In this document: positions 1 to 64,000 of the stretch, piece after piece
Position numbering within the stretch: position 1 is the stretch's first letter
How the letters are laid out: each line of letters starts with the position of its first letter
Assembly: GCF_031202265.1 (NCBI RefSeq)
Contig: NZ_CP100604.1
Location: 8,352,501 to 8,416,500, forward strand
Direction of reading: 5' to 3'
DNA from: Bradyrhizobium sp. Ash2021
GTDB lineage: Bacteria > Pseudomonadota > Alphaproteobacteria > Rhizobiales > Xanthobacteraceae
Length of the DNA: 64,000 bases
Position numbers and translations under genes: made by a program
Notes under the pieces: model-generated
Told to the model about the DNA's origin: nothing
Databases searched by the model: none
What the model saw: only the letters and a program-made list of their open reading frames with translations

Positions 1-928
1 CCGGTGCCGCCCGCATGCCGTTGACGGCCATCCGATCCACGATTTCGCCGTCCTGCGGCGCGGGCCAAGTCACGTAGACCGGCACTTCGCGCGTACGCTC
101 GATGTCAGCAATGAACTTCTCAGGGGCATCCAGATTTTCAAGGCGCCGGCGCGCGCCTTTCAGTGCCTGGCTGCTGATGCCCGCGTCCGGGCGGGCATTG
201 AGCGCTGAAAGATATTCGGCGGCGGCGCTCGACAGGTTCGGGCCGTAGATGCGCATCAGCGGCTGGCCCTTGTGAACATGCGTGCCTGTGGTGACATTTT
301 CGACGGCGTCGATGAAACCTTCGAAACGCAGCGACACCACCGATCGGCGGCGCTCGTCTTCCTCAACGGTGCCCGGGGCACGGACCATCGTGTTCAGGGT
401 ACGCCGCTCCGCGACCTCGGTTTGAACACCTGCCTTCTGTAGCTTGCCCGCGCTGACCTTGACCGACGAATCGTCCTCCTGATCGTTTTCGTCCTCGTAG
501 ACGGGCAGATAGGCCATACCCATATTGTCCTTCTTGGGCGTGTCAGACTTGTCGGGCAGGCCCATAGGATTGCGATAGTATTTGACCCGATGCGTGCCGC
601 CGCTCTTCGCAGCCATGGCTTCTGGAACTTTGGCTTCCGGAACTTTCTCCTCGAAGCTTACGTCTTCGCTGCCGCGGACAGCCAAATATGCCTTGCCTGA
701 GGATGTCTTCTTTGGCGTCTGCGAATACTCGGGCAGGCCATCCGGATCGCGGTAATAGACGATCGGTCCGGTCGCTGCCGGCTCAGCCGGACCCGGTCTT
801 GCTGCTGCGGGCAGTACTGCGGATAGCGATTCCGGGAGCGGACCATTGGATCGCCCGACGGTCAATCCGACCAATCCGGCAGCCAAGATCGCGGATACGA
901 TCAACAGAAGGCCAACTGATCTTCTCAT
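1..928 (-). CDS. Heavy-metal RND efflux periplasmic adaptor (CusB-like), 3' end off window
   Basis: Membrane fusion (adaptor) subunit of a tripartite RND metal exporter, linking an inner-membrane pump to an outer-membrane channel. About 309 residues are visible and the frame runs off the left edge. It opens with an N-terminal hydrophobic signal/anchor (MRRSVGLLLIVSAILAAGLV). Two copies of a heavy-metal-binding-type motif follow: a degenerate one (YYRDPDGLPEYSQTPKK, residues ~58-83) and a good one (YYRNPMGLPDKSDTPKKDNM, ~117-143, then GMAYLPVYE). The barrel-sandwich start (VRAPGTVEEDERRRSVVSLR) and the turn into the hairpin (VTTGTHVHKGQPLMRIYGP) come next. The ATG overlaps the stop of the preceding ORF (ATGA), so translation is probably coupled. 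CusA-type pump genes are expected beyond the edge. The metal specificity cannot be read from sequence; copper/silver is the family default. Confidence 0.85.
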   Translation of the reverse strand, partial: MRRSVGLLLIVSAILAAGLVGLTVGRSNGPLPESLSAVLPAAARPGPAEPAATGPIVYYRDPDGLPEYSQTPKKTSSGKAYLAVRGSEDVSFEEKVPEAKVPEAMAAKSGGTHRVKYYRNPMGLPDKSDTPKKDNMGMAYLPVYEDENDQEDDSSVKVSAGKLQKAGVQTEVAERRTLNTMVRAPGTVEEDERRRSVVSLRFEGFIDAVENVTTGTHVHKGQPLMRIYGPNLSSAAAEYLSALNARPDAGISSQALKGARRRLENLDAPEKFIADIERTREVPVYVTWPAPQDGEIVDRMAVNGMRAAP

Positions 929-1218
929 AACGAATCTCCAAAGCGGCGCTGCCCGACGCCCAGGCCGTTGACGTCCCATGCTTCCAGCACAAGTTTGGGA
1001 TCATCCAGCACGACTGCTTCGCCGACCATGTGGAGGGCTGCACTGAAATCAAGCGAAGCTGCCGCAACCGTCGGATTGAGGTTCTCCGCGATCGCGACGA
1101 CGCTCTCTACTGTTGCCCCGGGCAGAGACCGGTCCCCCGCCTCGGCTGGAGACAACCACAGCAATGCTGTGGTTGCTCCGATGGCGGCCAGGCAAATCAT
1201 GCCGCTCGCGCGAGTCAC
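925..1218 (-). pseudogene. Truncated TolC-family outer-membrane factor (N-terminal remnant, 97 aa)
   Basis: The 97-residue frame keeps a signal peptide (MTRASGMICLAAIGATTALL...AEA). It then has the characteristic start of CusC/TolC-type proteins of metal efflux operons: LPGATVESVVAIAENLNPTV, then AAASLDFSAALHMVGEAVVL and DDPKLVLEAWD. Full-length members are about 400-500 aa; here the frame ends after about 20 further residues and runs straight into the adaptor gene. Translational coupling is intact at both ends: the GTG start overlaps the upstream stop (GTGA) and the stop overlaps the adaptor ATG. This fits an internal deletion of the channel gene. It could still be expressed as a short secreted peptide. 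The family call rests on the N-terminal motif only. Confidence 0.6.
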
Positions 1219-1619
1219 GGTATTGCCTTCAGGACCAGCTTGTTTTCAATAGTCCCGGTTTCGCCTTGCACCTTGGCGCCGAGCGAAAGCTGCCAGCCTC
1301 CGGCCATGCTCACGGACGCCTTGAACTTGTAAACGCCGGGCTCCGTGCTGGGCATAGGCGCAATCCTGGTCGCCATCTCCTGCATGCCGTCAGGGGCCAT
1401 ATCCAGACGTGTCGCGAAAATCACCGCATCGGGCACCGGCTTGCCGTCCGACTTATGGACGAGGCGAACGGAGATGATCGCGTCACCCTTCCTGACGGTC
1501 TGGTCGACCAGCTGGAATTCGTAGTCCTTGACGTCGGCGCGGGCGCCCGTGACCGAACCGATGATGGCAATGCCGATCAGCGCGGCCTGGACGGCACGCG
1601 CATAGTTGAAGTTTTTCAT
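1215..1619 (-). CDS. FixH/YtkA-like secreted protein of metal-efflux operon
   Basis: 134-residue exported protein. It has a signal peptide (MKNFNYARAVQAALIGIAII...GARA) and a single Ig-like beta domain: VKDYEFQLVDQTVRKGDAII, then VRLVHKSDGKPVPDAVIF, then a C-terminal GGWQLSLGAKVQGETGTIEN. This pattern is typical of FixH/YtkA-like proteins that sit in front of CusCBA-type operons in rhizobia. They are thought to bind metal or assist assembly in the periplasm, but the function is not established. The start was chosen at 1619 because it has GAGG about 7 nt upstream and begins the signal peptide; the longer upstream frame has no such features. The stop overlaps the GTG of the TolC remnant. Confidence 0.7.
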   Translation of the reverse strand: MKNFNYARAVQAALIGIAIIGSVTGARADVKDYEFQLVDQTVRKGDAIISVRLVHKSDGKPVPDAVIFATRLDMAPDGMQEMATRIAPMPSTEPGVYKFKASVSMAGGWQLSLGAKVQGETGTIENKLVLKAIP

Positions 1620-1717
1620 TTTTGAATCCTCGAAGTCCTGATGTGCCGCCAACGGCGGCATGCGTTTATCCGCGCGGCCCCGGGACCGCGCAGCAGCAGA
1701 CGGCGTGGTGACGCCGA

Positions 1718-2089
1718 TCAGGTCAGGATTCGAGGAGGATGATCTGGAGGGTCGCCGATGAGGCCGTCGGCGACAACGTCGACGATCGCGAAGGACAGCC
1801 TGCGGGTCTGGAAAGACACCTGGATACCGCTGGTCGGCGACGGCTCGGCCTGAGCGATCGTCAGCATGCACATGGCGACCAGGGGGCAATCCTGGCAGCC
1901 ATTGTTCTTCTGTTCGTCGTTCTTCTGTTCGTCCGGACAACACTGCATGTCCCCGGACATGGCAGCCATATCGCCCATCTTGCCAACAGACAGCCGCTCT
2001 GCCGCAGCCGGGGATACCAGCGGCGCAGCAACAAGCCCAACGATCACAAAGACCGCAAGCAGACGACCGATGAGTCGGCGAAGATTCAT
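1718..2089 (-). CDS. Secreted Cys/Met-rich small protein, probable metal-related
   Basis: 123-residue exported protein of unrecognised family. It has a clear signal peptide (MNLRRLIGRLLAVFVIVGLV, cleaved near SPAAA). The mature part has a Met/Cys cluster (KMGDMAAMSGDMQCCPDEQ), a short charged linker, then CQDCPLVAMCML. Such CC...CxxC...C spacing and Met richness suggest copper or other soft-metal binding, and the gene is the first of the minus-strand efflux cluster. The start at 2089 is preferred over 2134 because it begins the signal peptide. No strong Shine-Dalgarno sequence is visible. The metal role is inferred from composition and neighbours only. Confidence 0.6.
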   Translation of the reverse strand: MNLRRLIGRLLAVFVIVGLVAAPLVSPAAAERLSVGKMGDMAAMSGDMQCCPDEQKNDEQKNNGCQDCPLVAMCMLTIAQAEPSPTSGIQVSFQTRRLSFAIVDVVADGLIGDPPDHPPRILT

Positions 2090-2174
2090 ATTCGGATCAT
2101 CACACGGTACCGGGAACTTGTGAAGGACCATCACTTCACATGTTCGCCAGCAGGGCGAAATCGCGTGAAAATCG

Positions 2175-4508
2175 TCAGGCGATCGAGCGCGAGGACACCG
2201 CGATCAGCTGGTCATCCGGCGCGCGGCGGCCGTGCGAGGCGTTCAGCAACTGACGAATCCGAACCGCCGGAACCGGCCGGCTGAACAGATAGCCCTGCGC
2301 TTCGGTCACCGCGCCATCGGCGCTGATCAGCTCCAGCTGCTCGGTGGTCTCGATACCCTCGACCACGACCGACATTCCGAGGTCGGCCGAAAGCCGCGCC
2401 ACGCCACGCAGCAGCGTCAGCGGACGGTCGGTGTCGATGCCCTCCAGGAAGGAGCGATCGATCTTCACCTTCTGCAGCGGGAAATTATGCAGATAGCTCA
2501 GGCTCGAATAACCGGTGCCGAAATCGTCCAGCGAGATTCGCACGCCGAGCGAATGCAGTTGCGACAGCACATCGTGGGTGATCTGGGTGTTGCGCAGCAG
2601 GGATGATTCGGTGATCTCGATTTCGAGGCGGTGCGCCGGCAGGCCGGAGACCTCGAGCGCGTAGCGCACCTCGCTCAGCACGTCGCGCTGGTGGAACTGC
2701 TGCGGCGAGAAATTGACCGCGACGCTGACGGCTTCGGGCCACTTCATGCATTCCATGCAGGCCTTGCGCAGAATCCAGCGGCCGAGATCGACGATCAGGC
2801 CCATATCCTCGGCGACCGGAATGATGTCGATCGGGGAAACCGTGCCGCGCACCGGATGATTCCAGCGCAGCAGCGCTTCGCAGGTCGCGATCCTGCCCGA
2901 CTTGAGATTGACCAGCGGCTGATAGAACAGCTCGAATTCCTCGTTCGCCAGCGCCTTGCGCAGGTCGAGCTCCAGGATACGGCGGGCTTCGACGGTCTGC
3001 GCCATCTCCTCGCGGAAGAAGCAGAAGGTGCCGCGGCCGTCGGCCTTGGCGCGGTACAGCGCCATGTCGGCGTTCTTCAGCAGCGTATCGGCGCTGACGC
3101 CGGCCGTCGTCATGGCGATGCCGACGCTGGCGCCGATCTCGACCAGATGATTGTCGATCCTGTAACGCTCGCTCAGGCGATCGACAATGCGCCGGGCGAG
3201 CACGGCGGCGTCCTCGTGGGAACGGATGTTCTGCTGGAACACGACGAATTCGTCACCGCCGAATCGCGCCACGAAATCCTCGGGCCGCAGCATCTCGCGC
3301 ATGCGGCCGGCAACCGCGCACAGCAACTGGTCGCCGCAGGGGTGCCCCAGCGTGTCGTTGACCTGCTTGAACTGGTCGAGGTCGACGAACAGCAGCGCCG
3401 ACAATTGATCGGCGCCCTGCTGAATCGACAGCAGACGCCCGATCTCGTCGCGGAAATTGACCCGGTTGGGAAGCTCGGTCAGTTCGTCGTAACGCGCGAG
3501 ATGGCTGATCCGGGCCTCCGCGTCGCGCCGCTCGGTGATGTCTTCGAGCAAGACCACCGCGCCGCCGCCCGCCATCGGCTGGAAGGTCCAGGAAAGCGAC
3601 CGGTTGCGCGCAATATCGGGGTCGGTCGTTATCATATCGCGCGTCTGCGTGTTCTCGATCTCCGCGAGGATCATCCGGCCGCTCGGCGCCGAGATCGATC
3701 CGGCGCTGACGCAGGCGTCGATGATGTCGGACGCGCTGCCGCCACGCTGCACCAGTTTGTCCGACAGGTTCATCATTTCGCTGAAGCGATGATTCATGAC
3801 CGCAAGGCGGCCGTCGGCGCGGAACATGCACAGCCCGTGCGGCATGTTGTTCAAGGCGGTATCGAACTGTCCGGCCAGCGCCGCTTCCCTGAAGCTCGAG
3901 GTCAGCGCCTTGACGAAGATGGCGTGCAGACTGAGGTTGATGCCCTTCAATCCGATGAAGAACAGCACCAGCAGCACGGCAAGGCCGACGTAATAGAAAC
4001 CGCCGTGCAGGGCCAGCGCCAGCGACATCGGGCCGCATGCCAGCAGGATGTGATACTGGATCAGCTTCGGGCTGCCGTAGTTGCGGGCCGCGCCGCCGGC
4101 GGTGTAACCGATCGTCACGGCGACACACACCATGTGCGCGACCGCATCGTCGTTGCCGAAAATGGTGAGGAAGCACCAGACGCCGAGCACGCCGGCATAG
4201 ATCATGGCGCCGATCGCGTAGCGCGGCTCCCAATGTTTCGCCTGTTCGAATGTCAGCACCGCCGTGCGCCTTTCGTATTTGCGCATCTGGAAGGCGCGGA
4301 TGGTGCCGATTCCGATGATCAGAACCGCGCACGGCCATAGCCAGACGTTCCCGGTCTTGAGCGCGGTCAGCAACGCCGCGACGGCGGAGCAGACCGAGCC
4401 GAACAGCATGGGCCAGAAATTCTGGCACATGGAATCGATCAGCGCCGCGTAAAGAACCGGCTCGAGTTCTTCCTGGCTGCTTCGCTTTTTTTGATCGACC
4501 AACTGCAT
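2175..4508 (-). CDS. Membrane-bound GGDEF-EAL cyclic-di-GMP protein
   Basis: 777-residue bifunctional c-di-GMP enzyme. The N-terminal ~200 residues hold six or so membrane segments (e.g. NFWPMLFGSVCSAVAALLTA, YVGLAVLLVLFFIGLKGIN). A PAS-like domain follows (ALNNMPHGLCMFRADGRLAV, ~215-325). The diguanylate cyclase domain has an intact FGGDEF near residue 417, and an RxxD inhibitory site (RPED) lies five residues before it. The EAL domain has EALLRWNHP near 545, DDFGTGYSSLSYLHNFPLQK and EGIET, so the phosphodiesterase also looks active. Only 185 bp separate it from the tolB stop, in the position where pal is normally found. The signal sensed by the membrane/PAS part is unknown. Confidence 0.93.
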   Translation of the reverse strand: MQLVDQKKRSSQEELEPVLYAALIDSMCQNFWPMLFGSVCSAVAALLTALKTGNVWLWPCAVLIIGIGTIRAFQMRKYERRTAVLTFEQAKHWEPRYAIGAMIYAGVLGVWCFLTIFGNDDAVAHMVCVAVTIGYTAGGAARNYGSPKLIQYHILLACGPMSLALALHGGFYYVGLAVLLVLFFIGLKGINLSLHAIFVKALTSSFREAALAGQFDTALNNMPHGLCMFRADGRLAVMNHRFSEMMNLSDKLVQRGGSASDIIDACVSAGSISAPSGRMILAEIENTQTRDMITTDPDIARNRSLSWTFQPMAGGGAVVLLEDITERRDAEARISHLARYDELTELPNRVNFRDEIGRLLSIQQGADQLSALLFVDLDQFKQVNDTLGHPCGDQLLCAVAGRMREMLRPEDFVARFGGDEFVVFQQNIRSHEDAAVLARRIVDRLSERYRIDNHLVEIGASVGIAMTTAGVSADTLLKNADMALYRAKADGRGTFCFFREEMAQTVEARRILELDLRKALANEEFELFYQPLVNLKSGRIATCEALLRWNHPVRGTVSPIDIIPVAEDMGLIVDLGRWILRKACMECMKWPEAVSVAVNFSPQQFHQRDVLSEVRYALEVSGLPAHRLEIEITESSLLRNTQITHDVLSQLHSLGVRISLDDFGTGYSSLSYLHNFPLQKVKIDRSFLEGIDTDRPLTLLRGVARLSADLGMSVVVEGIETTEQLELISADGAVTEAQGYLFSRPVPAVRIRQLLNASHGRRAPDDQLIAVSSRSIA

Positions 4509-4693
4509 CGGCAGTGTACGCGTCCTGTTCCGGGTGCGTATTTTTTACCCTTCCCAGATGAAGTCTTTCTGAGGGAACATCGTTACCGAGACGTTGCTTT
4601 TCATGTCGACTTGTAGAAATTTGCTCGAAAAATCAGCATGCTAGGCAATGTTTGCCGATTAACGGCGCTTCTTCCGCGAGGGCGCTGTGATTC

Positions 4694-6058
4694 TCAGGAC
4701 AACAGTGGCGACCATGCCGGATCGGACGCGAAGCCGGGGGTCGGAACGCGCTGTTCGTTGCGTCCGGAGATGTCCACGGTGAACAGCGACGGTCCGCCAT
4801 TGCCGCCGGGATCGCGGAAGAACATCAGCACCCGGCCGTTCGGCGCAAAGGTCGGCCCTTCATTATGATAACCGGAGGTCAGGATTCGTTCGCCCGAGCC
4901 ATCGGTCTTCATGATGCCGATGGCGAATTGCCCGCCGCCCTGCTTGGTGAAGGCGATGTAGTCGCCGCGCGGCGACCAGACCGGCGTCGAATAGCTGCCG
5001 TCGCCGAAGGAGATGCGTTGCGCCGGTCCGCCGGTTGCCGGCATCACATAGATCTGCGGCTTGCCACCGCGGTCGGATTCGAAGCACAGCCGCGTGCCGT
5101 CAGGCGCATAGGACGGCGAGGTGTCGATCGCCGGCGTATCGGTCAGGCGCGTGGTCGATTTCGAGCGCAGGTCCATCACGAACAGGTTGGAATTGCCGCC
5201 CTGCTGCAGGCTCATGATCACGCGCTGGCCGTCCGGCGAAAACCGCGGCGAGAACGACATGCCGGGGAAATTGCCGACGATCTCGCGCTGCCCGGTTTCG
5301 ATATTGAACAGATAGACGCGCGGGTCGCCCTGGCCGAACTCCATATAGGTGATTTCCTGGGTCGACGGTGAAAACCGCGGCGTCAGCACGAGGTCGGCGC
5401 CCTTGGTCAGATAGCGCACATTGGCGCCATCCTGATCCATCAGCGCCAGCCGCTTGACGCGGCGTTCCTTGGGTCCGGTTTCATCGACGAACACCACGCG
5501 GCTGTCGAAATAGCCTTTTTCGCCGGTCAGACGCTCGTAGATCTGATCGGAGATGATGTGCGCGATCCGGCGCCAGTATTCCGGCGAGGTGAAATATTGC
5601 AGGCCGGTGAGTTGTTGGGTGGTGTTGACGTCCCAGAGGCGGAATTCGGCTTTCAGGCGGCCATCGGGCTGCCGGGTCATGCGGCCGGTGACCAGCGCCT
5701 GCGCGTTGATGCTTTTCCAGCTCTGGAACTGCGGTGCCGCATCGATATTCGAAATGCGCTCGATGTAGGCGGCCTGGTCGATCGGCGCGAACAACCCGCT
5801 GCGCTTGAGGTTGTTGGTGATGACCTGGGACACGCCGGCGCCGACTTCGGCGTCTCCTGGCGTTCCCGCCACGAAATTCGGGATCGCGATCGGAAGCGGC
5901 GCGAAATCGCCACCCTGGACGGGCACTTGTTTTGGCCCTTGCGCAAACGCGCTGCGAACCGGAGCGCCTGCCAGGACGCCGAGCGAAACCATGCCGGAAA
6001 CAAGCTGGCGGCGATTCAAGCGAAACGCCATTTCGCGCGATTGATCGTTGTCGGTCAT
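4694..6058 (-). CDS. tolB: Tol-Pal system periplasmic protein TolB
   Basis: 454-residue periplasmic beta-propeller protein of the Tol-Pal envelope system, which links TolA to the Pal lipoprotein during cell division. The N terminus has a twin-arginine-like signal ([19 protein letters not shown] ... AFAQG). The TolB N-terminal domain follows ([20 protein letters not shown]) and then WD40-like PD40 repeats ([57 protein letters not shown]). The start at 6058 lies 16 bp after the tolA stop; an in-frame ATG at 6118 would overlap tolA, and an internal ATG at 6031 is possible. It is the last gene of the tolQRAB run here; pal does not follow. Confidence 0.96.
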
Positions 6059-6074
6059 TGTTTTTGGGCTTTTC

Positions 6075-7004
6075 TCACGTTTCAGGCTTGAAGACCGGCG
6101 CAAAATATTTCCATTCATCGTAATAGACCTGAGGCAAATTGTACGGCTGGCATTCGATGATCGCGCGTATCGCGCTTTCCTGATAGACTCGCAGGTAGGG
6201 AGTCGCCGGGATCTCTTCCGGAATCGGCGATCCCTCGAGCGTACCGTCGCGCTTCAGCTTGATGTCGATGATGGCTCGGGGATTCTGGGTTTCGATCCCA
6301 CCATACGGCACCTTCCAGCAGCGATCGACCTGTCGCTTGAACAGCGCGCCCCATGTCGCGGAATTGTCCGCGGCCTTGCCCTTGGAAAGCCCGAGCGCCG
6401 CGTTGGAATTCAGCGTTTCGCCGGCCAGGGCTTGGCGCGACGGATCGCGCTTGTCGAGCAGGGCTGCGATCTTCGACTGATCGAAAGTGCGTTCGGTCTT
6501 CGGCTTGGGTTGCTCAGGCGGCTTGGCGGCCTGGACCGGCGGTTTCGGCGGCGGCTTCTTCTCTTCTTTCTTGATGGCTTCCGCGATCGGATCGACCTTG
6601 GGCGGATCGGGCTTCTTCTCGATCGGCTTCGGTTCTTCCTTCGGCTTCTCGACGACCTTCGGCGGATCCGGCTTTTTCTCGACCGGTTTTTCCTCGACCT
6701 TCGGCTCCAGCGGCGGCGCGGTGTCGGTGACGACCGGCGCCTTCTCGGTCACCTTGCCGACGGCGTCGTCAACCGGCTTCGCCTCGGCCACCTTGTCGAC
6801 CAACGGTTTCGGATTTTCCTTTTTGCCGGTCTTCGAGCCAGCCATGACATGGGCGAGCTGTTCGTCGGAAACAACATCGACGGCAACCGAGTCCTCCGGC
6901 GCCATTTCGAAGGCCCTGCTCGAGAACGACACCAGTCCCCACCCGAGCACGAGGACGTGCAGGGCGATCGACGCAGCCAGTGTCTTGTCGATCTTGACCT
7001 TCAC
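6075..7004 (-). CDS. tolA: Tol-Pal system protein TolA
   Basis: 309-residue inner-membrane-anchored protein that transmits energy from TolQR to the outer membrane. It has one N-terminal membrane helix ([20 protein letters not shown]) and a long Lys/Pro/Glu-rich middle (~residues 65-200, e.g. [40 protein letters not shown]). The C-terminal TonB/TolA-like domain contains [20 protein letters not shown] and [19 protein letters not shown]. The start codon is GTG, with AGAAGG 5 nt upstream. The gap to tolR is 112 bp, longer than between the other tol genes. Confidence 0.93.
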
Positions 7005-7116
7005 TTGAGCCTTCTTGCTCCACCGTCAGCCATCACTTGACGCGTTTCCTTCAGGCGAACCGGTACCCCTCCTCGGATCAAGTCCGAGGGCATGCTTCGC
7101 TCGAAAACGCCACCGC

Positions 7117-7587
<471 letters not shown>

Positions 7588-7626
7588 GATCTGGTGCTCA
7601 CGGGTGCGCTCGTCATAGGCCGTTCC

Positions 7627-8337
7627 TCACGCCCGCTCGTCGATCTGGCGCGACAGGATCGCTGAAAATTCGTCGGCGAACCCTTCCAGGCGCTGGGCCT
7701 GCCGGTTCACCTCGGAGGTGAACTTATTGTAGAAAATAGTCGCCGGAATTGCGGCGATGAGGCCGATCGCGGTGGCAAACAGCGCTTCGGCGATGCCGGG
7801 CGCCACCACCGCCAGCGAGGTGTTTTTCGAGGCCGCGATCGACTGGAAGCTCGACATGATGCCCCAGACGGTGCCGAACAGGCCGACGAACGGGCCGGCG
7901 GAACCGACGGTCGCCAGCACCAAGAGCCGCCGTTCCAGCCGCTCGACCTCGCGGGCGATCGAGACGTTCATGACCTTCTCGATCCGCATCTGCAAGCCGG
8001 CAAAGGACCGCGACTGGCTCTCGAACGACCGTTTCCATTCGCGCATGGCGGCGACGAAACAGGCCGCCATCGATTGCGTCGGCTTGGCCGACAGCGCCCG
8101 ATAAAGCTCCTCGATCGATTGCCCGGACCAGAACGCCTGTTCGAAGCGATCCATCGCGCGCTTGGTGCGCCCGTACAGAATGATCTTGTCGATCGCGATC
8201 GCCCAGACCCAGACCGAACAGGCGAGCAGGCCCAGCATGACCGCTTTCACGATCCACGCGGCCTGCATGAACAGCGAAATCAGCGAGACATCGCTCGATA
8301 TCATCGGCAATGCTGACTGAACCGTGTCGGGCGTCAT
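7627..8337 (-). CDS. tolQ: Tol-Pal / MotA-TolQ-ExbB proton channel protein TolQ
   Basis: 236-residue inner-membrane protein with three membrane segments: AAWIVKAVMLGLLACSVWVW, VLATVGSAGPFVGLFGTVWG, and ALFATAIGLIAAIPATIFYN. The conserved GxxxPFVGLFGTVWGIM pattern identifies the TolQ/ExbB family. It works with TolR to energise TolA. The start at 8337 has AGAGG about 11 nt upstream; a longer frame to 8403 would begin inside a repeat. It is the first gene of tolQRAB. The preceding gene in most genomes, ybgC, is here 21 kb away at 29280-29723. Confidence 0.95.
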   Translation of the reverse strand: MTPDTVQSALPMISSDVSLISLFMQAAWIVKAVMLGLLACSVWVWAIAIDKIILYGRTKRAMDRFEQAFWSGQSIEELYRALSAKPTQSMAACFVAAMREWKRSFESQSRSFAGLQMRIEKVMNVSIAREVERLERRLLVLATVGSAGPFVGLFGTVWGIMSSFQSIAASKNTSLAVVAPGIAEALFATAIGLIAAIPATIFYNKFTSEVNRQAQRLEGFADEFSAILSRQIDERA

Positions 8338-8360
8338 AAGCGGTATCCTCTCAACGCTCT

Positions 8361-8482
8361 GTCTCTCGTTTGAGCATGATCTTTTCGGAAAACCGGTTCC
8401 CACTTTTCCGGATCATGCTCCGTCTCTCGTTTGAGCATGATCTTTTCGGAAAACCGGTTCCCACTTTTCCGGATCATGCTCC
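8361..8482. repeat. Perfect 61-bp tandem duplication of a palindromic intergenic repeat
   Basis: Two identical 61-bp units (8361-8421 and 8422-8482). Each contains a 49-bp inverted repeat (8372-8420 and 8433-8481) that starts GAGCATGATC and ends GATCATGCTC, with inner arms TTTTCGGAAAA / TTTTCCG around CCGGTTCCCAC. The block lies directly upstream of tolQ, so its transcript would form two strong hairpins in the tolQ leader. The palindrome resembles a very abundant intergenic repeat of Bradyrhizobium-type genomes (from memory). A decayed half copy is at 60232-60264. Confidence 0.9.
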
Positions 8483-8771
8483 GTCCCAAATCCTCCGGGA
8501 GCAAATGGCTGCCGGTTCCACAGCCGCGCGTCGGGCGCGGCGTTGAGCGCCAGCGCGAGAGCCTCATTGGTGTCGCATGGGGGGCCCGTCCAAAGCCGGG
8601 TCCTGCTTCCCCTGCCAACGTGTCAAAACGAGGGCTATTCGCGCGTCATAACGCCCCTAACCAGACGCCAATCATGGTTAATGCGAGGTTACCAAAGGGG
8701 AATTTGGCGGCGGGAAATCAAGGCGGACCGGGCGGTTACGGGAGCTGGAACCGGGTTCCCCAAGGGCTCCC

Positions 8772-8896
8772 GTGCCCCGGATGCGCTGCAACGCGACGCC
8801 CTTCGCGTCGTGGTGCTCCGCCAAGCCGGGGCCCGCTCGCTGGGTCCCGGCGCTGCGGCGCACCGCTGTAGAAGCGCTGCGCCGCGTCCGGGACAC
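8772..8896. repeat. Long imperfect hairpin repeat, family B (copy 1 of 3)
   Basis: Begins GTGCCCCGGATGCGCTGCA and ends GCGCCGCGTCCGGGACAC, with an internal CCGGGGCCC...GGGTCCCGG pair, so it folds into a long double hairpin. Clear relatives are at 22597-22736 and 61634-61749 in this window. It is non-coding; any ORF across it is an artefact of its GC content. Confidence 0.8.
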
Positions 8897-9547
8897 GAAC
8901 GTTGGGCTTTCCCGATTCAATTTTCATATACCTGCGCAAATTCCCGATCCCGCGGCGCGATGCGCCCGAGTCTTGCATGAATCTTTCGCCCTTTGAAATC
9001 AGAGGGCGCAGGGAAAGCCGGGTGCGCGCTGCACCCGCGGTCTCGCGTGCAAAATGTGCACAAGAACACGCACACGAGCATACAGGTTCAGCGGAGGCAT
9101 CCGGCCTTCCCTGCGCAATGGTTTTACGGCTTATAGCGCGCTCTCCCCGGTGAACGGGCTTTCTTGCCACCGTCGCCATGCGGATCGCTCCACACAACTT
9201 GACGCCAGCATCGGGGCGTCAGGACCACACGATTTCGCCGTCCGCGTCACGCGCCGTTCGTCAAAGGCACATCCGCGTCCACCGCATCTCACCGCACGTT
9301 CGTGACGATCGCGAGCCGCCCCTCTTGTCGGGTGAGACGGGCGGAGAGAAACCACTGATTTGCCCGACGGCGGAAGCGAAATATTTTTTCGAGGGGGACT
9401 GGACAGGGCAAATCACGTTGAATCGATTATCGAATTTAATTTGCCCGTGAAATCGTCGAACGCCCGTCGGTGATGCCTCCGAACGCCTGGTCACGTGCCC
9501 AGCACGCGATTTACGTTTGACGTACATCGTCCACTCAACTAAACTTC
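8897..9547. repeat. Gene-free segment with probable long (~450 bp) interspersed repeat
   Basis: No credible gene in either strand. From about 8995 to 9450 the sequence has the look of a long intergenic repeat I recall from many Bradyrhizobium genomes: CATCCGGCCTTCCCTGCGCA, then GACGCCAGCATCGGGGCGTC, CAGGACCACACGATTTCGCC, GTGACGATCGCGAGCCGCCC, and a tail with opposed TTTGCCCG / GGGCAAAT motifs (9358, 9405, 9438). Recognition is from memory; a genome self-comparison is needed to fix the boundaries. The higBA promoter should lie in the last 100 bp. Confidence 0.5.
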
Positions 9548-9838
9548 ATGGCGATGATATTAAGCTTCAGGGACAAGCGCACCGAGCTTTTCGCCAAAGG
9601 GGAGTTCGTGCGGGCGTTTCAGGGTTTTGATCGGCAGGGGTGGAAACGATTGGAGATCCTTGATGCGGCCCTGATGCTCTCCGACCTCGCCGGCCTCCCA
9701 AGCAACCGGCTTGAAGCGTTGAGAGGCGATCGGGCCGGCCAATATTCGATCCGTATCAATCAGCAATGGCGGATATGCTTTGAATGGCCGGAGTCGGCAA
9801 AAGGCCCGTTGAACGTAGAGATCGTGGATTACCATTGA
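9548..9838 (+). CDS. higB: HigB-type toxin (RelE superfamily)
   Basis: 96-residue mRNA-interferase-type toxin of a type II toxin-antitoxin pair. Family hallmarks are SFRDKRTELFAKGEFV at the start, LDAALMLSDLAGLPSNRLEA in the middle, and LRGDRAGQYSIRINQQWRIC near the end, where the Arg and Trp positions match the HigB/RelE active-site region. The antitoxin gene follows after 14 bp, in the toxin-first order typical of higBA. Two in-frame ATGs (9548, 9554) are equally plausible starts. It sits just after the repeat-rich segment. Confidence 0.9.
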   Translation: MAMILSFRDKRTELFAKGEFVRAFQGFDRQGWKRLEILDAALMLSDLAGLPSNRLEALRGDRAGQYSIRINQQWRICFEWPESAKGPLNVEIVDYH

Positions 9839-9852
9839 TTGGGAAGACAACC

Positions 9853-10155
9853 ATGCCGCGCCCCGCAATTCACCCTGGCGAAATCCTCGCTGACGAGTTG
9901 AACGAACTCCAGATCACGCCGACTGAACTGTCGCGCCAGATTTCCGTACCGCCGAACCGCATCTCGCAGATCATTCAGGGCAAGCGCGCCATCACCGGCG
10001 ATACCGCGCTTCGGCTCGGGCATTGGTTCCAGACCACCCCGCAATTCTGGCTCAATCTGCAATCGGCCTATGATCTGCGCCTCGCGAGCGATGAGATCGG
10101 GCGTGAGGTCGCAACGCTTCCGACCAAACCCGGCAAGCGGCGCGCCGGCGCATAA
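9853..10155 (+). CDS. higA: HigA-type antitoxin (XRE helix-turn-helix)
   Basis: 100-residue antitoxin and autorepressor. It begins with the family signature RPAIHPGEILADELNELQIT, then a helix-turn-helix (TPTELSRQISVPPNRISQII, QGKRAITGDTALRLGHWF), and ends with a basic tail. ATG 9853 was chosen because it starts at the conserved MPRPAIHPGEIL and follows the toxin stop by 14 bp; the upstream frame overlaps higB. It should neutralise HigB and repress the pair's promoter. Confidence 0.9.
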   Translation: MPRPAIHPGEILADELNELQITPTELSRQISVPPNRISQIIQGKRAITGDTALRLGHWFQTTPQFWLNLQSAYDLRLASDEIGREVATLPTKPGKRRAGA

Positions 10156-10217
10156 GACAATCCGTCCGTCTGCTGATCGCCAACGAACTCTTGCGCCTGC
10201 CTGTCGCGGCAGCCCGC

Positions 10218-10988
10218 CTACGCCAAAACGCCTTCCGGGCAATTGGTGAGCCGCGCAGGCACGCCGACCGCAGTGCATCCGCTTGGCACATCATTTGTGA
10301 CGACCGATCCCGCGCCGATCTTGGCGAAGTCACCGATGCTGACGTCGCCGAGGATCGTTGCCCCGCTGCTGAGCAATACGTCGCGGCCGATCCTGGGAGC
10401 ACGGCCGGGAAGCGCGTCCTTCCGTCCAATCGTGACGTTTTGATAGATCGTCGCCTCGTCGCCGATCACGACGAATGCGCCCACAATGATGCCGGTCGCA
10501 TGATCGAGAAACACCGACGTGCCGATCGAGGAGGAGGGATGAATGCTCACCTGAAGGGAGTCGGACGACAGGCTTTGCAGCAACAATGCGAGATCGGCGC
10601 GGTCGTGATGCCAGAGCCAGTTGGACACCCGCCAGGCCTGTAGCGCGACGTATCCCTTGAAGTTCAAAAGCGGCGGCAGAAGTCCCCTCGTCGCGGGATC
10701 GTGAACGGCAACGCTTTGCAGATCCCGGCTCGCCGCGTCGACCAGATCGGGCGAGGTCTGAAACGCCTCACGGGCGACGCCTGCGAAAAGCTGGCGGTCA
10801 GCCGCAGTTTTGCCGAGCCGTTCACCAATTTGATGGCCGACAGCACTACCAAGGTCGGAATGATCGAGGATCGCGGCCGACAGCGAGACGCCGAAAAGCG
10901 GATCGCCGGCGAGGGCCGTTTCTGCTTCAAGGCGAATCGATCGCCAAAGCTGATCAACCGGTGCAATTGCATTCAGGATCATGGCCAT
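10218..10988 (-). CDS. cysE: Serine O-acetyltransferase
   Basis: 256-residue enzyme that makes O-acetylserine from serine and acetyl-CoA, the first step of cysteine synthesis. The N-terminal helical domain (WRSIRLEAETALAGDPLFGV, AAILDHSDLGSAVGHQIGER) and the left-handed beta-helix of hexapeptide repeats are both present: HPSSSIGTSVFLDHATGIIV, then GDEATIYQNVTIGRK with LSSGATILGDVSIGDFAKIG, then AVGVPARLT. The active-site His of DHATG is seen. It is monocistronic and convergent with higA. An alternative start is the ATG at 10982. Confidence 0.93.
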   Translation of the reverse strand: MAMILNAIAPVDQLWRSIRLEAETALAGDPLFGVSLSAAILDHSDLGSAVGHQIGERLGKTAADRQLFAGVAREAFQTSPDLVDAASRDLQSVAVHDPATRGLLPPLLNFKGYVALQAWRVSNWLWHHDRADLALLLQSLSSDSLQVSIHPSSSIGTSVFLDHATGIIVGAFVVIGDEATIYQNVTIGRKDALPGRAPRIGRDVLLSSGATILGDVSIGDFAKIGAGSVVTNDVPSGCTAVGVPARLTNCPEGVLA

Positions 10989-11176
10989 CCGCCCTGGCTA
11001 GCGCTGGCTCGAAATATAGGCCCTGCAGGAGACCGCGCCAGCGCAAAGGGCGCCCGCTAAAGCAAACCGCCCGTCTGCTGTTCGCAAACGGACGGTTGTG
11101 TCGCCATCAGGCGTCATGGGGGCATTACGCCTGAGGCTGAACGGTTAGCCGGAGATACTTAAACTCCGGGTAGTTC

Positions 11177-11659
11177 TCAGCCCTGCGGCTGATCGTTCGG
11201 CGGGGTCGGACGCTGCTTGTGCTGCGCCATGAACGCGTCGAACTCTTCCTTGTCCTTGGCGTGGCGCAGGCGGTCGAGGAAATCGCGGAATTCGACCTGC
11301 TCTTCCTCGAGACGCCGCAGGGTTTCCATGCGGTATTCGTCGAAGGCGCGGTTGCCGCTCGAGGGTGGACCGAAGCCGCCGAACGGAAAGCCGCGGCGTT
11401 CCATGCGGCCGCGCATCCGCTCCATCTTGTACTGCATCCGCTCCATCTTGTTGGCCCAGCGATCCTGGTGGCTCCAGCAACCCATTTTTCTGCTCCCGAG
11501 TGTGAAAAAGAGTAGGGCAAGTCCGATCGGCCACCAGATGATGAAGCCGAGGATGGTCACGGCAATCCAGCCGGGATGCCAGGGGCTATCAAGCATATGC
11601 GGACGGTACGGTTCTTCCACCGGGCCGCGCCATCGATTGACATCTGCGGTGTAGGCCAT
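11177..11659 (-). CDS. DUF2852 membrane-associated protein
   Basis: 160-residue protein of a small alphaproteobacterial family of unknown function. It has a membrane segment (PGWIAVTILGFIIWWPIGLA then LLFFTLG) followed by a charged coiled-coil region (NKMERMQYKMERMRGRMERR) and the conserved block NRAFDEYRMETLRRLEEEQV / FRDFLDRLRHAKDKEEFDAF. The start at 11659 directly follows GGAGAGGGAA; an ATG at 11671 lies inside that Shine-Dalgarno sequence. A perfect palindrome (11693-11711) stands 34 bp upstream, and a matching one overlaps the start of the next upstream gene, a TetR regulator. This suggests TetR control. Confidence 0.8.
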   Translation of the reverse strand: MAYTADVNRWRGPVEEPYRPHMLDSPWHPGWIAVTILGFIIWWPIGLALLFFTLGSRKMGCWSHQDRWANKMERMQYKMERMRGRMERRGFPFGGFGPPSSGNRAFDEYRMETLRRLEEEQVEFRDFLDRLRHAKDKEEFDAFMAQHKQRPTPPNDQPQG

Positions 11660-11692
11660 TTCCCTCTCCATGACGGCGTCACGCCGTTGTGA

Positions 11693-11711
11693 ATGTAAAT
11701 AACATTTACAT
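11693..11711. promoter_or_regulatory. Probable TetR operator upstream of DUF2852 gene
   Basis: Perfect 8-3-8 palindrome, ATGTAAAT-AAC-ATTTACAT, 34 bp before the DUF2852 ATG. Its half-site matches the 23-bp near-palindrome at 12516-12538 on the neighbouring TetR gene. The AT-rich block stands out from the GC-rich surroundings. Confidence 0.65.
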
Positions 11712-11778
11712 ACCTAAACCATCCAGCGGTTTTGTCAAGCCGGGCGCCATCGGCGGCCGTCAAATTATTTGCGCAATT

Positions 11779-12519
11779 TTATTTCGGCTTGCCCCAAGGA
11801 CCACCTGAAGGACCGCCCGGCGGGATGGGCGGCGGACCCGGCGGATTCTGGTCTGCAGAATCTTTCGCCGAAGGCCGGCGGTCGGTCGGGAAACCGAGAC
11901 CGCGCAGATAGATCAGCACTTCGGCTTCCAAAAGATCTTCCGGCGACATCGGCAGCTTGCGCCGGGCGGCGTCGCCACGGCCGAACAACGACGCCACGCC
12001 GTGCGACATCGACCAGATGTGCAGCGCCATCATCAGCGCGGGCGGGCGCGGCATGCCGGGCGGCGCCAGCGCCGCGAGGCGCTCGGCGGCGGCGCGGATA
12101 ATGGCGAAAGCACGCTCGCTAGCGGCCATTAATGTCGGATTGAGGTCGACGGGGATGCCCGATTCGAACATCGCCGAATAGAACGCCGGCTCTTCGCGGG
12201 CAAAGGCGAGATAGGCTTTGCCGACCCGTTCGAATGCAGTGACGGTGTCCGGGCGGCCATCGTCCCAGGCCTGCGTCAGCAGCGCCTCGAACTGCTCGAA
12301 GCCGCGCTGCGCGATGCTGGAAAGCAATTCCTCGCGGTCGCGAAAATGCCGGTAAGGCGCAGCCGGGCTGACGCCGGCCATCCGCGCGGCGTCGGCAAAG
12401 GTAAATCCGGCCGCGCCCTTTTGCGCGATCAGATTGAGCGCCGCCTGCAGCAGCGCCTCTTTCAGATTGCCGTGATGGTAGCCGCGCTCGGCGCGGCGCT
12501 CTTCCTTGCGCCAACTCAT
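11779..12519 (-). CDS. TetR/AcrR family regulator with WHG-type C-terminal domain
   Basis: 246-residue repressor. The N-terminal helix-turn-helix is clear: RGYHHGNLKEALLQAALNLI, then FTFADAARMAGVSPAAPYRH followed by FRDREELLSSIAQRGFEQFE. The C-terminal ligand domain has ALHIWSMSHGVASLFGRGD, a WHG/TetR_C-type motif, and the protein ends in a Pro/Gly-rich tail (PPGPPPIPPGGPSGGPWG). An imperfect palindrome overlaps its own start codon and a related perfect one lies in front of the next gene (DUF2852), so it probably represses itself and that gene. The ligand is unknown. Confidence 0.88.
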   Translation of the reverse strand: MSWRKEERRAERGYHHGNLKEALLQAALNLIAQKGAAGFTFADAARMAGVSPAAPYRHFRDREELLSSIAQRGFEQFEALLTQAWDDGRPDTVTAFERVGKAYLAFAREEPAFYSAMFESGIPVDLNPTLMAASERAFAIIRAAAERLAALAPPGMPRPPALMMALHIWSMSHGVASLFGRGDAARRKLPMSPEDLLEAEVLIYLRGLGFPTDRRPSAKDSADQNPPGPPPIPPGGPSGGPWGKPK

Positions 12520-12538
12520 GTGAAAGGCTTTTACATGA
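12516..12538. promoter_or_regulatory. Probable TetR autoregulatory operator
   Basis: 11-1-11 near-palindrome (TCATGTGAAAG / CTTTTACATGA, 10 of 11 pairs) spanning the ATG of the TetR gene at 12519. It shares the ATGT(A/G)AA...TTTACAT core with the site at 11693-11711. Confidence 0.6.
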
Positions 12539-12591
12539 GCCGGCGGTAAAGGTCACTAGCGGCGCTGTTCACTGCTCCGGGTTCACAAAGA

Positions 12592-13011
12592 TTAACGCCG
12601 GGCCGTCTTGCCCTGCATCTCGGTGAATCCGGCCGCGACCTGTTGCAGCTCTTCGGAGAAATCCGCCATCTCCTGCACCTGGCGGATTTCGATGGTCTCG
12701 TTCGTGGACGCCGGACACTTTTTCGCCCAGGCGATCGCCTCCTCGCGCGAGGCCACGTCGATCATCCAGTAGCCGCCGAGCACTTCCTTGGCCTCGGTGA
12801 AGGGGCCGTCGGTCACGACCGGCTTGCCGGTGGCAAACGAGACCCGCGCGCCCATCGACGGCGGATGCAGTCCGTCGAGCGTGATCAGGACGCCGGCGTC
12901 CTTCAGCGCTTCGTTGTATTTCATCATCGCCGCCATCCGCTCGGGATCGAGCTGGACATCCGGCGGCGCGGTCTCATAGCCCAGGGGGATCATCAGCATC
13001 ATGAATCGCAT
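12592..13011 (-). CDS. YciI/DGPF-domain protein
   Basis: 139-residue YCII-related (DGPF) protein, a ferredoxin-like alpha/beta family of unknown biochemical role that is strongly tied to ECF sigma factors. Hallmarks are MRFMMLMIPLGYE, the DGLHPPSMGARVSFATGKPV segment, and the namesake VTDGPFTEAKEVLGGYWMID. It lies downstream of another YciI gene (13125-13541) on the same strand, with a hairpin repeat between them. It is probably co-transcribed from the ECF-type promoter at 13602-13628. Confidence 0.85.
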   Translation of the reverse strand: MRFMMLMIPLGYETAPPDVQLDPERMAAMMKYNEALKDAGVLITLDGLHPPSMGARVSFATGKPVVTDGPFTEAKEVLGGYWMIDVASREEAIAWAKKCPASTNETIEIRQVQEMADFSEELQQVAAGFTEMQGKTARR

Positions 13012-13034
13012 GGTGGGGTGTCCTGTTTTTTGTT

Positions 13035-13114
13035 GTCGTTCCGGGGCGCGTCGAAGACGCGAACCCGGAACCTCGAGATTCCGGGTTCAGTCCTGCGGAC
13101 TGCCCCGGAATGAC
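13035..13114. repeat. Hairpin repeat between the two YciI genes
   Basis: Starts GTCGTTCCGGGGCGCG and ends CTGCCCCGGAATGAC, with internal CGTCGAAGACG and GAACCCGGAA...TTCCGGGTTC pairs. It is a compact multi-arm palindrome of the type scattered through Bradyrhizobium-like genomes. It may attenuate transcription between the two YciI genes. Confidence 0.7.
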
Positions 13115-13124
13115 GAAGGAGAAA

Positions 13125-13541
13125 TTATTTCTTCCCGGCCTGCGCACGCAGCCGTTCTTCCTGCTCGCGCAGTTCGGGCGTCAGCGCTTCGCCGAAATCC
13201 TCCGCCGAAAAGACCTGCCGGATTTCGATCTCGTCGCCCTTGCCGAACGGCGCGCGCTTCATCCAGCCGATCGCTTCATCCAGCGATTTGGTCTTGATCA
13301 GCCAGAACCCGGAGATCAGATCGCCGGTCAGTTCGAACGGCCCGCGGCTCAGCGCGTTTTGCCCGGTCGAATATTTGATCCGTGCGCCCTTCGACGTCGG
13401 ATGCAGACCCTCGCCGGCCTCGATCACGCCGGCCTTGGCCATTTCCTCGTTGAACTTGCCCATCGCGGTGAGCAATTCCGTACTCGGCATCACGCCCGCC
13501 TCGCTGTCCTTGCTGGCCTTCACAATCACCATAAATCGCAT
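13125..13541 (-). CDS. YciI/DGPF-domain protein, ECF promoter-proximal
   Basis: 138-residue YCII-related protein (MRFMVIVKASKDSEAG, EAGEGLHPTSKGARIKYSTG). The DGPF position reads SRGPFELTGDLISGFWLIKT, so the first Asp is replaced by Arg. A C-terminal extension is rich in Glu/Arg (LREQEERLRAQAGKK). The start at 13541 fits the family N terminus. An ECF42-type promoter element lies 60 nt upstream (13602-13628). It is the likely first gene of a two-gene YciI unit. Confidence 0.87.
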   Translation of the reverse strand: MRFMVIVKASKDSEAGVMPSTELLTAMGKFNEEMAKAGVIEAGEGLHPTSKGARIKYSTGQNALSRGPFELTGDLISGFWLIKTKSLDEAIGWMKRAPFGKGDEIEIRQVFSAEDFGEALTPELREQEERLRAQAGKK

Positions 13542-13601
13542 CGTCTCGCTCCGTTTGATCCTTATTGCTCCGCGCGGCGACCAGCCGGCGCTCATCAACA
13601 A

Positions 13602-13628
13602 GACGAACCGGGTTTTGCGGCACCGACA
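13602..13628 (-). promoter_or_regulatory. ECF42-type promoter element, site 1 (YciI pair)
   Basis: Reads TGTCGG-N17-CGTC on the minus strand, with GGTT before CGTC. It is 60 nt upstream of the YciI ATG at 13541. One of six elements with identical hexamer, spacing and GTTCGTC end; see the finding on the regulon. Confidence 0.75.
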
Positions 13629-13732
13629 TGTCCTGAGGAATTATTTTGGAGGTAATTGCACTACGCAACCGACCAAGTGGCTAGGTGCCGCATCCGGAGA
13701 TGCCTGACTCAAAATGCAGCCAATGGAAGAAA

Positions 13733-13820
13733 GACGTGGATGGCCGGCCATAGGCGAGCGAAAGCGACGCCGTCCTTTGAACGGCTATGCCCGGCCATGA
13801 CGGAAAGTGAATCATTTTTC
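13733..13820. repeat. GTGGATGGCCGG...GGCCATGAC repeat, short copy
   Basis: About 80 bp nearly identical to the right half of the repeat at 24476-24641: GACGTGGATGGCCGG, TAGGCGAGCGAAAGCGACGC, then GGCTATGCCCGGCCATGACG. It fills most of the gene-free stretch 13629-13862. Confidence 0.85.
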
Positions 13821-13862
13821 AGGTAGTTAGAAAGAGTCCGAAAACGCTAGCTGCTCTTTGCT

Positions 13863-14054
13863 CTAGGCGCCTGCCCGTTCCTTCAACTGCTCAAATTCAG
13901 CGGGCCGATAGGCGGCTCCATCCGGCATGATGATTTCCACGTTCAGGCACCCGTCCGATATCAGTTCGGCGGCCTTCTTTATCGCAGCGGGTACGGAGTC
14001 GCGGTTCAGCGTGACGGTCCCGGACGTATCGAGCGCGGTGATGTAGAACTTCAT
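13863..14054 (-). CDS. Small conserved-looking hypothetical protein
   Basis: 63-residue protein with no recognised domain. It begins MKFYITALDTSGTVTLNRDS and has a helix (VPAAIKKAAELISDGCLNVE) and a strand region with IIMPDGAAYRPAEFEQLKER, giving a compact alpha/beta pattern. Composition and codon use match the neighbours. The start at 14054 is preferred over 14111 because the extra N terminus is Pro/Trp-rich and unstructured. No function can be assigned. Confidence 0.5.
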   Translation of the reverse strand: MKFYITALDTSGTVTLNRDSVPAAIKKAAELISDGCLNVEIIMPDGAAYRPAEFEQLKERAGA

Positions 14055-14215
14055 TTGCGGCTCCCCAAGTTCGGTTGCCGTCCAGTCTGACCAGGCTGGC
14101 GGCGGCGTCAAGAGGACGGTCGTCCGGGTATGGCGCTTTTTACAGAATTGCGACGTATGGCATTGGGCCTCCGGCTAGCCGGCCTGACCTCATAGTGCTG
14201 CGGCGAAGCGCACCA

Positions 14216-15427
14216 TCAATCGTCGATCGCCTGATAGGCGCAGGTCCAGAAATCCCTGAACACCGCGGGCGGCTGCGGGGAATCCATCATCCGCTGGGTC
14301 AACAGAATTCCGGTGAGATTTTCTTTTGGGTCGGAATACCAGGAGGTTCCATAGCCGCCGTCCCAGCCGAACCGGCCGGGCACGTTGCAGAGATCGTCAC
14401 GCCCAGTGAAAACCGAAAGCCCCAGGCCCCAACCCAAATTGTCGCCCAACAGCAATTCCGAGCCCTGCTTCTGTTCCGGCGTAAGCTGGTCGGTCGTCAT
14501 CAGTTCGACCGAGGGCCGCGACAGGATGCGTTCGCTGCCCAGCCGCCCGCCATTCAGCATCATCTGCGCGAAGGCGTTGAAATCGTCGGCGGTCGAGACC
14601 AGACCGGCACTGCCGTTCTCGAATACCGGCGGCTGCGCGAATTTGCCGGTAGCGGGATCGTCGAACACTTTCAGCGCGCTGCTTGCATGATCCCGCGTAT
14701 AGGCGGTCGCAAAGCGGCCGAGCTTCTCCTGCGGCACGAAGAACGCCGTGTCCCTCATGCCGAGCGGCGCAAAGATGCGCTCGTGCAGGAACTTGGCAAA
14801 CGACATACCGGCGACGCGCGCGATCAGCACGCCGAGGATTTCGGTGCCTGAATTGTACAGCCAGCGTTCGCCGGGCTGGTAGACCAGCGGCAGAGTGCCA
14901 TAGCGCCGCATCAGTTCGTCCGGCGGAAACGATGGAAATACCGGGCCCGGCGCGAAGCCGGCTTCCGCAATCGCCTTCTGGATCGGATAGCGATCCGGAA
15001 ATACCGGGATCATGCCAAGACCCAGCCGGAACGTCATGAGATCGCGCAGCGTGATCGCGCGTTTGGCCGGCACGGTGTCGTCGACCGCAGCATCGATCGC
15101 GCGCAGCACCTTGCGATCGGCCAGTTCCGGCAGCCAGCGATCGACGGGATCGTCGAGCCGCAGCTTGCATTCCTCGACCAGCATCATCGCGGCCGCCGCC
15201 GTCACCGGCTTGGTCATCGAGGTGATGCGAAAAATGCTGTCGCGCCGCATCGGCGCACCGTCGATCGCCAGTTTGCCGATGGCGTTGGCGTGAATCTCGC
15301 CATGCCGGCTCACCAGCATCACCAGGCCGGGCACCTCACCGCTTTCGACGTGGCGCGCCATGGTATCGTGCATGCGGCCGAGACGCGTTGTCGAAAGTCC
15401 GCCGTTACTGGTCATTATCCGTTCCAT
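14216..15427 (-). CDS. Serine hydrolase, class C beta-lactamase / family VIII esterase fold
   Basis: 403-residue serine hydrolase. The catalytic SxxK is ITSMTKPVTAAAAMMLVEE (Ser and Lys of SMTK), the second motif is the Tyr of RWLYNSGTEILGVLIARVAG (YNS), and a C-terminal WDGGYGTSWYSDPKE block is typical of esterases with this fold. It probably cleaves an ester substrate in the cytoplasm; no signal peptide is seen. Start codons at 15427 and 15415 are both possible. The SnoaL-like gene lies 70 bp upstream, and both are probably transcribed from the ECF-type element at 16029-16055. A second esterase of this fold is at 41388-42584. Confidence 0.87.
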   Translation of the reverse strand: MERIMTSNGGLSTTRLGRMHDTMARHVESGEVPGLVMLVSRHGEIHANAIGKLAIDGAPMRRDSIFRITSMTKPVTAAAAMMLVEECKLRLDDPVDRWLPELADRKVLRAIDAAVDDTVPAKRAITLRDLMTFRLGLGMIPVFPDRYPIQKAIAEAGFAPGPVFPSFPPDELMRRYGTLPLVYQPGERWLYNSGTEILGVLIARVAGMSFAKFLHERIFAPLGMRDTAFFVPQEKLGRFATAYTRDHASSALKVFDDPATGKFAQPPVFENGSAGLVSTADDFNAFAQMMLNGGRLGSERILSRPSVELMTTDQLTPEQKQGSELLLGDNLGWGLGLSVFTGRDDLCNVPGRFGWDGGYGTSWYSDPKENLTGILLTQRMMDSPQPPAVFRDFWTCAYQAIDD

Positions 15428-15497
15428 GGGAGATATCCAATCGTGGTCGCCTTGATGTGACGGGCCGGATCGCACCTGCCCGGCCTGTCCAGCGGGT

Positions 15498-15866
15498 TCA
15501 TGACTGCAGTTTTGCAAACGCGCCGTTGTTGTAGGTCGCGCCGAAATAGACATCGATGCGCTTGATCTTGTCGCCTTCAAAGACGAAACACTCGGTATTG
15601 CGAAAGCTCTTTCCGTCCCTGGCCATGCATTGATAGGTCACAAAGGCCGCATCGCCTTCGACCAGGATCCTTTCGAGATCCTGCCGTTCGATCCAGTCGC
15701 TGGGCTTCCAGCACCGCGCGAAATAGGTCGCCTTGTCGATGCGGTCGTCATAGGGACTGGTGAAACAGAAATCGTCGGTGAAGGACGCCTCGACGGCCTT
15801 GCGATCGTTCGACCGGTAGGCCGCAAACAGGGCGCGGATGATCTCCGCCTTGCGTGAAGAGGGCAT
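15498..15866 (-). CDS. SnoaL/NTF2-like small protein
   Basis: 122-residue NTF2-fold protein (SnoaL-like): MPSSRKAEIIRALFAAYRSN opens the first helix. ASFTDDFCFTSPYDDRIDKA forms the pocket wall and IKRIDVYFGATY the last strand. Proteins of this family often accompany ECF41/ECF42 sigma factors. A tiny ORF that looks like a broken MFS start precedes it by 11 nt, and an ECF-type promoter element lies 163 nt upstream. The substrate is unknown. Confidence 0.82.
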   Translation of the reverse strand: MPSSRKAEIIRALFAAYRSNDRKAVEASFTDDFCFTSPYDDRIDKATYFARCWKPSDWIERQDLERILVEGDAAFVTYQCMARDGKSFRNTECFVFEGDKIKRIDVYFGATYNNGAFAKLQS

Positions 15867-15876
15867 GTCAGCCCCC

Positions 15877-15954
15877 TTACGCCGGCTGCTCGATGCCGGC
15901 GCAGGTCATGCGTGCGCCGACCGCGACAATGACCCAACGACAGGAAAGCTTCAT
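15877..15954 (-). pseudogene. 25-codon ORF, probable remnant of an MFS transporter N terminus
   Basis: ATG with GGAG 7 nt upstream, encoding MKLSCRWVIVAVGARMTCAG and five more residues before TAA. The RWVIVAxGAxMTC string resembles the first membrane helix of MFS transporters, where it normally continues into AIGAMFSLAVFL. It lies between the ECF-type element (16029-16055) and the SnoaL gene, so the element may originally have driven a transporter that has been deleted. It could instead be a leader peptide. Confidence 0.4.
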
Positions 15955-16028
15955 GCCGTGCTCCGTCCCGATTTCAACCGGGTCCGCGGTTCAGACAACC
16001 GTGTTCCGAACCGCGACCCCAACGTTAA

Positions 16029-16055
16029 GACGAACGAGTTCCCGCAAAACCGACA
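16029..16055 (-). promoter_or_regulatory. ECF42-type promoter element, site 2 (SnoaL-esterase)
   Basis: TGTCGG-N17-CGTC on the minus strand, with CGTT before CGTC. It is 75 nt upstream of the short MFS-like ORF and about 163 nt upstream of the SnoaL ATG. Confidence 0.7.
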
Positions 16056-16077
16056 CATCAGCCGAAAATTTTTCGGC

Positions 16078-16725
16078 TCATTTCGGCACCATCCTGAAAT
16101 ACGGCTCGGCCTCCTCGATCACGCGGGCGATCGAGGGCCGCGCCTTCAGGCGTTCGAAATAGGCCGTCAGGTTTTTGTTATCGCTGCCGAACGGTTCCAC
16201 CATGTTGCCGTAAAACAGCGGCGGCAGCGCGGCGCAGTCGGCGAGGCTGAAATCATTGCCCATCGCCCAGCCACCGCCCGCCATCTGCTGTTCGATCATG
16301 CCGTAAGACGTCCGCAACTGCGCCCGCGCCTCTTCGACGCCATGCGGATCCTTGTTGTCGCCGGGGCGACGCCGGTCGCCCATGATCTTCTGCATCGGCA
16401 GATGCACATAGAGATCGTAGAAGCGGTCGCGCAGCCGCGTCTGCAAGGCCAACTCCGGATCGTCGGAGATGAATTTCGTGCGGCCGGGATAATACCGGTC
16501 GAGATATTCGATGATGACACTCGACTCCGGAACGGTCTGGTTCCGCGCCGCGTCGCGCAAGACCGGAAATTTGCCGAGCGGCCAAAGTTTCAGCAACGCC
16601 GCGCGCTCGGCCGGATTGCCGAGATCAACCGATTTCGGCGTGAATGGCGTGCCGTTCTCATAGAGTGCAATCAGCGCCTTCCAGCAGAACGACGAAAGCG
16701 GATGGAAATGCAGCGTCAGCGACAT
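16078..16725 (-). CDS. Glutathione S-transferase family protein
   Basis: 215-residue cytosolic GST. The thioredoxin-like N-terminal domain has MSLTLHFHPLSSFCWKALIA (Ser/Cys at the glutathione site), GKFPVLRD with the cis-Pro, and ESSVIIEYLDRYYPG (Glu-Ser binding the glutamyl group). The helical C-terminal domain has MGNDFSLADCAALPPLFYGN with the N-capping motif. A conjugation or thiol-stress role is expected from the family. It is the first gene after an ECF42-type element 46 nt upstream (16772-16798). Confidence 0.9.
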   Translation of the reverse strand: MSLTLHFHPLSSFCWKALIALYENGTPFTPKSVDLGNPAERAALLKLWPLGKFPVLRDAARNQTVPESSVIIEYLDRYYPGRTKFISDDPELALQTRLRDRFYDLYVHLPMQKIMGDRRRPGDNKDPHGVEEARAQLRTSYGMIEQQMAGGGWAMGNDFSLADCAALPPLFYGNMVEPFGSDNKNLTAYFERLKARPSIARVIEEAEPYFRMVPK

Positions 16726-16771
16726 GAGGTCTCCTTGTATTGCCCGGCGGCTTGCCGAAGCGCCGCCCCAG

Positions 16772-16798
16772 GACGAACCGGATCGTGCAGCACCGACA
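16772..16798 (-). promoter_or_regulatory. ECF42-type promoter element, site 3 (GST)
   Basis: TGTCGG-N17-CGTC, with GGTT before CGTC, 46 nt upstream of the GST ATG at 16725. The flank ATGTCGGTGC is shared with site 1. Confidence 0.75.
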
Positions 16799-16857
16799 TG
16801 TCCGGCGAAATTATTTCGATGGGCAAGGCACGCTTGCGCGGTGCCCGCCGCTCACGT

Positions 16858-17244
16858 CTACACCCACCTTCGCGTCATTTCCGCCGCACCCTCCATCATG
16901 GCTTCGAACACCGGCGCCGCCAGCACGGCGTGGATGTGAAGCGGCGCGGTGCCGGAGTTGCGAAAACCGTGCTGGCGCAAGGCCGGCACGATCAGCGACT
17001 GCCCCGCTGTCAGGACGGCGCGGTCCTCATCGATCCACATCTCGGCTTCGCCCTCACGCACCGTCAGCACCTCTTCGACCGGATGCGAATGGGTCGGCGC
17101 GCCGGTGCCGGGCGCGACCCATTGTTCGAAGATGCAGAGTTGCGCGGCGCCATTGACGGCGGAAGCCACCATGCGGGTTTCGACGCCCGCGCGCCAATGT
17201 TCCGGGGCTCTCTGCCTGGGATCGATGATGTTCACGAGATCCAT
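16858..17244 (-). CDS. Cupin-domain protein
   Basis: 128-residue single cupin. The metal-binding motif 1 is GAPTHSHPVEEVLTVREGEA (two His, Glu) and motif 2 includes ALRQHGFRNSGTAPLHIHAV. Small single-domain cupins bind a metal and may be dioxygenases, isomerases or sensors, so no substrate can be named. It is divergent from the SDR gene at 17331, and the short shared intergenic region of 86 bp suggests joint control. Confidence 0.82.
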   Translation of the reverse strand: MDLVNIIDPRQRAPEHWRAGVETRMVASAVNGAAQLCIFEQWVAPGTGAPTHSHPVEEVLTVREGEAEMWIDEDRAVLTAGQSLIVPALRQHGFRNSGTAPLHIHAVLAAPVFEAMMEGAAEMTRRWV

Positions 17245-17330
17245 CCTTTCGCTTGGTTGCGCGCCAAGAAAGCAGACGCTTCGCTTCCGTGCTAGGAGAA
17301 CAAGGAATCACCAAAACGACGGATAAAGCC

Positions 17331-18119
17331 ATGGCCCCTGCCCCACAAAAAGTCGCACTCGTCACCGGCGCCGCGCGCGGCATCGGGCTTGCGACCGCAA
17401 AACGGTTTCTGGCCGAGGGCTGGCACGTGGCGCTGCTGGATATCGAAGGCGAATTGCTGGACGGCGCGGTCGCGGCGCTGGCCAATCCGGACAACACGCT
17501 GGCACTGCATTGCGACGTCAGCGATGCCGACGCGGTCGCGGCCGCCATGGCCACGTTGAGCCAGCGCTTCGGCCGGCTCGACGCATTGATCAACAATGCC
17601 GGCGTTGCCGTGTTCGCGCCGCTGCTGGAGACCTCAGATGCGGACTGGAACCGGATCCTGTCGGTCAATCTCACCGGGCCCTTCCTGTGCACCAAGGCGG
17701 CCGCCCCACTGATGCGCGAGCATGGCGGCGGCGCGGTGGTCAACATCACGTCCATTTCGGCGGTGCGCGCCTCGACGCTGCGCTCGGCCTACGGCACCAG
17801 CAAGGCCGGCCTTGCGCATTTGACCAAGCAGCTCGCAGTCGAACTCGCTTCCCTCGGCATCCGCGTCAACGGCGTGGCGCCGGGCCCGGTCGAGACCGCG
17901 ATGGCCAAGGCCGTGCATACGCCGGAGATTCGCGCCGACTATCACGACGCGATTCCGCTCAATCGCTACGGCCTCGAGGAAGAACTGGCGGAAGCGGTGT
18001 TCTTCCTGTGCTGCGATCGTTCGAGCTACATCACCGGGCAGATCCTCGCCGTCGATGGCGGCTTCGATGCCGCCGGCATCGGCTTGCCGACGCTGCGCGG
18101 CGAGCGGCGAAACGGCTAG
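17331..18119 (+). CDS. Short-chain dehydrogenase/reductase
   Basis: 262-residue classical SDR. The NAD(P) motif is VALVTGAARGIGLATAKRFL (TGxxxGIG), followed by LINNAGVAVFAPL (NNAG). The catalytic Ser is in NITSISAVRA and the Tyr/Lys in SAYGTSKAGLAHLTKQLAVE (YxxxK). The end matches SSYITGQILAVDGGFDAAGI. The Asp ending the second strand (LLDIEGELLD) favours NAD over NADP. ATG 17331 was chosen because it starts 7 residues before the first strand. The substrate is unknown. Confidence 0.9.
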   Translation: MAPAPQKVALVTGAARGIGLATAKRFLAEGWHVALLDIEGELLDGAVAALANPDNTLALHCDVSDADAVAAAMATLSQRFGRLDALINNAGVAVFAPLLETSDADWNRILSVNLTGPFLCTKAAAPLMREHGGGAVVNITSISAVRASTLRSAYGTSKAGLAHLTKQLAVELASLGIRVNGVAPGPVETAMAKAVHTPEIRADYHDAIPLNRYGLEEELAEAVFFLCCDRSSYITGQILAVDGGFDAAGIGLPTLRGERRNG

Positions 18120-18122
18120 CGC

Positions 18123-18698
18123 TCAAATCCACCAGCGCCGATTGACCGCGACGACGCGCCAGCCGCCATCGAGGCGATCGATCCGGGTCAGCGACAGCGG
18201 ATCGATCACAAAACGCAGCGCGTTGTCGGGCGCAAGATCGAGCGCCATCGCAAGCACGGCGCGGATGGTGCCGGAATGCACCACCAGCACGGCGTCGCCC
18301 ATGGGCAGGGAGGCAAGCCCTGCCCGCGCGCGCGCTATCTGGTCGACAAAGCTTTCGCCGCCGGGCGGCCGGTTGCCGGCCGGCGATTTCCAGAATTCGC
18401 GATAGGCCTCGCCGAGTTCGGTGCTGAGATCGTCGTGACGCCGCCCGGTCCAGGCGCCAAAATCCTGTTCGCGAAAGGCCGGGTTATCGACCGCTTCAAG
18501 CCCCAGCGTGCGCGCGGTTTCCCGCGTGCGGCGCGCCGGGCTGCAGACGGCAAGCGCATTCGGCGGCAACCTGGCCTTGAGCGCGGCAAAGGCCGCGGCA
18601 TCGCCAAGATCGGCCGGCGCATCCGGGCCATGAATGACGCCGCGCGGCCCGTCGACCGGTGCGTGCCGGATCAGCCAGAGATTTGTCTCGAGGCTCAT
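18123..18698 (-). CDS. Histidine phosphatase family protein, probable alpha-ribazole phosphatase (CobC-like)
   Basis: 191-residue phosphoglycerate-mutase-fold phosphatase. The catalytic N terminus is TNLWLIRHAPVDGPRGVIHG (RHA in place of the commoner RHG), followed by VCSPARRTRETARTL, FREQDFGAWTGRRHDDL, and the second catalytic His in VLVVHSGTIRAVLAMAL. It starts 6 nt after cobS on the same strand. Together with cobT across the divergent gap this indicates alpha-ribazole-5'-phosphate dephosphorylation in late cobalamin assembly. The CobC call rests mainly on context. Confidence 0.8.
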   Translation of the reverse strand: MSLETNLWLIRHAPVDGPRGVIHGPDAPADLGDAAAFAALKARLPPNALAVCSPARRTRETARTLGLEAVDNPAFREQDFGAWTGRRHDDLSTELGEAYREFWKSPAGNRPPGGESFVDQIARARAGLASLPMGDAVLVVHSGTIRAVLAMALDLAPDNALRFVIDPLSLTRIDRLDGGWRVVAVNRRWWI

Positions 18699-18703
18699 CG
18701 CGA

Positions 18704-19456
18704 TCAGGCCAGCCGGGCGGCGAGCAGCACGAGGATCGCGGTCTCGGCGACCTGCTCGGCGCCACCCAGCACGTCGCCGGTCTGGCCGCCGATCTGGCGC
18801 TTCGCAAGCCACGCCATGCCGATCGCGCCGGCTGCGGCCATGATGGCGGCGAGCAGCGCGTTGACAAAGGACAGCGACAGCCATGCGATCGCAAAAGCAA
18901 AAGCCGCGGCCGTCGCCGCCGTCGCCGCATCGGGCCGGCCGGCATTGGCGGCGAGCCCGTCCGTGCGCGCATAAGGCTGGCTGATCGCCATCCACGGCAG
19001 CACGCCGCGCGCCAGCGCATGCACCGCGATCAGGCTTTGCACGACATAGCCGTCCGGGATTGCAGCCAGCGCGGAAAGTTTTGTCGCAAAGCTCACCAGC
19101 AGGACCAGCGCGCCATAGGTGCCGAGCCGGCTGTCGCGCATGATCTCCAGTTTCGCCGCGACATCGCGGCCGCCGCCGAATCCGTCGGCGACATCGGCCA
19201 GCCCGTCCTCATGCAGCGCGCCGGTCAGCATGGCGCCGACGCCGAGCGCCAGTGCGGCCGCCGCCAGATCGGGCACGCCGATGTGCCGCGAACCGAGGCA
19301 GAGCAAGCCGACCGCGGCGCCGATCATGGCGCCCACAATCGGAAACATCCGCTGCGCGCGCACGAAATTCGGCGGCATCGCGCCTTCCGGATGCGGCATC
19401 GGCAGCCGGGTCAGGAAACCGACCGCGGTTTTGAAATCGTCGAGCCATTCGTTCAT
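18704..19456 (-). CDS. cobS: Adenosylcobinamide-GDP ribazoletransferase
   Basis: 250-residue integral membrane enzyme that joins adenosylcobinamide-GDP to alpha-ribazole in the last steps of coenzyme B12 synthesis. Family motifs are FLTRLPMPHPEG near the N terminus, the acidic GALHEDGLADVADGFGGGRD, and MRDSRLGTYGALVLLVSFAT. Several hydrophobic helices follow. It is divergent from cobT by 58 bp; no cobalamin riboswitch fits in that gap. Confidence 0.96.
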   Translation of the reverse strand: MNEWLDDFKTAVGFLTRLPMPHPEGAMPPNFVRAQRMFPIVGAMIGAAVGLLCLGSRHIGVPDLAAAALALGVGAMLTGALHEDGLADVADGFGGGRDVAAKLEIMRDSRLGTYGALVLLVSFATKLSALAAIPDGYVVQSLIAVHALARGVLPWMAISQPYARTDGLAANAGRPDAATAATAAAFAFAIAWLSLSFVNALLAAIMAAAGAIGMAWLAKRQIGGQTGDVLGGAEQVAETAILVLLAARLA

Positions 19457-19514
19457 GGTGGTGCCCAGAGAATTGTTTTAGCTTGCGACCCGCTCGACTT
19501 GTCCAGGGAATCGC

Positions 19515-20531
19515 ATGCAGTTCGACACTTTAGACGACATCCGCGCCTTCTGTCGTGATCTGCCTCGGGGCAATGCGCATGTCGCCGACGCCGCGACGCG
19601 CCGGCAACAGAACCTCACAAAACCGCCGGGAAGCCTCGGCCGTCTCGAAGAACTGGCGATCTGGCTGGCGCGGTGGCAGGGCCGCGAAGTGCCACAGCTC
19701 GGGCGCGTCACGATTGCGGTCTTTGCCGGCAATCACGGCGTCGCCGGCCGCGGCGTCTCCGCTTACCCGCAGGCGGTCACCGGACAGATGGTGGCGAATT
19801 TCGCCGCCGGGGGTGCTGCCATCAACCAGATCGCACAATCGGCCGGCGCCGAATTGCGCGTGGTGCCGATCGAACTCGACCGGCCGACGCGCGATTTCAC
19901 CGTGGCATCCGCGATGGAGGCGGATGAATTTCTCGCCGCGATCGATATCGGCTACCGCACCGTGCCCGGCGATTGCGACCTGCTCGCCGTCGGCGAGATG
20001 GGCATTGCGAATACCACGACGGCGGCGATGCTGTGCGCGGCGCTGCTCGGCGGCGGCGGCGCGCGCTGGGCCGGCCGCGGCACCGGCGTCGACGAGGGCG
20101 GGCTGTTGCGCAAGCGCGCGGTGATCGATGCCGGGCTGGATTTTCATCGCGGCATGCTCGGCGATCCCTTAAGGGTAGCGGCAGGGCTCGGCGGCCGCGA
20201 GCTTGCCGCGATGGCGGGCGCCGTCCTGGCGGCGCGGCGTCAGGGGATTCCGGTGCTGCTCGACGGCTTCGTGGCGACCGCCGCGGTGCTGCCGCTCGCA
20301 CGCCTTGAGCGAGGCGCGCTGGATCATTGCCGCGCCGGGCACGTCTCCGCCGAATCCGGCCACCGCGAATTGTTGCGCGAACTCGCGCTCGACCCGCTGC
20401 TCGATCTCGGCATGCGGCTCGGCGAGGCCTCCGGCGCGGCGGTTGCGATCCTGCTGGCGCGCGCGGCGCTCGCCTGCCACGCCGGGATGGCGACTTTCGC
20501 CGAGGCCGGGGTTTCCGGCGCCGACGAATGA
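19515..20531 (+). CDS. cobT: Nicotinate-nucleotide-dimethylbenzimidazole phosphoribosyltransferase
   Basis: 338-residue enzyme that makes alpha-ribazole-5'-phosphate for the lower ligand of cobalamin. Landmarks are QNLTKPPGSLGRLEELAIWL, VFAGNHGVAGRGVSAYPQAV, and GGAAINQIAQSAGAELRVVP. GEMGIANTTTAAMLCAALLG follows, with the catalytic Glu in DLGMRLGEASGAAVAILLAR. The length is normal for CobT. It is divergent from cobS and the CobC-like gene, so three late-cobalamin genes sit together. Confidence 0.96.
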   Translation: MQFDTLDDIRAFCRDLPRGNAHVADAATRRQQNLTKPPGSLGRLEELAIWLARWQGREVPQLGRVTIAVFAGNHGVAGRGVSAYPQAVTGQMVANFAAGGAAINQIAQSAGAELRVVPIELDRPTRDFTVASAMEADEFLAAIDIGYRTVPGDCDLLAVGEMGIANTTTAAMLCAALLGGGGARWAGRGTGVDEGGLLRKRAVIDAGLDFHRGMLGDPLRVAAGLGGRELAAMAGAVLAARRQGIPVLLDGFVATAAVLPLARLERGALDHCRAGHVSAESGHRELLRELALDPLLDLGMRLGEASGAAVAILLARAALACHAGMATFAEAGVSGADE

Positions 20532-20598
20532 AAGGGCCCTTGCCGCGTGCGCCAAGCCTGATTAACTCGAATGATCATCAGACGCGAAGGAGCCGCTG

Positions 20599-21036
20599 AT
20601 GCGAAGAGCCGTGATTAAATTGGCTGTTGCGATCGTGGCGCTATGCGCGGCGATCTCGCCCACGCAGGCCGAGGTGCGCATTCTGGCGAGCCCGGGCGGA
20701 CAGGTCGGCCCGTTCCTCGACCTGTTCGAACAAGTGCGCGCCTCCGGCGAACGCGTCGTGATCGACGGACCGTGCCTGTCGGCCTGCACGCTGGTGCTGT
20801 CCATCGTACCGGACAGCCGTATCTGCGTGACGCGGCGCGCGGTGCTCGGATTTCATGCCGCGCGGTCGATCGACGGGCGCGGCCAGATGTATGCCGAGCC
20901 GGAAGCGTCGGAAGCGGTGCTGGAAGCCTATCCCGCGGCGGTGCGGGGCTGGATCAGCCGCCGCGGCGGATTGACGTCGCGGCTGCTGCTGCTGCGCGGG
21001 CGGGAACTCGCCGCGATCTACCCGAGGTGCAGGTAG
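20599..21036 (+). CDS. Secreted ClpP/crotonase-like small periplasmic protein
   Basis: 145-residue exported protein. It has a signal peptide (VIKLAVAIVALCAAISPTQA) and then ASPGGQVGPFLDLFEQVRAS and VVIDGPCLSACTLVLSIVP, the pattern of predicted periplasmic ClpP-like proteins in which the Ser of the CLSAC segment corresponds to the nucleophile region. RAVLGFHAARSIDGRGQ follows. Catalytic activity is not assured. It has an AAGGAG-type ribosome site (GCGAAGGAGCCGCTG). It stands alone, 67 bp after cobT. Confidence 0.65.
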   Translation: MRRAVIKLAVAIVALCAAISPTQAEVRILASPGGQVGPFLDLFEQVRASGERVVIDGPCLSACTLVLSIVPDSRICVTRRAVLGFHAARSIDGRGQMYAEPEASEAVLEAYPAAVRGWISRRGGLTSRLLLLRGRELAAIYPRCR

Positions 21037-21045
21037 CAGCGCAGC

Positions 21046-21456
21046 TCACATGCCTTCCAGCGGGCAATTCACCATCCAGGGTATGCCGAACTGGTCGACG
21101 CACATGCCAAAGCCCTTGGAGAAGAAGGTCTTGCCGAACGGCATGTTGACGCTGCCGCCTTCCGAGAGTGCCTTGAACTTGCGCTCGGCCTCGGCGGGAT
21201 CGCCGACCGTCAGCGACACCGAAAAGCCCTGCGGCTTTTGAAAGTGATCGGGCGGCGCGTCGGACGCCATCAGCACCTGGCTGCCGATCGACATCCGCGC
21301 ATGCATGATCTTTTGCTTGCGCTCCGGCGGCGACGCCATCTCGGGCGGCCCCTCTTCATTTCGGAGCATCATCTCGATCTTGCCGCCCAGCGTCTTTTCG
21401 TAGAACTTGAACGCCGCCTCGCAATTGCTGTTGTAGAACAGGTAGGGATTAAGCAT
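21046..21456 (-). CDS. VOC-family (PhnB-like) protein
   Basis: 136-residue glyoxalase/bleomycin-resistance-fold protein of the PhnB subgroup. It begins MLNPYLFYNSNCEAAFKFYE, has the central HARMSIGSQVLMASDAPP, and ends FGMCVDQFGIPWMVNCP. It is the last gene of a three-gene unit (DoxX, SRPBCC, VOC) driven by the ECF42-type element at 22535-22561. PhnB-like proteins are recurrent partners of ECF41/42-type sigma factors. The substrate is unknown. Confidence 0.87.
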   Translation of the reverse strand: MLNPYLFYNSNCEAAFKFYEKTLGGKIEMMLRNEEGPPEMASPPERKQKIMHARMSIGSQVLMASDAPPDHFQKPQGFSVSLTVGDPAEAERKFKALSEGGSVNMPFGKTFFSKGFGMCVDQFGIPWMVNCPLEGM

Positions 21457-21507
21457 CGTTTACTCCTTGCTGAAGTTTACCGGCTAACCGGCGGTTCGAA
21501 CGTTTAA

Positions 21508-22044
21508 CTATTTCTCCGTCAGCTTCTTCAGATTGGCGAGACCGACCTCGAAATCCTTGCCGATCATATTGTCCATGTTCATGAACACCTGCATCACCTT
21601 GTACATAAAGGACGCGGGTCCATGCATCACCCAGGTCAAATTGGTGACATCGCCCTGCGGCAGCATTGTGAATTCGGCGGTGTTGTGGCCCTCGATCGGT
21701 TTGAAGAAATCGAGCTTGATGACGATCTTCGACGGCACGGCAGCGTCGATGATTTCCATCCGGCCGGAACCGACATTGTTGTTGCCGTCCCACGCATAGA
21801 CCGCGCCCTTGCCTTCAGCCGCGCCGCTATAGGTGCGCTTCATTGCGCGGTCCTTGTTCTCGTAGGGCGACCAGGCAACCCACTGATGAAAATCATTGAT
21901 CAGGGAGAATATCTTTTCCGCCGGCGCCTTGATGCTGGTCGCGCGCCGCACGGCGAAGCTACTGGGTTTGGTGAGCGCGAGCACCAGCACGATGGCGATG
22001 GCAATCGCGAGGATGACGGCGATGATGGCAATGACTTCAAACAT
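21508..22044 (-). CDS. Membrane-anchored SRPBCC-domain protein
   Basis: 178-residue protein with an N-terminal membrane helix (MFEVIAIIAVILAIAIAIVL) followed by a START/Bet v1-like domain: RRATSIKAPAEKIFSLINDF, then QWVAWSPYENKDRAMKRTYS and VTNLTWVMHGPASFMYKVMQ. This is the polyketide-cyclase-like family that binds hydrophobic ligands. Start 22044 has GGAG 7 nt upstream; the ATG at 22080 would overlap the preceding gene's end. It lies between DoxX and VOC genes in one unit. Confidence 0.85.
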   Translation of the reverse strand: MFEVIAIIAVILAIAIAIVLVLALTKPSSFAVRRATSIKAPAEKIFSLINDFHQWVAWSPYENKDRAMKRTYSGAAEGKGAVYAWDGNNNVGSGRMEIIDAAVPSKIVIKLDFFKPIEGHNTAEFTMLPQGDVTNLTWVMHGPASFMYKVMQVFMNMDNMIGKDFEVGLANLKKLTEK

Positions 22045-22081
22045 GGTGGGCTCCGTGTCGTTGAAATACCGATAAGACAAA

Positions 22082-22495
22082 TTAGCGGCGGAATGGTAGC
22101 AGCGAACGCAGGTTGCGGTCGCGCAACCACAACCCGCCCCATAGCATCAGGCCGAGATAAAGTCCGAACAGGGTGTGGCTGAACAAGGGGCTGCCGATCC
22201 GCACATGCGAAGCGATTGCGCCACCGAGATAGCCGGTCACGAGGATCGCGCCGAGGATCGAGGTCGGCGGGATCGAATAGAGCACGGTGCAGACGACGGT
22301 GATGACCCCGAGGCTTCGCGCCAGGCTTTCGCTCGAGCCATAGCCCATTTTGTCCATCGTTTCCGTGACGACCGGCCACGGCACCAGCTTGATGGCGCCG
22401 TCGAACAGCAGGAAGACGATCACCAGACCGCTGAGAATGCGGCCCAGCAAGCGCGCGGATTTTGAGACCGGCACGGTCTCGGCGATATCGGACAT
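22082..22495 (-). CDS. DoxX-like small membrane protein
   Basis: 137-residue protein with four membrane segments (ILSGLVIVFLLFDGAIKLVP, LGVITVVCTVLYSIPPTSIL, GAILVTGYLGGAIASHVRIG, HTLFGLYLGLMLWGGLWL). It matches the DoxX-like family found with ECF-controlled detoxification genes. The role may be in thiol/oxidative homeostasis, but this is only inferred. It is the first gene of a three-gene unit, 39 nt below an ECF42-type element. Confidence 0.85.
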   Translation of the reverse strand: MSDIAETVPVSKSARLLGRILSGLVIVFLLFDGAIKLVPWPVVTETMDKMGYGSSESLARSLGVITVVCTVLYSIPPTSILGAILVTGYLGGAIASHVRIGSPLFSHTLFGLYLGLMLWGGLWLRDRNLRSLLPFRR

Positions 22496-22534
22496 GGCTC
22501 GCTCCGTGAAGGGATCGTGTTGTTCTGCCCCTAG

Positions 22535-22561
22535 GACGAACGGGCGGAGCGAAATCCGACA
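22535..22561 (-). promoter_or_regulatory. ECF42-type promoter element, site 4 (DoxX-SRPBCC-VOC)
   Basis: CTGTCGG-N13-CGTTCGTCCTAG on the minus strand, 39 nt upstream of the DoxX ATG at 22495. The downstream CGTCCTAG is shared with site 5. Confidence 0.8.
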
Positions 22562-22596
22562 GGGGGATAAAGATTTTTATCGCACAATCCGGAAGC

Positions 22597-22736
22597 GTGC
22601 CCCGGATGCTGCGCAGCGCGCCGCATTTGCGGCGTGATGCGCTGCTGATCCGGGGTCCATGGCCGCGCGTCCGGAAGCGTGGGTCCCGGCTCTGCGGTGC
22701 ACCGCCTAAGTGGGCGCTGCACCGCGTCCGGGACAC
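22597..22736. repeat. Long imperfect hairpin repeat, family B (copy 2 of 3)
   Basis: Starts GTGCCCCGGATGCTGCGCA and ends CTGCACCGCGTCCGGGACAC, with internal GATCCGGGGTCC and GGGTCCCGGCTCTGCGGTGC arms. It lies just downstream of the ECF42 sigma gene, directly before site 4. Confidence 0.85.
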
Positions 22737-22746
22737 GAAGGCGAAC

Positions 22747-24021
22747 TTACTTCCCCTCCTTCTTGCCGCGCGGCTGGCTGTCGCGCATCAGGCGGTCGAG
22801 ATGCATCCGGATATGGGCGGCTTCGGCTGACGTGTGGGCCAGCGCGATAGCGCGGTCAAAGGCTACCCGGGCTTCGTCATTGCGGCCGAGCTGCATCAGG
22901 AACGCGCCGCGCACGCCGAAGAAATGAAAGTAATTCGACAGCCGCGGCGCCAAAGGCTCGATCATCTGAAGCGCCGCCTCCGGCCCCCGCACCTTGGAGA
23001 CCGCGACCGCGCGGTTGAGCGTGACCACCGGCGACGGCTGCATGATCTCGAGCGCGCCGTAGAGCAGGTCGATCTGGGTCCAGTCGGTATCCTCAGGTCT
23101 TTCGGCGCGGGCATGCAAGGCCGCGATCGCGGCCTGGACCTGGTAGGGCCCGCTGCGGCGATGCCGCATCGCCTTGTCGATCAGCGCCAGCCCTTCGGCG
23201 ATCATCTTCTGGTTCCACAGGCTGCGGTCCTGATCGTCGAGCAGGATCACCGCGCCGTCCTGGTCGAATCGTGCGGCGGCGCGGGCATGCTGCAGCAACA
23301 ACAGCGCTGTCAGCCCCATGATCTCGGCCTCGCTCTGGAACAGCCGCAGCAACAGCCGCGCCAGACGAATCGCCTCCTCGCACAGGGGGCTGCGGATCTC
23401 TGCGGTATCGCCGCTGGCCGAATAGCCCTCGTTGAAGATCAGATAGATCATCGCGGCCACCGCCGACAGCCGCTCGCTACGCTCCACCGCGCCCGGGGTC
23501 TCGAACGGCACACTGGCTTCGGCGACGCGAGCTTTGGCGCGGGTGATGCGCTGCTCCATCGCGGCTTCCGAGACCAGAAAGGCGCGCGCGATCTGCTTGA
23601 CCGTCAGGCCGGAGACGATGCGCAGCGCGAGCGCGATCTGCTGCGTCGCCGGCAAATCCGGATGGCAGCAGATGAACAGCAGCCGCAGGATGTCGTCGCG
23701 ATAATGCGAGCCGTCGAGCCGTTCGGCGAGCGCATCCTCGGCGTCTTCGGTGTCGGAGATCGCCTGGTCGTCCTCGGGCAGCGGCTGCTGCTTGCGGCCG
23801 CGCCTGATATCGTCGATCGCGACGTTGCGCCCGACCATGATCAGCCAGCCGGCGGGATCGCGCGGCGGGCCGTTCTGCGGCCAGCTTTTGAGCGCGCGCA
23901 GGCAGGCGTTCTGGAACGCTTCCTCGGCGGTATCGAGATTACGGAAATAGCGCAGCAGCGCGCCGACCGCCTGGGGACGCGCCGACGTCAACGCGGCATC
24001 TATCCAGGCGGTGTCGGTCAC
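22747..24021 (-). CDS. ECF42-type RNA polymerase sigma factor with C-terminal TPR-like extension
   Basis: 424-residue sigma factor, about twice the length of a simple ECF. Region 2 (LLRYFRNLDTAEEAFQNACL, WLIMVGRNVAIDDIRRGRKQ) and region 4 (VKQIARAFLVSEAAMEQRIT) fill the first ~170 residues. The rest is a helical, TPR-like domain beginning near IYLIFNEGYSASGDTAEIRS, the FNEGY signature of the ECF42 group. It includes PSPVVTLNRAVAVSKVRGPE and RGAFLMQLGRNDEARVAFDR. Group members lack a classical anti-sigma factor and neighbour DGPF proteins, as here: the start overlaps the YciI stop by 4 bp. It is probably autoregulated from site 5. Confidence 0.93.
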   Translation of the reverse strand: MTDTAWIDAALTSARPQAVGALLRYFRNLDTAEEAFQNACLRALKSWPQNGPPRDPAGWLIMVGRNVAIDDIRRGRKQQPLPEDDQAISDTEDAEDALAERLDGSHYRDDILRLLFICCHPDLPATQQIALALRIVSGLTVKQIARAFLVSEAAMEQRITRAKARVAEASVPFETPGAVERSERLSAVAAMIYLIFNEGYSASGDTAEIRSPLCEEAIRLARLLLRLFQSEAEIMGLTALLLLQHARAAARFDQDGAVILLDDQDRSLWNQKMIAEGLALIDKAMRHRRSGPYQVQAAIAALHARAERPEDTDWTQIDLLYGALEIMQPSPVVTLNRAVAVSKVRGPEAALQMIEPLAPRLSNYFHFFGVRGAFLMQLGRNDEARVAFDRAIALAHTSAEAAHIRMHLDRLMRDSQPRGKKEGK

Positions 24022-24398
24022 GTGGCGAGGCTCCCGGGGTTCAAGAGCCCGACCGGGCGGATCTCATAGGCGCCGCCGGGATTGGCCTTGCCGAGATCGC
24101 GGGCGACGTCGAGCGCTTCGTCCAGGTTCTTGCAGTCGACGATGTAGAAGCCGAGTAATTGTTCCTTGGTCTCGGCGAAGGGGCCGTCGAGCACGATCGG
24201 CGGATCGTCCTTGCGCAGCGTGGTCGCCGATGTCGTCGGCAACAGCCGCGCCACCGGACCGAGCCGGCCCTGTTTGGTCAGTTTGTCCTGCACGACGGCG
24301 AGTTTCTGCATCACCGCGGCGTCCTGTTCCTTGGTCCAGGACCCGGTGAAATCTTCGTCGTGATAGCAAAGGATGGCGTACAGCATGGGATGCGGCAT
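24018..24398 (-). CDS. YciI/DGPF-domain protein coupled to ECF42 sigma factor
   Basis: 126-residue YCII-related protein: MLYAILCYHDEDFTGSWTKE, then the namesake VLDGPFAETKEQLLGFYIVD and the C-terminal ARDLGKANPGGAYEIRPVGL. Its stop overlaps the sigma-factor start (ATGA), so the two are translated together, the standard ECF42-DGPF arrangement. Starts at 24398 and 24386 are both possible; GGAG abuts the first ATG, and the second fits the family N terminus. The ECF42-type element lies 16 nt upstream of 24398. Confidence 0.9.
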   Translation of the reverse strand: MPHPMLYAILCYHDEDFTGSWTKEQDAAVMQKLAVVQDKLTKQGRLGPVARLLPTTSATTLRKDDPPIVLDGPFAETKEQLLGFYIVDCKNLDEALDVARDLGKANPGGAYEIRPVGLLNPGSLAT

Positions 24399-24413
24399 CT
24401 CCGTTGTCTCTAG

Positions 24414-24440
24414 GACGAACGATTATGCCCGCAGCCGACA
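24414..24440 (-). promoter_or_regulatory. ECF42-type promoter element, site 5 (YciI-sigma, autoregulatory)
   Basis: CTGTCGG-N13-CGTTCGTCCTAG on the minus strand, directly upstream of the YciI-sigma operon. Its position in front of the sigma gene itself implies autoregulation. Confidence 0.8.
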
Positions 24441-24475
24441 GGTCGGCGAAGAGAATTTACAACGGGTTCCTTGCT

Positions 24476-24641
24476 CGTCATGCCCGGCCATAGCGGTCTG
24501 GCTTGCGCAGACTGCGTAAACTTGTCTGCGATGCCGGGCATCCACGTTCTTTGTGCCGCACAGCAGTCAAGGACGTGGATGGCCGGGCATAGGCGAGCGG
24601 AAGCGACGCCGTCCTTCGGACGGCTATGCCCGGCCATGACG
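24476..24641. repeat. Long inverted repeat (CGTCATGCCCGGCCATAGC ... GGCTATGCCCGGCCATGACG)
   Basis: A 166-bp element whose ends are near-perfect inverted copies of each other. The centre carries CCGGGCATCCACGTTCTT opposed to GGACGTGGATGGCCGGGCAT, so it folds into a long hairpin. The right half recurs at 13733-13820. It occupies most of the gap between the YciI-sigma promoter and the next gene and may act as a bidirectional transcription barrier. Confidence 0.88.
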
Positions 24642-24681
24642 CGAAGTGAAATTTTTCCGGTCGCCTGAGGCGATTGCGGCA

Positions 24682-24969
24682 TTACCAGTAGACGCCGTAG
24701 CGGGCGGCGATCCGGCGCGCCTTGGCCTCGTCGGCCTCATAGCCCCGCACATGGGACTTCTGCCTGGAGGCGTGATGCTTGGCGCCTTCCGGCTTGGCGG
24801 CATCGGTCTTGACGTCGGCGTTGATCTGCTCGGCCGGGGTTTGTTCCGGCTTGGCGGTCTCGACGGCCCTGGTCTCATCATTGGCGGCCAGTGTCATGTT
24901 GCGGCTCTCGCCGGCGTGAGCCGACATCGAGGCCAGCACGAAAGCGGATATCAGGATCAATTTGCGCAT
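24682..24969 (-). CDS. Small secreted hypothetical protein
   Basis: 95-residue exported protein with a signal peptide (MRKLILISAFVLASMSAHAG). The mature part is hydrophilic, Ala/Glu/Lys-rich (VETAKPEQTPAEQINADVKT) and ends with a basic helix (EADEAKARRIAARYGVYW). No domain is recognised. GGAG lies upstream (GGGGAGACCTCCG). The neighbouring genes give no functional hint. Confidence 0.6.
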   Translation of the reverse strand: MRKLILISAFVLASMSAHAGESRNMTLAANDETRAVETAKPEQTPAEQINADVKTDAAKPEGAKHHASRQKSHVRGYEADEAKARRIAARYGVYW

Positions 24970-25060
24970 CGGAGGTCTCCCCTCGTTGACGAAAGGAGGC
25001 TAAAGCAACGGTTCAATTCGTAATGTGACGCAGGTCACGCTGGGTGCGGAAGGTGTTGGA

Positions 25061-26026
25061 ATGGGTAAAGGTGCGCTCGCTCTGCTGGTGCATGGCGGGA
25101 CTGAAAACTGGTCGCCACGGCGGTGGAAGACCCGATTCGATGAGGTCTGCCGGAATCGGCCGGTTTTGCTGTTGCCGGACGCTTCGTTCGATCCGGCCGC
25201 GGTCCATTACGCCGCGGTGTGGAAGCCGCAGCCGGGCGAACTGGCCGCGTTCCCCCATCTGCGCGTCATCTTCAATCTGGGCGCGGGCGTCGACGCGCTG
25301 ATGGCGGACAAGTCGCTGCCCGATGTGCCGCTGGTGCGGGTCGCGGTCTCCGATCTCACCGCGCGGATGACGGAATATGTCGTGCTGCATGTGCTGATGC
25401 ATCACCGGCAGGAGTTGTACTTACGGGAGTCGCAGCGCGAAAAACGCTGGGCGCCGAAATCGCAATGGGCGGCCGGCGCCGTCACGGTCGGCATCATGGG
25501 GCTGGGCACGCTCGGGGCGGACGCGGCCGAGGTGCTGCGGCGGATCGGCTTTCGTGTCGTGGGCTGGAGCCGGAGCCCGAAGCGGATCGACGGCGTCGAA
25601 TGCTTTCACGGCGAAGCGCTGCTCGAACCGTTCCTGCGCCAGACCGATATCCTGGTCTGCCTGCTGCCGCTGACGCCGGAGACGCGGCACGTTCTGGGTC
25701 GCAACCTGTTCGCCAAGCTCAACCGCACGAGCCCGATAGGCGCGCCGGTGCTGATCAACGCCGGCCGCGGCGGCCTGCAGAACGAGGCCGACATCCTGCA
25801 ATGCCTCGACGACGGCACGCTCGGCGCAGCCTCGCTCGATGTCTACGCCACCGAGCCGCTGCCCACGGACAGTCCGTTCTGGAGCCATCCCAAGGTGGTG
25901 CTGACGCCGCACAATGCGGCCGACACCGACGCGGACGAAATCTCGAAATATGTCGCGCAGCAGATTGAACGCTTTGAAGCCGGCGGCGCGCTGGAGAATA
26001 TCGTCGATCGCGGACGGGGGTATTGA
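25061..26026 (+). CDS. 2-hydroxyacid dehydrogenase, glyoxylate/hydroxypyruvate reductase A-like
   Basis: 321-residue NAD(P)-dependent D-2-hydroxyacid dehydrogenase close to the GhrA group. The Rossmann motif is VGIMGLGTLGADAAEVLRRI. Catalytic residues are the Arg of LINAGRGGLQNEADI, the Glu of SLDVYATEPLP, and the His of VLTPHNAADTDADEISKY. It should reduce glyoxylate or hydroxypyruvate in the cytoplasm. The start at 25061 has TTGGA/GGAAGG nearby and begins at the first beta strand. A perfect hairpin follows the stop (26035-26060). Confidence 0.88.
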   Translation: MGKGALALLVHGGTENWSPRRWKTRFDEVCRNRPVLLLPDASFDPAAVHYAAVWKPQPGELAAFPHLRVIFNLGAGVDALMADKSLPDVPLVRVAVSDLTARMTEYVVLHVLMHHRQELYLRESQREKRWAPKSQWAAGAVTVGIMGLGTLGADAAEVLRRIGFRVVGWSRSPKRIDGVECFHGEALLEPFLRQTDILVCLLPLTPETRHVLGRNLFAKLNRTSPIGAPVLINAGRGGLQNEADILQCLDDGTLGAASLDVYATEPLPTDSPFWSHPKVVLTPHNAADTDADEISKYVAQQIERFEAGGALENIVDRGRGY

Positions 26027-26034
26027 TACTCACT

Positions 26035-26060
26035 GTCGTCCCTGCGAAAGCAGGGACGAC
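26035..26060 (+). terminator. Hairpin terminator-like element after hydroxyacid dehydrogenase
   Basis: Perfect 11-bp stem GTCGTCCCTGC / GCAGGGACGAC with a GAAA loop, followed by ATCTTTATAA. It can serve both convergent genes. The same CGTCCCTGCGAAAGCAGGGA core is a common intergenic motif in related genomes (from memory). Confidence 0.7.
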
Positions 26061-26086
26061 ATCTTTATAAGTTCGCGCACTTCGCC

Positions 26087-26743
26087 TCACGCCATCGCGG
26101 ACCGTCGCCGTACGGTGACGTGGGTCGCGTTCGGGCCCGCAACGCTTTCGGCACAAGCAAAGCCGAGGGCCGGCAAGTCGAGCCCCGAGAACAGGTTCTC
26201 TCCTCTCCCCAGAAGAACCGGGGAAACTGCCAGATGAAGTTCGTCGAGCAGACCTGCCTGCAGATATTGCCTGACAACCGAGACGCCGCCGCCGATGCGA
26301 ACGTCCTTGCCGCCGGCAATTGCTGTCGCCCGCTGCAGCGCCGCCGTGATGCCATCGGTCACGAAATGAAAGACGGTGCCGCCCTCCATCTCGATGGAAG
26401 GGCGCGCATGATGCGTCAGGACGAACACCGGCACGTGGTAGGGCGGATTGTCTCCCCACCAGCCCTTCCAGGAATGATCGGGCCATTGGCCGCGGATCGG
26501 GCCGAACATGTTTCGTCCCATGATCCAGGCGCCCACCCCCTCCATCGACTTCCGGGCAAACCGATCGTCGGTGTCGACCGCGCCTCCCTCCTGGCCGATC
26601 ATTTCATGAAACATCCGCGTCTTGAGCAGCCAATTGGTCACCTCAATACCGGGAACACCAAATGGATGCTCCAGGTCCTGATTTGGACCCGCCCCAAATC
26701 CGTCGAGCGATACCGAGAACGCGGAGGCTCTTACTTTTCCCAT
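26087..26743 (-). CDS. Dihydrofolate-reductase-fold (RibD C-terminal) protein
   Basis: 218-residue RibD_C/DHFR-like reductase. It begins VRASAFSVSLDGFGAGPNQD and has the conserved GAWIMGRNMFGPIRGQWPDH, VFVLTHHARPSIEMEGGTVF, DVRIGGGVSVVRQYLQAGLL (nucleotide-binding GGG) and DELHLAVSPVLLGRGENLFS. Members reduce small aminosugar- or pterin-like compounds; the true substrate is unknown. The family is a frequent ECF41/42-associated gene, and an ECF42-type element lies 34 nt upstream. Confidence 0.9.
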   Translation of the reverse strand: MGKVRASAFSVSLDGFGAGPNQDLEHPFGVPGIEVTNWLLKTRMFHEMIGQEGGAVDTDDRFARKSMEGVGAWIMGRNMFGPIRGQWPDHSWKGWWGDNPPYHVPVFVLTHHARPSIEMEGGTVFHFVTDGITAALQRATAIAGGKDVRIGGGVSVVRQYLQAGLLDELHLAVSPVLLGRGENLFSGLDLPALGFACAESVAGPNATHVTVRRRSAMA

Positions 26744-26777
26744 TGTGTCTCTCTTTCCTCTTTGACCACTTCCGGGG

Positions 26778-26804
26778 GACGAACGGGAAAACGGTGGGCC
26801 GACA
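26778..26804 (-). promoter_or_regulatory. ECF42-type promoter element, site 6 (RibD-like reductase)
   Basis: TTGTCGG-N13-CGTTCGTCCCC on the minus strand, 34 nt upstream of the ATG at 26743. It is the most distal of the six matching elements. Confidence 0.75.
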
Positions 26805-26848
26805 AATCATGTTGTAAATATTTTGAAGCGAGCAATGCCCGGGCTATT

Positions 26849-27505
26849 TCACGCCCCACACATCACGTCGATTGCGCCTTTCACGATCGCTTCCAACTCC
26901 TTGCGCGGCACGCGGGCGCGGGCGCGGATCGCGATGGTGTGGACGGTGGCGGAGGCGAGATGCGCAAGCACGGTGGCATCGGCGCTGTCGGGCAGTTCGC
27001 CTTTTTCCCGCGCCAGCTGGAAGCAGGCCGCAAACGCCTTGTCGAGTTCGGCAAAGCCTTCCAGCACCATGGCGCGGATCTCGGGATCGGCCACCGCTTC
27101 CGAGGCCGCGGTCATCACCGTGAAGCAGCCGCGCGGGCCGGCTTCGCCTGAAAGATAGATGTCGAGCGCCACCGCATAGATGCGCTCCAGCCGCTCGCGG
27201 ATCGGCAATTCGTCGCGAAAGATGTCGATCATCGCCGCGCGCGCGTCCTCGCGGTAGCGCTGATAGCTCTTGATGTAGAGCTCGCGCTTGTCGCCGAACG
27301 CGCCATAGAGGCTCGGCCGGTTCATGCCGATGGCGGCGCTGAGATCGTCCAGCGAGGTCGCCGCAAACCCGTCTTTCCGGAACAGATCGAGCGCCTTGCC
27401 GAGCGCGATCTCCGGCTGATAGGCGCGCGGACGTCCGCGGCGTTTTGGCTCGGCCGTGACTTCGTTTTTGGCGGCAGCCGGCAGCTTCTTGGTTTTTTGT
27501 ACCAT
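26849..27505 (-). CDS. TetR/AcrR family transcriptional regulator
   Basis: 218-residue repressor with a basic N-terminal arm (EPKRRGRPRAYQPEIALGKA) and a helix-turn-helix (TSLDDLSAAIGMNRPSLYGA, FGDKRELYIKSYQRY). The C-terminal ligand domain has GPRGCFTVMTAASEAVADPE, as in the YxaF/LmrA-like subgroup. It is divergent from a GST gene 97 bp away, the usual sign that it controls itself and that GST. The inducer is unknown. Confidence 0.9.
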   Translation of the reverse strand: MVQKTKKLPAAAKNEVTAEPKRRGRPRAYQPEIALGKALDLFRKDGFAATSLDDLSAAIGMNRPSLYGAFGDKRELYIKSYQRYREDARAAMIDIFRDELPIRERLERIYAVALDIYLSGEAGPRGCFTVMTAASEAVADPEIRAMVLEGFAELDKAFAACFQLAREKGELPDSADATVLAHLASATVHTIAIRARARVPRKELEAIVKGAIDVMCGA

Positions 27506-27532
27506 TTCGCAACAAATTCCTTGACGCGATTT

Positions 27533-27560
27533 ATATTATGCGAGACGGTATAAAAATCAA
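27533..27560 (-). promoter_or_regulatory. Housekeeping-type promoter of TetR gene
   Basis: TTGATT-N16-TAATAT on the minus strand, with the -10 box ending 28 bp before the ATG at 27505. The AT-rich block between TTAT and ATAA arms (TTATACCGTCTCGCATAA) overlaps it and could hold the TetR operator, but the symmetry is weak. Confidence 0.45.
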
Positions 27561-27602
27561 CCCGGCTCACGAGATTTGAGCCAAACCGCCAAGGAGACCC
27601 CC

Positions 27603-28247
27603 ATGGACCTGTATTTTTCGCCGCTCGCCTGCTCGCTGGCGACGAGGATCGCGCTGTATGAAGCCGGTGCTACGGCCAGCTATTTCGAGGTCGATCCGAA
27701 GACCAAGGTGGTGCAGAACGACGGCTCGGATTTCCGTAAGGTAAATCCACTCGGGCTGGTGCCGACCTTGCGCACCGACGACGGACTGCTGCTGACCGAG
27801 AACGCGGCGATCCTGCAATATGTCGCCGACCGCTTTCCGCAGGCCGGCATCGCCACCGGACCCGGCCTGGAACGCAGCCGATTGCATCAATGGCTCTGCT
27901 TCGTCGGCACCGAGCTGCACAAGGGACTGTTCGTGCCGGTGCTCGACAAGACGGCGCCGCCGGAGGTCAAGACCTACATCCTCGGCAAGGGCCTTTCGCG
28001 GCTCGACTATCTCGAGAATTATCTGAAGGGCCGCGAATTCCTGCTCGACCATTTCAGCGTGGCCGATGCCTATCTCGTCACCGTCATCAACTGGACGATG
28101 GCGACGCCGCCGATCGAACTGGCGAAATGGCCGGTCGTAAAAGCCTATTACGAACGGCTGCGCGCCCGTCCGAGCATTGCGAAAGCGGTCGCCGAGGAGT
28201 TTGAGCTGTATAAGGCCGAACTCGCGCGGCACAAGGCGGCGGCGTAA
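27603..28247 (+). CDS. Glutathione S-transferase (GstA/beta-like)
   Basis: 214-residue GST. Features are MDLYFSPLACSLATRIALYE (SPxAC of bacterial beta-class enzymes), VNPLGLVPTLRTDDG with the cis-Pro, and LLTENAAILQYVADRFPQA with the Glu-Asn contact. The C-terminal domain has FLLDHFSVADAYLVTVINW. AAGGAG lies 6 nt before ATG 27603. It is divergent from, and probably controlled by, the TetR gene next to it rather than the ECF element. Confidence 0.92.
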   Translation: MDLYFSPLACSLATRIALYEAGATASYFEVDPKTKVVQNDGSDFRKVNPLGLVPTLRTDDGLLLTENAAILQYVADRFPQAGIATGPGLERSRLHQWLCFVGTELHKGLFVPVLDKTAPPEVKTYILGKGLSRLDYLENYLKGREFLLDHFSVADAYLVTVINWTMATPPIELAKWPVVKAYYERLRARPSIAKAVAEEFELYKAELARHKAAA

Positions 28248-28438
28248 GGTCGCAAATGGCGGGGACATCGCGAAGCGGCGTCCCCGCGCCCTCAACCGGG
28301 GCAACGAATTCAGGCATGCTTCATGCTTAACAGATCTTTGATTTCGCAAGCTTTCGACAATTTATTCCTGGGAAATGTACCGATCTTTACACTTTCGCGC
28401 GCAGTATTGATGGTGCCACGCCTATTGGGAGCAGCAGA

Positions 28439-28687
28439 ATGCCGCAGCCGCGGTTGTACAAAAGGGTTGTGCCGTCGGGCCAGATGTCCCGAACCGGAAA
28501 GATCATCCTCGGCCCGAAGGAACCGATCCTGACTTGCACGGTCATCGATTACTCCGCCGGCGGCGCGTGTCTCGAAGTCTGCGGTCAGCGTTCGATGCCA
28601 GACCGTTTCGAGTTCCTCTATGGCAGCGTGAAAAAGAAAAGCCGCGTCGTTTGGCGACGCGGAGTACGGTTAGGGGTGGCATTCTAG
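28439..28687 (+). CDS. PilZ-domain protein
   Basis: 82-residue single PilZ domain. It shows TCTVIDYSAGGACLEVCGQR (the D/NxSxxG part of the c-di-GMP site) and ends VVWRRGVRLGVAF. The upstream RxxxR switch is weak: KRVVPSGQMSRTGKI has Arg residues but not the exact pattern, so nucleotide binding is uncertain. Short stand-alone PilZ proteins with this layout are numerous in Bradyrhizobium. Confidence 0.8.
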   Translation: MPQPRLYKRVVPSGQMSRTGKIILGPKEPILTCTVIDYSAGGACLEVCGQRSMPDRFEFLYGSVKKKSRVVWRRGVRLGVAF

Positions 28688-28730
28688 GGCCTTGAAGAGC
28701 GGTTCGATTATCGACGCTCCGAGCATCCCC

Positions 28731-29198
28731 TTAAAACGGACTCTCTCCCAGTCCCGGCACGTCCGCCGGCCTTGGTCCGGGTGCTGGCCAATGGAAGCGC
28801 CGGTCTTTCTCCGCAATCGCGACATCGTTGATGCTGGCTTCGCGCCGGCGCATCAACCCGTGCTCGTCGAATTCCCATTGCTCGTTGCCGTAGGAACGGT
28901 ACCACTGCCCGGCAGCGTCGTGCCATTCATATTGAAAGCGCACCGCGATGCGGTTTTGATCGAAGCCCCAGAGATCCTTGATCAGGCGATAGTCTTTCTC
29001 CTTCTCCCATTTGCGGGTGAGGAACGTGACGATGGCGGCGCGGCCTTCAAAAAATTCGGAGCGGTTACGCCAGCGGCTGTCCTCGGTATAGGCCAGCGCC
29101 ACCCGTTCGGGATCGCGCGAATTCCAGGCGTCTTCGGCCATGCGGGCCTTTTGGGCGGCGGTTTCCCGGGTGAATGGCGGCAGCGGCGGACGTGTCAT
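28731..29198 (-). CDS. NTF2-like / DUF1348 family protein
   Basis: 155-residue protein of the DUF1348 (SnoaL-like, NTF2-fold) family. It begins [20 protein letters not shown] and has [20 protein letters not shown], the conserved [17 protein letters not shown] stretch ([20 protein letters not shown]) and [20 protein letters not shown]. No ECF-type element is present upstream. Function unknown. Confidence 0.85.
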
Positions 29199-29279
29199 GG
29201 GGGCCTCGGATCGTGGTGAGATCTCAACTCTATCGTGCCGTTTCGGGGAGTCGATGGGCTATTACCTATCGCCTAATAG

Positions 29280-29723
29280 CTAGACCAGATCGGCCTTCAT
29301 CAAGCGCCGCAGCGATTTCGGGATCGGATGCGCTTTGCCCTCGGAGATAAAGGCGACGCGCACCTTCGCCTTGACCAAGACTTCCTCGCCGCGCCGCACC
29401 TCCTGCGCCAGCGTGATCGAGGCGCCCTTCACCGCCACCGGCCACGTCACGATATCGAGCACGTCGTCCATCCGCGCCGGCCGCAGATAGTCGAGCTCCA
29501 TCGAGCGCACCACAAAGGCAAAGCCCGGCGTCTCCTGCTCAGCCTCCGCATACAGCGCGTGCTGCTCGGCGCCCATCAGCCGCAGATGATTGGTGCGGCC
29601 GCGCTCCATGAAGCGCAGATAATTGGCGTGATAGACGATGCCGGAGAAATCCGTGTCCTCGTAATAGACGCGGATCTGCATGTGATGGCGGCCGTCGCGG
29701 ATCTCGCCGTCGAGGGAGGACAT
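29280..29723 (-). CDS. ybgC: Tol-Pal-associated acyl-CoA thioesterase YbgC
   Basis: 147-residue hotdog-fold thioesterase. It carries the 4HBT signature IRVYYEDTDFSGIVYHANYL (catalytic Asp in EDTDFSG) and RFMERGRTNHLRLMGAEQ. YbgC is normally the gene immediately before tolQ and acts on acyl-CoA/ACP linked to phospholipid synthesis and Tol function. Here tolQ lies 21 kb away, though on the same strand and in the same relative order. Confidence 0.95.
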   Translation of the reverse strand: MSSLDGEIRDGRHHMQIRVYYEDTDFSGIVYHANYLRFMERGRTNHLRLMGAEQHALYAEAEQETPGFAFVVRSMELDYLRPARMDDVLDIVTWPVAVKGASITLAQEVRRGEEVLVKAKVRVAFISEGKAHPIPKSLRRLMKADLV

Positions 29724-29823
29724 TGAAACTTCTCCGAGAATTCGGCGGCGCGAAATTTGGCCAGTTATAAAATTGTTTGCAGTAAGGGACTTATCAAAAC
29801 GCGCGGGGAGTGAGAACTACGAT

Positions 29824-30012
29824 TCAAAAACGCCGCCGCGGCGGGGCCTCGGCGTCCGGTTGGGTCCCTCCCATGCTGGCGAGCCGACGGCCGGCCTCAC
29901 GCTGGACGAACGCCTGCAATGCAACCGTTACAACGGCAGACTTGCCGTTGATGCCCGCGAATTCCTGCGCTTTCGCAAACAATTCGTCGTCGATCGTGAT
30001 CGTGGTTCTCAT
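29824..30012 (-). CDS. Orphan VapB-type ribbon-helix-helix antitoxin
   Basis: 62-residue protein beginning MRTTITIDDELFAKAQEFAG, the VapB/COG5450 signature, then KSAVVTVALQAFVQREAGRR. It should be a DNA-binding antitoxin. No PIN-domain VapC toxin follows: only 100 bp separate its stop from ybgC, and the upstream neighbour is a phosphoesterase. The start at 30012 gives the standard RHH N terminus; a longer frame to 30078 is possible. Confidence 0.8.
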   Translation of the reverse strand: MRTTITIDDELFAKAQEFAGINGKSAVVTVALQAFVQREAGRRLASMGGTQPDAEAPPRRRF

Positions 30013-30084
30013 TCCGTAAAACTCCAGTACGTCAGACATAGCATCATCTGACGTACCGTCCCACATGACTGCACTCAAAGCGAA

Positions 30085-30996
30085 CTACGACACCGCAGCA
30101 GCCGACCTGCCCAGCGTCACCAGCCCGATTTCCGGCGGGACGCCGAGGCGGAACGGCATGATGCTGCAGCCGAGGCCGCCGGAGACGATGACGTCGCAAT
30201 TCATGCGGATGTGGCCATAGGCCAGCTCTTGTCCGGACGGCGCCACCGGCGACCAGCCCAGCACGCGGACCTGGCCGCCATGAGTATGGCCGGACAATTG
30301 CACCGCGACACGCGACGGCACGCGAACGGCGACATCAGGTTCATGCGCCAGCAGGATAACCGGCGCGTCGTCGGTCACCTTCTTCAGCGTCGCGCCGAGA
30401 TCGTCGACGCCGATGCGCCGCACGGGACGGAAACGGCGCGCCGGAAGATAGGCCAGTTGGTCGCCGAGACCCGCCAGCCAGAACGGACGACCGTCCTTGC
30501 TCAGGCGCGTGGCGTCATTCTCGTAGACGGGGATGCCGACGTCTTCGAGCGCGCGGCGGGCGTTGATCGTGCCCCGCCCCTCGCGCTGCACCGTCTTGTC
30601 TTCCCAGTAATCGTGGTTGCCGAGGATCGCATGCACGCCGAGCGGCGCCTTGAGCCCGGCCAGCACCGGCGCCCATTCGCTGGCGGGAATGAAGCGCGTG
30701 ACATGGTGATGTCCGGCGACATAGTCGCCGAGCATGACGATGACATCGGCATCGAGCGCGTTGGTGCGTTCAACGATCGCGTGAATCCGATCCAGCGACA
30801 TCCAGGGATCGCAGGCGTGAAGGTCGGCGACGACGGCGATCTTGAGCTGGAAGTCAGCCGGCCATTTCGGCGGCGAAAGGTGATAGCGCGCGACCCGAAG
30901 CCGCAGCACGGGTTCCCCGAACCCGTAAGCCGTGGTGGAGACGCCGAGCGCGCCCAATCCACCGATGAACCGAAAGAACTGTCGTCGTGAAAACAT
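30085..30996 (-). CDS. Tat-exported metallophosphoesterase
   Basis: 303-residue calcineurin-like phosphoesterase. The N terminus has a twin-arginine signal (MFSRRQFFRFIGGLGALGVS). All metal-binding motifs are present: IAVVADLHACDPW (DxH), MLGDYVAGHHH (GDxx), ILGNHDYWEDK (GNHD), LLAHEP, and QLSGHTHGGQVRVLGW (GHTH). It belongs to the YkuE-like group, many of which act on UDP-sugar lipid intermediates; the substrate here is not known. It lies between ruvB and the orphan vapB. Confidence 0.9.
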   Translation of the reverse strand: MFSRRQFFRFIGGLGALGVSTTAYGFGEPVLRLRVARYHLSPPKWPADFQLKIAVVADLHACDPWMSLDRIHAIVERTNALDADVIVMLGDYVAGHHHVTRFIPASEWAPVLAGLKAPLGVHAILGNHDYWEDKTVQREGRGTINARRALEDVGIPVYENDATRLSKDGRPFWLAGLGDQLAYLPARRFRPVRRIGVDDLGATLKKVTDDAPVILLAHEPDVAVRVPSRVAVQLSGHTHGGQVRVLGWSPVAPSGQELAYGHIRMNCDVIVSGGLGCSIMPFRLGVPPEIGLVTLGRSAAAVS

Positions 30997-31176
30997 GGCT
31001 GCCGATCGTGATGCATTCTCCTGGTATTTCGGGATTCAAGCGGAATTGGGGTGCGTTTGTGCAGATTGCCAGCAGGCCGGCACGGCGTGTCGCCGAACAA
31101 TCCGTCAGACCGCGCCCGAAGCCGGACTGCGCGAAGCCAGTGGCAACACGCGGTCGCGGGTCAATGGCGCCAGCCG

Positions 31177-32226
31177 TCACTCTTCTTCGCTGCCGTTGCT
31201 GAACAAACCGAACTGCGCCGGATCGCGCGCGGGCTCGGCGAGGCCGAGATGGCGGAACGCATGCGAGGTCAACAGCCGGCCGCGCGGGGTGCGCTGCAGA
31301 TAGCCGCACTGGATCAAGAACGGCTCGATGATGTCCTCGATCGCGTCGCGCGGCTCGGACAAAGCCGCCGCCATGGTTTCGACGCCGACCGGGCCGCCGC
31401 CATAGTTCATCGCGATGGTGGTGAGGTAGCGCCGGTCCATGGCATCGAGGCCGGCGGCATCGACCTCGAGCGCGCTCAGCGCATGGTCGGCGATGGCGCG
31501 ATCGATCGAGCTGGCGTCCGCGGCGGAGGCAAAATCCCGCACCCGGCGCAGCAGGCGGCCGGCGATGCGCGGCGTGCCGCGGGCGCGGCGCGCGATCTCG
31601 TTGGCGCCGTCCGCCGTCATGCCGATATTGAGCACGCGGGCGCCGCGGGTGACGATCCTCTCCAGCTCTTCCTCGGTATAAAAATTCAGGCGCACCGGAA
31701 TGCCAAAGCGGTCGCGCAATGGATTGGTGAGCAGGCCCGCGCGCGTGGTGGCGCCGACCAGGGTGAATTTGGCGAGGTCGATCTTGACCGAGCGCGCCGC
31801 CGGTCCTTCGCCGATGATGAGGTCGAGCTGAAAATCCTCCATCGCGGGATACAGCACTTCCTCGACCGCCGGGCTGAGGCGATGGATTTCATCGATGAAC
31901 AGCACGTCACGCTCTTCGAGATTGGTCAGCAGTGCGGCGAGATCGCCGGCCTTGGCAATCACCGGGCCGGAAGTGGCGCGAAAACCGACGCCGAGTTCGC
32001 GCGCGACGATCTGCGCCAGCGTGGTCTTGCCGAGGCCGGGCGGGCCGACGAACAACACGTGATCCAGTGCCTCGCCGCGTTTGCGCGCGGCCTCGATGAA
32101 GATCGAAAGATTGGCGCGCGCCTGCGCCTGGCCGACGAATTCGGACAGCAATTGCGGGCGCAGCGCGGTGTCGCCGACATCGTCGCTGCGGCGCTCGGGG
32201 GTGACGATGCGGGAGGGGGGAGTCAC
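31177..32226 (-). CDS. ruvB: Holliday junction branch migration DNA helicase RuvB
   Basis: 349-residue AAA+ motor that drives Holliday-junction branch migration with RuvA. Walker A is [20 protein letters not shown], Walker [21 protein letters not shown], and the arginine-finger/sensor region is [20 protein letters not shown]. The C-terminal winged helix has [20 protein letters not shown]. It overlaps the ruvA stop by 4 bp. Confidence 0.98.
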
Positions 32227-32840
32227 TTCGACAATTCCTTCAGCCCGAGCCGAATGAGTTGCGCGGTTTCCGCCTTCTCGCCGGCGCTGCGCGAGGCGGC
32301 GGCGATGGCGGCGGCCGCCTGCGGCTGGCCATAGCCGAGATTGACCAGCGCCGAGATCGCGTCGGTGACCGGGCGCGGCGCGCGGTCATTGTCGAGCGCG
32401 CCGCTCAGATGCACCAGCGCCGGATCGACACTGGCAAACGCCGGTGCCTTGTCCTTCAATTCGGTGACGATGCGCTCGGCCACTTTCGGCCCGACGCCCG
32501 GCGTGCGCACCACCGCGGCCTTGTCGCGCAGCGCGATCGCGTTCGCAAGATCCGCCGGCGGCAGCGTGGAGAGCACGGCGAGCGCGACCTTGGCGCCGAC
32601 GCCCTGCACGGTCTGCAACAGCCGGAACCATTCGCGCTCCATGTCGCTGCGAAAGCCGAATAGCTTGATCTGATCCTCGCGCACATAGGTCTCGATCGAC
32701 AGCACCGCCGCCTCGCCCGGCGCCGGCAGCGCCTGCAACGTACGCGATGAACAATGCACCTGGTAGCCGACGCCGCCGACATCGAGGATGACATAATCCT
32801 CGCCGTAGCTGTCGATGAGGCCCTTGAGCTTGCCGATCAT
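32223..32840 (-). CDS. ruvA: Holliday junction DNA helicase subunit RuvA
   Basis: 205-residue junction-recognition protein. It begins [20 protein letters not shown] with the OB fold, has the HhH motifs [20 protein letters not shown] and [20 protein letters not shown], and a C-terminal UBA-like domain that binds RuvB ([20 protein letters not shown]). It overlaps ruvC at its start and ruvB at its end by 4 bp each. Confidence 0.98.
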
Positions 32841-33364
32841 AGCCCGGCCACCTTCAACCGCAGCGATGCGCTCTGGCGGTGATGCGCGTGCGTAATGGCA
32901 ATCGCCAGCGCGTCGGCGGCGTCGGCGGATTTCGGTTCGGCCTTCGGCAGCAATATCTTCAGCATCACCACAATCTGGTTCTTGTCGGCGTGGCCGGCGC
33001 CGACCACGGTCTTCTTGACCTGGTTGGGTGCATATTCCGCAACCGAGATGCCGAACATCGCCGGCGCCAACATAGCAACCCCGCGCGCCTGGCCGAGTTT
33101 CAGCGTGGCGACGCCGTCCTTGTTGACAAAAGTCTGCTCGACTGCGGCCTCGGCCGGCTTGAAATCGCCGAGCACCGCCGCAAGCCCCTCATGGATCGCC
33201 AACAGCCGGCTTGCCAGCGGCAGATTGTCCGGCGGCTCCACCGAGCCGCAGCCGATGAAGATCAGCCGGTTGCCCTCGGTCTCGATCACGCCCCAGCCGG
33301 TGCGGCGCAGGCCGGGGTCGATGCCGATGATCCGGACGGGATGGCGAATCGGTGGGGATGTCAT
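32837..33364 (-). CDS. ruvC: Crossover junction endodeoxyribonuclease RuvC
   Basis: 175-residue Holliday-junction resolvase with an RNase-H-like fold. The first catalytic Asp is in [20 protein letters not shown], a Glu is in [20 protein letters not shown], and the C-terminal acidic residues are in [20 protein letters not shown]. It begins the ruvCAB operon, 94 bp after yebC. Confidence 0.98.
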
Positions 33365-33458
33365 GGCGTAGTGATAACGCCAGAGGCGGGTGAACGAAAC
33401 ATAAACAGAGCGTCATCCCCTGCCCGGGTGCCGTCATCCCCTGCTCGTGGCGTGGCGC

Positions 33459-34205
33459 TCACCCGCCCATCTTCGCCATCAGCGCGTCCGACACCTCGAA
33501 ATTGGCGTAGACGTTCTGCACGTCGTCATGTTCGTTCAACAGATCGATCAGCTTCAACAGCTTCTCGCCGGTCTCGTCGTCGACCGCGACCGTGTTGTGC
33601 GGTTTCCAGGTCAGCGCCGCCTTGCGGGCTTCGCCGAATTTCGCCTCCAGCGCCTTGGCCACTTCGCGGAAGGTTTCCTGCGAGGCATAGATTTCGTGGC
33701 CGCTCGCGCTCGAGATCACGTCGTCGGCGCCGGCCTCGATCGCCGCGTCCAGCATCGCATCGTCGGAGGCCACGCTTGAATCATATTCGATGATGCCGGT
33801 GTGATCGAACATGAAGGCCACCGAACCGGTTTCGCCGAGATTGCCGCCGGATTTGGTGAAGTAGGAGCGGATGTCGGAGGCGGCGCGGTTGCGGTTGTCG
33901 GTCAGGGCTTCGACGATCACGGCGACGCCGCCGGGGCCATACCCCTCGTAGCGCATTTCGTCATAATGTTCGCCGCCAGTGCCGGTCGCCTTCTTGATGG
34001 CGCGCTCAATCGAGTCCTTCGACATGTTTTCCTGGCGGGCAGAGATGATCGCCGCGCGCAGCCGCGCGTTCATTGCCGGATCGGGCTGGCCCATCTTGGC
34101 CGCGACCGTGATTTCCCGCGCCAATTTGCCGAAAAGCTTCGACTTCTGGGCATCCTGCCGGCCCTTGCGGTGCATGATGTTCTTGAATTGGGAATGGCCG
34201 GCCAT
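33459..34205 (-). CDS. yebC: YebC/PmpR (TACO1) family regulatory protein
   Basis: 248-residue YebC-family protein: [20 protein letters not shown], then [15 protein letters not shown] and the conserved [20 protein letters not shown] and [20 protein letters not shown]. The family is linked to translation (mitochondrial TACO1) or transcription (PmpR). The ATG at 34205 gives the canonical MAGHSxxxNI start; the longer frame upstream is not conserved. It usually precedes ruvCAB, as here. Confidence 0.96.
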
Positions 34206-34406
34206 GCTTGGTCTCTTGGATTCGTCCGGGGGAATTTGGGGGTGAAAGCGCGGCCTTATAAGCCGGTGACCGGCCAAAATCAAAGATTTGGCGCTATTTT
34301 GGGTATGAAAGTAGTGCCGCCTGCTGGAATGTGAGGCAGTTGTTAACCATGACTTCATGCCCGGATGAGAGGATATCCCACCCAATTTCAACTTTTAAGA
34401 GTTCCC

Positions 34407-36167
34407 ATGGCGTTCGGTTTGTTTCGAAAGCGAGTGCCGGAACCGGCTGCGCCTGCCGTCGAACCCAAGGTTCCGGCAAGCGCCGCCGTGGCCGACGCAG
34501 CCGCCTCCTCCGAGAGTGATTCGGCCAAGGAAATCCTCGAACTGCTGGAACTCGAACTCGGCGCCATGATCCGCCAGCTCGAGCGCGCGGCCGGTTCGGT
34601 CGCCAGCGGCGCCGAAGCGACCGCGGCGACGCTGTCCACCATCCGCCAGCGTACCGACGCCCTCACCGGCCGCACCAGCGCCGCGCAGTCCACGGCGACG
34701 ACATTCTCGCAGGCCGCCGACAAATTCACCCATTCGGCACAGGGCATAGGAGCGCAGGTACGCGACGCCGGCAAGCTCGCGGATCTCGCCAGCGACGCCG
34801 CCCGCGAAGCCAGCGCCAATGTGGATCGCTTAAGGGAGTCCTCCGCCGCCATCGGCAATGTCGTCAATCTGATTGCACAGATTGCGCGGCAAACCACGCT
34901 GCTGGCGCTCAACTCCACCATCGAGGCAGCGCGCGCCGGCGACGCCGGCCGCGGCTTTGCCGTGGTCGCCACCGAGGTCAAGGCGCTCGCGGTGCAGACC
35001 CAGCACGCCACCGAGGAAATCACCAAAAAGATCGAAGCGCTGCAGAAGGATGCCGCGGGTTCGGTCGATGCGGTGCATCGGATTTCGCAGGCGATCGAGG
35101 CGATCCGGCCGGTATTCGAGAACGTCAACGGCGCTGTGGCCGAGCAGAACCAGACCACCGGCGAAATGTCCGAGAACGCCGCCTCCGCTTCCCATTTCAT
35201 CGTCTCGGTCGGCGACAGCGCCACCGAGATCGGCAGCGCGACCAAGGAAGCCGAGGCGCATGGCGAGAACGTCGCCAAAGCGGGCCAGGCGGTCACGACG
35301 TTCGCGCAGAAGCTCAAATCGCGCTGCGCCGTGCTGCTGCGCCAGGGCGAGCGGACGGACCACCGCAAGGGCGAAAAGCTGCCCTGCAACCTCAAGATCG
35401 AAATCCAGACCGCGCGCGGCCCGATCAGTGCGCCGGTCTATGAGATTTCCATGGAAGGCATCCTGGTCTGCGGCCCCGCTGCCGACGGCCTGCCGCAACA
35501 CCAGAGCCTCAGTGCGACGCTGCAGGACATCGGCGCCTGCAGGATTCGGATCGGCGAACGCACCAACGCGGGCGCGCAGGCACGGTTCGAGGCGCCGAAT
35601 GCCGAGCTCAGCGAAAAGATCGAAGACAAATTGTGGTCGATCCGCGACGAGAACACCGAATTCGTCACCCGCGCTATGGAAGCCGGCGCAGCGCTGACCA
35701 GGATCTTCGAAAGCGGGGTCGCAAGCGGCGCCATCTCCATCGAAGACATGTTCGATACCGACTATGTCGAGATCGCAGGCACCAACCCGGTCCAGCATCG
35801 CAGCAAGATTCTGGACTGGGCGGATGGTACGCTGCCACCGTTCCAGGAAGCCTTCCTTGCCAGGGATCCGCGCATGGCGTTCTGCGTGATGATCGATCGC
35901 AATGGCTACCTGCCGGTGCACAACAAGATCTACTCGCACCCGCAGCGCCCCGGCGACGTCGCCTTCAACACCGCCAACAGCCGCAACCGCCGCATCTTCA
36001 ACGACACGGCGGGCCTGGCCGCCGGCCGCAATCAGCGTACCTATCTGATCCAGAGCTATGCCCGCGACATGGGCAACGGCAAGACCGTCATGATGCGCGA
36101 GATCGACGTCCCGGTCCGCGTCAACGGCCGCCACTGGGGTGGCTTCCGCACCGCGTACCGGCTGTGA
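34407..36167 (+). CDS. Soluble methyl-accepting chemotaxis protein with PilZ and C-terminal sensor-like domain
   Basis: 586-residue chemoreceptor without a membrane segment. The coiled-coil signalling domain has the hairpin tip [20 protein letters not shown] followed by [20 protein letters not shown] (~residues 155-200). A PilZ domain follows ([20 protein letters not shown], with an RxxxR arrangement and later [13 protein letters not shown]; ~320-400). The last ~140 residues form a distinct domain ([53 protein letters not shown]) that also ends the next gene. The layout suggests c-di-GMP input to a cytoplasmic receptor. The start at 34407 was chosen for the MAFGLF N terminus. Confidence 0.9.
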
Positions 36168-36195
36168 CCCGCATTTCAATGAAGGGGATGCCGTG

Positions 36196-37716
36196 ATGCC
36201 GGCAGCTCAGAGTTCGGAACTGAATCACGCCCAGGCCGCGCCGTCGGCCAGCGAGCGCCTGGTCGACCAGCTTGCCAACCGGATCGGCGGCCTCGGGGTC
36301 GAACTTGCCGACGTCGCCGGCAACCTCCAGGAAGTTGCGGGCCGTGTCTCCGGCCAATCCGACCGGTTCGGCCAGTTGCAGAAAACCGCCGAGACCATGG
36401 TCTCCGCCAATCACGGCATCGCCAGCGCCTCGCAGGCGGTGCAGTCGGCCGCCACGGCCGCGGTCGGAGAAATCACCCAGTCGCGCACCGTGGTGGAGAC
36501 CGCGGTCCAGCACATCGCCGAACTGATCGAGGCGGTCGGCCGTATCGAGCATCGCCTGAGTTCAGTCGGCAGCGCGCTGTCCGAAGTCTCAAAAGTATCC
36601 GGATCGATCGAGGCGATCGCGCGGCAAACCAATTTGCTGGCGCTGAACGCCACCATCGAGGCCGCGCGCGCAGGCGCGGCGGGAAGAGGATTTGCGGTCG
36701 TCGCCAGCGAGGTGAAGAATCTCGCCGAAGCGACCCGGCAGGCGACCCATCTGATCGACGATACCGTTCGCGACCTCGATGGCCAGGTCAACAGCCTGAT
36801 CGGCGAGAGCGGCGAGGCCTCGCTCCGGGCCAAGAATGCCGGCGAAGGCGCGGCGCAGATCCAAGGCATCATCGCCCGCGTCCAGAATGGCTTTACGGCG
36901 GTCGGGAGCGAGATCGACGGCGTCGCCAAGGCGGCCACCTCCAATCTCTCACACTGCGACAAGGTCATCGACGAGCTCGGCAACCTTGCCAAGGGCGTCG
37001 ATCTCTCATCGACCGAGTTGAAGCATGCCGACGACCGGGTCGCCAAGCTGCTCGATATCTCGGAAGGGCTGATCGCCCTCATTGCCGACAGCGGCGTGGA
37101 GACCTCGGATGCGCCATTGATCCGTGTCGTGATCGATACGGCGAAGCAAATCTCGGCCGCCTTCGAAAGCGCGATCGCGCGCGGCGAGATCACCCTCGAT
37201 CAGTTGATGGACGAGAAATACCGCGAAATCGCCGGTAGCGATCCGAAACAATACATGACGGACTACGTCACCTTCACCGACCGCGTCCTGCCGGCGATCC
37301 AGGATCCAATTCAAAAATGCGATCCGAGAATCGTGTTTTGTGTCGCATGGGCCAAAGGCGGCTATCTGCCGACCCATAATCCGAACTATCGCCATCCGCA
37401 GAGGCCGGACCTGGTCTGGAACAACGCGAACTGCCGCTACCGGCGGCTGTTCAGCGATCGCGCGGTGAAGAAAGTGGCGGCGAACACCAGGCCGTTTTTG
37501 CTGCAAACCTACCGGCGCGACATGGGTGGCGGCAATTTCGTGCTGATGAAGGATCTGTCGTCGCCGATCGTCATCCGCGGCCGCCATTGGGGCGCCTTCC
37601 GCATGGGCTTCGGCAGTCCTGAGCAGCCGGCCGATCGCGCCGGCGAAGCTTCTCGTCGGAATGCAATCCGGGGTGTAACAATTACCGGGCCCGTGACGGA
37701 GTTGAACAGCCCATGA
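36196..37716 (+). CDS. Soluble methyl-accepting chemotaxis protein, paralogue lacking PilZ
   Basis: 506-residue chemoreceptor paralogous to the preceding gene. The signalling tip is [20 protein letters not shown] then [20 protein letters not shown] (~residues 140-190). No PilZ insert and no membrane helix are seen. The C-terminal domain repeats the neighbour's: [52 protein letters not shown]. The last ~25 residues ([20 protein letters not shown]) are extra. AAGGGG lies 8 nt before ATG 36196. The stop overlaps the ATG of the next gene. The signal is unknown. Confidence 0.9.
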
Positions 37717-38285
37717 AACACCTGCTCGATGCCGGGAAACTGCTGCTGCTCGACATGGCGTCGACGTTGTTTTTCCTGGTCGTCTACCTCACGACAGGGA
37801 ACGTCACCCTGGCGGTCGTGCTCGGCATGGCGCTGGGTGCAGCCCAGATCGGCTGGCAGTTTCTGCGCCAGAAGCCGATCGACACCATGCAGTGGATGAG
37901 CCTGTTCCTGGTGTTGGGCGCGGGCGCCGCCACGCTGATCACCCGCGACCCGCGCTTCGTGATGATCAAGCCGACCGTGATCTACACCGTCGTCGGCATC
38001 GTGATGCTCAGGCCCGGATGGATCAACCGCTATCTGCCGCCGGTCGCGATCGAAATGGTGCCGGATATCGCCTTCATCTTCGGCTACGTCTGGGCCGGCC
38101 TGATGTTCTTTTCCGCCGGCCTGAACCTGATCGTGGCCCTCAACTATAGCGTGGCGACCTGGTCGGTGTTCATGTCGATCTACGGCATCGTCAGCAAGCT
38201 TGTCCTGTTCCTGATCGGCTTTGCCACCATGCGCACCATCGGCGTGCGCCGCCGCCGCGCCCAAATGATCGCTGCCGCTTCCTGA
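37713..38285 (+). CDS. IspZ/YciB-like septation-type membrane protein
   Basis: 190-residue integral membrane protein with about five helices: [60 protein letters not shown], and [20 protein letters not shown]. The pattern [20 protein letters not shown] is the YciB/IspZ signature (intracellular septation protein A family). It is translationally coupled (4-bp overlap) to the chemoreceptor upstream, an unusual partner for this family. Confidence 0.85.
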
Positions 38286-38488
38286 CGGCGAAGCGCTCGG
38301 CGCTAGCGCATGGTCCACGAACCGCCGCCGATTTCAGCTAGGGCGTGAACCCATAAATCCAGAGTGGTCGGCGGACGTCCGCTTTAGTGTGCATTCCGGA
38401 CTCACGTCGGACGTCGCGTGAGGTCCGAAAAATGCCAACAACGGACCCATGCACTGCAGCAAGGCACACTCGAGATCACGATGGCAGC

Positions 38489-38746
38489 ATGAAATTCGTC
38501 GAGCGGCAACCCTTCGCCGATCCCGATGCCGCCGCGCGCAGGATCGTCGAGACCGCCAACGGCGTCGAAGCGGTGCAGGATGGCCGTATCTTCATCGAAC
38601 GCGTCAATGAGCCATTTCTGGCGGCTGCCGGCAGTGGCGAGCAGTTCCGCGCCGGTATCGAGCGCGCCGTCGCTCTCGGCTGGCTGTGGCGGCACGAGAG
38701 CGGCACTTACCTGAAAATCACCGAGAGGGCGGCGCTGTTTGCCTGA
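38489..38746 (+). CDS. Small hypothetical protein
   Basis: 85-residue protein of no recognised family. It begins MKFVERQPFADPDAAARRIV and carries a helix-rich body with QDGRIFIERVNEPFLAAAGS and GIERAVALGWLWRHESGTYL, a winged-helix-like ending. The start at 38489 follows ATGGCAGC with poor Shine-Dalgarno support. Coding use matches its neighbours. Confidence 0.55.
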   Translation: MKFVERQPFADPDAAARRIVETANGVEAVQDGRIFIERVNEPFLAAAGSGEQFRAGIERAVALGWLWRHESGTYLKITERAALFA

Positions 38747-38868
38747 TCCACGATTAGTGACCGCGAAAGCACACCCGCATAGATTTCGCAGAAACGCACA
38801 GCCCGCAAGTTACCTTCTTTGGGATCGCAAGCTAAATCTAGAGACACTTTCGTTTCAGAAGGCCTGCG

Positions 38869-39639
38869 ATGACCCTGCTTGTGACCGTAAAAGAGGCAGA
38901 GGAGGATCAGACTGGCGCCCCCGACATGAAGGCTGTGATCGCCGTTGTTGGACTTGCAATTGAGGCCAGAATAGCCGGGACGGCAGCGATGATCGCTGAT
39001 GGTGACCGGACCGCCTTTCTTCTACGTGACGCCATCCGACAGGGTGTGCGCGGCGTTATAAGCTTCGGCGTATGCGGCGGGCTAGATCCGAAGCTCCGAC
39101 CGGGTAAGGTTGTTATCGCTTCGTCGGTGTTTGCCGGGAAAGGTGAAGCTTATCCAAGTGACCTCCTCTGGGCCGAGGAGCTCCTTCGGATGATCCCGGG
39201 CTCTGGCTACTCTCCGATTGCTGGAGTGGCTTCCCCCATCACAAGTTTTGAGCAGAGACGGGACTTCCATGCCACCACCGGGGCTGTCGCGGCCGATATG
39301 GAGTCGCAAATCGTGGCACGAATTGCTGCCGAATTCAGAATTCCCTTTGCTGCTTGTCGCGTTGTTCTAAACCCTGCCCATCGAATACTTCCGAGAGCAG
39401 CGCTCATAAACATCGGACCCGCAGGTAAGCCTGGACTGCGTAAAATTGGAGGTTCAGTTCTTAAAGATCCACGGCAACTTCCCAGTCTTAGCCGGCCAGC
39501 TGTTGACGCTGTTATTGCGGTGCTGGCCTTGCGCAGTGCCAAACAACGGCTTGGAACTCACCTCGGTTTCCCGCACCTGCGTTCACGCCGGCCATTGAAC
39601 TGCCTGATTCCTTCAGCGCCCGCTGCGTATCCGATGTAG
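38869..39639 (+). CDS. HpnG-like hopanoid-associated phosphorylase (nucleoside phosphorylase family)
   Basis: 256-residue nucleoside-phosphorylase-fold protein resembling HpnG, which converts adenosylhopane to ribosylhopane in known systems. It has VIAVVGLAIEARIAG, ISFGVCGGLDPKLRPGKVVI, and AADMESQIVARIAAEFRIPF (catalytic Met-Glu). The family ending LKDPRQLPSLSRPAVDAVIA comes next. The last ~30 residues (after RSAKQRLG) do not resemble the family and may reflect a shifted or added 3' end. AGAAGG supports start 38869, while ATG 38926 fits the family N terminus. Base composition is clearly lower in GC than the neighbours, and no other hopanoid gene is nearby. Confidence 0.75.
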   Translation: MTLLVTVKEAEEDQTGAPDMKAVIAVVGLAIEARIAGTAAMIADGDRTAFLLRDAIRQGVRGVISFGVCGGLDPKLRPGKVVIASSVFAGKGEAYPSDLLWAEELLRMIPGSGYSPIAGVASPITSFEQRRDFHATTGAVAADMESQIVARIAAEFRIPFAACRVVLNPAHRILPRAALINIGPAGKPGLRKIGGSVLKDPRQLPSLSRPAVDAVIAVLALRSAKQRLGTHLGFPHLRSRRPLNCLIPSAPAAYPM

Positions 39640-39735
39640 GCAAGGAATCGAAGCAAAGCCGTCTCGGCGGCGTTGGAATTCCGCTCTCGCCGTAACAGGG
39701 ATAGACGAATGCGAAGGGCGACGTCGCGAGCGCGC

Positions 39736-40440
39736 TCACGAGTCGGACTCCGGGTCGAGCTTCGGGATTGGCCGCGAACCCGCGCGCGAGTGCAGGAACG
39801 CCTTGCTCACCAAAAGGGCCGGCGCAGCTAAAAAGGCGGCCAAGGCGGTCCACGAAATCATGGGCCGTGGCGCGGCCGCATGGCGCTCAGGCAGAACCGC
39901 CGCCGATCCAAAGCAACCTCTTCGTTTCATGAAGCGCCAGACGAGCGGGTTCCACTGCCTCCAGACCTGCTCAGCCTGCGCTGACAACAGGCCGGAGACG
40001 ATTTCCGGTGGTGGTCCAAAAACCTCAGGCAGTTTGTTCGATAAATCGTCGTCCTTGAGCACGTCCCATTTCGAATATCCTCCCATCACAGGAGAGGAAA
40101 GCGCGAACACCACCCGACCAATCCGCGCCTCTCTTGCAGGAAACGAACACATCGGGCAGGGCTCAACGATCGAATACAAGGTACAATCCTGCAGACGCTT
40201 TCGTTTCAGGACCTTTTGTGCTTCGGAAAGCGCCACGACCTCCGCGTGTCGCGTCACGTCGCTCTCCGATGAAACGCAATTTGTTGCCTCGGCAATGACG
40301 TGTCCTCGAGAAACGATTACGGCGCCGAACGGCAGCTCTCCTTTCTTCGCTCCATGTTGAGCGAGTTCAAGGCATCGCTTCATCATTTGCAAATCTTGAA
40401 GGTAAGTTTCCGGCCTGCTCATAAGCGTCAGCTGATCCAT
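39736..40440 (-). CDS. Nucleoside deaminase (cytidine/deoxycytidylate deaminase fold) with C-terminal membrane segment
   Basis: 234-residue zinc deaminase. Zinc ligands are in DVTRHAEVVALSEAQKVLKR (HAE) and YSIVEPCPMCSFPAREARIG (PCxxC); LPFGAVIVSRGHVIAEATNC is the usual start of the fold. Guanine or a related base is a likely substrate type. A hydrophobic stretch near the C terminus (PMISWTALAAFLAAPALLVS) is unusual for the family and may anchor it to the membrane. The region has lower GC. A 40-codon ORF precedes it by 5 nt, with an FNR/FixK-type box farther up. Confidence 0.87.
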   Translation of the reverse strand: MDQLTLMSRPETYLQDLQMMKRCLELAQHGAKKGELPFGAVIVSRGHVIAEATNCVSSESDVTRHAEVVALSEAQKVLKRKRLQDCTLYSIVEPCPMCSFPAREARIGRVVFALSSPVMGGYSKWDVLKDDDLSNKLPEVFGPPPEIVSGLLSAQAEQVWRQWNPLVWRFMKRRGCFGSAAVLPERHAAAPRPMISWTALAAFLAAPALLVSKAFLHSRAGSRPIPKLDPESDS

Positions 40441-40445
40441 CCGAA

Positions 40446-40568
40446 TTAACGAGCAGTCCCCTCTGGCTGCTCACGCTTGGAAACTGCTGATTCGTCTAAC
40501 TCATTGATCACCGAGGGGTGGTCAGAGGGGTGAATGACCAGAAAGTCCTTCGGACTTGCGGCGGCCAT
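40446..40568 (-). CDS. Possible 40-residue leader or small protein upstream of deaminase
   Basis: ATG preceded by TTGGGGAA, encoding MAAASPKDFLVIHPSDHPSV and 20 more hydrophilic residues (INELDESAVSKREQPEGTAR) before TAA. It ends 5 nt before the deaminase start, as in a two-gene operon. It lies just below a putative FNR/FixK-regulated promoter. No homologue is recognised. It may be a real small protein or a chance frame. Confidence 0.35.
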   Translation of the reverse strand: MAAASPKDFLVIHPSDHPSVINELDESAVSKREQPEGTAR

Positions 40569-40616
40569 TTCCCCAAACGCACGTGCTATTTAACAGCAGG
40601 TAAACGATTGGTTCCG

Positions 40617-40630
40617 TTGATCTAGATCAA
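40617..40630. promoter_or_regulatory. FNR/FixK-type anaerobox
   Basis: TTGATCTAGATCAA, a perfect match to the TTGAT-N4-ATCAA consensus of FNR/FixK proteins. On the minus strand a TTAAAT -10-like hexamer lies at about 40589-40594, so the box would centre near -41.5 for a start near 40580, as in class II promoters. The downstream units would be the small ORF and the nucleoside deaminase. Confidence 0.6.
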
Positions 40631-41387
40631 GAGCGCAGACCTCTAACGCCTAAAAGCAACGGCCTCACGGGTTGAGACACCCAAACCACCGCCGCTTCAA
40701 CTGCGGCGTACGACCACTTGGCCCGCCGCATCAACGTCATGACGTCTTGGCATTTTTTCAGAAGCTGCCGCCACGGTGGCACCAAAGTGAGCCCTCTTGG
40801 ATCACCTCGTCGACTCGGGCGGCAGCGTCGGCGGCACAGTGAGGCCGAGCGCCTCTGCGGTTTTTCTGGTTCGAGAATGAATTTCGTGTTCAGAAAACTG
40901 CTGGGTCAGGCAGCAACGTCCAGCTGCACTCGAAATTCTTCAAAGGCTGAAATGGCGTCCGCCGCGTACATCCGCGACGGCCCGCCGCCCATATAGATGG
41001 TCATGCCGAGGGTTTCCTCCACCTCCCGTGACTACTTCAAGGCCGGCAAACATCGAGTGTCAGCATCGCTGACATGCCTCAGCAAAAAAAGTCGGCACTT
41101 TCGATGACAAACGCAAATGCGTAGCCGCGTGCAAGAATTCGTTCTAGTCTTCCCAACGCTCGGTCGAGCGTTCGAGACTGACCTAGAGCCAGATCATGAT
41201 CAAAACGCCAACCACGATTGCCGCTAAGGTCGCAGTGGGATTTTCGCTTGCGCAACGGGCGTTCGGATAGTCGGACTGGAGCCCTACTGAACAGCTGACC
41301 ATGGTTGACATCGTTCTACGCGAACCGCCCGCAGTCTGTGGAGAAGACAGGATCAGAACTGGCGAATTTCAAACGGGAGGAACGGCA
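40631..41387. other. Gene-poor lower-GC stretch
   Basis: No convincing gene is found over about 750 bp. A 32-codon minus-strand frame at 40906-41004 (MTIYMGGGPSRMYAADAISA...) has GGAGG about 12 nt upstream and could be a decayed gene end; it is not recognised. The last 60 bp lead into the esterase gene with a strong ribosome site. Composition is closer to the deaminase and phosphorylase region than to the core chromosome. Confidence 0.5.
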
Positions 41388-42584
41388 ATGGCTGACAACT
41401 TGAGAGGCGCATGTGACGGGATCTTGCAAAAAGTCGTGAGTGGCAAGCCCCGCGTTCCCGGCGTGGTGGCGATGATCACCAGCCGCTCGGCCAATATCTA
41501 TGAAGGAGCCGCCGGCGAGCGTGTTCTTGGCGGGCAGGCAATGACGACCGACACTGTGTTCGCCATCTACTCAACCACGAAAGCGATCACCGGCACGGCC
41601 GTTATGCAATGCGTCGAGGAAGGCAAGCTCGACCTGGACGCCCCTGCCAAAACTTACGTCCCCGACATCGGCAAGCTCGAAGTGCTCGACGGATTTGGCG
41701 CCGACGGGACGCCGAAGCTGCGGGCGCCGAAGCGAGACATCACCACCCGGATGCTGATGCTGCATACCGCCGGCCTCGGCTACGACTTCTTCAACGCCAG
41801 CTATTTCCGCCTCGCGCAGGAGCGCGGTCAGCCGAGCGTAATCACCTGCTCGAAGGCATCCCTGATGACACCGCTGCTGTTCGATCCCGGTGACAAATGG
41901 GAATATGGCAGCAACATTGATTGGTGCGGCCAGGTCGTCGAGAGCATACGCGGCAAGCGCCTCGGCGAGGTGATGAAGGAGCGGATCTTCGCGCCGCTCG
42001 GGATGGAGGACACCGCCTTCTCGCTGACTCCTTCGATGCGGGCGCGTCTCGCCGTCATCCATCAGCGCGGGGCCGACGGGTCGCTGACCCCGCTTCCCGA
42101 TATGCAATTGCCGCCTGATCCGGAAGTCGACATGGGCGGCCACGGACTCCACGCCTCGATCGGCGAGTACATGAAATTCATCCGCATGTGGCTGAACGAT
42201 GGAACTGGGCCGCATGGCCGGGTGCTCAAGAAGGAGACTGTCGAGGCCGCGGTACGCAACGGCCTGCAAGCGCACCAGACGGTCACGATGCTGCCCGGCG
42301 TCATTCCGGCCCTGTCGAACGATGCCGAGTTCTTCCCCGGCCTGAAGAAATCCTGGTCTTACACCTTCATGGTCAACGACGAGGATGCGCCGACCGGCCG
42401 GCCGGCCGGGGCGCTCGGCTGGGCCGGTCTCCCCAACCTGTTCTTCTGGATCGACCGGAAGAACGGCTTCGGAGGATATTGGGCGACGCAGATCCTGCCG
42501 TTCGGCGACCCGACTTCATTCGGTGGCTACCTGGAGTTCGAGACGACTGCCTATGCGACGGGTGAGGCGCGCGCGGCGGCGTAA
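41388..42584 (+). CDS. Serine hydrolase, class C beta-lactamase / family VIII esterase fold
   Basis: 398-residue hydrolase. The catalytic SxxK is [20 protein letters not shown] and the Tyr motif is [20 protein letters not shown]. The C-terminal block [20 protein letters not shown] has the family's WAGL ending. There is no signal peptide, so it is cytoplasmic. GGAGG lies 8 nt before ATG 41388. It is directly upstream of a Baeyer-Villiger monooxygenase; an esterase/lactonase acting on the monooxygenase product would make a ketone-degradation pair. The pairing is inference from context. Confidence 0.88.
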
Positions 42585-42785
42585 TGCTGGCGAGCGCCTT
42601 GTTGTGCCACGGCGCCTCCCGGGTTTTCGAAATTGAACGGATCGAGGGGCGTCGCGAGCGCGTGCATTGCGATGTTGCCGGCGGACGTCGGCCTGTCATT
42701 GGCGCAGGCTGGCCGGGGCCGGCGCATTGGCGACAGGACAACTGACCAAAGATGCAGGGAGAAGGCTCAAAACAGGAGGTGTGTC

Positions 42786-44471
42786 ATGACGAATGTGCAA
42801 GGCGAGTTACAAAGGGCTGGCGCGAAAACGGAGTTCGATGCCGTCATCGTCGGCGCCGGATTTTCCGGCATGTACATGCTGCATTCGCTGCGCGACAAGC
42901 TCGACCTGAATGTTACCGTGTTCGAGGCCGGCGACGGAGTCGGCGGCACCTGGTACTGGAATCGCTATCCCGGCGCACGCTGTGACTCCGACAGCTACAT
43001 CTACTGCTACACGTTCGACAAGAACCTGTTGCAGGAATGGAACTGGTCCGAGCGCTATCCTGAACAGGACGAGATCCTGCGCTACCTCGAGCACTGCGCC
43101 GAGCGCTTCGACCTTAAGCCCGACATCCAGTTCGGCAAGCGCGTCATCGAGGTCGTCTTCGACGATGATACCGAGCTTTGGACGGTGCGCACGAACAAAG
43201 GCGACGTGGTCAGGGCTCGCTTCGTCATCGCCGCGGTCGGCGCCTTGTCCGCCGCCAACATGCCGCCATTCAAGGGCTTGGAGTCATTCAAGGGCAAGTG
43301 CTACCACACCAGTCAATGGCCGCACGACGGCGTCGACTTCACCGCCAAGCGGGTCGGCGTCATTGGCACGGGCGCTACCGGAGTGCAGGCGATTCCGGAA
43401 ATCGCGCAGCAGGCCAAGCACCTGACGGTGTTCCAGCGCACGCCGGCCTTCTGCGTGCCGGCGCGCAACGGCCGTGTCGACCCCGAAGTCACAAGGGCGC
43501 GCAAGGCCGGCTACGACGATATCCGCCAGCGCATCAAGAACTCGTTCTTCGGCTTCGAGCTGAACTTCATCCCGAAGTCGGTGCTCGATACTACGCCCGA
43601 GGAGCGAGAGCAGGAGTTCGACAGGATGTGGGAGGTCGGCGGCTTTCCCTTCTGGCTGGCCAACTACCAGGACATGTTCTTTTCCAAGGAGGCGAACGAT
43701 ATCATCGCCGACTACCTCAAGAGGAAGATCCGCGCGACGGTCAACGACCCGGTGGTCGCCGAGAAACTGACCCCGAAGACCTATCCCTACGGCACCAAGC
43801 GCCAACCGCTGGACACCAACTACTTCGAGACCTTCAACAAGAAGAACGTGCTGCTGGTGGATGCGAGCATCGACGGCCCGATCGAGGAGATCACGCCGAA
43901 CGGGATTCGCGCGGGCGGCAAGGAATACCCGCTCGACATTATCGTCGTCGCCACCGGCTTCGACGCGCTGACCGGCTCGCTGAAGAACCTCGGCATCAAG
44001 GGCCGCGGCGGCAGGGTGCTGGCGCAAGAGTGGGAGGACGGCCCGCAGACTTATCTCGGCCTTGCCACAGCCGGCTACCCGAACCTGTTCACGATCACCG
44101 GCCCGCAGAGTCCCTCGGTGCTGTCGAACGTGCCGGTGTCGATCGAACAGCACGTCGAGTGGATTACCGGATGCATCGCCCATATGCGCAGAAACAAGCT
44201 TGCAACGATCGAGGCGACCCCGCAGGCGCAAGACGCGTGGGCCGACCATGTCTCCGAGGTGGTGAACGGTACCTTGTTGCCGGGCGCCAATTCCTGGTAC
44301 ATGGGCGCCAACATCGCCGGCAAGGCGCGCCGCTTCTTGCCCTATCTCGGCCCGGAAGGCGTCGGCGGCTACCGCAGGAAGTGCGCGGAGGTCGCCGAGA
44401 AGGGCTACGACGGGTTCGTGTTCGTGAGCGAAGGCCAGCGCGGGACCGTGCACACAGTTGCGGCCGAATAA
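42786..44471 (+). CDS. Baeyer-Villiger flavin monooxygenase (cyclohexanone-monooxygenase type)
   Basis: 561-residue FAD/NADPH enzyme that inserts oxygen next to a ketone to give an ester or lactone. FAD motif: FDAVIVGAGFSGMYMLHSLR; the GGTWYWNRYPGARCDSDSYI block is typical of type I BVMOs. The fingerprint FxGxxxHxxxW appears as FKGKCYHTSQWPHDG, and the NADPH motif as VGVIGTGATGVQAIPEIAQQ. The AGGAGGTG ribosome site is strong. It forms a likely operon with the esterase gene 201 bp upstream. The substrate cannot be read from sequence. Confidence 0.95.
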   Translation: MTNVQGELQRAGAKTEFDAVIVGAGFSGMYMLHSLRDKLDLNVTVFEAGDGVGGTWYWNRYPGARCDSDSYIYCYTFDKNLLQEWNWSERYPEQDEILRYLEHCAERFDLKPDIQFGKRVIEVVFDDDTELWTVRTNKGDVVRARFVIAAVGALSAANMPPFKGLESFKGKCYHTSQWPHDGVDFTAKRVGVIGTGATGVQAIPEIAQQAKHLTVFQRTPAFCVPARNGRVDPEVTRARKAGYDDIRQRIKNSFFGFELNFIPKSVLDTTPEEREQEFDRMWEVGGFPFWLANYQDMFFSKEANDIIADYLKRKIRATVNDPVVAEKLTPKTYPYGTKRQPLDTNYFETFNKKNVLLVDASIDGPIEEITPNGIRAGGKEYPLDIIVVATGFDALTGSLKNLGIKGRGGRVLAQEWEDGPQTYLGLATAGYPNLFTITGPQSPSVLSNVPVSIEQHVEWITGCIAHMRRNKLATIEATPQAQDAWADHVSEVVNGTLLPGANSWYMGANIAGKARRFLPYLGPEGVGGYRRKCAEVAEKGYDGFVFVSEGQRGTVHTVAAE

Positions 44472-44838
44472 ACTTGACGAAGCTTGACCGGCGGTTGCGT
44501 TCAACGGCGCGACTCCCGGCATAGCAGGCGTGGAAGCGCTCGATTTCCGGGGCACACGTTGAGGACGGAGAAGCTCAAGGGTTCGCGCGCCCATAACCAC
44601 ATGGTCGCCTCGATAACCGCTTGGGGTCATTCGCGTCGATTTTGGCATGTCCGCGGCATGTCCGGTTGAGCCGGCCGGGTAATCTCGGAAATGCCGGTTG
44701 TCCGGTTTTGCAGGTTGAAGACATCAGCTTGGACCTGATTCAAGCGCCCAAACCGGGGCCTGGAGCGGCAGCCCAGGGCGCGGGGTTTTGGGTTGCAACC
44801 GGGATGCCTGCCGATCCGGCAAAAATGGCGGACGTCGC
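44472..44838. other. Intergenic stretch between convergent genes
   Basis: No gene, promoter or clear repeat is recognised. Short CCGG-rich palindromes (near 44657-44675) may act as terminators for the convergent monooxygenase and cyclase genes. Confidence 0.5.
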
Positions 44839-46614
44839 CTACTCCGGCAAACCCGCGTCGCGAAGTGCGGCAGCGATTTGATCCCGCCGCTCGGGCCAGC
44901 GGACGGGAAATGCCTCGCTGGCGTGAGAGACGCGAAAGCCGGGCTGCAGCTTCAAAACCCGGCTGATCGCCTTGTTCGCCTCCTCCTTGCGTCCGATGCG
45001 GACAGCGTTCATGGCGAAGGTCAACAGCGAATGCGCGTTGGCATCGAACTGCATCGATTTCATCGCCGCCGCGCAGCCATCCTCGTGGCGCGAGAGACAG
45101 AAAAATGCATGCGACGAACCGTTCCAGGCGCTTAATCGCAGCGGGTCCAGCGGACTCAGCCGGATCATGTGGTCGAAGCTCTCGATCGCGCGTTCGGCCT
45201 CGTCGCACAGCAGATAGACAAAGCCGCGCGAATACCATGCGATGGCAAGATTTGGATTGAGCGCGACCGCCTGTTCCACCATGGCTACGCCGCGTTCATA
45301 CTCCTGTCCCAGATAGGTCAGTACGTGGCCGGCTGTCGCCAGCACATACGGATCCTCCTCGGCCAGTCTCGCCGCCAGCCGTGCATGCCGGATCGCCTCG
45401 GCGCGGGCATCGGCTTTTAGCGGCATGCCATAGATGGCCTGCCGCGCCATCCACATCCAGGCCACCATGGCGTGGGCCATGGCATATTCCGGGTCTCGCT
45501 CGATCGCCTTCCTGAACAACTCATGCGTTTCGAGCGGCGAGGACCGCTGATGCAGCAGCGCCATGCCGCGCAGGTAGAAATCGTAGCTGTCGAGCTTCTC
45601 GGTAGGCTTTTGTCGCGCCCGTTCGAACTCGGCCTGCTCGAGTCTGGGGGCGATCAATCCCACCACACTGGCGGCGACCTGGTCCTGCAGGCCGAACACG
45701 TCCTCGAACCCGCCTTCGAACCTGTCCGCCCAGATATGATTGCCGGTCGCAGTCTCGATCAGCTGGCCGGAAATGCGAACCCGGTTGCCTACCCGGCGGA
45801 CGCTTCCCTCGAGCACGTAGCGCACCCCGAGTTCACGCCCAACCTGCTTGATATCGACGGATTTTCCCTTGTAGGCGAAACTCGAATTGCGCGCGATCAC
45901 GAACAGCGACTTGAACCGCGACAGCGCGGTGATGATCTCCTCAACCATGCCGTCGGCGAAATATTCCTGCTCGGGATCGGCGCTCATGTTATCGAACGGC
46001 AGCACCGCGATCGATGGCCGATCGGGAAGCGCCAGCGGCTGGCTGGGCGCGGCGGGATTTATCGCGGGCGCCGATGTGCGCTCCTCGCCAATCCGGATAT
46101 GCCATACCCGCATCGGCTCGGCGATGTTCTTCAGATTTTGCGAACCCATGTCGTCGAAGGTGACATGGACCTTGCCGCGGACCTGGCGTTGCGTGTCATC
46201 GGAGATGCAGATGCCGCCGGGCTCCGAGATCTGCAGAAGACGCGCGGCGATATTGACGCCGTCGCCGAATATATCGTCGGCTTCGATCATCACGTCGCCG
46301 AGGTGAATGCCGATGCGGAATTTGATTCTGACATCCTGCGGCAGGGCGGCGTTCTGTTCCGCCATACTGCGTTGCACTTCGATCGCGCAGCGCGCCGCGT
46401 CGACGGCGCTTGGGAATTCGACCAGCATTTCGTCACCGGCAGTCTTGACGACGCGGCCGCGATGCGTGGCGACGGCGGGACCGATCAATGTTCGCTGGAG
46501 CCTCTTGAGATCGGCCCGCGCCCGCTCCGCATCGAAGCGCATCAAACGAGCGTAGTCGGCGACATCCGCCACCACCACTGCCGCCAATCGTCGTTCCACG
46601 CGCTCGCTGGCCAA
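44839..46614 (-). CDS. Class III adenylate/guanylate cyclase with TPR domain
   Basis: 591-residue protein. The N-terminal cyclase homology domain keeps both metal-binding Asp positions (AAVVVADVADYARLMRFDAE; VVKTAGDEMLVEFPS) and DIFGDGVNIAARLLQISEPG. A second region (PSIAVLPFDNMSADPEQEYF, then ADGMVEEIITALSRFK) matches the TolB-like/FlgO N-terminal domain usual in this rhizobial family. The C-terminal half is TPR-like (ALNPNLAIAWYSRGFVYLLC). It probably makes cAMP in response to an unknown cue; many paralogues exist in such genomes. Confidence 0.9.
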   Translation of the reverse strand: MASERVERRLAAVVVADVADYARLMRFDAERARADLKRLQRTLIGPAVATHRGRVVKTAGDEMLVEFPSAVDAARCAIEVQRSMAEQNAALPQDVRIKFRIGIHLGDVMIEADDIFGDGVNIAARLLQISEPGGICISDDTQRQVRGKVHVTFDDMGSQNLKNIAEPMRVWHIRIGEERTSAPAINPAAPSQPLALPDRPSIAVLPFDNMSADPEQEYFADGMVEEIITALSRFKSLFVIARNSSFAYKGKSVDIKQVGRELGVRYVLEGSVRRVGNRVRISGQLIETATGNHIWADRFEGGFEDVFGLQDQVAASVVGLIAPRLEQAEFERARQKPTEKLDSYDFYLRGMALLHQRSSPLETHELFRKAIERDPEYAMAHAMVAWMWMARQAIYGMPLKADARAEAIRHARLAARLAEEDPYVLATAGHVLTYLGQEYERGVAMVEQAVALNPNLAIAWYSRGFVYLLCDEAERAIESFDHMIRLSPLDPLRLSAWNGSSHAFFCLSRHEDGCAAAMKSMQFDANAHSLLTFAMNAVRIGRKEEANKAISRVLKLQPGFRVSHASEAFPVRWPERRDQIAAALRDAGLPE

Positions 46615-46679
46615 AGCAAAGGTTCCTCAGGATCAAACGATCTTCCCCGCCGCATCAAAGCATGGCGGCGGGATGCAGG

Positions 46680-47504
46680 CTAGCTCATCCAAAATCCCGG
46701 CGTCGCCGGTTCCAGCCTGCCGCCGGCCCGCACCGGCGCGATTCGCAGCGCCAGCCCGGTGGCATCGTCGGTTTCGACCGCGACGCCGCTCAGTGTTGCA
46801 ACGCCGAAGGCCGGCTCGAAACGGCCCGATGAAATGCCGGTCGTGAAGCGGTGCAGCGGCTCTTCCTTCTGCATGCCGATGATCGAATCGTAATCGCCGG
46901 TCATGCCGGCATCGGTCATATAGGCGGTGCCGCCCGGCAGCACCTGATGATCGGCGGTCGGGACATGGGTGTGGGTGCCGACCACGAGGCTGGCGCGGCC
47001 GTCGCAGAAGAATCCCATGCCCTGCTTCTCGCTGGACGCCTCGCCGTGGAAATCGACCACGATGGCATCGGCCGCCTCGCGCAACGGACAGGCCTCGAGC
47101 TCGCGGCCGACCGCGTTGAAGGGATCGTTGAGCGGCTCCATGAAGACGCGACCCATGGCGTTGATGACCAGCGCGCGTTTGCCGTTCTTGGTGTCGATCA
47201 GGGCGGCACCCCGGCCCGGCGTATGGCGCGGAAAATTCAGCGGCCGGATCAGGCGCGGCGCGCGCTCGATGAAGACCAGCGCTTCCTTCTGGTTCCAGGC
47301 GTGATTGCCGAGCGTGATCGCATCGGCCCCGGCGTCGAGGAAATCCTGGTAGATCGCCTCGGTGATGCCGAACCCTCCGGCGGAATTCTCCCCATTGACG
47401 ATGACGAGATCGAGCGACCAGTCACGGACCATGCCGGGCAGATGCTCCGAGATAGCGGTGCGGCCGGTCTTGCCGACGACGTCACCGATAAAGAGAATTC
47501 GCAA
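46680..47504 (-). CDS. YmdB-like metallophosphoesterase (TIGR00282 family)
   Basis: 274-residue phosphoesterase. MRILFIGDVVGKTGRTAISE, VNGENSAGGFGITEAIYQDF, and DAITLGNHAWNQKEALVFIE provide the metal ligands, and VGTHTHVPTADHQVLPGGTA ends the site. Bacillus YmdB is a 2',3'-cyclic nucleotide phosphodiesterase affecting biofilm; the alphaproteobacterial role is unproven. It lies 3 bp after the 5-FCL gene, so the two form an operon. Confidence 0.93.
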   Translation of the reverse strand: MRILFIGDVVGKTGRTAISEHLPGMVRDWSLDLVIVNGENSAGGFGITEAIYQDFLDAGADAITLGNHAWNQKEALVFIERAPRLIRPLNFPRHTPGRGAALIDTKNGKRALVINAMGRVFMEPLNDPFNAVGRELEACPLREAADAIVVDFHGEASSEKQGMGFFCDGRASLVVGTHTHVPTADHQVLPGGTAYMTDAGMTGDYDSIIGMQKEEPLHRFTTGISSGRFEPAFGVATLSGVAVETDDATGLALRIAPVRAGGRLEPATPGFWMS

Positions 47505-47507
47505 AAT

Positions 47508-48083
47508 TCAGCTCCGGAAATCGAACACTTTCTTTTCGGTTAGCACATAATCCAGCGCTACGTCGTGCGGCAGCGCCGGGACAGCCTTAATTTGCTGTGC
47601 GGAAAATCCGATGCCGACGGCCGTGATGGCCTTCATCTTGCGCAAATGTGCGAGCGTGTAGTCGTAATGTCCGGCGCCATAACCAATGCGGTGCCCCAGG
47701 GGATCGAACGCCGCCAGCGGCACCAGCATGATGTCGGGAACGGCCTCGGCGGCGGCCGGCGACGGCTCGAGAATACCGAGCGGCCCGAGCATCAGCCGGT
47801 CGTCGGGCGACCACGCACGAAACGCCAGCGACTTGCCGCGCGCCAAAACCGCCGGCAGCGCCAGCTTCGCCCCCTGTTCGGCGAGCCTTCGCATCAACGG
47901 TGCCGGATCGATCTCGCTGCGGATCGGCGAGTATCCGGAGACGATCATCCCTGAAGCGATTTCGAACGGCAGCCCGCGTCTGGCGATGGCTTCCGCCGCG
48001 GCGGCGCGTTGCTCGTCGCTCAATGCATCGCGCTTTGCCAGCGCAATGGCACGAAGCTCTGCTTTGGATGAACTTCCCGACAT
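47508..48083 (-). CDS. 5-formyltetrahydrofolate cyclo-ligase
   Basis: 191-residue enzyme that converts 5-formyl-THF to 5,10-methenyl-THF using ATP. Motifs: KAELRAIALAKRDALSDEQR, GYSPIRSEIDPAPLMRRLAE, ILVPLAAFDPLGHRIGYGAG (as MLVPLAAFDPLGHRIGYGAG) and HYDYTLAHLR. ATG 48083 is preferred, giving MSGSSSKAELR. It lies downstream of a 6S RNA and zapA, the conserved ygfA neighbourhood of proteobacteria. Confidence 0.93.
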   Translation of the reverse strand: MSGSSSKAELRAIALAKRDALSDEQRAAAAEAIARRGLPFEIASGMIVSGYSPIRSEIDPAPLMRRLAEQGAKLALPAVLARGKSLAFRAWSPDDRLMLGPLGILEPSPAAAEAVPDIMLVPLAAFDPLGHRIGYGAGHYDYTLAHLRKMKAITAVGIGFSAQQIKAVPALPHDVALDYVLTEKKVFDFRS

Positions 48084-48233
48084 GCAGCGTTCTATTCCAC
48101 CGTCGTTGCCCGCCAATGGGTCGGCCGAATGGCCGCCCGATGACAGACTCCGGCGGGCGATCCCGGATTGCAGGTTCGTTCGTCTTCAGATTGCGATGCC
48201 GGTAGTGTACGGCTCGACGCAGAAATCAACAGA

Positions 48234-48404
48234 AACAAAAGTGCGAAGCCGCAGAGGCCGTTGAAGCACTCGATCCCGGAGTTCCCTACGAAAGTAGGTG
48301 GGCACCATATGACCGGATCCACGGACCCGGCCAGGGACAGTTCCCTAAAGGATCGATAAGGCCCCGGGGATATATGGCTCCTGACGCGCAACGCAGCTTC
48401 GCCC
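48234..48404 (-). ncRNA. ssrS: 6S RNA (ssrS) candidate
   Basis: Located between zapA and the 5-FCL gene, the classic 6S RNA locus. The minus strand folds as 6S RNA should: a closing stem (48396-48402 with 48243-48249, GCGAAGC/GCTTCGC), a large central bubble containing a small hairpin (48285-48298, CCTAC-GAAA-GTAGG), and a terminal arm (48372-48377 with 48305-48310; 48350-48354 with 48316-48320). The apical hairpin is AGGGAACTGTCCCT (48333-48346). The closed length of about 160 nt is right, and TTTTGTTT follows the 3' stem. It regulates sigma-70 polymerase in stationary phase in known species. Confidence 0.85.
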
Positions 48405-48487
48405 GGCCAATGTAGCTACGATAGGGGCCATACGCCAGCGGTAAGGATCGGCCAAAGCACAGGAATAGCGCGATATATCTCCCCGCC

Positions 48488-48569
48488 GTCATTGCGAGGA
48501 GCACTTGCGACGAAGCAATCCATACTTGCTTTGTTGCACCATGGATTGCTTCGCTTCGCTCGCAATGAC
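48488..48569. repeat. GTCATTGCGAGGAGC ... CGCAATGAC repeat (copy 1)
   Basis: 82-bp inverted repeat starting GTCATTGCGAGGAGC and ending TTCGCTCGCAATGAC, with inner GACGAAGCAATCCA and TGGATTGCTTCGC arms. A second, longer copy is at 62814-62931. It lies just downstream of zapA and upstream of the 6S RNA. Confidence 0.88.
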
Positions 48570-48610
48570 GGTGAGAGAAAAGCGGCCTCCCCCCAAAGCG
48601 GACAGGTCTC

Positions 48611-48994
48611 CTACCCGATCGCGACGCCGCCCCCAATCGTGCGGTTCAGCACCTGCGTGGTCTTTTCGATGCGGTCGGCGGCCGCATTGAGCGCATTGGC
48701 GACCGCGACCTGCGTCGTCCGGGCGCGATCCGCGGCGGCGATACGAACATTGCGCAAGGCATCGAGCTCTTCCTCGAGGCTGCGGATGCGATGGCTGGCG
48801 TCGAGCAGTTCATCGCACACAGTCAAGGCCGCCATCACCACGAGCCGCGCATCGCCGATTTCGCCGAATTTGCCGCGCAGGCTGTCGATGCGCGATTCCA
48901 GACTCTCGGCGAGCTTGAGCAGCCGCACCTCCTGGCCTTCCTCGCAGGCCATGCGGTATTGCCGGCCATTGATGGTGACGTTGATGTGACTCAT
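48611..48994 (-). CDS. zapA: Cell division protein ZapA
   Basis: 127-residue FtsZ-ring-associated protein. It begins MSHINVTINGRQYRMACEEG, has the ZapA block VRLLKLAESLESRIDSLRGK and VVMAALTVCDELLDASHRIR, then a coiled coil (SLEEELDALRNVRIAAADRA). It stabilises FtsZ bundles at mid-cell. It overlaps the DUF4164 gene by 4 bp and precedes the 6S RNA. Confidence 0.92.
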   Translation of the reverse strand: MSHINVTINGRQYRMACEEGQEVRLLKLAESLESRIDSLRGKFGEIGDARLVVMAALTVCDELLDASHRIRSLEEELDALRNVRIAAADRARTTQVAVANALNAAADRIEKTTQVLNRTIGGGVAIG

Positions 48995-49311
48995 GATCCC
49001 TCTCCGGCATCGAGAACGGCACGGATGGTGCCGATCGCCGCATCCAGCTTTTCGGCGATCTCGCGATTGGTGCGCTCCAGCCGCCGCGACTTCACCAGCG
49101 AGCCGTCGAGTTCGTCGGCCAGCCGCGAGCGATCCGCGCCGAGCGCCTGGATCCGGCTCGCCAGCTCGTTCTCGTCGCGGTCCGCTTCGCGCCGCCGCTC
49201 GGCCGCACTTTCCAGCGCGTCAAGTGCCGCCATCAGCCGCCGCGTCGCGGCCTCGATGTCGGCGAAGCTAGGCTCGGCATTGCCGGAGCCGTTGGCGGGA
49301 CGATCGCTCAT
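48991..49311 (-). CDS. DUF4164 coiled-coil protein
   Basis: 106-residue protein that is almost wholly coiled coil: FADIEAATRRLMAALDALES, RIQALGADRSRLADELDGSL, RRLERTNREIAEKLDAAIGT. It matches the DUF4164 family that accompanies zapA in Rhizobiales and may have a ZapB-like role in division, though this is inference. ATG 49311 was chosen as the first conserved start. The stop overlaps the zapA start (ATGA). Confidence 0.85.
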   Translation of the reverse strand: MSDRPANGSGNAEPSFADIEAATRRLMAALDALESAAERRREADRDENELASRIQALGADRSRLADELDGSLVKSRRLERTNREIAEKLDAAIGTIRAVLDAGEGS

Positions 49312-49628
49312 GGGTGACAGCGCAGACCTCAGGTCGAGCCAGCCGCACAGCAAAATCCGCGGTTCGGCAAGCGGTTAGGCGGTGAAATTTACGTTGCAAG
49401 CGAGGCCAGCGCAACGCCGCCGCAAAGCTATGCACCGGTAGATCAGGATCCCGCTTTTCGAAGCATGCTTTAGGCAACTTTTCCCGCCATAAGCGCGTTT
49501 CCTCGCCTTGGACTCAGGGGATTGAGGTGCTATCCAGCCCTGACTTCCCGTAGCCATAACGCTCGTATTGCGGCCTCCCGGCCGGTACGTACCGCAACCA
49601 AGCACCTCATTTCAGGCGGATTTTCATC
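49312..49628. other. Divergent intergenic region between DUF4164-zapA and tkt
   Basis: Holds the promoters of both divergent units. No repeat or riboswitch is recognised. A possible tkt leader runs from about 49530; no -35/-10 pair is convincing. Confidence 0.4.
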
Positions 49629-51614
49629 ATGACGCAGGTCGATCATACCCGTATGGCCAATGCGATCCGTGGCCTTGCCATGGACGCCGTCGAGAAGGCG
49701 AAATCCGGCCATCCCGGCCTGCCGATGGGCGCCGCCGATATCGCGACCGTCTTGTTCACGCAGTTCTTGAAATACGATGCCGCCGAGCCGAACTGGCCGG
49801 ACCGCGACCGTTTTGTGCTGTCGGCCGGGCACGGCTCGATGCTGCTGTATGCGTTGCTTTATCTCACCGGCAACAAGGACATGACGCTCGACCAGCTCAA
49901 GCATTTCCGCCAGCTGGGATCGCTGACCCCGGGGCATCCGGAAAACTTCCACACCAAGGGCATCGAGACCACGACCGGACCGCTCGGCCAGGGCATCGCG
50001 ACATCGGTCGGCATGGCGCTGGCAGAGAAGATGCTGGCCGCGGAGTTCGGCAAGAAGGTCGTCGGCCATCATACCTATGTGCTCGCCTCCGACGGCGACC
50101 TGATGGAGGGCGTGTCGCAGGAGGCGATCGCGATGGCCGGCCACTGGAAGCTCAACAAGCTGATCGTGCTCTATGACGACAACGGCATTTCGATCGACGG
50201 CCCGACCTCGATCTCCGACTCCGTCGACCAGGTGAAGCGCTTCAAGTCCGCAGGCTGGGCGGCCGAACTGATCGACGGCCAGGATCAGAAGGCGATTGCG
50301 GCCGCGATCACCCGCGCGCAGAAATCCAACAAGCCGTCCTTGATCGCGTGCAAGACCACCATCGGTTATGGCGCCCCGACCCGGGCCGGCACGGCAAAGG
50401 CCCATGGCGAGGCGCTCGGCGCCGACGAGCTCAAGGGCGCCAAGGAAAAGCTCGGCATTTCGCTGGAGCCGTTCTCGGTGCCCGACGATGTCTTGAAAGC
50501 CTGGCGCGAAGCCGGCAGCCGGGGTGCCGCAGCCCGCACGGCCTGGCAGGCGCAGTTTGAACAATTGGGCAACCGCAAGCGCGCCGAATTCGAGCGCCGG
50601 TTGCGGCATGAGCGGCCGGCTTCGCTGGCAAAGGCGCTGAAGGCCCACAAGAAGGCGCTGCTGGAGACGCCGCAGAATATCGCCACCCGCAAATCGTCGG
50701 AATCCGCGATCGAGGCGATCGCGGCCGCGATGCCGATGGAGTTTTTGGCGGGCTCCGCCGATCTCACCGGCTCCAACAACAACAAGGCGAAATCGGCGGT
50801 GGCGTTTTCCGCCAAGACGCCGAAGGGCCGCTTCATCCATTACGGCATCCGCGAGCACGGCATGGCTGCTGCGATGAACGGCATCTTCCTGCATGGCGGC
50901 TTTGCGCCGAACGGCGCTACCTTCCTGGTGTTCACCGACTATGCGCGGCCGGCGATGCGGCTGGCGGCGCTGATGGGCACCGGCGTCGTCTATGTCATGA
51001 CCCACGATTCGATCGGGCTCGGCGAAGACGGCCCGACGCACCAGCCGGTCGAGCATCTGGCGGCGCTGCGCGCGATTCCCAATATGCGCGTGTTCCGGCC
51101 CTGCGACGCCATGGAGACGACCGAGTGCTGGGAACTCGCGCTCAACCGGATCGACGGCCCGACCGTGCTGGCGCTGACGCGTCAGAACCTGCCGCAGCTA
51201 CGAACCACCGCGCCGTCGGAAAATCCCTGCGGCCACGGCGCCTATGAACTGGTCGCCGCCCAGGGCGAGGCAAAAGTGTCGTTGTTCGCCTCGGGTTCCG
51301 AGGTCGAGATCGCGGTGGCGGCCCAGAAGCAACTGGCCGAACGCGGCATCGCGTCGCGGGTGGTGTCGGTGCCCTCGCTCGAATTGCTGCTGGCGCAGCC
51401 GGCGGTGCGTCAGAAATCGATCATCGGCGACGCGCCGGTCAAGATCGCGATCGAGGCCGCGGTGCGCTGGGGTTGGGACGCCGTGATCGGCCAGGATGGC
51501 GAATTCGTGGGCATGCACGGTTTCGGCGCCAGTGCGCCTGCCAAGGATCTTTACAAGCACTTCGGAATTACCGCCGAGGCTGCGGTTAACGCCGCCCTGA
51601 AGCGCTTGGGCTAG
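49629..51614 (+). CDS. tkt: Transketolase
   Basis: 661-residue thiamine-diphosphate enzyme of the pentose phosphate/Calvin cycle. Landmarks are [40 protein letters not shown], the ThDP motif [20 protein letters not shown], and [40 protein letters not shown] completes the active site. It is the first gene of a co-directional run tkt-gap-pgk-fba-fba. Confidence 0.97.
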
Positions 51615-51753
51615 TGGTTGAGCTTGCCCGGAAAAAGGACTAGGTAATTTCGATCTTGTCCGTTCTCGCCCGGCCGAACCGGGCGATCCGCCGTCAGCAC
51701 CTCCGGAGCGCCCCTCCGCGGGGTCGTCATTAGCTATTAAGGGAGAAACGAGC

Positions 51754-52761
51754 ATGGCAATCCGCGTCGCGATCAACGGGTTCGGCCGTATCGGCCGCAA
51801 TGTGCTGCGTGCCATCGCCGAGTCCGGCCGCAAGGATATCGAGGTGGTCGCGATCAACGATCTCGGCCCGGTCGAGACCAACGCCCATCTCCTGCGCTTC
51901 GATTCCGTGCATGGCCGGTTCCCGGGAACCGTGACCGTCGACGGCGACTCGATCAGCCTCGGCAACGGCAAGATCAAGGTCACCGCGCACCGCGATCCGG
52001 CGACGCTGCCCTGGAAAGACCTCGGCATCGATATCGCGCTGGAATGCACCGGCATCTTCACCGCCAAGGACAAGGCTTCCGCGCATCTGACCGCCGGCGC
52101 CAAGCGCGTGCTGGTCTCGGCGCCCGCCGACAATGCGGACGCGACCATCGTCTATGGCGTCAACCACGACAAACTGACCAGGGATCATCTGGTCGTCTCC
52201 AACGGCTCCTGCACCACCAACTGCCTCGCGCCGATCGCAAAAGTCCTGAACGACACCGTCGGCATCGAGACCGGCTTCATGACCACGATCCACGCCTATA
52301 CCGGCGACCAGCCGACGCTCGATACCCTGCACAAGGATCTCTATCGCGGCCGGGCTGCTGCGATGTCGATGATCCCGACCTCGACCGGTGCCGCCAAGGC
52401 GATCGGTCTGGTGCTGCCGGAATTGAAGGGCAAGCTCGACGGCGTCGCGATCCGCGTGCCGACCCCGAACGTCTCGGTGGTCGATCTCAAGATCGTCGCC
52501 AAGCGCGCGACCGAGGTGAAGGAAATCAACGAGGCGATGAAGCGCGCTTCCGAGCAGGAGCTGAAGGGCATTCTGGGCTACACCACCGCGCCCAACGTCT
52601 CGATCGACTTCAACCACGATCCGCACTCGTCCACCTATCATGTGGACCAGACCAAGGTGCAGAACGGCACGCTGGTGCGGGTGATGGCCTGGTACGACAA
52701 TGAATGGGGTTTCTCCAACCGCATGGCGGACACCGCCGTGGCGATGGGGAAGCTGCTGTAA
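51754..52761 (+). CDS. gap: Glyceraldehyde-3-phosphate dehydrogenase, type I
   Basis: 335-residue NAD-dependent enzyme of glycolysis/gluconeogenesis. [20 protein letters not shown] is the NAD motif. The catalytic Cys lies in [19 protein letters not shown], with Gly in place of the usual Ala of [28 protein letters not shown] and [15 protein letters not shown] complete the active site. AAGGGAGAAACGAGC precedes the ATG. A long double hairpin follows the stop. Confidence 0.98.
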
Positions 52762-52771
52762 ATCCCTAGCC

Positions 52772-52867
52772 TCATGGTTCGAGACGCGCGCAAAGAGCGC
52801 GCTCCTCACCATGAGGGAGAAACCTCATCCTGAGGAGCCGCGCACAGCGCGGCGTCTCGAAGGATGA
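52772..52867. repeat. Double hairpin repeat between gap and pgk
   Basis: Two adjoining palindromic arms: CTCATGGTTCGAGACGCGC opposed to GCGCGCTCCTCACCATGAG (52772-52814), then CTCATCCTGAGGAGC...CTCGAAGGATGAG (52826-52867). The type recurs between genes in Bradyrhizobium-like genomes (from memory). It may end or attenuate transcripts after gap. Confidence 0.8.
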
Positions 52868-52883
52868 GCAGCGTGAGACCCAG

Positions 52884-54080
52884 ATGTCCAAATCATTCCG
52901 CACCCTCGATGACGTCGACGTAAGGGGCAAGCGCGTGCTGCTGCGCGTCGACCTCAACGTTCCCATGGAGAACGGCCGCGTCACCGACGCCACGAGACTC
53001 GAGCGCGTCGCGCCGACCATCACCGAAATCTCCGGCAAGGGCGGCAAGGTCATCCTGCTGGCACATTTCGGCCGGCCCAAGGGACGCGATCCCAAGGAAT
53101 CACTGAAGCCCGTTGCTGACGCGCTTTCACAGGTCATCAAGCAGCCGGTCGCCTTCGCGGAGGATTGCGTTGGTGAAGCCGCCGCCAAGGCCGTCGATGC
53201 GATGAAGGATGGCGACATCCTTTGTCTCGAAAACACCCGCTTCCACAAAGAGGAAGAAAAGAACGATCCGGCGTTCGTCGCCGAGCTCGCAAAGCTTGGC
53301 GACATCTGGGTCAACGACGCGTTCTCGGCGGCGCACCGCGCGCATGCTTCGACCGAAGGGCTCGGCCACAAGCTGCCGGCCTTTGCCGGCCGCACTATGC
53401 AGGCCGAACTCGACGCGCTCGGCAAGGCGCTGGAGGCGCCGACCAAGCCGGTGATTGCGATCATCGGCGGCGCAAAGGTTTCCACCAAGATCGATCTGTT
53501 GGAAAACCTCGTCAGCAAGGTCGACGCACTGGTGATCGGCGGCGGCATGGCCAACACCTTCCTGCATGCCCAAGGTGTCGGCGTCGGCAAATCGCTGGCG
53601 GAAAAAGATCTCGCAGCCACGGCGCTGCGAATCATGGAAAAGGCCGAGGCCGCCAACTGCGCGATCATCCTGCCGGTGGACGCCGTGGTCGCCTATCATT
53701 TCGCGGCCAATTCGCCCTCGCACGCCTATGGGCTGGACGCCATTCCGGCCGACGGCATGATCCTCGATGTCGGCCCGCAATCGATCGCGCGGATCCATGC
53801 CGCAATCGACGATGCCGCAACGCTGGTCTGGAACGGCCCGCTCGGGGCGTTCGAAATGACCCCGTTCGACCGCGGCACCGTGGTGGCGGCCAAGCATGCA
53901 GCCGAGCGGACCAAGGCGAAGAAGCTGGTCTCGGTCGCCGGCGGCGGCGACACCGTCGCGGCGCTGAACCAGGCCGGCGTGGCCGGCGATTTTTCCTATG
54001 TTTCGACCGCAGGTGGTGCGTTTCTTGAATGGATGGAAGGCAAACCGTTGCCCGGCGTCGAAGTTCTAAAATTACGCTAG
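52884..54080 (+). CDS. pgk: Phosphoglycerate kinase
   Basis: 398-residue glycolytic kinase. The substrate loop is [20 protein letters not shown], followed by [20 protein letters not shown], then [20 protein letters not shown] and [20 protein letters not shown]. The C terminus has [20 protein letters not shown] then [18 protein letters not shown] with the nucleotide-binding Gly/Thr residues. It lies between gap and the class II aldolase. Confidence 0.98.
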
Positions 54081-54081
54081 C

Positions 54082-54137
54082 AGAGCGTTTTCAAGCGAAG
54101 TGGGCACCGGTTCGCGGCGAGAAAACGCGTCAAAACA
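54082..54137. repeat. AGAGCGTTTTC ... GAAAACGCG palindromic repeat
   Basis: Inverted repeat with outer arms GCGTTTTC / GAAAACGC (54085-54092, 54121-54128) around AGCGAAGTGGGCACCGGTTC. It belongs to a family I recall as widespread in Bradyrhizobium intergenic regions. It lies between pgk and fba. Confidence 0.8.
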
Positions 54138-54192
54138 AAGAGATTTGACCAGATCGAGCGCCCAGGGCGCTGCAAAGACAGGGAGAATTCAG

Positions 54193-55260
54193 ATGGCTCG
54201 GATCACGTTGCGGCAATTGCTCGACCACGCGGCAGAGCACGATTACGGCGTACCGGCCTTCAACATCAACAATATGGAGCAGGCGCTCGCCATCATGGAC
54301 GCCGCCTCCTCGCTCGACGCTCCCGTCATCATCCAGGCCTCGCGCGGCGCGCGCTCCTACGCCAACGACATCATGCTCAAACACATGATGGATGCGGTCA
54401 CCGAGATCTATCCGCAAATTCCGGTCTGCGTGCATCTCGACCACGGCAACGGGCCCGACACCTGCATGACCGCAATCCAGGCCGGCTTCACCTCGGTCAT
54501 GATGGACGGCTCGCTGAAGGCCGACGGCAAGAGCCCGGCCGACTGGAACTACAATGTCGGCGTCACCAAGACGGTGACCGATATGGCCCATCTCGGCGGC
54601 ATCTCGGTCGAAGGCGAACTCGGCGTGCTCGGTTCGCTGGAAACCGGCATGGGCGACAAGGAAGACGGCCACGGCGCCGAAGGCAAATTGTCCCACGACC
54701 AGCTGCTGACCAATCCCGACGAAGCCGTAAAATTCGTCCGGGAGACAAAGGTCGACGCGCTGGCGATCGCGATGGGCACCTCGCACGGCGCCTACAAATT
54801 CACCCGCAAGCCGGACGGCGATATCCTCGCCATGAACGTGATCGAGGAGATTCACCGCAAGCTGCCGAACACGCATCTGGTCATGCACGGCTCCTCCTCG
54901 GTGCCGCAGGATCTGCAGGAGATCATCAACGCCAATGGCGGCAAGATGAAGCCGACCTGGGGCGTGCCGGTCTCCGAGATCCAGCGCGGCATCAAGAACG
55001 GCGTCCGCAAGATCAACATCGACACCGACAACCGGATGGCGATGACGGGGCAGATCCGCAAAGTCCTGAAAGACAATCCGGAAGAGTTCGACCCGCGCAA
55101 ATATCTCAAGCCGGCGATGGAAGCGATGGCCAAGCTGTGCAAGCAGCGGCTGCAGGAATTCAACACCGCGGGGCAAGCCGGCAAGATCAAGAAGGTGCTG
55201 ACGACGGCCGAAATGGCCAGGCGCTACAGCAAGGGCGAACTTGATCCGAGAGTAGCCTGA
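54193..55260 (+). CDS. Fructose-bisphosphate aldolase, class II (Calvin-cycle subtype)
   Basis: 355-residue zinc aldolase: [40 protein letters not shown] (metal His), [40 protein letters not shown], and [26 protein letters not shown] lies 7 nt before ATG 54193. It makes or cleaves fructose-1,6- and sedoheptulose-1,7-bisphosphate. It is followed by a class I aldolase, so the organism carries both mechanisms side by side. Confidence 0.96.
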
Positions 55261-55370
55261 CCCCGCGCCATTGCGCCGCGGGGGCCGCCGGCCGCGACGA
55301 ACGTTTTCTAGGCAATTGCCCGAGAACCGCCTATTTTGGCTTGCAAGGGCAGGTGATCTGGAGAACTTCA

Positions 55371-56408
55371 ATGAATCTCGCTGACCTCAACAAGGTTGCG
55401 CTTGCCATGGTCACCCCGGGCAAGGGCATCCTCGCCGCCGACGAATCCTCAGGCACGATCAAAAAGCGTTTTGACGCCATCGGGGTCGAATCGACCGAGG
55501 AGACGCGCCGCGACTACCGGGAAATGCTGTTGCGCTCCCAGGAGGCGATGAGCAAATACATCTCGGGCGTCATCCTCTATGACGAAACCATCTGGCAGAA
55601 CGCCAAGGACGGCACGCCGCTGGTCAAACTGATCGAGCAGTCCGGTGCCATCCCCGGCATCAAGGTCGATGAGGGAACCCAGGCGTTGCCGAACTGCCCC
55701 GGCGAATTGATCACCGCCGGCCTCGACAAACTCGCCGAGCGCTTGAAGAAATATTACGAGCGCGGCGCGCGGTTCGCCAAATGGCGGGCGGTGATCGACA
55801 TCGGCGCGCACATTCCCACCATGACCGCGATCCATGTCAACGCGCATGCGCTGGCCCGCTACGCCGCATTGTGCCAGGCCGCGCAGATCGTGCCGATCGT
55901 CGAGCCGGAAGTGCTGATGGACGGCGATCACGACATCGACCGCTGCTTTGAGGTGACCCAGCACGTTCTGGACAAGACGTTCCAGGAGTTGCGTGTCCAG
56001 CGCGTCGCGCTGGAGGGCATGATCCTGAAGCCCAACATGGCGATATCAGGCAAGAAAAGCGCAAAGCGGTCGCCCGTTGAAGAGGTTGCGGAGAAAACCA
56101 TCCGGCTGCTGAAGGCGTGCGTTCCCGCCGCCGTGCCCGGTATCGCCTTTTTGTCCGGCGGACAGTCCGACGAGGAAGCAACCGCCCACCTCAACGCCAT
56201 GAACCGGATCGGCGGCCTGCCTTCTACTCTGCCCTGGCGGCTGACCTTCTCCTACGGCCGCGCGCTGCAGGCAGCGCCGCAAAAGGCGTGGTCGGGCAGG
56301 CCTGAGAACGCCGCCGCAGGCCAGCGCGCCTTTATCCACCGTGCGCGGATGAATGCGCTGGCGAGCAAGGGCGAGTGGGAAACCGGCCTGGAAAAGAAGG
56401 TCGCATAG
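55371..56408 (+). CDS. Fructose-bisphosphate aldolase, class I
   Basis: 345-residue Schiff-base aldolase: TPGKGILAADESSGTIKKRF, the acid region GARFAKWRAVIDIGAHIPTM, VPIVEPEVLMDGDHDIDRCF, and the Schiff-base Lys in VALEGMILKPNMAISGKKSA. FLSGGQSDEEATAHLNAMNR and PWRLTFSYGRALQAAPQKAW end the site. GGAG lies 8 nt before ATG 55371. It is unrelated in sequence to the class II enzyme 110 bp upstream and could provide activity under metal limitation. Confidence 0.96.
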   Translation: MNLADLNKVALAMVTPGKGILAADESSGTIKKRFDAIGVESTEETRRDYREMLLRSQEAMSKYISGVILYDETIWQNAKDGTPLVKLIEQSGAIPGIKVDEGTQALPNCPGELITAGLDKLAERLKKYYERGARFAKWRAVIDIGAHIPTMTAIHVNAHALARYAALCQAAQIVPIVEPEVLMDGDHDIDRCFEVTQHVLDKTFQELRVQRVALEGMILKPNMAISGKKSAKRSPVEEVAEKTIRLLKACVPAAVPGIAFLSGGQSDEEATAHLNAMNRIGGLPSTLPWRLTFSYGRALQAAPQKAWSGRPENAAAGQRAFIHRARMNALASKGEWETGLEKKVA

Positions 56409-56410
56409 AC

Positions 56411-57091
56411 TTGGCCGCAAAACCTGTTCCGCCGCGCCCGACGCCGCGGCTCTACCTCGCAACGCCCGAAATAGACGATCCGTTGCAGCTGGCGGCCGGC
56501 CTCCCCGGCTTGCTCGCCGCCGTCGATGTCGCTGCCGTGCTGCTGCGGCTGAAACAGACCGACCAGCGCACCCTGATCTCGCGCATCAAGGCGCTGGCGC
56601 CGGTGGTCCAGGACGGCGGCGCGGCGCTGCTGCTCGATGGCCATGTCGAACTGGTGGCCCGGGCCGGCGCCGACGGCGCGCATCTGACCGGCATTGCCGC
56701 CATGGAAGACGCGCTGCCGTCGCTCAAGCCCGACCGCATCGCCGGCGTCGGCGGCCTCACCACACGGCACGATTCGATGGCTGCGGGCGAAGCCGGCGCG
56801 GACTATGTGCTGTTCGGCGAACCCGACACGCGCGGGCAGCGGCCCTCGCTGGAGGCGATCGCCGAACGCCTGCAATGGTGGGCCGAATTGTTCGAGCCGC
56901 CCTGCGTCGGCTTTGCCGCCTCGCGCGAAGAGGCCGGCGAATTCGCCGCCGCGGGAGCGGATTTCATCCTGGTCGGCGACTTCGTCTGGGCCGATCCGCG
57001 CGGCGCGGAGACGGCGCTGATCGAGGTCGAGCAGGCGATCCGGCAGGCGCACGCTACGGCGTCAGACAAAACCAGGGCGGAGCAGGGATAG
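56411..57091 (+). CDS. ThiE-like thiamine-phosphate synthase family protein
   Basis: 226-residue TIM-barrel protein: RPTPRLYLATPEIDDPLQLA, a Gly/Ala-rich core with GADGAHLTGIAAMEDALPSL, IAGVGGLTTRHDSMAAGEAG and ADYVLFGEPDTRGQR. The ThiE Gly-rich phosphate site is only partly recognisable, and several catalytic positions of true ThiE are unclear, so it may be a divergent paralogue. The start is probably TTG 56411, two bases after the aldolase stop; ATG 56375 would overlap that gene by 34 bp. Confidence 0.75.
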   Translation: MAAKPVPPRPTPRLYLATPEIDDPLQLAAGLPGLLAAVDVAAVLLRLKQTDQRTLISRIKALAPVVQDGGAALLLDGHVELVARAGADGAHLTGIAAMEDALPSLKPDRIAGVGGLTTRHDSMAAGEAGADYVLFGEPDTRGQRPSLEAIAERLQWWAELFEPPCVGFAASREEAGEFAAAGADFILVGDFVWADPRGAETALIEVEQAIRQAHATASDKTRAEQG

Positions 57092-57099
57092 CGCCGGAA

Positions 57100-58176
57100 A
57101 TGAAACTCCTGCGTCCCATATCGATCTTCGCGGGTTGCCTGATGCTGGCGGCCGGCGCATCGGCGCAAATCCAGCTCACACCGCCGGCAGCCCAAACGCC
57201 GCCGAGCAAACCGGCCGCCAGGAAAGAGACACCAAAGCCAAAAGCGGCGGCGGCGGCCAAGAAACCCGCGGCAACGCCAAAACCAGCGGCGACGCCGACC
57301 CCCACCCCCACGCCGACGCCCACCTTCGACGATCCCAATGTCGATTCCGTCTACGGCGCCTATCAGCGCGGCCTCTACAAGACCACGTTCGATCTCGCGA
57401 CCACGCGCGCGCAATATGCGCGCGACCCGAAGGCGATGACCATGCTGGGCGAACTCTACGCCAACGCGCTCGGCGTCAAGCGTGACTACGCGAAAGCCGC
57501 TGAATGGTATCAGCGCGCCGCCGACGGCGGCGACCGCGAGGGCATGTTCGCGCTGGCCATGATGCGGCTCGCCGGCCGCGGTGGTCCGGTCAACCGCGAG
57601 GAAGCGGTAAAGTTGCTGGCGTCGTCAGCAAAACTCGGCAACCCAAAGGCGGCCTATAATCTCGCGCTGCTTTATCTCGACGGTCAGACGCTGCCGCAGG
57701 ACCTCAAGCGCGCCGCCGAGCTGCTGCGCGTCGCCGCCGACGCCGGCAGTCCCGAGGCGCAATATGCGCTCGCGACCTTCTACAAGGAGGGCACCGGCGT
57801 CCCGAAGGACATCGACAAGGCGGTGCGGCTGTTGCAGGCCGCCTCGCTCGCCGACAATGTCGATGCCGAAGTCGAATATGCCATTGCGCTCTACAACGGC
57901 ACCGGCACGCCGAAGAACCAGGCCGCCGGCGTCGCGCTGCTGCGCAAGGCAGCCCGGCAAAACAGCCCGATCGCGCAGAACCGCCTCGCCCGCGTGCTGG
58001 TAAGCGGACAGGGCGCGCCGATGGACAAGATCGAGGGCCTGAAATGGCACATCGTCGCCAAAACCGCCGGCAAAGGCGACCTGGAGCTGGACGAGGCGCT
58101 GGCGAACCTCAGCGCCGAGGATCGCGCCAAGGCCGAGGAAGCTGCGCGCAAATGGATCGGCAAAGACGTCAAATGA
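57100..58176 (+). CDS. Exported Sel1-repeat (TPR-like) protein
   Basis: 358-residue protein. It has a signal peptide (LRPISIFAGCLMLAAGASAQ) and a Pro/Ala/Lys/Thr-rich linker (KAAAAAKKPAATPKPAATPT, ~residues 35-75). Five or six Sel1 repeats follow (MLGELYANALGVKRDYAKAA, EWYQRAADGGDREGMFALAM, AAYNLALLYLDGQTLPQDLK, AQYALATFYKEGTGVPKDID). The periplasmic location suggests scaffolding of envelope or regulatory proteins. It is 8 bp after the ThiE-like gene. Confidence 0.9.
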   Translation: MKLLRPISIFAGCLMLAAGASAQIQLTPPAAQTPPSKPAARKETPKPKAAAAAKKPAATPKPAATPTPTPTPTPTFDDPNVDSVYGAYQRGLYKTTFDLATTRAQYARDPKAMTMLGELYANALGVKRDYAKAAEWYQRAADGGDREGMFALAMMRLAGRGGPVNREEAVKLLASSAKLGNPKAAYNLALLYLDGQTLPQDLKRAAELLRVAADAGSPEAQYALATFYKEGTGVPKDIDKAVRLLQAASLADNVDAEVEYAIALYNGTGTPKNQAAGVALLRKAARQNSPIAQNRLARVLVSGQGAPMDKIEGLKWHIVAKTAGKGDLELDEALANLSAEDRAKAEEAARKWIGKDVK

Positions 58177-58265
58177 CGCCTTGACGGCGCCGTTTCGAGA
58201 GGGCACCCAGTCCAAGCCCCGGCGGCACCGAGCCGCCTGTCTCCGACCCCCTTAAGCCCCAGAAC

Positions 58266-59060
58266 ATGCTGTCTTCCGCCCTCATCAACGTCATGGTCAA
58301 GGCCGCGCGCCGCGCCGGCCGCAGCCTCAGTCGCGACCTCGGCGAAATCGAGAATCTGCAGGTGTCGCTGAAGGGTCCGGCGAATTTCGTCTCGCTCGCC
58401 GACAAGCGCGCCGAGGAAATGCTCTACGCGGATCTCGCCAAGTCGCGGCCGGGTTATGGCTTCATCGGCGAGGAAGGCGGCAATCGCGAAGGCGCCGACA
58501 AGAGCCACACCTGGATCGTCGATCCCCTGGACGGCACCACCAACTTCCTGCACGGCATTCCGCAATTTGCGATCTCGATCGGCCTGCAGCGCGAGGGCAC
58601 CATCATTGCGGGGGTGATCTACAATCCCGCCAATGACGAGCTCTACATCGCCGAGCGCGGCAAGGGCGCGTTCCTCAACGACCAGCGGCTGCGCGTCGCC
58701 GGCCGCCGCAAGCTCGACGAATGCGTGGTGGCCTGCGGCCTGCCCCATATCGGGCGCGGCGATCACGAATTGGCGCTCCGCGAAATGGCCGTCCTCCAGA
58801 ACAAGGTCGCAGGCTTCCGCCGCTTCGGCGCCGCCTCCCTCGACATGGCCTTCGTTGCCGCCGGCCGCCTCGACGGCTACTGGGAGCGCAATTTGCAGCC
58901 CTGGGACATGGCCGCCGGCCAGATCATGATCCGCGAAGCCGGCGGCGTGGTCTCGGGCATGCAGGGCAGCGACGATCCGCTGAAGACGGGAGACGTCATC
59001 TGCGGCAATGAGTTCGTGCACGGGGAATTGGTGAAGATACTGAAGCCGCTGGGGAAGTGA
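58266..59060 (+). CDS. Inositol monophosphatase family protein (SuhB-like)
   Basis: 264-residue Mg-dependent phosphatase. VKAARRAGRSLSRDLGEIEN opens the fold. Metal site motifs are GFIGEEGGN, TWIVDPLDGTTNFLHGIPQF (WxVDPxDGTTNF), and FGAASLDMAFVAAGRLDGYW, then NLQPWDMAAGQIMIREAGGV. The family acts on inositol phosphates or related sugars; SuhB also binds RNA polymerase in enterobacteria. Confidence 0.95.
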   Translation: MLSSALINVMVKAARRAGRSLSRDLGEIENLQVSLKGPANFVSLADKRAEEMLYADLAKSRPGYGFIGEEGGNREGADKSHTWIVDPLDGTTNFLHGIPQFAISIGLQREGTIIAGVIYNPANDELYIAERGKGAFLNDQRLRVAGRRKLDECVVACGLPHIGRGDHELALREMAVLQNKVAGFRRFGAASLDMAFVAAGRLDGYWERNLQPWDMAAGQIMIREAGGVVSGMQGSDDPLKTGDVICGNEFVHGELVKILKPLGK

Positions 59061-59185
59061 GCCGCAGCTAACATGCGCGGGCTCAACCTGCGCATCCATC
59101 GTCTTCGCGAGAGTCCTTGCTCGATGGATTGCCGGGTCTCTGATCTCAAGACGCGCTCCGCACTTTTGCCCGGCAACATGAGCGA

Positions 59186-60211
59186 CTACGCCGCCCTCAT
59201 CCGGTAATGGCTGACGCCCCACTCGCTGCCGTCGGCGTAACCGAACAAGCCTGATGTCGCGAGGAAGAACCAACGCCAGCGGCGCATCCACAAAGCGGTG
59301 TCGTCGCCATAGACTTCGCGGAGAATGCCTTCGATCTCGTCGCGGTGCGCATCGAAATTCACCAGCCAGTCCTGGGCGGTGCGCTGGTAATGCGTGCCGC
59401 TCCAGCGCCATTCCTTCTCGATCCTGAGCAGATCGGCATATTGGCGGATCAAATGATGGCTCGGCATCACGCGGCCAACGAAGAAATGCTGCGCGATCCA
59501 GTCCTCGGCATCGGCGCGGTCGAACAGATAGGCGCCGGAGCGATGGGTGAAGATGTGCATGAAGAAACGGCCGTCGGGCTTCAGCCATGAACGAACACCC
59601 GTCATCAGTTCGCGCCAGTTCATCATGTGTTCGAACATCTCGACCGAGACGATACGGTCGAACTGCGCGTTCGCGTCGAACACATTCATGTCAGCGGTGA
59701 CGACGCGCAGATTTGGCAATCCGCGTTTCGCCGCTTCGCGCTCGATATGTTCGCGCTGCGAATTCGAATTCGACACCGCCGTCACCTCTGAGCGCGGAAA
59801 TTGCCGCGCCATCCACAGCGACAGCGAGCCCCAACCGCAGCCGAGTTCGAGGATCGACTGTCCATCGAAGAGATCGGCATGCTCGACGGTCTGGCGCAGC
59901 GATTCTTCCTCGGCCTCCCGCAGCGTGGTGGCCGGCTCCCTGTAGAAGCACGACGAATATTTGCGATTGGGGCCGAGCACATGGGCGAAGAACGCCGCCG
60001 GCACTTCGTAACGCTGGACATTGGCTTCGTCGGTATGTTCGGCAATCGCACGGGCCGCCATCTCGTCGGCAAACCAGGCGTCGCTTTCGGCATTGCCGGT
60101 GGCGAGTTTGGTGGCGGTGCGCGAGCACAGCCGGTGGATCGCGGCGCGGATGATGACGTCCGGCAGCGGTACCCGTTCGGCGGTGCCGATGATGGTCGAG
60201 ACGAAGCTCAT
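59186..60211 (-). CDS. CFA-synthase-like SAM-dependent methyltransferase
   Basis: 341-residue methyltransferase of the cyclopropane-fatty-acyl-phospholipid synthase family. The SAM motif is QSILELGCGWGSLSLWMARQ, followed by SNSQREHIEREAAKRGLPNL, VVTADMNVFDANAQFDRIVS, and FMHIFTHRSGAYLFDRADAE. It is shorter and more divergent than canonical Cfa and is often found with a DUF1295 gene, here broken just upstream. GGAG lies about 8 nt before the ATG. The lipid substrate is unproven. Confidence 0.88.
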   Translation of the reverse strand: MSFVSTIIGTAERVPLPDVIIRAAIHRLCSRTATKLATGNAESDAWFADEMAARAIAEHTDEANVQRYEVPAAFFAHVLGPNRKYSSCFYREPATTLREAEEESLRQTVEHADLFDGQSILELGCGWGSLSLWMARQFPRSEVTAVSNSNSQREHIEREAAKRGLPNLRVVTADMNVFDANAQFDRIVSVEMFEHMMNWRELMTGVRSWLKPDGRFFMHIFTHRSGAYLFDRADAEDWIAQHFFVGRVMPSHHLIRQYADLLRIEKEWRWSGTHYQRTAQDWLVNFDAHRDEIEGILREVYGDDTALWMRRWRWFFLATSGLFGYADGSEWGVSHYRMRAA

Positions 60212-60441
60212 GTGACCACTCCCTTCATTTTGAGCACGATCTTTTCCGAAAACCGGCCTCCACTGGCGCGCGCGACCGGCCACAGCGCGCTGCCGGCGCC
60301 GGTGAGGCCGAGCGAGAAGGTCCAGATGGTGTCGACCCAGCCGGAATTGCCGTTGCGCTGCTGCACCAGCAAGGCGCCAGCCATCAGGATCGTCAGCGAA
60401 ACGGCGATGGCGCCCCGCGCTTCCAGATACAAAATGGTCAC
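60208..60441 (-). pseudogene. Truncated DUF1295 (steroid-reductase-like) membrane protein gene
   Basis: 77-codon frame with two hydrophobic helices and the DUF1295 signature NSGWVDTIWTFSLGLTGAGS followed by ALWPVARA. Full-length members are ~250-280 aa. After ARA the frame reads through a piece of the palindromic repeat family (60232-60264), giving SGGRFSEKIVLK, then ends overlapping the methyltransferase ATG by 4 bp. The repeat appears to mark the point where the gene lost its 3' three quarters. Confidence 0.7.
60232..60264. repeat. Half copy of the GAGCATGATC palindromic repeat
   Basis: GAGCACGATCTTTTCCGAAA then ACCGGCCTCCACT matches the left arm and centre of the units at 8361-8482 with few changes; the right arm is missing. 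It forms the last codons of the truncated DUF1295 frame. Confidence 0.8.
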
Positions 60442-60613
60442 GCAAAATCCCGCTTGGGTGGGCTAAGATTCCGAACGCCACGATATACGCCTGAAACAAA
60501 GCCGGCTTTCAGCCTGAAGTTCCCGGCCGGCCGGCCTGAATCAGGGCTTTCCAGCTTTTTTCCCCCCGCCGCTGTGCCATATTGGTGGCCGAAACCGAAT
60601 CTTCGCAACGGAT

Positions 60614-61621
60614 ATGCCCGCAATGCCCGCAAGCTCCGCCGCCCGCTCCGAAATGGAGATCGAACTGAGCAAGTTGTCCTCGCCGCGGATCTTTCTGGTG
60701 CGGATGCTGGTGTTTCTGGTGCTGTGCGCGCTCGTTACGATTGTGCTTTACAAGCAGATCATCAACGCCTTCTTCGCCAATCCCGGCCTCAACGCACTGA
60801 TCGGCATGGTGCTTTTGATCGGCACCATCCTGTCGTTCCGGCAGGTGATCCGGCTCTATCCCGAAGTGGCATGGGTCAATAATTTCCGCATCGCCGATCC
60901 CGGCCTCGCGATCGACCGGCGTCCGAGGCTGCTGGCGCCGATGGCGGCGATCCTGGGCGGCGAGCGCACCGGGCGGATGTCGATCTCGCAGCAGACCATG
61001 CGGCATTTGCTGGATTCGATCGCGACAAGGCTGGACGAAGCCCGCGACATCTCCCGCTACATGACGGGTTTGCTGGTCTTCCTCGGCCTGCTCGGCACCT
61101 TCTGGGGCCTGATCGAGACCGTGGGTTCCGTCGGCAAGGTGATCGACGGGCTGAAAGTCGGCGGCGACGCGGGCGCCCTGTTCGATACCCTGAAGGAGGG
61201 TCTCGCCGCGCCGCTCGGCGGCATGGGCATTTCGTTCTCGTCCTCGCTGTTTGGTCTCGCTGGCTCGCTGATCCTCGGCTTCCTCGATCTGCAATCGAGC
61301 CAGGCCCAGAACCGCTTCTATACCGATCTCGAGGACTGGCTTGCCTCGACCGTGCGCGAATATTCCGGCGAGGGTGCCGCCGGCGTCAGCGGCGAGTTGC
61401 AGCATGCGATGGAAAAGCTGCGTGCCGTCGTCGAGGAAGGCGGCGGCACCCGTGGCACGACCGCAGCGATGGCCAATCTCGCCGAAGCGATTCAGGGCCT
61501 GGTCGCGCATATGCGCACCGAGCAGCAGATGATCCGCGAATGGGCCGACGGTCAGGGCGAGCAAAACCGCGAGATCAAGAAGCTGCTGGAGCGGATCGCC
61601 CGGCAGCCCGAGAAGAGTTAG
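60614..61621 (+). CDS. MotA/TolQ/ExbB-like proton channel family protein
   Basis: 335-residue membrane protein with helices MLVFLVLCALVTIVLYKQII, GLNALIGMVLLIGTILSFRQ, YMTGLLVFLGLLGTFWGLIE, and GGMGISFSSSLFGLAGSLIL. The GLLGTFWGLIETV pattern is the MotA/ExbB channel motif. The C-terminal ~80 residues are a cytoplasmic coiled coil (LQHAMEKLRAVVEEGGGTRG). With the OmpA-like partner downstream it should form a proton-driven envelope motor; it lacks features of flagellar MotA. A 116-bp hairpin repeat separates the two genes. Confidence 0.88.
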   Translation: MPAMPASSAARSEMEIELSKLSSPRIFLVRMLVFLVLCALVTIVLYKQIINAFFANPGLNALIGMVLLIGTILSFRQVIRLYPEVAWVNNFRIADPGLAIDRRPRLLAPMAAILGGERTGRMSISQQTMRHLLDSIATRLDEARDISRYMTGLLVFLGLLGTFWGLIETVGSVGKVIDGLKVGGDAGALFDTLKEGLAAPLGGMGISFSSSLFGLAGSLILGFLDLQSSQAQNRFYTDLEDWLASTVREYSGEGAAGVSGELQHAMEKLRAVVEEGGGTRGTTAAMANLAEAIQGLVAHMRTEQQMIREWADGQGEQNREIKKLLERIARQPEKS

Positions 61622-61633
61622 AGCAACGATATC

Positions 61634-61749
61634 GTGCCCCGGACGCAGCGCAGCGCGAAGCGGTGCGCTGCAGAGCCGGGGCCCACAAGAAAGTCACCAG
61701 GTCCCGGCTCTGCGGAGCAGCGTTACACGCTGCACCGCGTCCGGGACAC
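61634..61749. repeat. Long imperfect hairpin repeat, family B (copy 3 of 3)
   Basis: Starts GTGCCCCGGACGCAGCGCA and ends CTGCACCGCGTCCGGGACAC, with inner CAGAGCCGGGGCCC and GGTCCCGGCTCTG arms. It lies inside what looks like a two-gene operon and may tune expression of the second gene. Confidence 0.88.
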
Positions 61750-61767
61750 GATACCGGAGAATCTTGA

Positions 61768-62796
61768 ATGGCCCTCGCCCGTGCACGCCGCAGCGAATCC
61801 GGTTTCAACTACTGGCCGGGATTCGTCGACGCATTGTCGACGCTGGTGCTCTCGATCGTGTTCCTGCTCTCGGTGTTTTTGGTGGTGCAGTTCTTCCTGT
61901 CGCAGGAGGTCACCGGCAAGGACAAGGCGCTGGAGCAGCTCAACGCCAAGATCGCGCAACTGAGCGATCTGCTGTCGCTGGAAAAGCTCGGCAAGCTCTC
62001 CCTCGACGACCAGGTGTCGCAGTTGCGCGCCGGCCTCGCGTCCGCCGAGGGCGAGCGCGACCGCATCAAGGGGCTCTATGAAGGGCTTGCCGGCGCCGGC
62101 AGCGACGCCCAGGGCCGCGCCAATGAACTCAACAAGGCGCTGGATTCCGAAAAAGCCGTGACGGCGCGGGCGCTGGCGCAGATCGAGGTGCTGAACCAGC
62201 AGATCAGCGCGCTGCGCCGTCAGTTGGCGGCGCTGGAAGAAGCGCTCGACGCTTCCGAAAAACGCGACAAGGAATCGCAGGGCCGCATCGCCGACCTCGG
62301 TCAGCGCCTGAACGTTGCGCTGGCGCAGCGGGTGCAGGAATTGTCGCGCTACCGTTCGGAATTCTTTGGCCGCCTGCGCACCATCCTCGGCAACCGGCCG
62401 GATATCCGCATCGTCGGCGACCGGTTTGTGTTCCAGTCGGAAGTATTTTTTGACACCGGACAGGCGTTGCTGTTGCCCGAGGGCCGCGCCGAGCTCGACA
62501 AGCTTGCGACCGCGCTCATTGATCTGGACAAGCAGATCCCGAGCGAAATCGCCTGGGTGCTGCGGGTCGACGGCCACACCGACGTGCGGCCGATCAACAG
62601 CCCCTTGTTCAAGTCGAACTGGGAATTATCGTCCGCGCGCGCCATCTCGGTGGTGCAATATCTGGTCTCGCTCGGCGTGCCGGCGCAGCGGCTGGTCGCG
62701 GCCGGCTTTGCCGAATTCCAGCCGCTCGACACCGCGCCGACGGAAGAGGCCTACAAGCGCAACCGCCGCATCGAGTTGAAGCTGACGGAACGGTAG
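61768..62796 (+). CDS. OmpA/MotB-like peptidoglycan-binding membrane protein
   Basis: 342-residue protein with one N-terminal membrane helix (WPGFVDALSTLVLSIVFLLS). The Asp in FVDALSTLVL corresponds to the proton-binding Asp of MotB/ZorB-like proteins. A coiled coil runs from ~45 to 185 (ALEQLNAKIAQLSDLLSLEK ... LRRQLAALEEALDASEKRDK). The OmpA domain has SEVFFDTGQALLLPEGRAEL, LRVDGHTDVRPI, and ELSSARAISVVQYLVSLGVP then AYKRNRRIELKL. It pairs with the channel gene upstream. Confidence 0.9.
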   Translation: MALARARRSESGFNYWPGFVDALSTLVLSIVFLLSVFLVVQFFLSQEVTGKDKALEQLNAKIAQLSDLLSLEKLGKLSLDDQVSQLRAGLASAEGERDRIKGLYEGLAGAGSDAQGRANELNKALDSEKAVTARALAQIEVLNQQISALRRQLAALEEALDASEKRDKESQGRIADLGQRLNVALAQRVQELSRYRSEFFGRLRTILGNRPDIRIVGDRFVFQSEVFFDTGQALLLPEGRAELDKLATALIDLDKQIPSEIAWVLRVDGHTDVRPINSPLFKSNWELSSARAISVVQYLVSLGVPAQRLVAAGFAEFQPLDTAPTEEAYKRNRRIELKLTER

Positions 62797-62813
62797 GTGG
62801 CGTAGGCGAACCC

Positions 62814-62931
62814 GTCATTGCGAGGAGCGCAGCGACGAAGCAATCCATTCTTTCTTTCCGCAGCGAGATGGATTGCTTCGCGGAGCCTGTCATCGGGCGC
62901 GCATTCGCGCGACCCGGTGGCTCGCAATGAC
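62814..62931. repeat. GTCATTGCGAGGAGC ... CGCAATGAC repeat (copy 2)
   Basis: 118-bp version of the element at 48488-48569: GTCATTGCGAGGAGCGCAGC, ACGAAGCAATCCATTC, GATGGATTGCTTCGCGGAGC, then an extra GGGCGCGCATTCGCGCGACC arm before GGCTCGCAATGAC. It lies between convergent genes and likely serves as a bidirectional terminator. Confidence 0.88.
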
Positions 62932-62962
62932 GGAACCCAGAGCACGCGCTTGCGCCCTCTTT

Positions 62963-64000
62963 TCAAATCCCCTCGAACTGCAGCCGCGCCAGCCGCGCAT
63001 AGAGACCGTTGGCCGCGACCAGCGAGGCATGAGTGCCCTGCTCGACGATCTTGCCCTGGTCCATCACCATGATGCGGTCGCAGGACAAAACCGTGGCCAG
63101 CCGGTGCGCGATGACGAGCGTGGTGCGGTGACGCATCAGTTCTTCCAGCGCGGTCTGCACCAGCGTTTCGCTTTCCGCGTCCAGCGCCGACGTCGCCTCG
63201 TCGAGCAGCAACAGCGGCGCATCGCGCAGGATCGCGCGCGCGATCGCGATGCGCTGGCGCTGGCCGCCCGACAGCGTCACGCCGCGCTCGCCGAGCTGCG
63301 CCTCGAAGCCGCCGGGCAGGCGGCGCAGGAATTCGCTGGCGTGCGCTAGATCGGCGGCGCGCTCGACCTCGGCATCGCTGGCGTCGGGCCGGCCGAAGCG
63401 GATGTTTTCGCGCGCGGAAGCCGCGAACACCACGGAGTCCTGCGGCACCAACGCGATGCGCGCGCGCACGTCGACCGGATCGGCCGACTTGATCGGCACG
63501 CCGTCGAGCGAGATCGCCCCCGACGCAGGGTCGTAGAACCGCAGCAGCAGATGAAACAGGGTGCTCTTGCCCGCGCCCGACGGACCGACGATCGCAACCT
63601 TCTCTCCCGCTTTCACCGACAGCGAAACGCCATCGATCGCCAGCACATCCGGCCGCGCCGGATAGGCGAAGCTGACATCATCGAACCCGACATCGCCGCG
63701 CGGCGGCGCCGGCAGCGCCAGCGGCGACGGCGGCGCCGTGATCTGCGATTTGACGCGCAGGATCTCGAACAGCCGTTCGGCCGCACCGGAGGCCGCCGAG
63801 ACTTCGCCCCAGACCTCGCTGAGCTGGCCGAGGCCGGTGGCGGCGAACGCCGCGTACAGCACGAACTGGCCGAGCCGGCCGGGACTGATCGAGCCGGTCA
63901 GCACGTCGTGCGATCCGACCCACAGGATCGCGACCACGCTGGAGAACACGATGAAGATGATGATGAAGGTCAGCACCGCGCGGGCTCGGGTGGAACTGCG
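62963..64000 (-). CDS. ABC transporter, fused membrane and ATPase domains, 5' end off window
   Basis: At least 345 C-terminal residues of an MsbA/LapB-type ABC exporter half-transporter. The last membrane helices ([40 protein letters not shown]) are followed by a complete ATPase: Walker [22 protein letters not shown]-loop [20 protein letters not shown], signature [20 protein letters not shown], Walker [13 protein letters not shown], and H-loop [16 protein letters not shown]. The frame stays open to the window edge. The substrate, lipid or peptide, cannot be told. Confidence 0.93.

Follow-up and report, generated by a model that had tools for sequence, protein, structure and literature searches.

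ECF sigma factors read the -35 element of a promoter (here TGTCGG) through region 4 and the -10 element (here CGTC) through region 2. For the ECF42 sigma factors of S. venezuelae, the target motif reportedly has TGTCGA at -35 and CG[AT]C at -10. The best comparison is provided by RpoE10 of S. meliloti, which is assigned to ECF42; its overexpression raised two operons with TGTCGG-N17-CGTC at their mapped starts, and only six genes rose altogether, four of them in these two operons (available part of PMC6180224). The S. meliloti operon encoding YciI and the sigma factor, in which the motif overlaps the mapped start, showed no rise in the same experiment, and the promoter of the ECF41 sigma factor RpoE9 is TGTCAC-N17-CGTC, with the spacing counted here from Table 1 of that source (PMC6180224, available part). 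ECF42 sigma factors of S. venezuelae possess a C-terminal extension rich in TPRs, which their activity is reported to require (PMC8999054 and PMC8103513, available parts). For P. putida ECF-10, a member of the same group as the sigma factor studied here, effects on antibiotic resistance, biofilm formation and oxidative stress are reported (PMC6180224 and PMC8999054, available parts). The accessible portions of PMC6180224, PMC8999054 and PMC8103513 name no ECF42 inducer.

The window, which is the whole 64-kb stretch of Bradyrhizobium sp. Ash2021 DNA analyzed here, encodes a sigma factor with 73% identity over 411 amino acids to the S. meliloti RpoE10 orthologue (Ak57 copy), and it is on this identity that its ECF42 membership rests. 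The protein contains only sigma regions 2 and 4 and a TPR-type C-terminal extension of approximately 200 amino acids, like the S. venezuelae ECF42 sigma factors as described in the available text. Two Pfam TPR matches were found, both under the cut-off. A structure model was all-helical over about residues 178-415, mostly with pLDDT of 70-96 (N-terminal half <50); a Foldseek search with this model returned mostly generic TPR superhelices, none at E<=0.001, and a PDB sequence search gave two weak ECF matches. The YciI-c gene shares 4 nt with the start of the sigma gene, its product shows 61% identity to the YciI protein adjoining the S. meliloti sigma factor, and a YciI gene directly precedes the sigma gene in all 80 relatives' loci. 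A Pfam scan of the neighbours, covering part of the small frames, detected no anti-sigma gene beside the sigma gene. As far as the available text of PMC6180224 goes, the orthologous sigma factor, the YciI-sigma operon, the motif and glyoxalase-type targets are common to the S. meliloti RpoE10 locus, and this kind of switch is already known from the RpoE10 operons with TGTCGG-N17-CGTC. The original prediction had likened the element to TGTCGA/CG(A/T)C, which understated the case, as TGTCGG-N17-CGTC itself stands at the mapped starts of the two RpoE10-raised operons. In contrast to S. meliloti, six sites are packed into 13 kb, two further distal sites are likely, and the predicted targets include GST, SnoaL, esterase-like, RibD-like, DoxX and MFS proteins. 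The motif also lies upstream of YciI and of an SRPBCC gene behind the sigma gene in S. meliloti, although the SRPBCC proteins of S. meliloti and of the window show no clear relationship (E=0.029).

The six elements are very probably the -35/-10 promoters of this one ECF42-type sigma factor, the RpoE10 orthologue (Table 1). A scan of the window with TGTCGG-N13-[CG]GTTCGTC returned exactly six matches, all on the minus strand and precisely where the original prediction had placed them, and the same pattern had 0 matches in 100 dinucleotide shuffles of the window. The looser TGTCGG-N17-CGTC gave the same six sites and no others in 64 kb (0.29 expected), and the claim of a constant gap of 17 nt held, both elements and the gap being kept at every site. 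An AT-rich tract (7-9 of 9 bases) is located 10-18 nt upstream of the element at all six sites and is present in 212 distinct sites. The sites head six units, namely YciI-YciI, SnoaL-beta-lactamase-fold, GST, DoxX-SRPBCC-VOC, YciI-sigma and RibD-like. The cluster is not pure, since an SDR gene, CobS and a CobT-type gene are also inside, and two TetR-family genes (11779-12519 and 26849-27505) flank it. In NCBIfam, the beta-lactamase-fold protein matched methyl acetate hydrolase AcmB best, scoring 145.6 bits where the cut-off is 550. By eye, the likeness of the GST and YciI-b sites extends past the hexamers, which is consistent with promoter duplication. The families of the predicted target genes suggest a putative detoxification role, dealing with small compounds that are reactive or toxic.

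Table 1. Predicted ECF42-type promoters and genes of the cluster (window positions).
Feature	Position	Strand	Remarks
Promoter, YciI(13125)-YciI(12592) unit	13602..13628	-	AT tract upstream; 0 or 60 nt to YciI-b (two possible starts)
Promoter, SnoaL/beta-lactamase-fold unit	16029..16055	-	162 nt from site end to SnoaL start
Promoter, GST gene	16772..16798	-	46 nt from site end to gene start
Promoter, DoxX-SRPBCC-VOC unit	22535..22561	-	39 nt from site end to DoxX start
Promoter, YciI-sigma operon (putative autoregulation)	24414..24440	-	15 or 27 nt to YciI-c start
Promoter, RibD-like gene	26778..26804	-	34 nt from site end to gene start
YciI-family protein, YciI-a (DGPF)	12592..13011	-	PF03795 E=3.3e-23; no own site here
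YciI-family protein, YciI-b (RGPF replaces DGPF)	13125..13541	-	PF03795 E=4.5e-13 on longer frame; frame open to 13601
Beta-lactamase-fold, esterase-like protein	14216..15418	-	PF00144 E=9.9e-69 on longer frame; start uncertain, open to 15580
SnoaL-like protein	15498..15866	-	PF12680 E=7e-9
Glutathione S-transferase family protein	16078..16725	-	PF13417 E=5.1e-14, PF00043 E=3e-10
VOC (glyoxalase/bleomycin-resistance fold) protein	21046..21456	-	PF00903 E=1.6e-11
SRPBCC (polyketide cyclase/dehydrase-like) protein	21508..22047	-	PF10604 E=6.6e-9 on longer frame; open to 22080
DoxX-like protein	22082..22495	-	PF13564 E=4.4e-18
ECF42-type sigma factor	22747..24021	-	PF04542, PF08281, PF20239 (DUF6596): region 2, region 4, helical TPR-like C-terminus
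YciI-family (DGPF) protein, YciI-c, first in sigma operon	24018..24398	-	PF03795 E=6.8e-20; internal Met 24386 = possible start
RibD_C (dihydrofolate-reductase-like) protein	26087..26743	-	PF01872 E=5.3e-16

In the 80 relatives' loci, TGTCGG-N17-CGTC occurs 231 times on the strand of the sigma gene and 0 times on the opposite strand; the corresponding counts are 3 and 5 for a 16-nt spacing and 7 and 3 for an 18-nt spacing. The strict form was found 91 times on the sigma strand and 0 times on the other, spread over 62 of the 80 loci and absent from 18, and 200 permuted motifs gave a median of 1 forward-strand match and no more than 47. Of the 231 sites, 214 are no more than 400 nt upstream of cluster-gene homologues. 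The element stands 13-197 nt from gene starts in relatives (medians 17-80). Conservation extends to positions left free in the search (T at +28, 0.95; T at +22, 0.84), whereas the higher conservation of the hexamers relative to spacer and flanks is largely circular because the search itself required 10 of 13 letters. The site precedes 21 of 22 YciI-b, 17 of 18 RibD-like, 32 of 42 DoxX and 24 of 32 GST orthologues. It is missing upstream of 25 of 36 SnoaL genes (present at 11), 44 of 70 SRPBCC genes and 23 of 44 relatives of YciI-a (present at 21), perhaps because these genes are often not operon heads. Where DoxX and SRPBCC genes occur together the site is at DoxX (n=31), and where SRPBCC occurs without DoxX it is at SRPBCC (n=26), with no locus having a site at both; ten DoxX+SRPBCC loci and three SRPBCC-alone loci have no exact site at either. 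No own-strand upstream site was observed in relatives for SDR (0/66), CobS (0/23), CobT (0/23), hydroxyacid dehydrogenase (0/78), the TetR gene at 26849 (0/66) or the sigma gene (0/80). The proposal that each site heads a short unit stands, except that the sigma gene lacks a separate site and follows YciI as the second gene of their unit. On the strand opposite to the gene, a site comes within 250 nt of hydroxyacid dehydrogenase genes in 33 of 78 cases and of SDR genes in 12 of 66, as is expected of divergent neighbours.

On a matrix built from the relatives' sites, the lowest scores belong to RibD (24.5) and DoxX (27.9), versus 46-59 for the other four sites, the SnoaL site is 162 nt away from its gene, and the GST and YciI-b sites may be duplicates. 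These features would fit a reading in which only some of the six sites function and the others are decayed or coincidental copies. We consider this unlikely, however, as both elements, the 17-nt gap and the AT tract are kept in all six sites, and the RibD-like and DoxX orthologues, whose sites score lowest, are among those regularly preceded by a site.

The 9.70-Mb genome contains 10 exact matches to TGTCGG-N14-GTTCGTC, of which the cluster accounts for six, and 0 matches to the reversed-pattern control. With up to one mismatch allowed, 28 matches, the exact 10 among them, stand against 25 for the control, which is background, and the loose TGTCGG-N17-CGTC gives 32 against 23. As both of these scans are near the control, only the extended exact form discriminates. 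Two distal exact matches precede fitting genes, a PhnB-type VOC gene and an MFS transporter gene; the other two, upstream of Ku genes, are better explained otherwise. A TetR-like frame was noticed by eye upstream of the distal VOC gene. Co-occurrence was surveyed in 149 genomes. The 56 genomes with an orthologous sigma factor contain 110 strict sites versus 8 control matches, and the 93 without it contain 30 versus 15. The association is not complete, with the strict site missing in 17 of the 56 and at least one present in 27 of the 93. Conservation, strand bias, the way in which sites follow operon heads, co-occurrence with the sigma factor and the S. meliloti orthologue together support well the ECF42 regulon that was originally predicted; the points concerning motif likeness, autoregulation and the genome scan needed correction. 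We infer that the sigma factor uses the six sites in strain Ash2021.

In the proposed mechanism, region 4 of the sigma factor would read TGTCGG and region 2 would read CGTC 17 nt further on, while the AT-rich tract probably aids RNA polymerase in the manner of an UP element. Activation would probably proceed via the C-terminal TPR-like domain and not via an anti-sigma factor. The active sigma factor would then turn on the six small units and probably also the two distal genes for the PhnB-type VOC protein and the MFS transporter.

It is improbable that the sites are promoters of another ECF sigma factor (an ECF42 paralogue, an ECF41-type factor or EcfG), with the cluster answering a different signal. 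The RpoE9 promoter quoted above is indeed similar, GGAAC-type sites and the motif overlap each other upstream of Ku, and the genome encodes two further ECF42-like sigma factors (48% and 44% identity). However, these paralogues have differing sites upstream of their own YciI genes, TGTCGT-N17-CGAC and TGTCGA-N17-CGTC, both conserved in relatives, and TGTCGG-N17-CGTC is linked to the window sigma factor and enriched with it. The sole genome match of TGTCGT-N14-GTTCGAC is at its own locus; TGTCGA-N15-TTCGTC has zero genome matches, a pattern that misses even the paralogue's own site, which ends in GATCGTC. The EcfG/RpoE2 general-stress consensus is GGAAC-N16-CGTT (PMC7083833), and neither GGAAC-N15-18-CGTT nor GGAAC-N18-20-TTGA[AG]T occurs from 150 nt upstream of each of the six sites to the gene start.

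Ku genes are repeatedly preceded by an exact match to the motif, at two loci of this genome and three in relatives. Ku as an ECF42 target, with a link to DNA repair, was rejected because a GGAAC-type, probably general-stress, promoter fits better. Thirty Ku loci were fetched and starts were located in 29; the unlocated one carries both the GGAAC-type and the TGTCGG-N17-CGTC patterns. GGAAC-N18-20-TTGA[AG]T, counted without a chance control and meeting the published GGAAC-N16-CGTT only loosely, lies upstream of 21 of the 29 starts (17/21 in sigma-bearing and 4/8 in sigma-less genomes), compared with 3 of 29 for TGTCGG-N17-CGTC. Both patterns occur together at the two Ku loci of this genome, where the matrix score upstream of the hexamer is low, and at two relatives' Ku loci, one of which is the unlocated one. 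Ku may be under dual control by GGAAC-type and ECF42 promoters.

That the sites are operators of a DNA-binding regulator such as TetR (11779-12519 or 26849-27505) is highly improbable: TetR-family genes flank the cluster and a TetR-like frame precedes the distal VOC gene, but the element lacks symmetry, keeps a constant gap of 17 nt, is oriented towards the gene, has its AT tract at an UP-like position, stands before the mapped starts of two S. meliloti operons (PMC6180224, available part), and precedes none of the 66 orthologues of TetR at 26849.

Returning to the ECF42 promoters, the literature searched, which was mostly non-subscription, made no mention of the larger regulon (GST, SnoaL plus esterase-like, DoxX-SRPBCC-VOC, RibD-like, the extra YciI, the distal VOC and MFS genes), of two ECF42 paralogues with different promoter codes, or of a CGTC-to-CGTT change at the sigma-operon promoter. 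It named no Bradyrhizobium ECF42 regulon, and the terms 'ecf 42' and 'ycii' are absent from PMC3420878, which covers 17 B. japonicum ECF sigma factors. The six to eight likely promoters, being of sharply defined sequence, would provide reporters for finding the inducing signal and for testing the action of the TPR-like domain and of YciI. Sigma-promoter specificity and feedback tuning could be tested directly with the codes of the paralogues and with the CGTT variant. A tentative proposal, to which we give somewhat less than even weight, is that three parallel Bradyrhizobium ECF42 sigma factors share one architecture (AT tract, TGTCG plus one base, exactly 17 nt, CG[TA]C) and are kept apart by a code of two positions: the final -35 base and the third -10 base are G/T for the window sigma factor and T/A and A/T for the others. 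One of them would have grown into a cluster-wide regulon, in which the sigma-operon promoter, almost alone among the sites, repeatedly changed from CGTC to CGTT. If true, this code would constitute natural orthogonal sigma-promoter pairs with evolvable feedback strength.

The motif precedes the YciI-sigma operon, as the predicted autoregulation would require. Since the S. meliloti motif overlaps the mapped start and that operon did not respond, autoregulation is treated here as putative, and CGTT replaces CGTC at this promoter in 20 of the 80 relatives' loci. A comparable site precedes the operon in all 80 loci, with 58 TGTCGG/CGTC, 19 TGTCGG/CGTT, 2 TGTAGG/CGTC and 1 CGTCGG/CGTT. A single origin of the variant was not supported (one-clade tree rejected, p-AU 0.00035), and a quick sigma tree of 81 rows needs three changes for it.

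Around the ECF42-type sigma gene, six minus-strand elements had been predicted, and all six stood where they were claimed: TGTCGG-N13-[C/G]GTTCGTC matched six times in the 64-kb window and never in 100 shuffles, and the looser TGTCGG-N17-CGTC returned the identical six, with 0.29 expected. Across the 9.70-Mb genome, the element stood out in exact matches to the strict form TGTCGG-N14-GTTCGTC (10, of which six lie in the cluster, versus none for the reversed control), but not once a mismatch was allowed (28, the 10 exact ones included, versus 25 in the control). Loose matches in the genome numbered 32, of which 30 were made into loci and inspected. Scored with a matrix of relatives' sites, the cluster sites reached 24.5-58.7, values inflated by the orthologues of these sites used in building it; these and a distal VOC site (L013; 39.5) stood apart from an MFS site (L014; 18.2), two Ku sites (12.4 and 7.8) and the remaining 20 loose matches that had been fetched (5.3 or less). 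Neither L013 nor L014 had entered the matrix through homology to a cluster gene. Within the window, only the six sites scored above 14.

Features of the window (window positions) and of the own-genome contig C1
Feature	Position	Strand	Remark
Window	C1:8352501-8416500
YciI-a gene	12592-13011		behind site 13602; DGPF
Palindromic repeat-like stretch	13012-13124		between both YciI genes
YciI-b gene	13125-13541		behind site 13602; RGPF
Site	13602-13628	-	before YciI pair
Short frame	15890-15954	-	between site 16029 and SnoaL
Site	16029-16055	-	before SnoaL
Site	16772-16798	-
Site	22535-22561	-
Sigma gene	22747-24021	-	second in YciI-sigma operon
YciI-c gene	24018-24398		head of sigma operon
Site	24414-24440	-	before YciI-sigma operon
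Near-perfect palindrome	26034-26061		intergenic
Site	26778-26804	-
Ku locus L021	C1:7692402
Ku locus L022	C1:7701302
ECF42-like sigma L032	C1:7297218		
ECF42-like sigma L033	C1:8841934		

Genome contigs were searched with the sigma, and the best 80 of 357 relatives were kept (74 titled Bradyrhizobium, six with other names or unclassified bins). In these 80 loci, TGTCGG-N17-CGTC occurred 231 times on the sigma strand and never on the opposite one, counts that are not probabilities since the loci share kinship; spacings of 16 and 18 gave 3 and 7 matches on the sigma strand and 5 and 3 on the other, and when spacings of 8 to 26 were compared, 17 led by a wide margin, the next-highest forward counts being 44 (spacing 13) and 41 (spacing 24). 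The strict form accounted for 91 sites in 62 of the 80 loci with at most four per locus, so that the six near the sigma in the window are the highest number observed. Of the 231 sites, 214 lay within 400 nt upstream of a cluster-gene homologue, the other 17, in part at locus ends, being left unassigned.

The cluster proteins gave Pfam matches to YCII (three proteins), beta-lactamase fold, SnoaL_2, GST, Glyoxalase, Polyketide_cyc2, DoxX_2 and RibD_C, families which suggest that the regulon might handle reactive small molecules. SDR, CobS and CobT-type phosphoribosyltransferase genes also lie within the span, and TetR genes flank both ends. Among the best 80 of 357 relatives, a site within 250 nt upstream was found for YciI-c in 58/80, DoxX in 32/42, GST in 24/32, YciI-b in 21/22 and RibD-like genes in 17/18, with lower shares for SRPBCC (26/70), YciI-a (21/44), SnoaL (11/36), VOC (2/74) and the beta-lactamase fold (2/6). 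No own-strand site was present in this interval for any of the 80 sigma genes or the remaining tested genes; opposite-strand sites, aimed at the divergent neighbour, accompanied hydroxyacid dehydrogenase (33/78) and SDR genes (12/66). The site follows the operon head: it stands at DoxX where DoxX and SRPBCC are both present (31 loci), at SRPBCC where DoxX is missing (26), and never at both. One further locus has DoxX with a site and no SRPBCC found, nine have neither gene, and no exact site was seen in 10 loci with both genes and three with SRPBCC alone.

The two YciI proteins behind site 13602 are unlike (DGPF in one, RGPF in the other), and the stretch between their genes, palindromic and repeat-like by eye, could weaken transcription into the second. 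The short frame ahead of SnoaL starts MKLSCRWVIVAVGA, which by eye is similar to how the L014 MFS protein begins (SRYRWVIVAAGG); the frame may be an MFS gene remnant.

Regarding promoter anatomy, the hexamers were better conserved than spacer and flank in 10/10 unit groups; since the search itself demanded 10 of the 13 compared letters, conservation is better judged from two free positions, T+22 (0.84) and T+28 (0.95). An AT-rich tract at -18 to -10 (AT 0.67-0.95 over 212 distinct sites; window GC 0.63), seen in 6/6 window sites, is accompanied by a second, weaker one at -29 to -24, and we infer that the tract acts as an UP element.

ECF42 membership agrees with every feature tested, including sigma region 2, region 4_2 and DUF6596 in Pfam. 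The original prediction was largely right in this reading, except that a system of this kind has already been published, S. meliloti RpoE10. In that work (PMC6180224), six genes rose at least 2-fold when RpoE10 was overexpressed. Four of the six make up two operons, SMc01149-SMc01148 and SMb20475-SMb20474, each with a -35/-10 motif preceding a mapped start. The same paper describes the motif of the YciI gene SMc01151 as overlapping the 5'-RACE start of an operon that did not rise, and its Table 1 sites for all three read TGTCGG-N17-CGTC, by our count of the spacing. In an S. meliloti Ak57 record (labelled pSymB, 3.7 Mb, with dnaA), the order is YciI, sigma, SRPBCC; sigma and YciI share 73% (over 411 aa) and 61% identity with those of the window's sigma operon, and both sites are present, each behind an AT-rich stretch. 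The record contains 29 nt of the published SMc01151 string and the 27-nt core of the SMc01149 string, whose full form, as entered in the search, was not found. Among six named plasmid-collection loci, chosen from 109 records, four (L249, L250, L251 and L254) have TGTCGG-N17-CGTC before annotated genes, L253 has TGTCGT-N17-CGTC, and L252 has no such site.

Two more ECF42-like sigmas of the window's genome (L032 and L033; identities of 48% and 44%) are preceded by conserved codes of their own, TGTCGT-N17-CGAC and TGTCGA-N17-CGTC, each after an AT-rich stretch. Fourteen paralogue upstream stretches of relatives, picked from the family-survey list (loci including L186-L191 and L193-L197), comprised seven TGTCGT-N17-CGAC, four TGTCGA-N17-CGTC, one TGTCGA-N17-CGAC and two with none. 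The intergenic palindrome of the window, which has a dispersed-repeat look, was matched by the paralogue motif on both strands. The YciI-sigma promoter itself reads CGTT in 20 of the best 80 of 357 loci (e.g., L054, L059 and L062), once together with CGTCGG for TGTCGG. The 47 other sites in these 20 loci keep CGTC, being CGTC sites by construction; a second CGTT match occurred in one of them, and one among the other 60 loci. The change from CGTC to CGTT takes three steps on the sigma tree, and its simplest reading would be a weaker self-promoter.

With respect to control, the scanned genes included no anti-sigma. The sigma model was poor in its N-terminal half, and its C-terminal half is predicted to be a helical, TPR-like domain. 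A review (PMC8999054) describes the ECF42 C-terminal extension as essential and possibly controlled by a protein partner, for which YciI is the obvious but unproven candidate.

In a wider survey, the sigma was present at 71% identity or more in 56 of 149 family genomes (one a fragment), which together carried 110 strict sites against 8 control matches (55 genomes and 100 sites with the own genome left out); the 93 classed as sigma-less, including two with 51-56% matches, had 30 strict sites and 15 control matches. At least one strict site occurred in 39/56 and 27/93 genomes, respectively. Judged by eye from translations, sites preceded YciI, VOC, GST or SRPBCC-type genes in 14/17 survey loci from sigma-bearing genomes and 1/12 from sigma-less ones. 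Likewise by eye, 19 of 24 strict sites in six congeners stood before YciI, GST, DoxX, VOC, SRPBCC, beta-lactamase-fold or MFS genes, the remainder before Ku (3), DUF2277 (1) and no clear gene (1); Pfam confirmed five of these congener proteins and three own-genome ones. An MFS orthologue carries a strict site in four genomes with differing spacers (L014, L201, L203 and L212), and the transporter is likely a distal regulon member. At the own-genome Ku loci, the exact ECF42-like match overlaps GGAAC-N18-TTGAAT, an element common to many family Ku genes, sigma-less genomes included.
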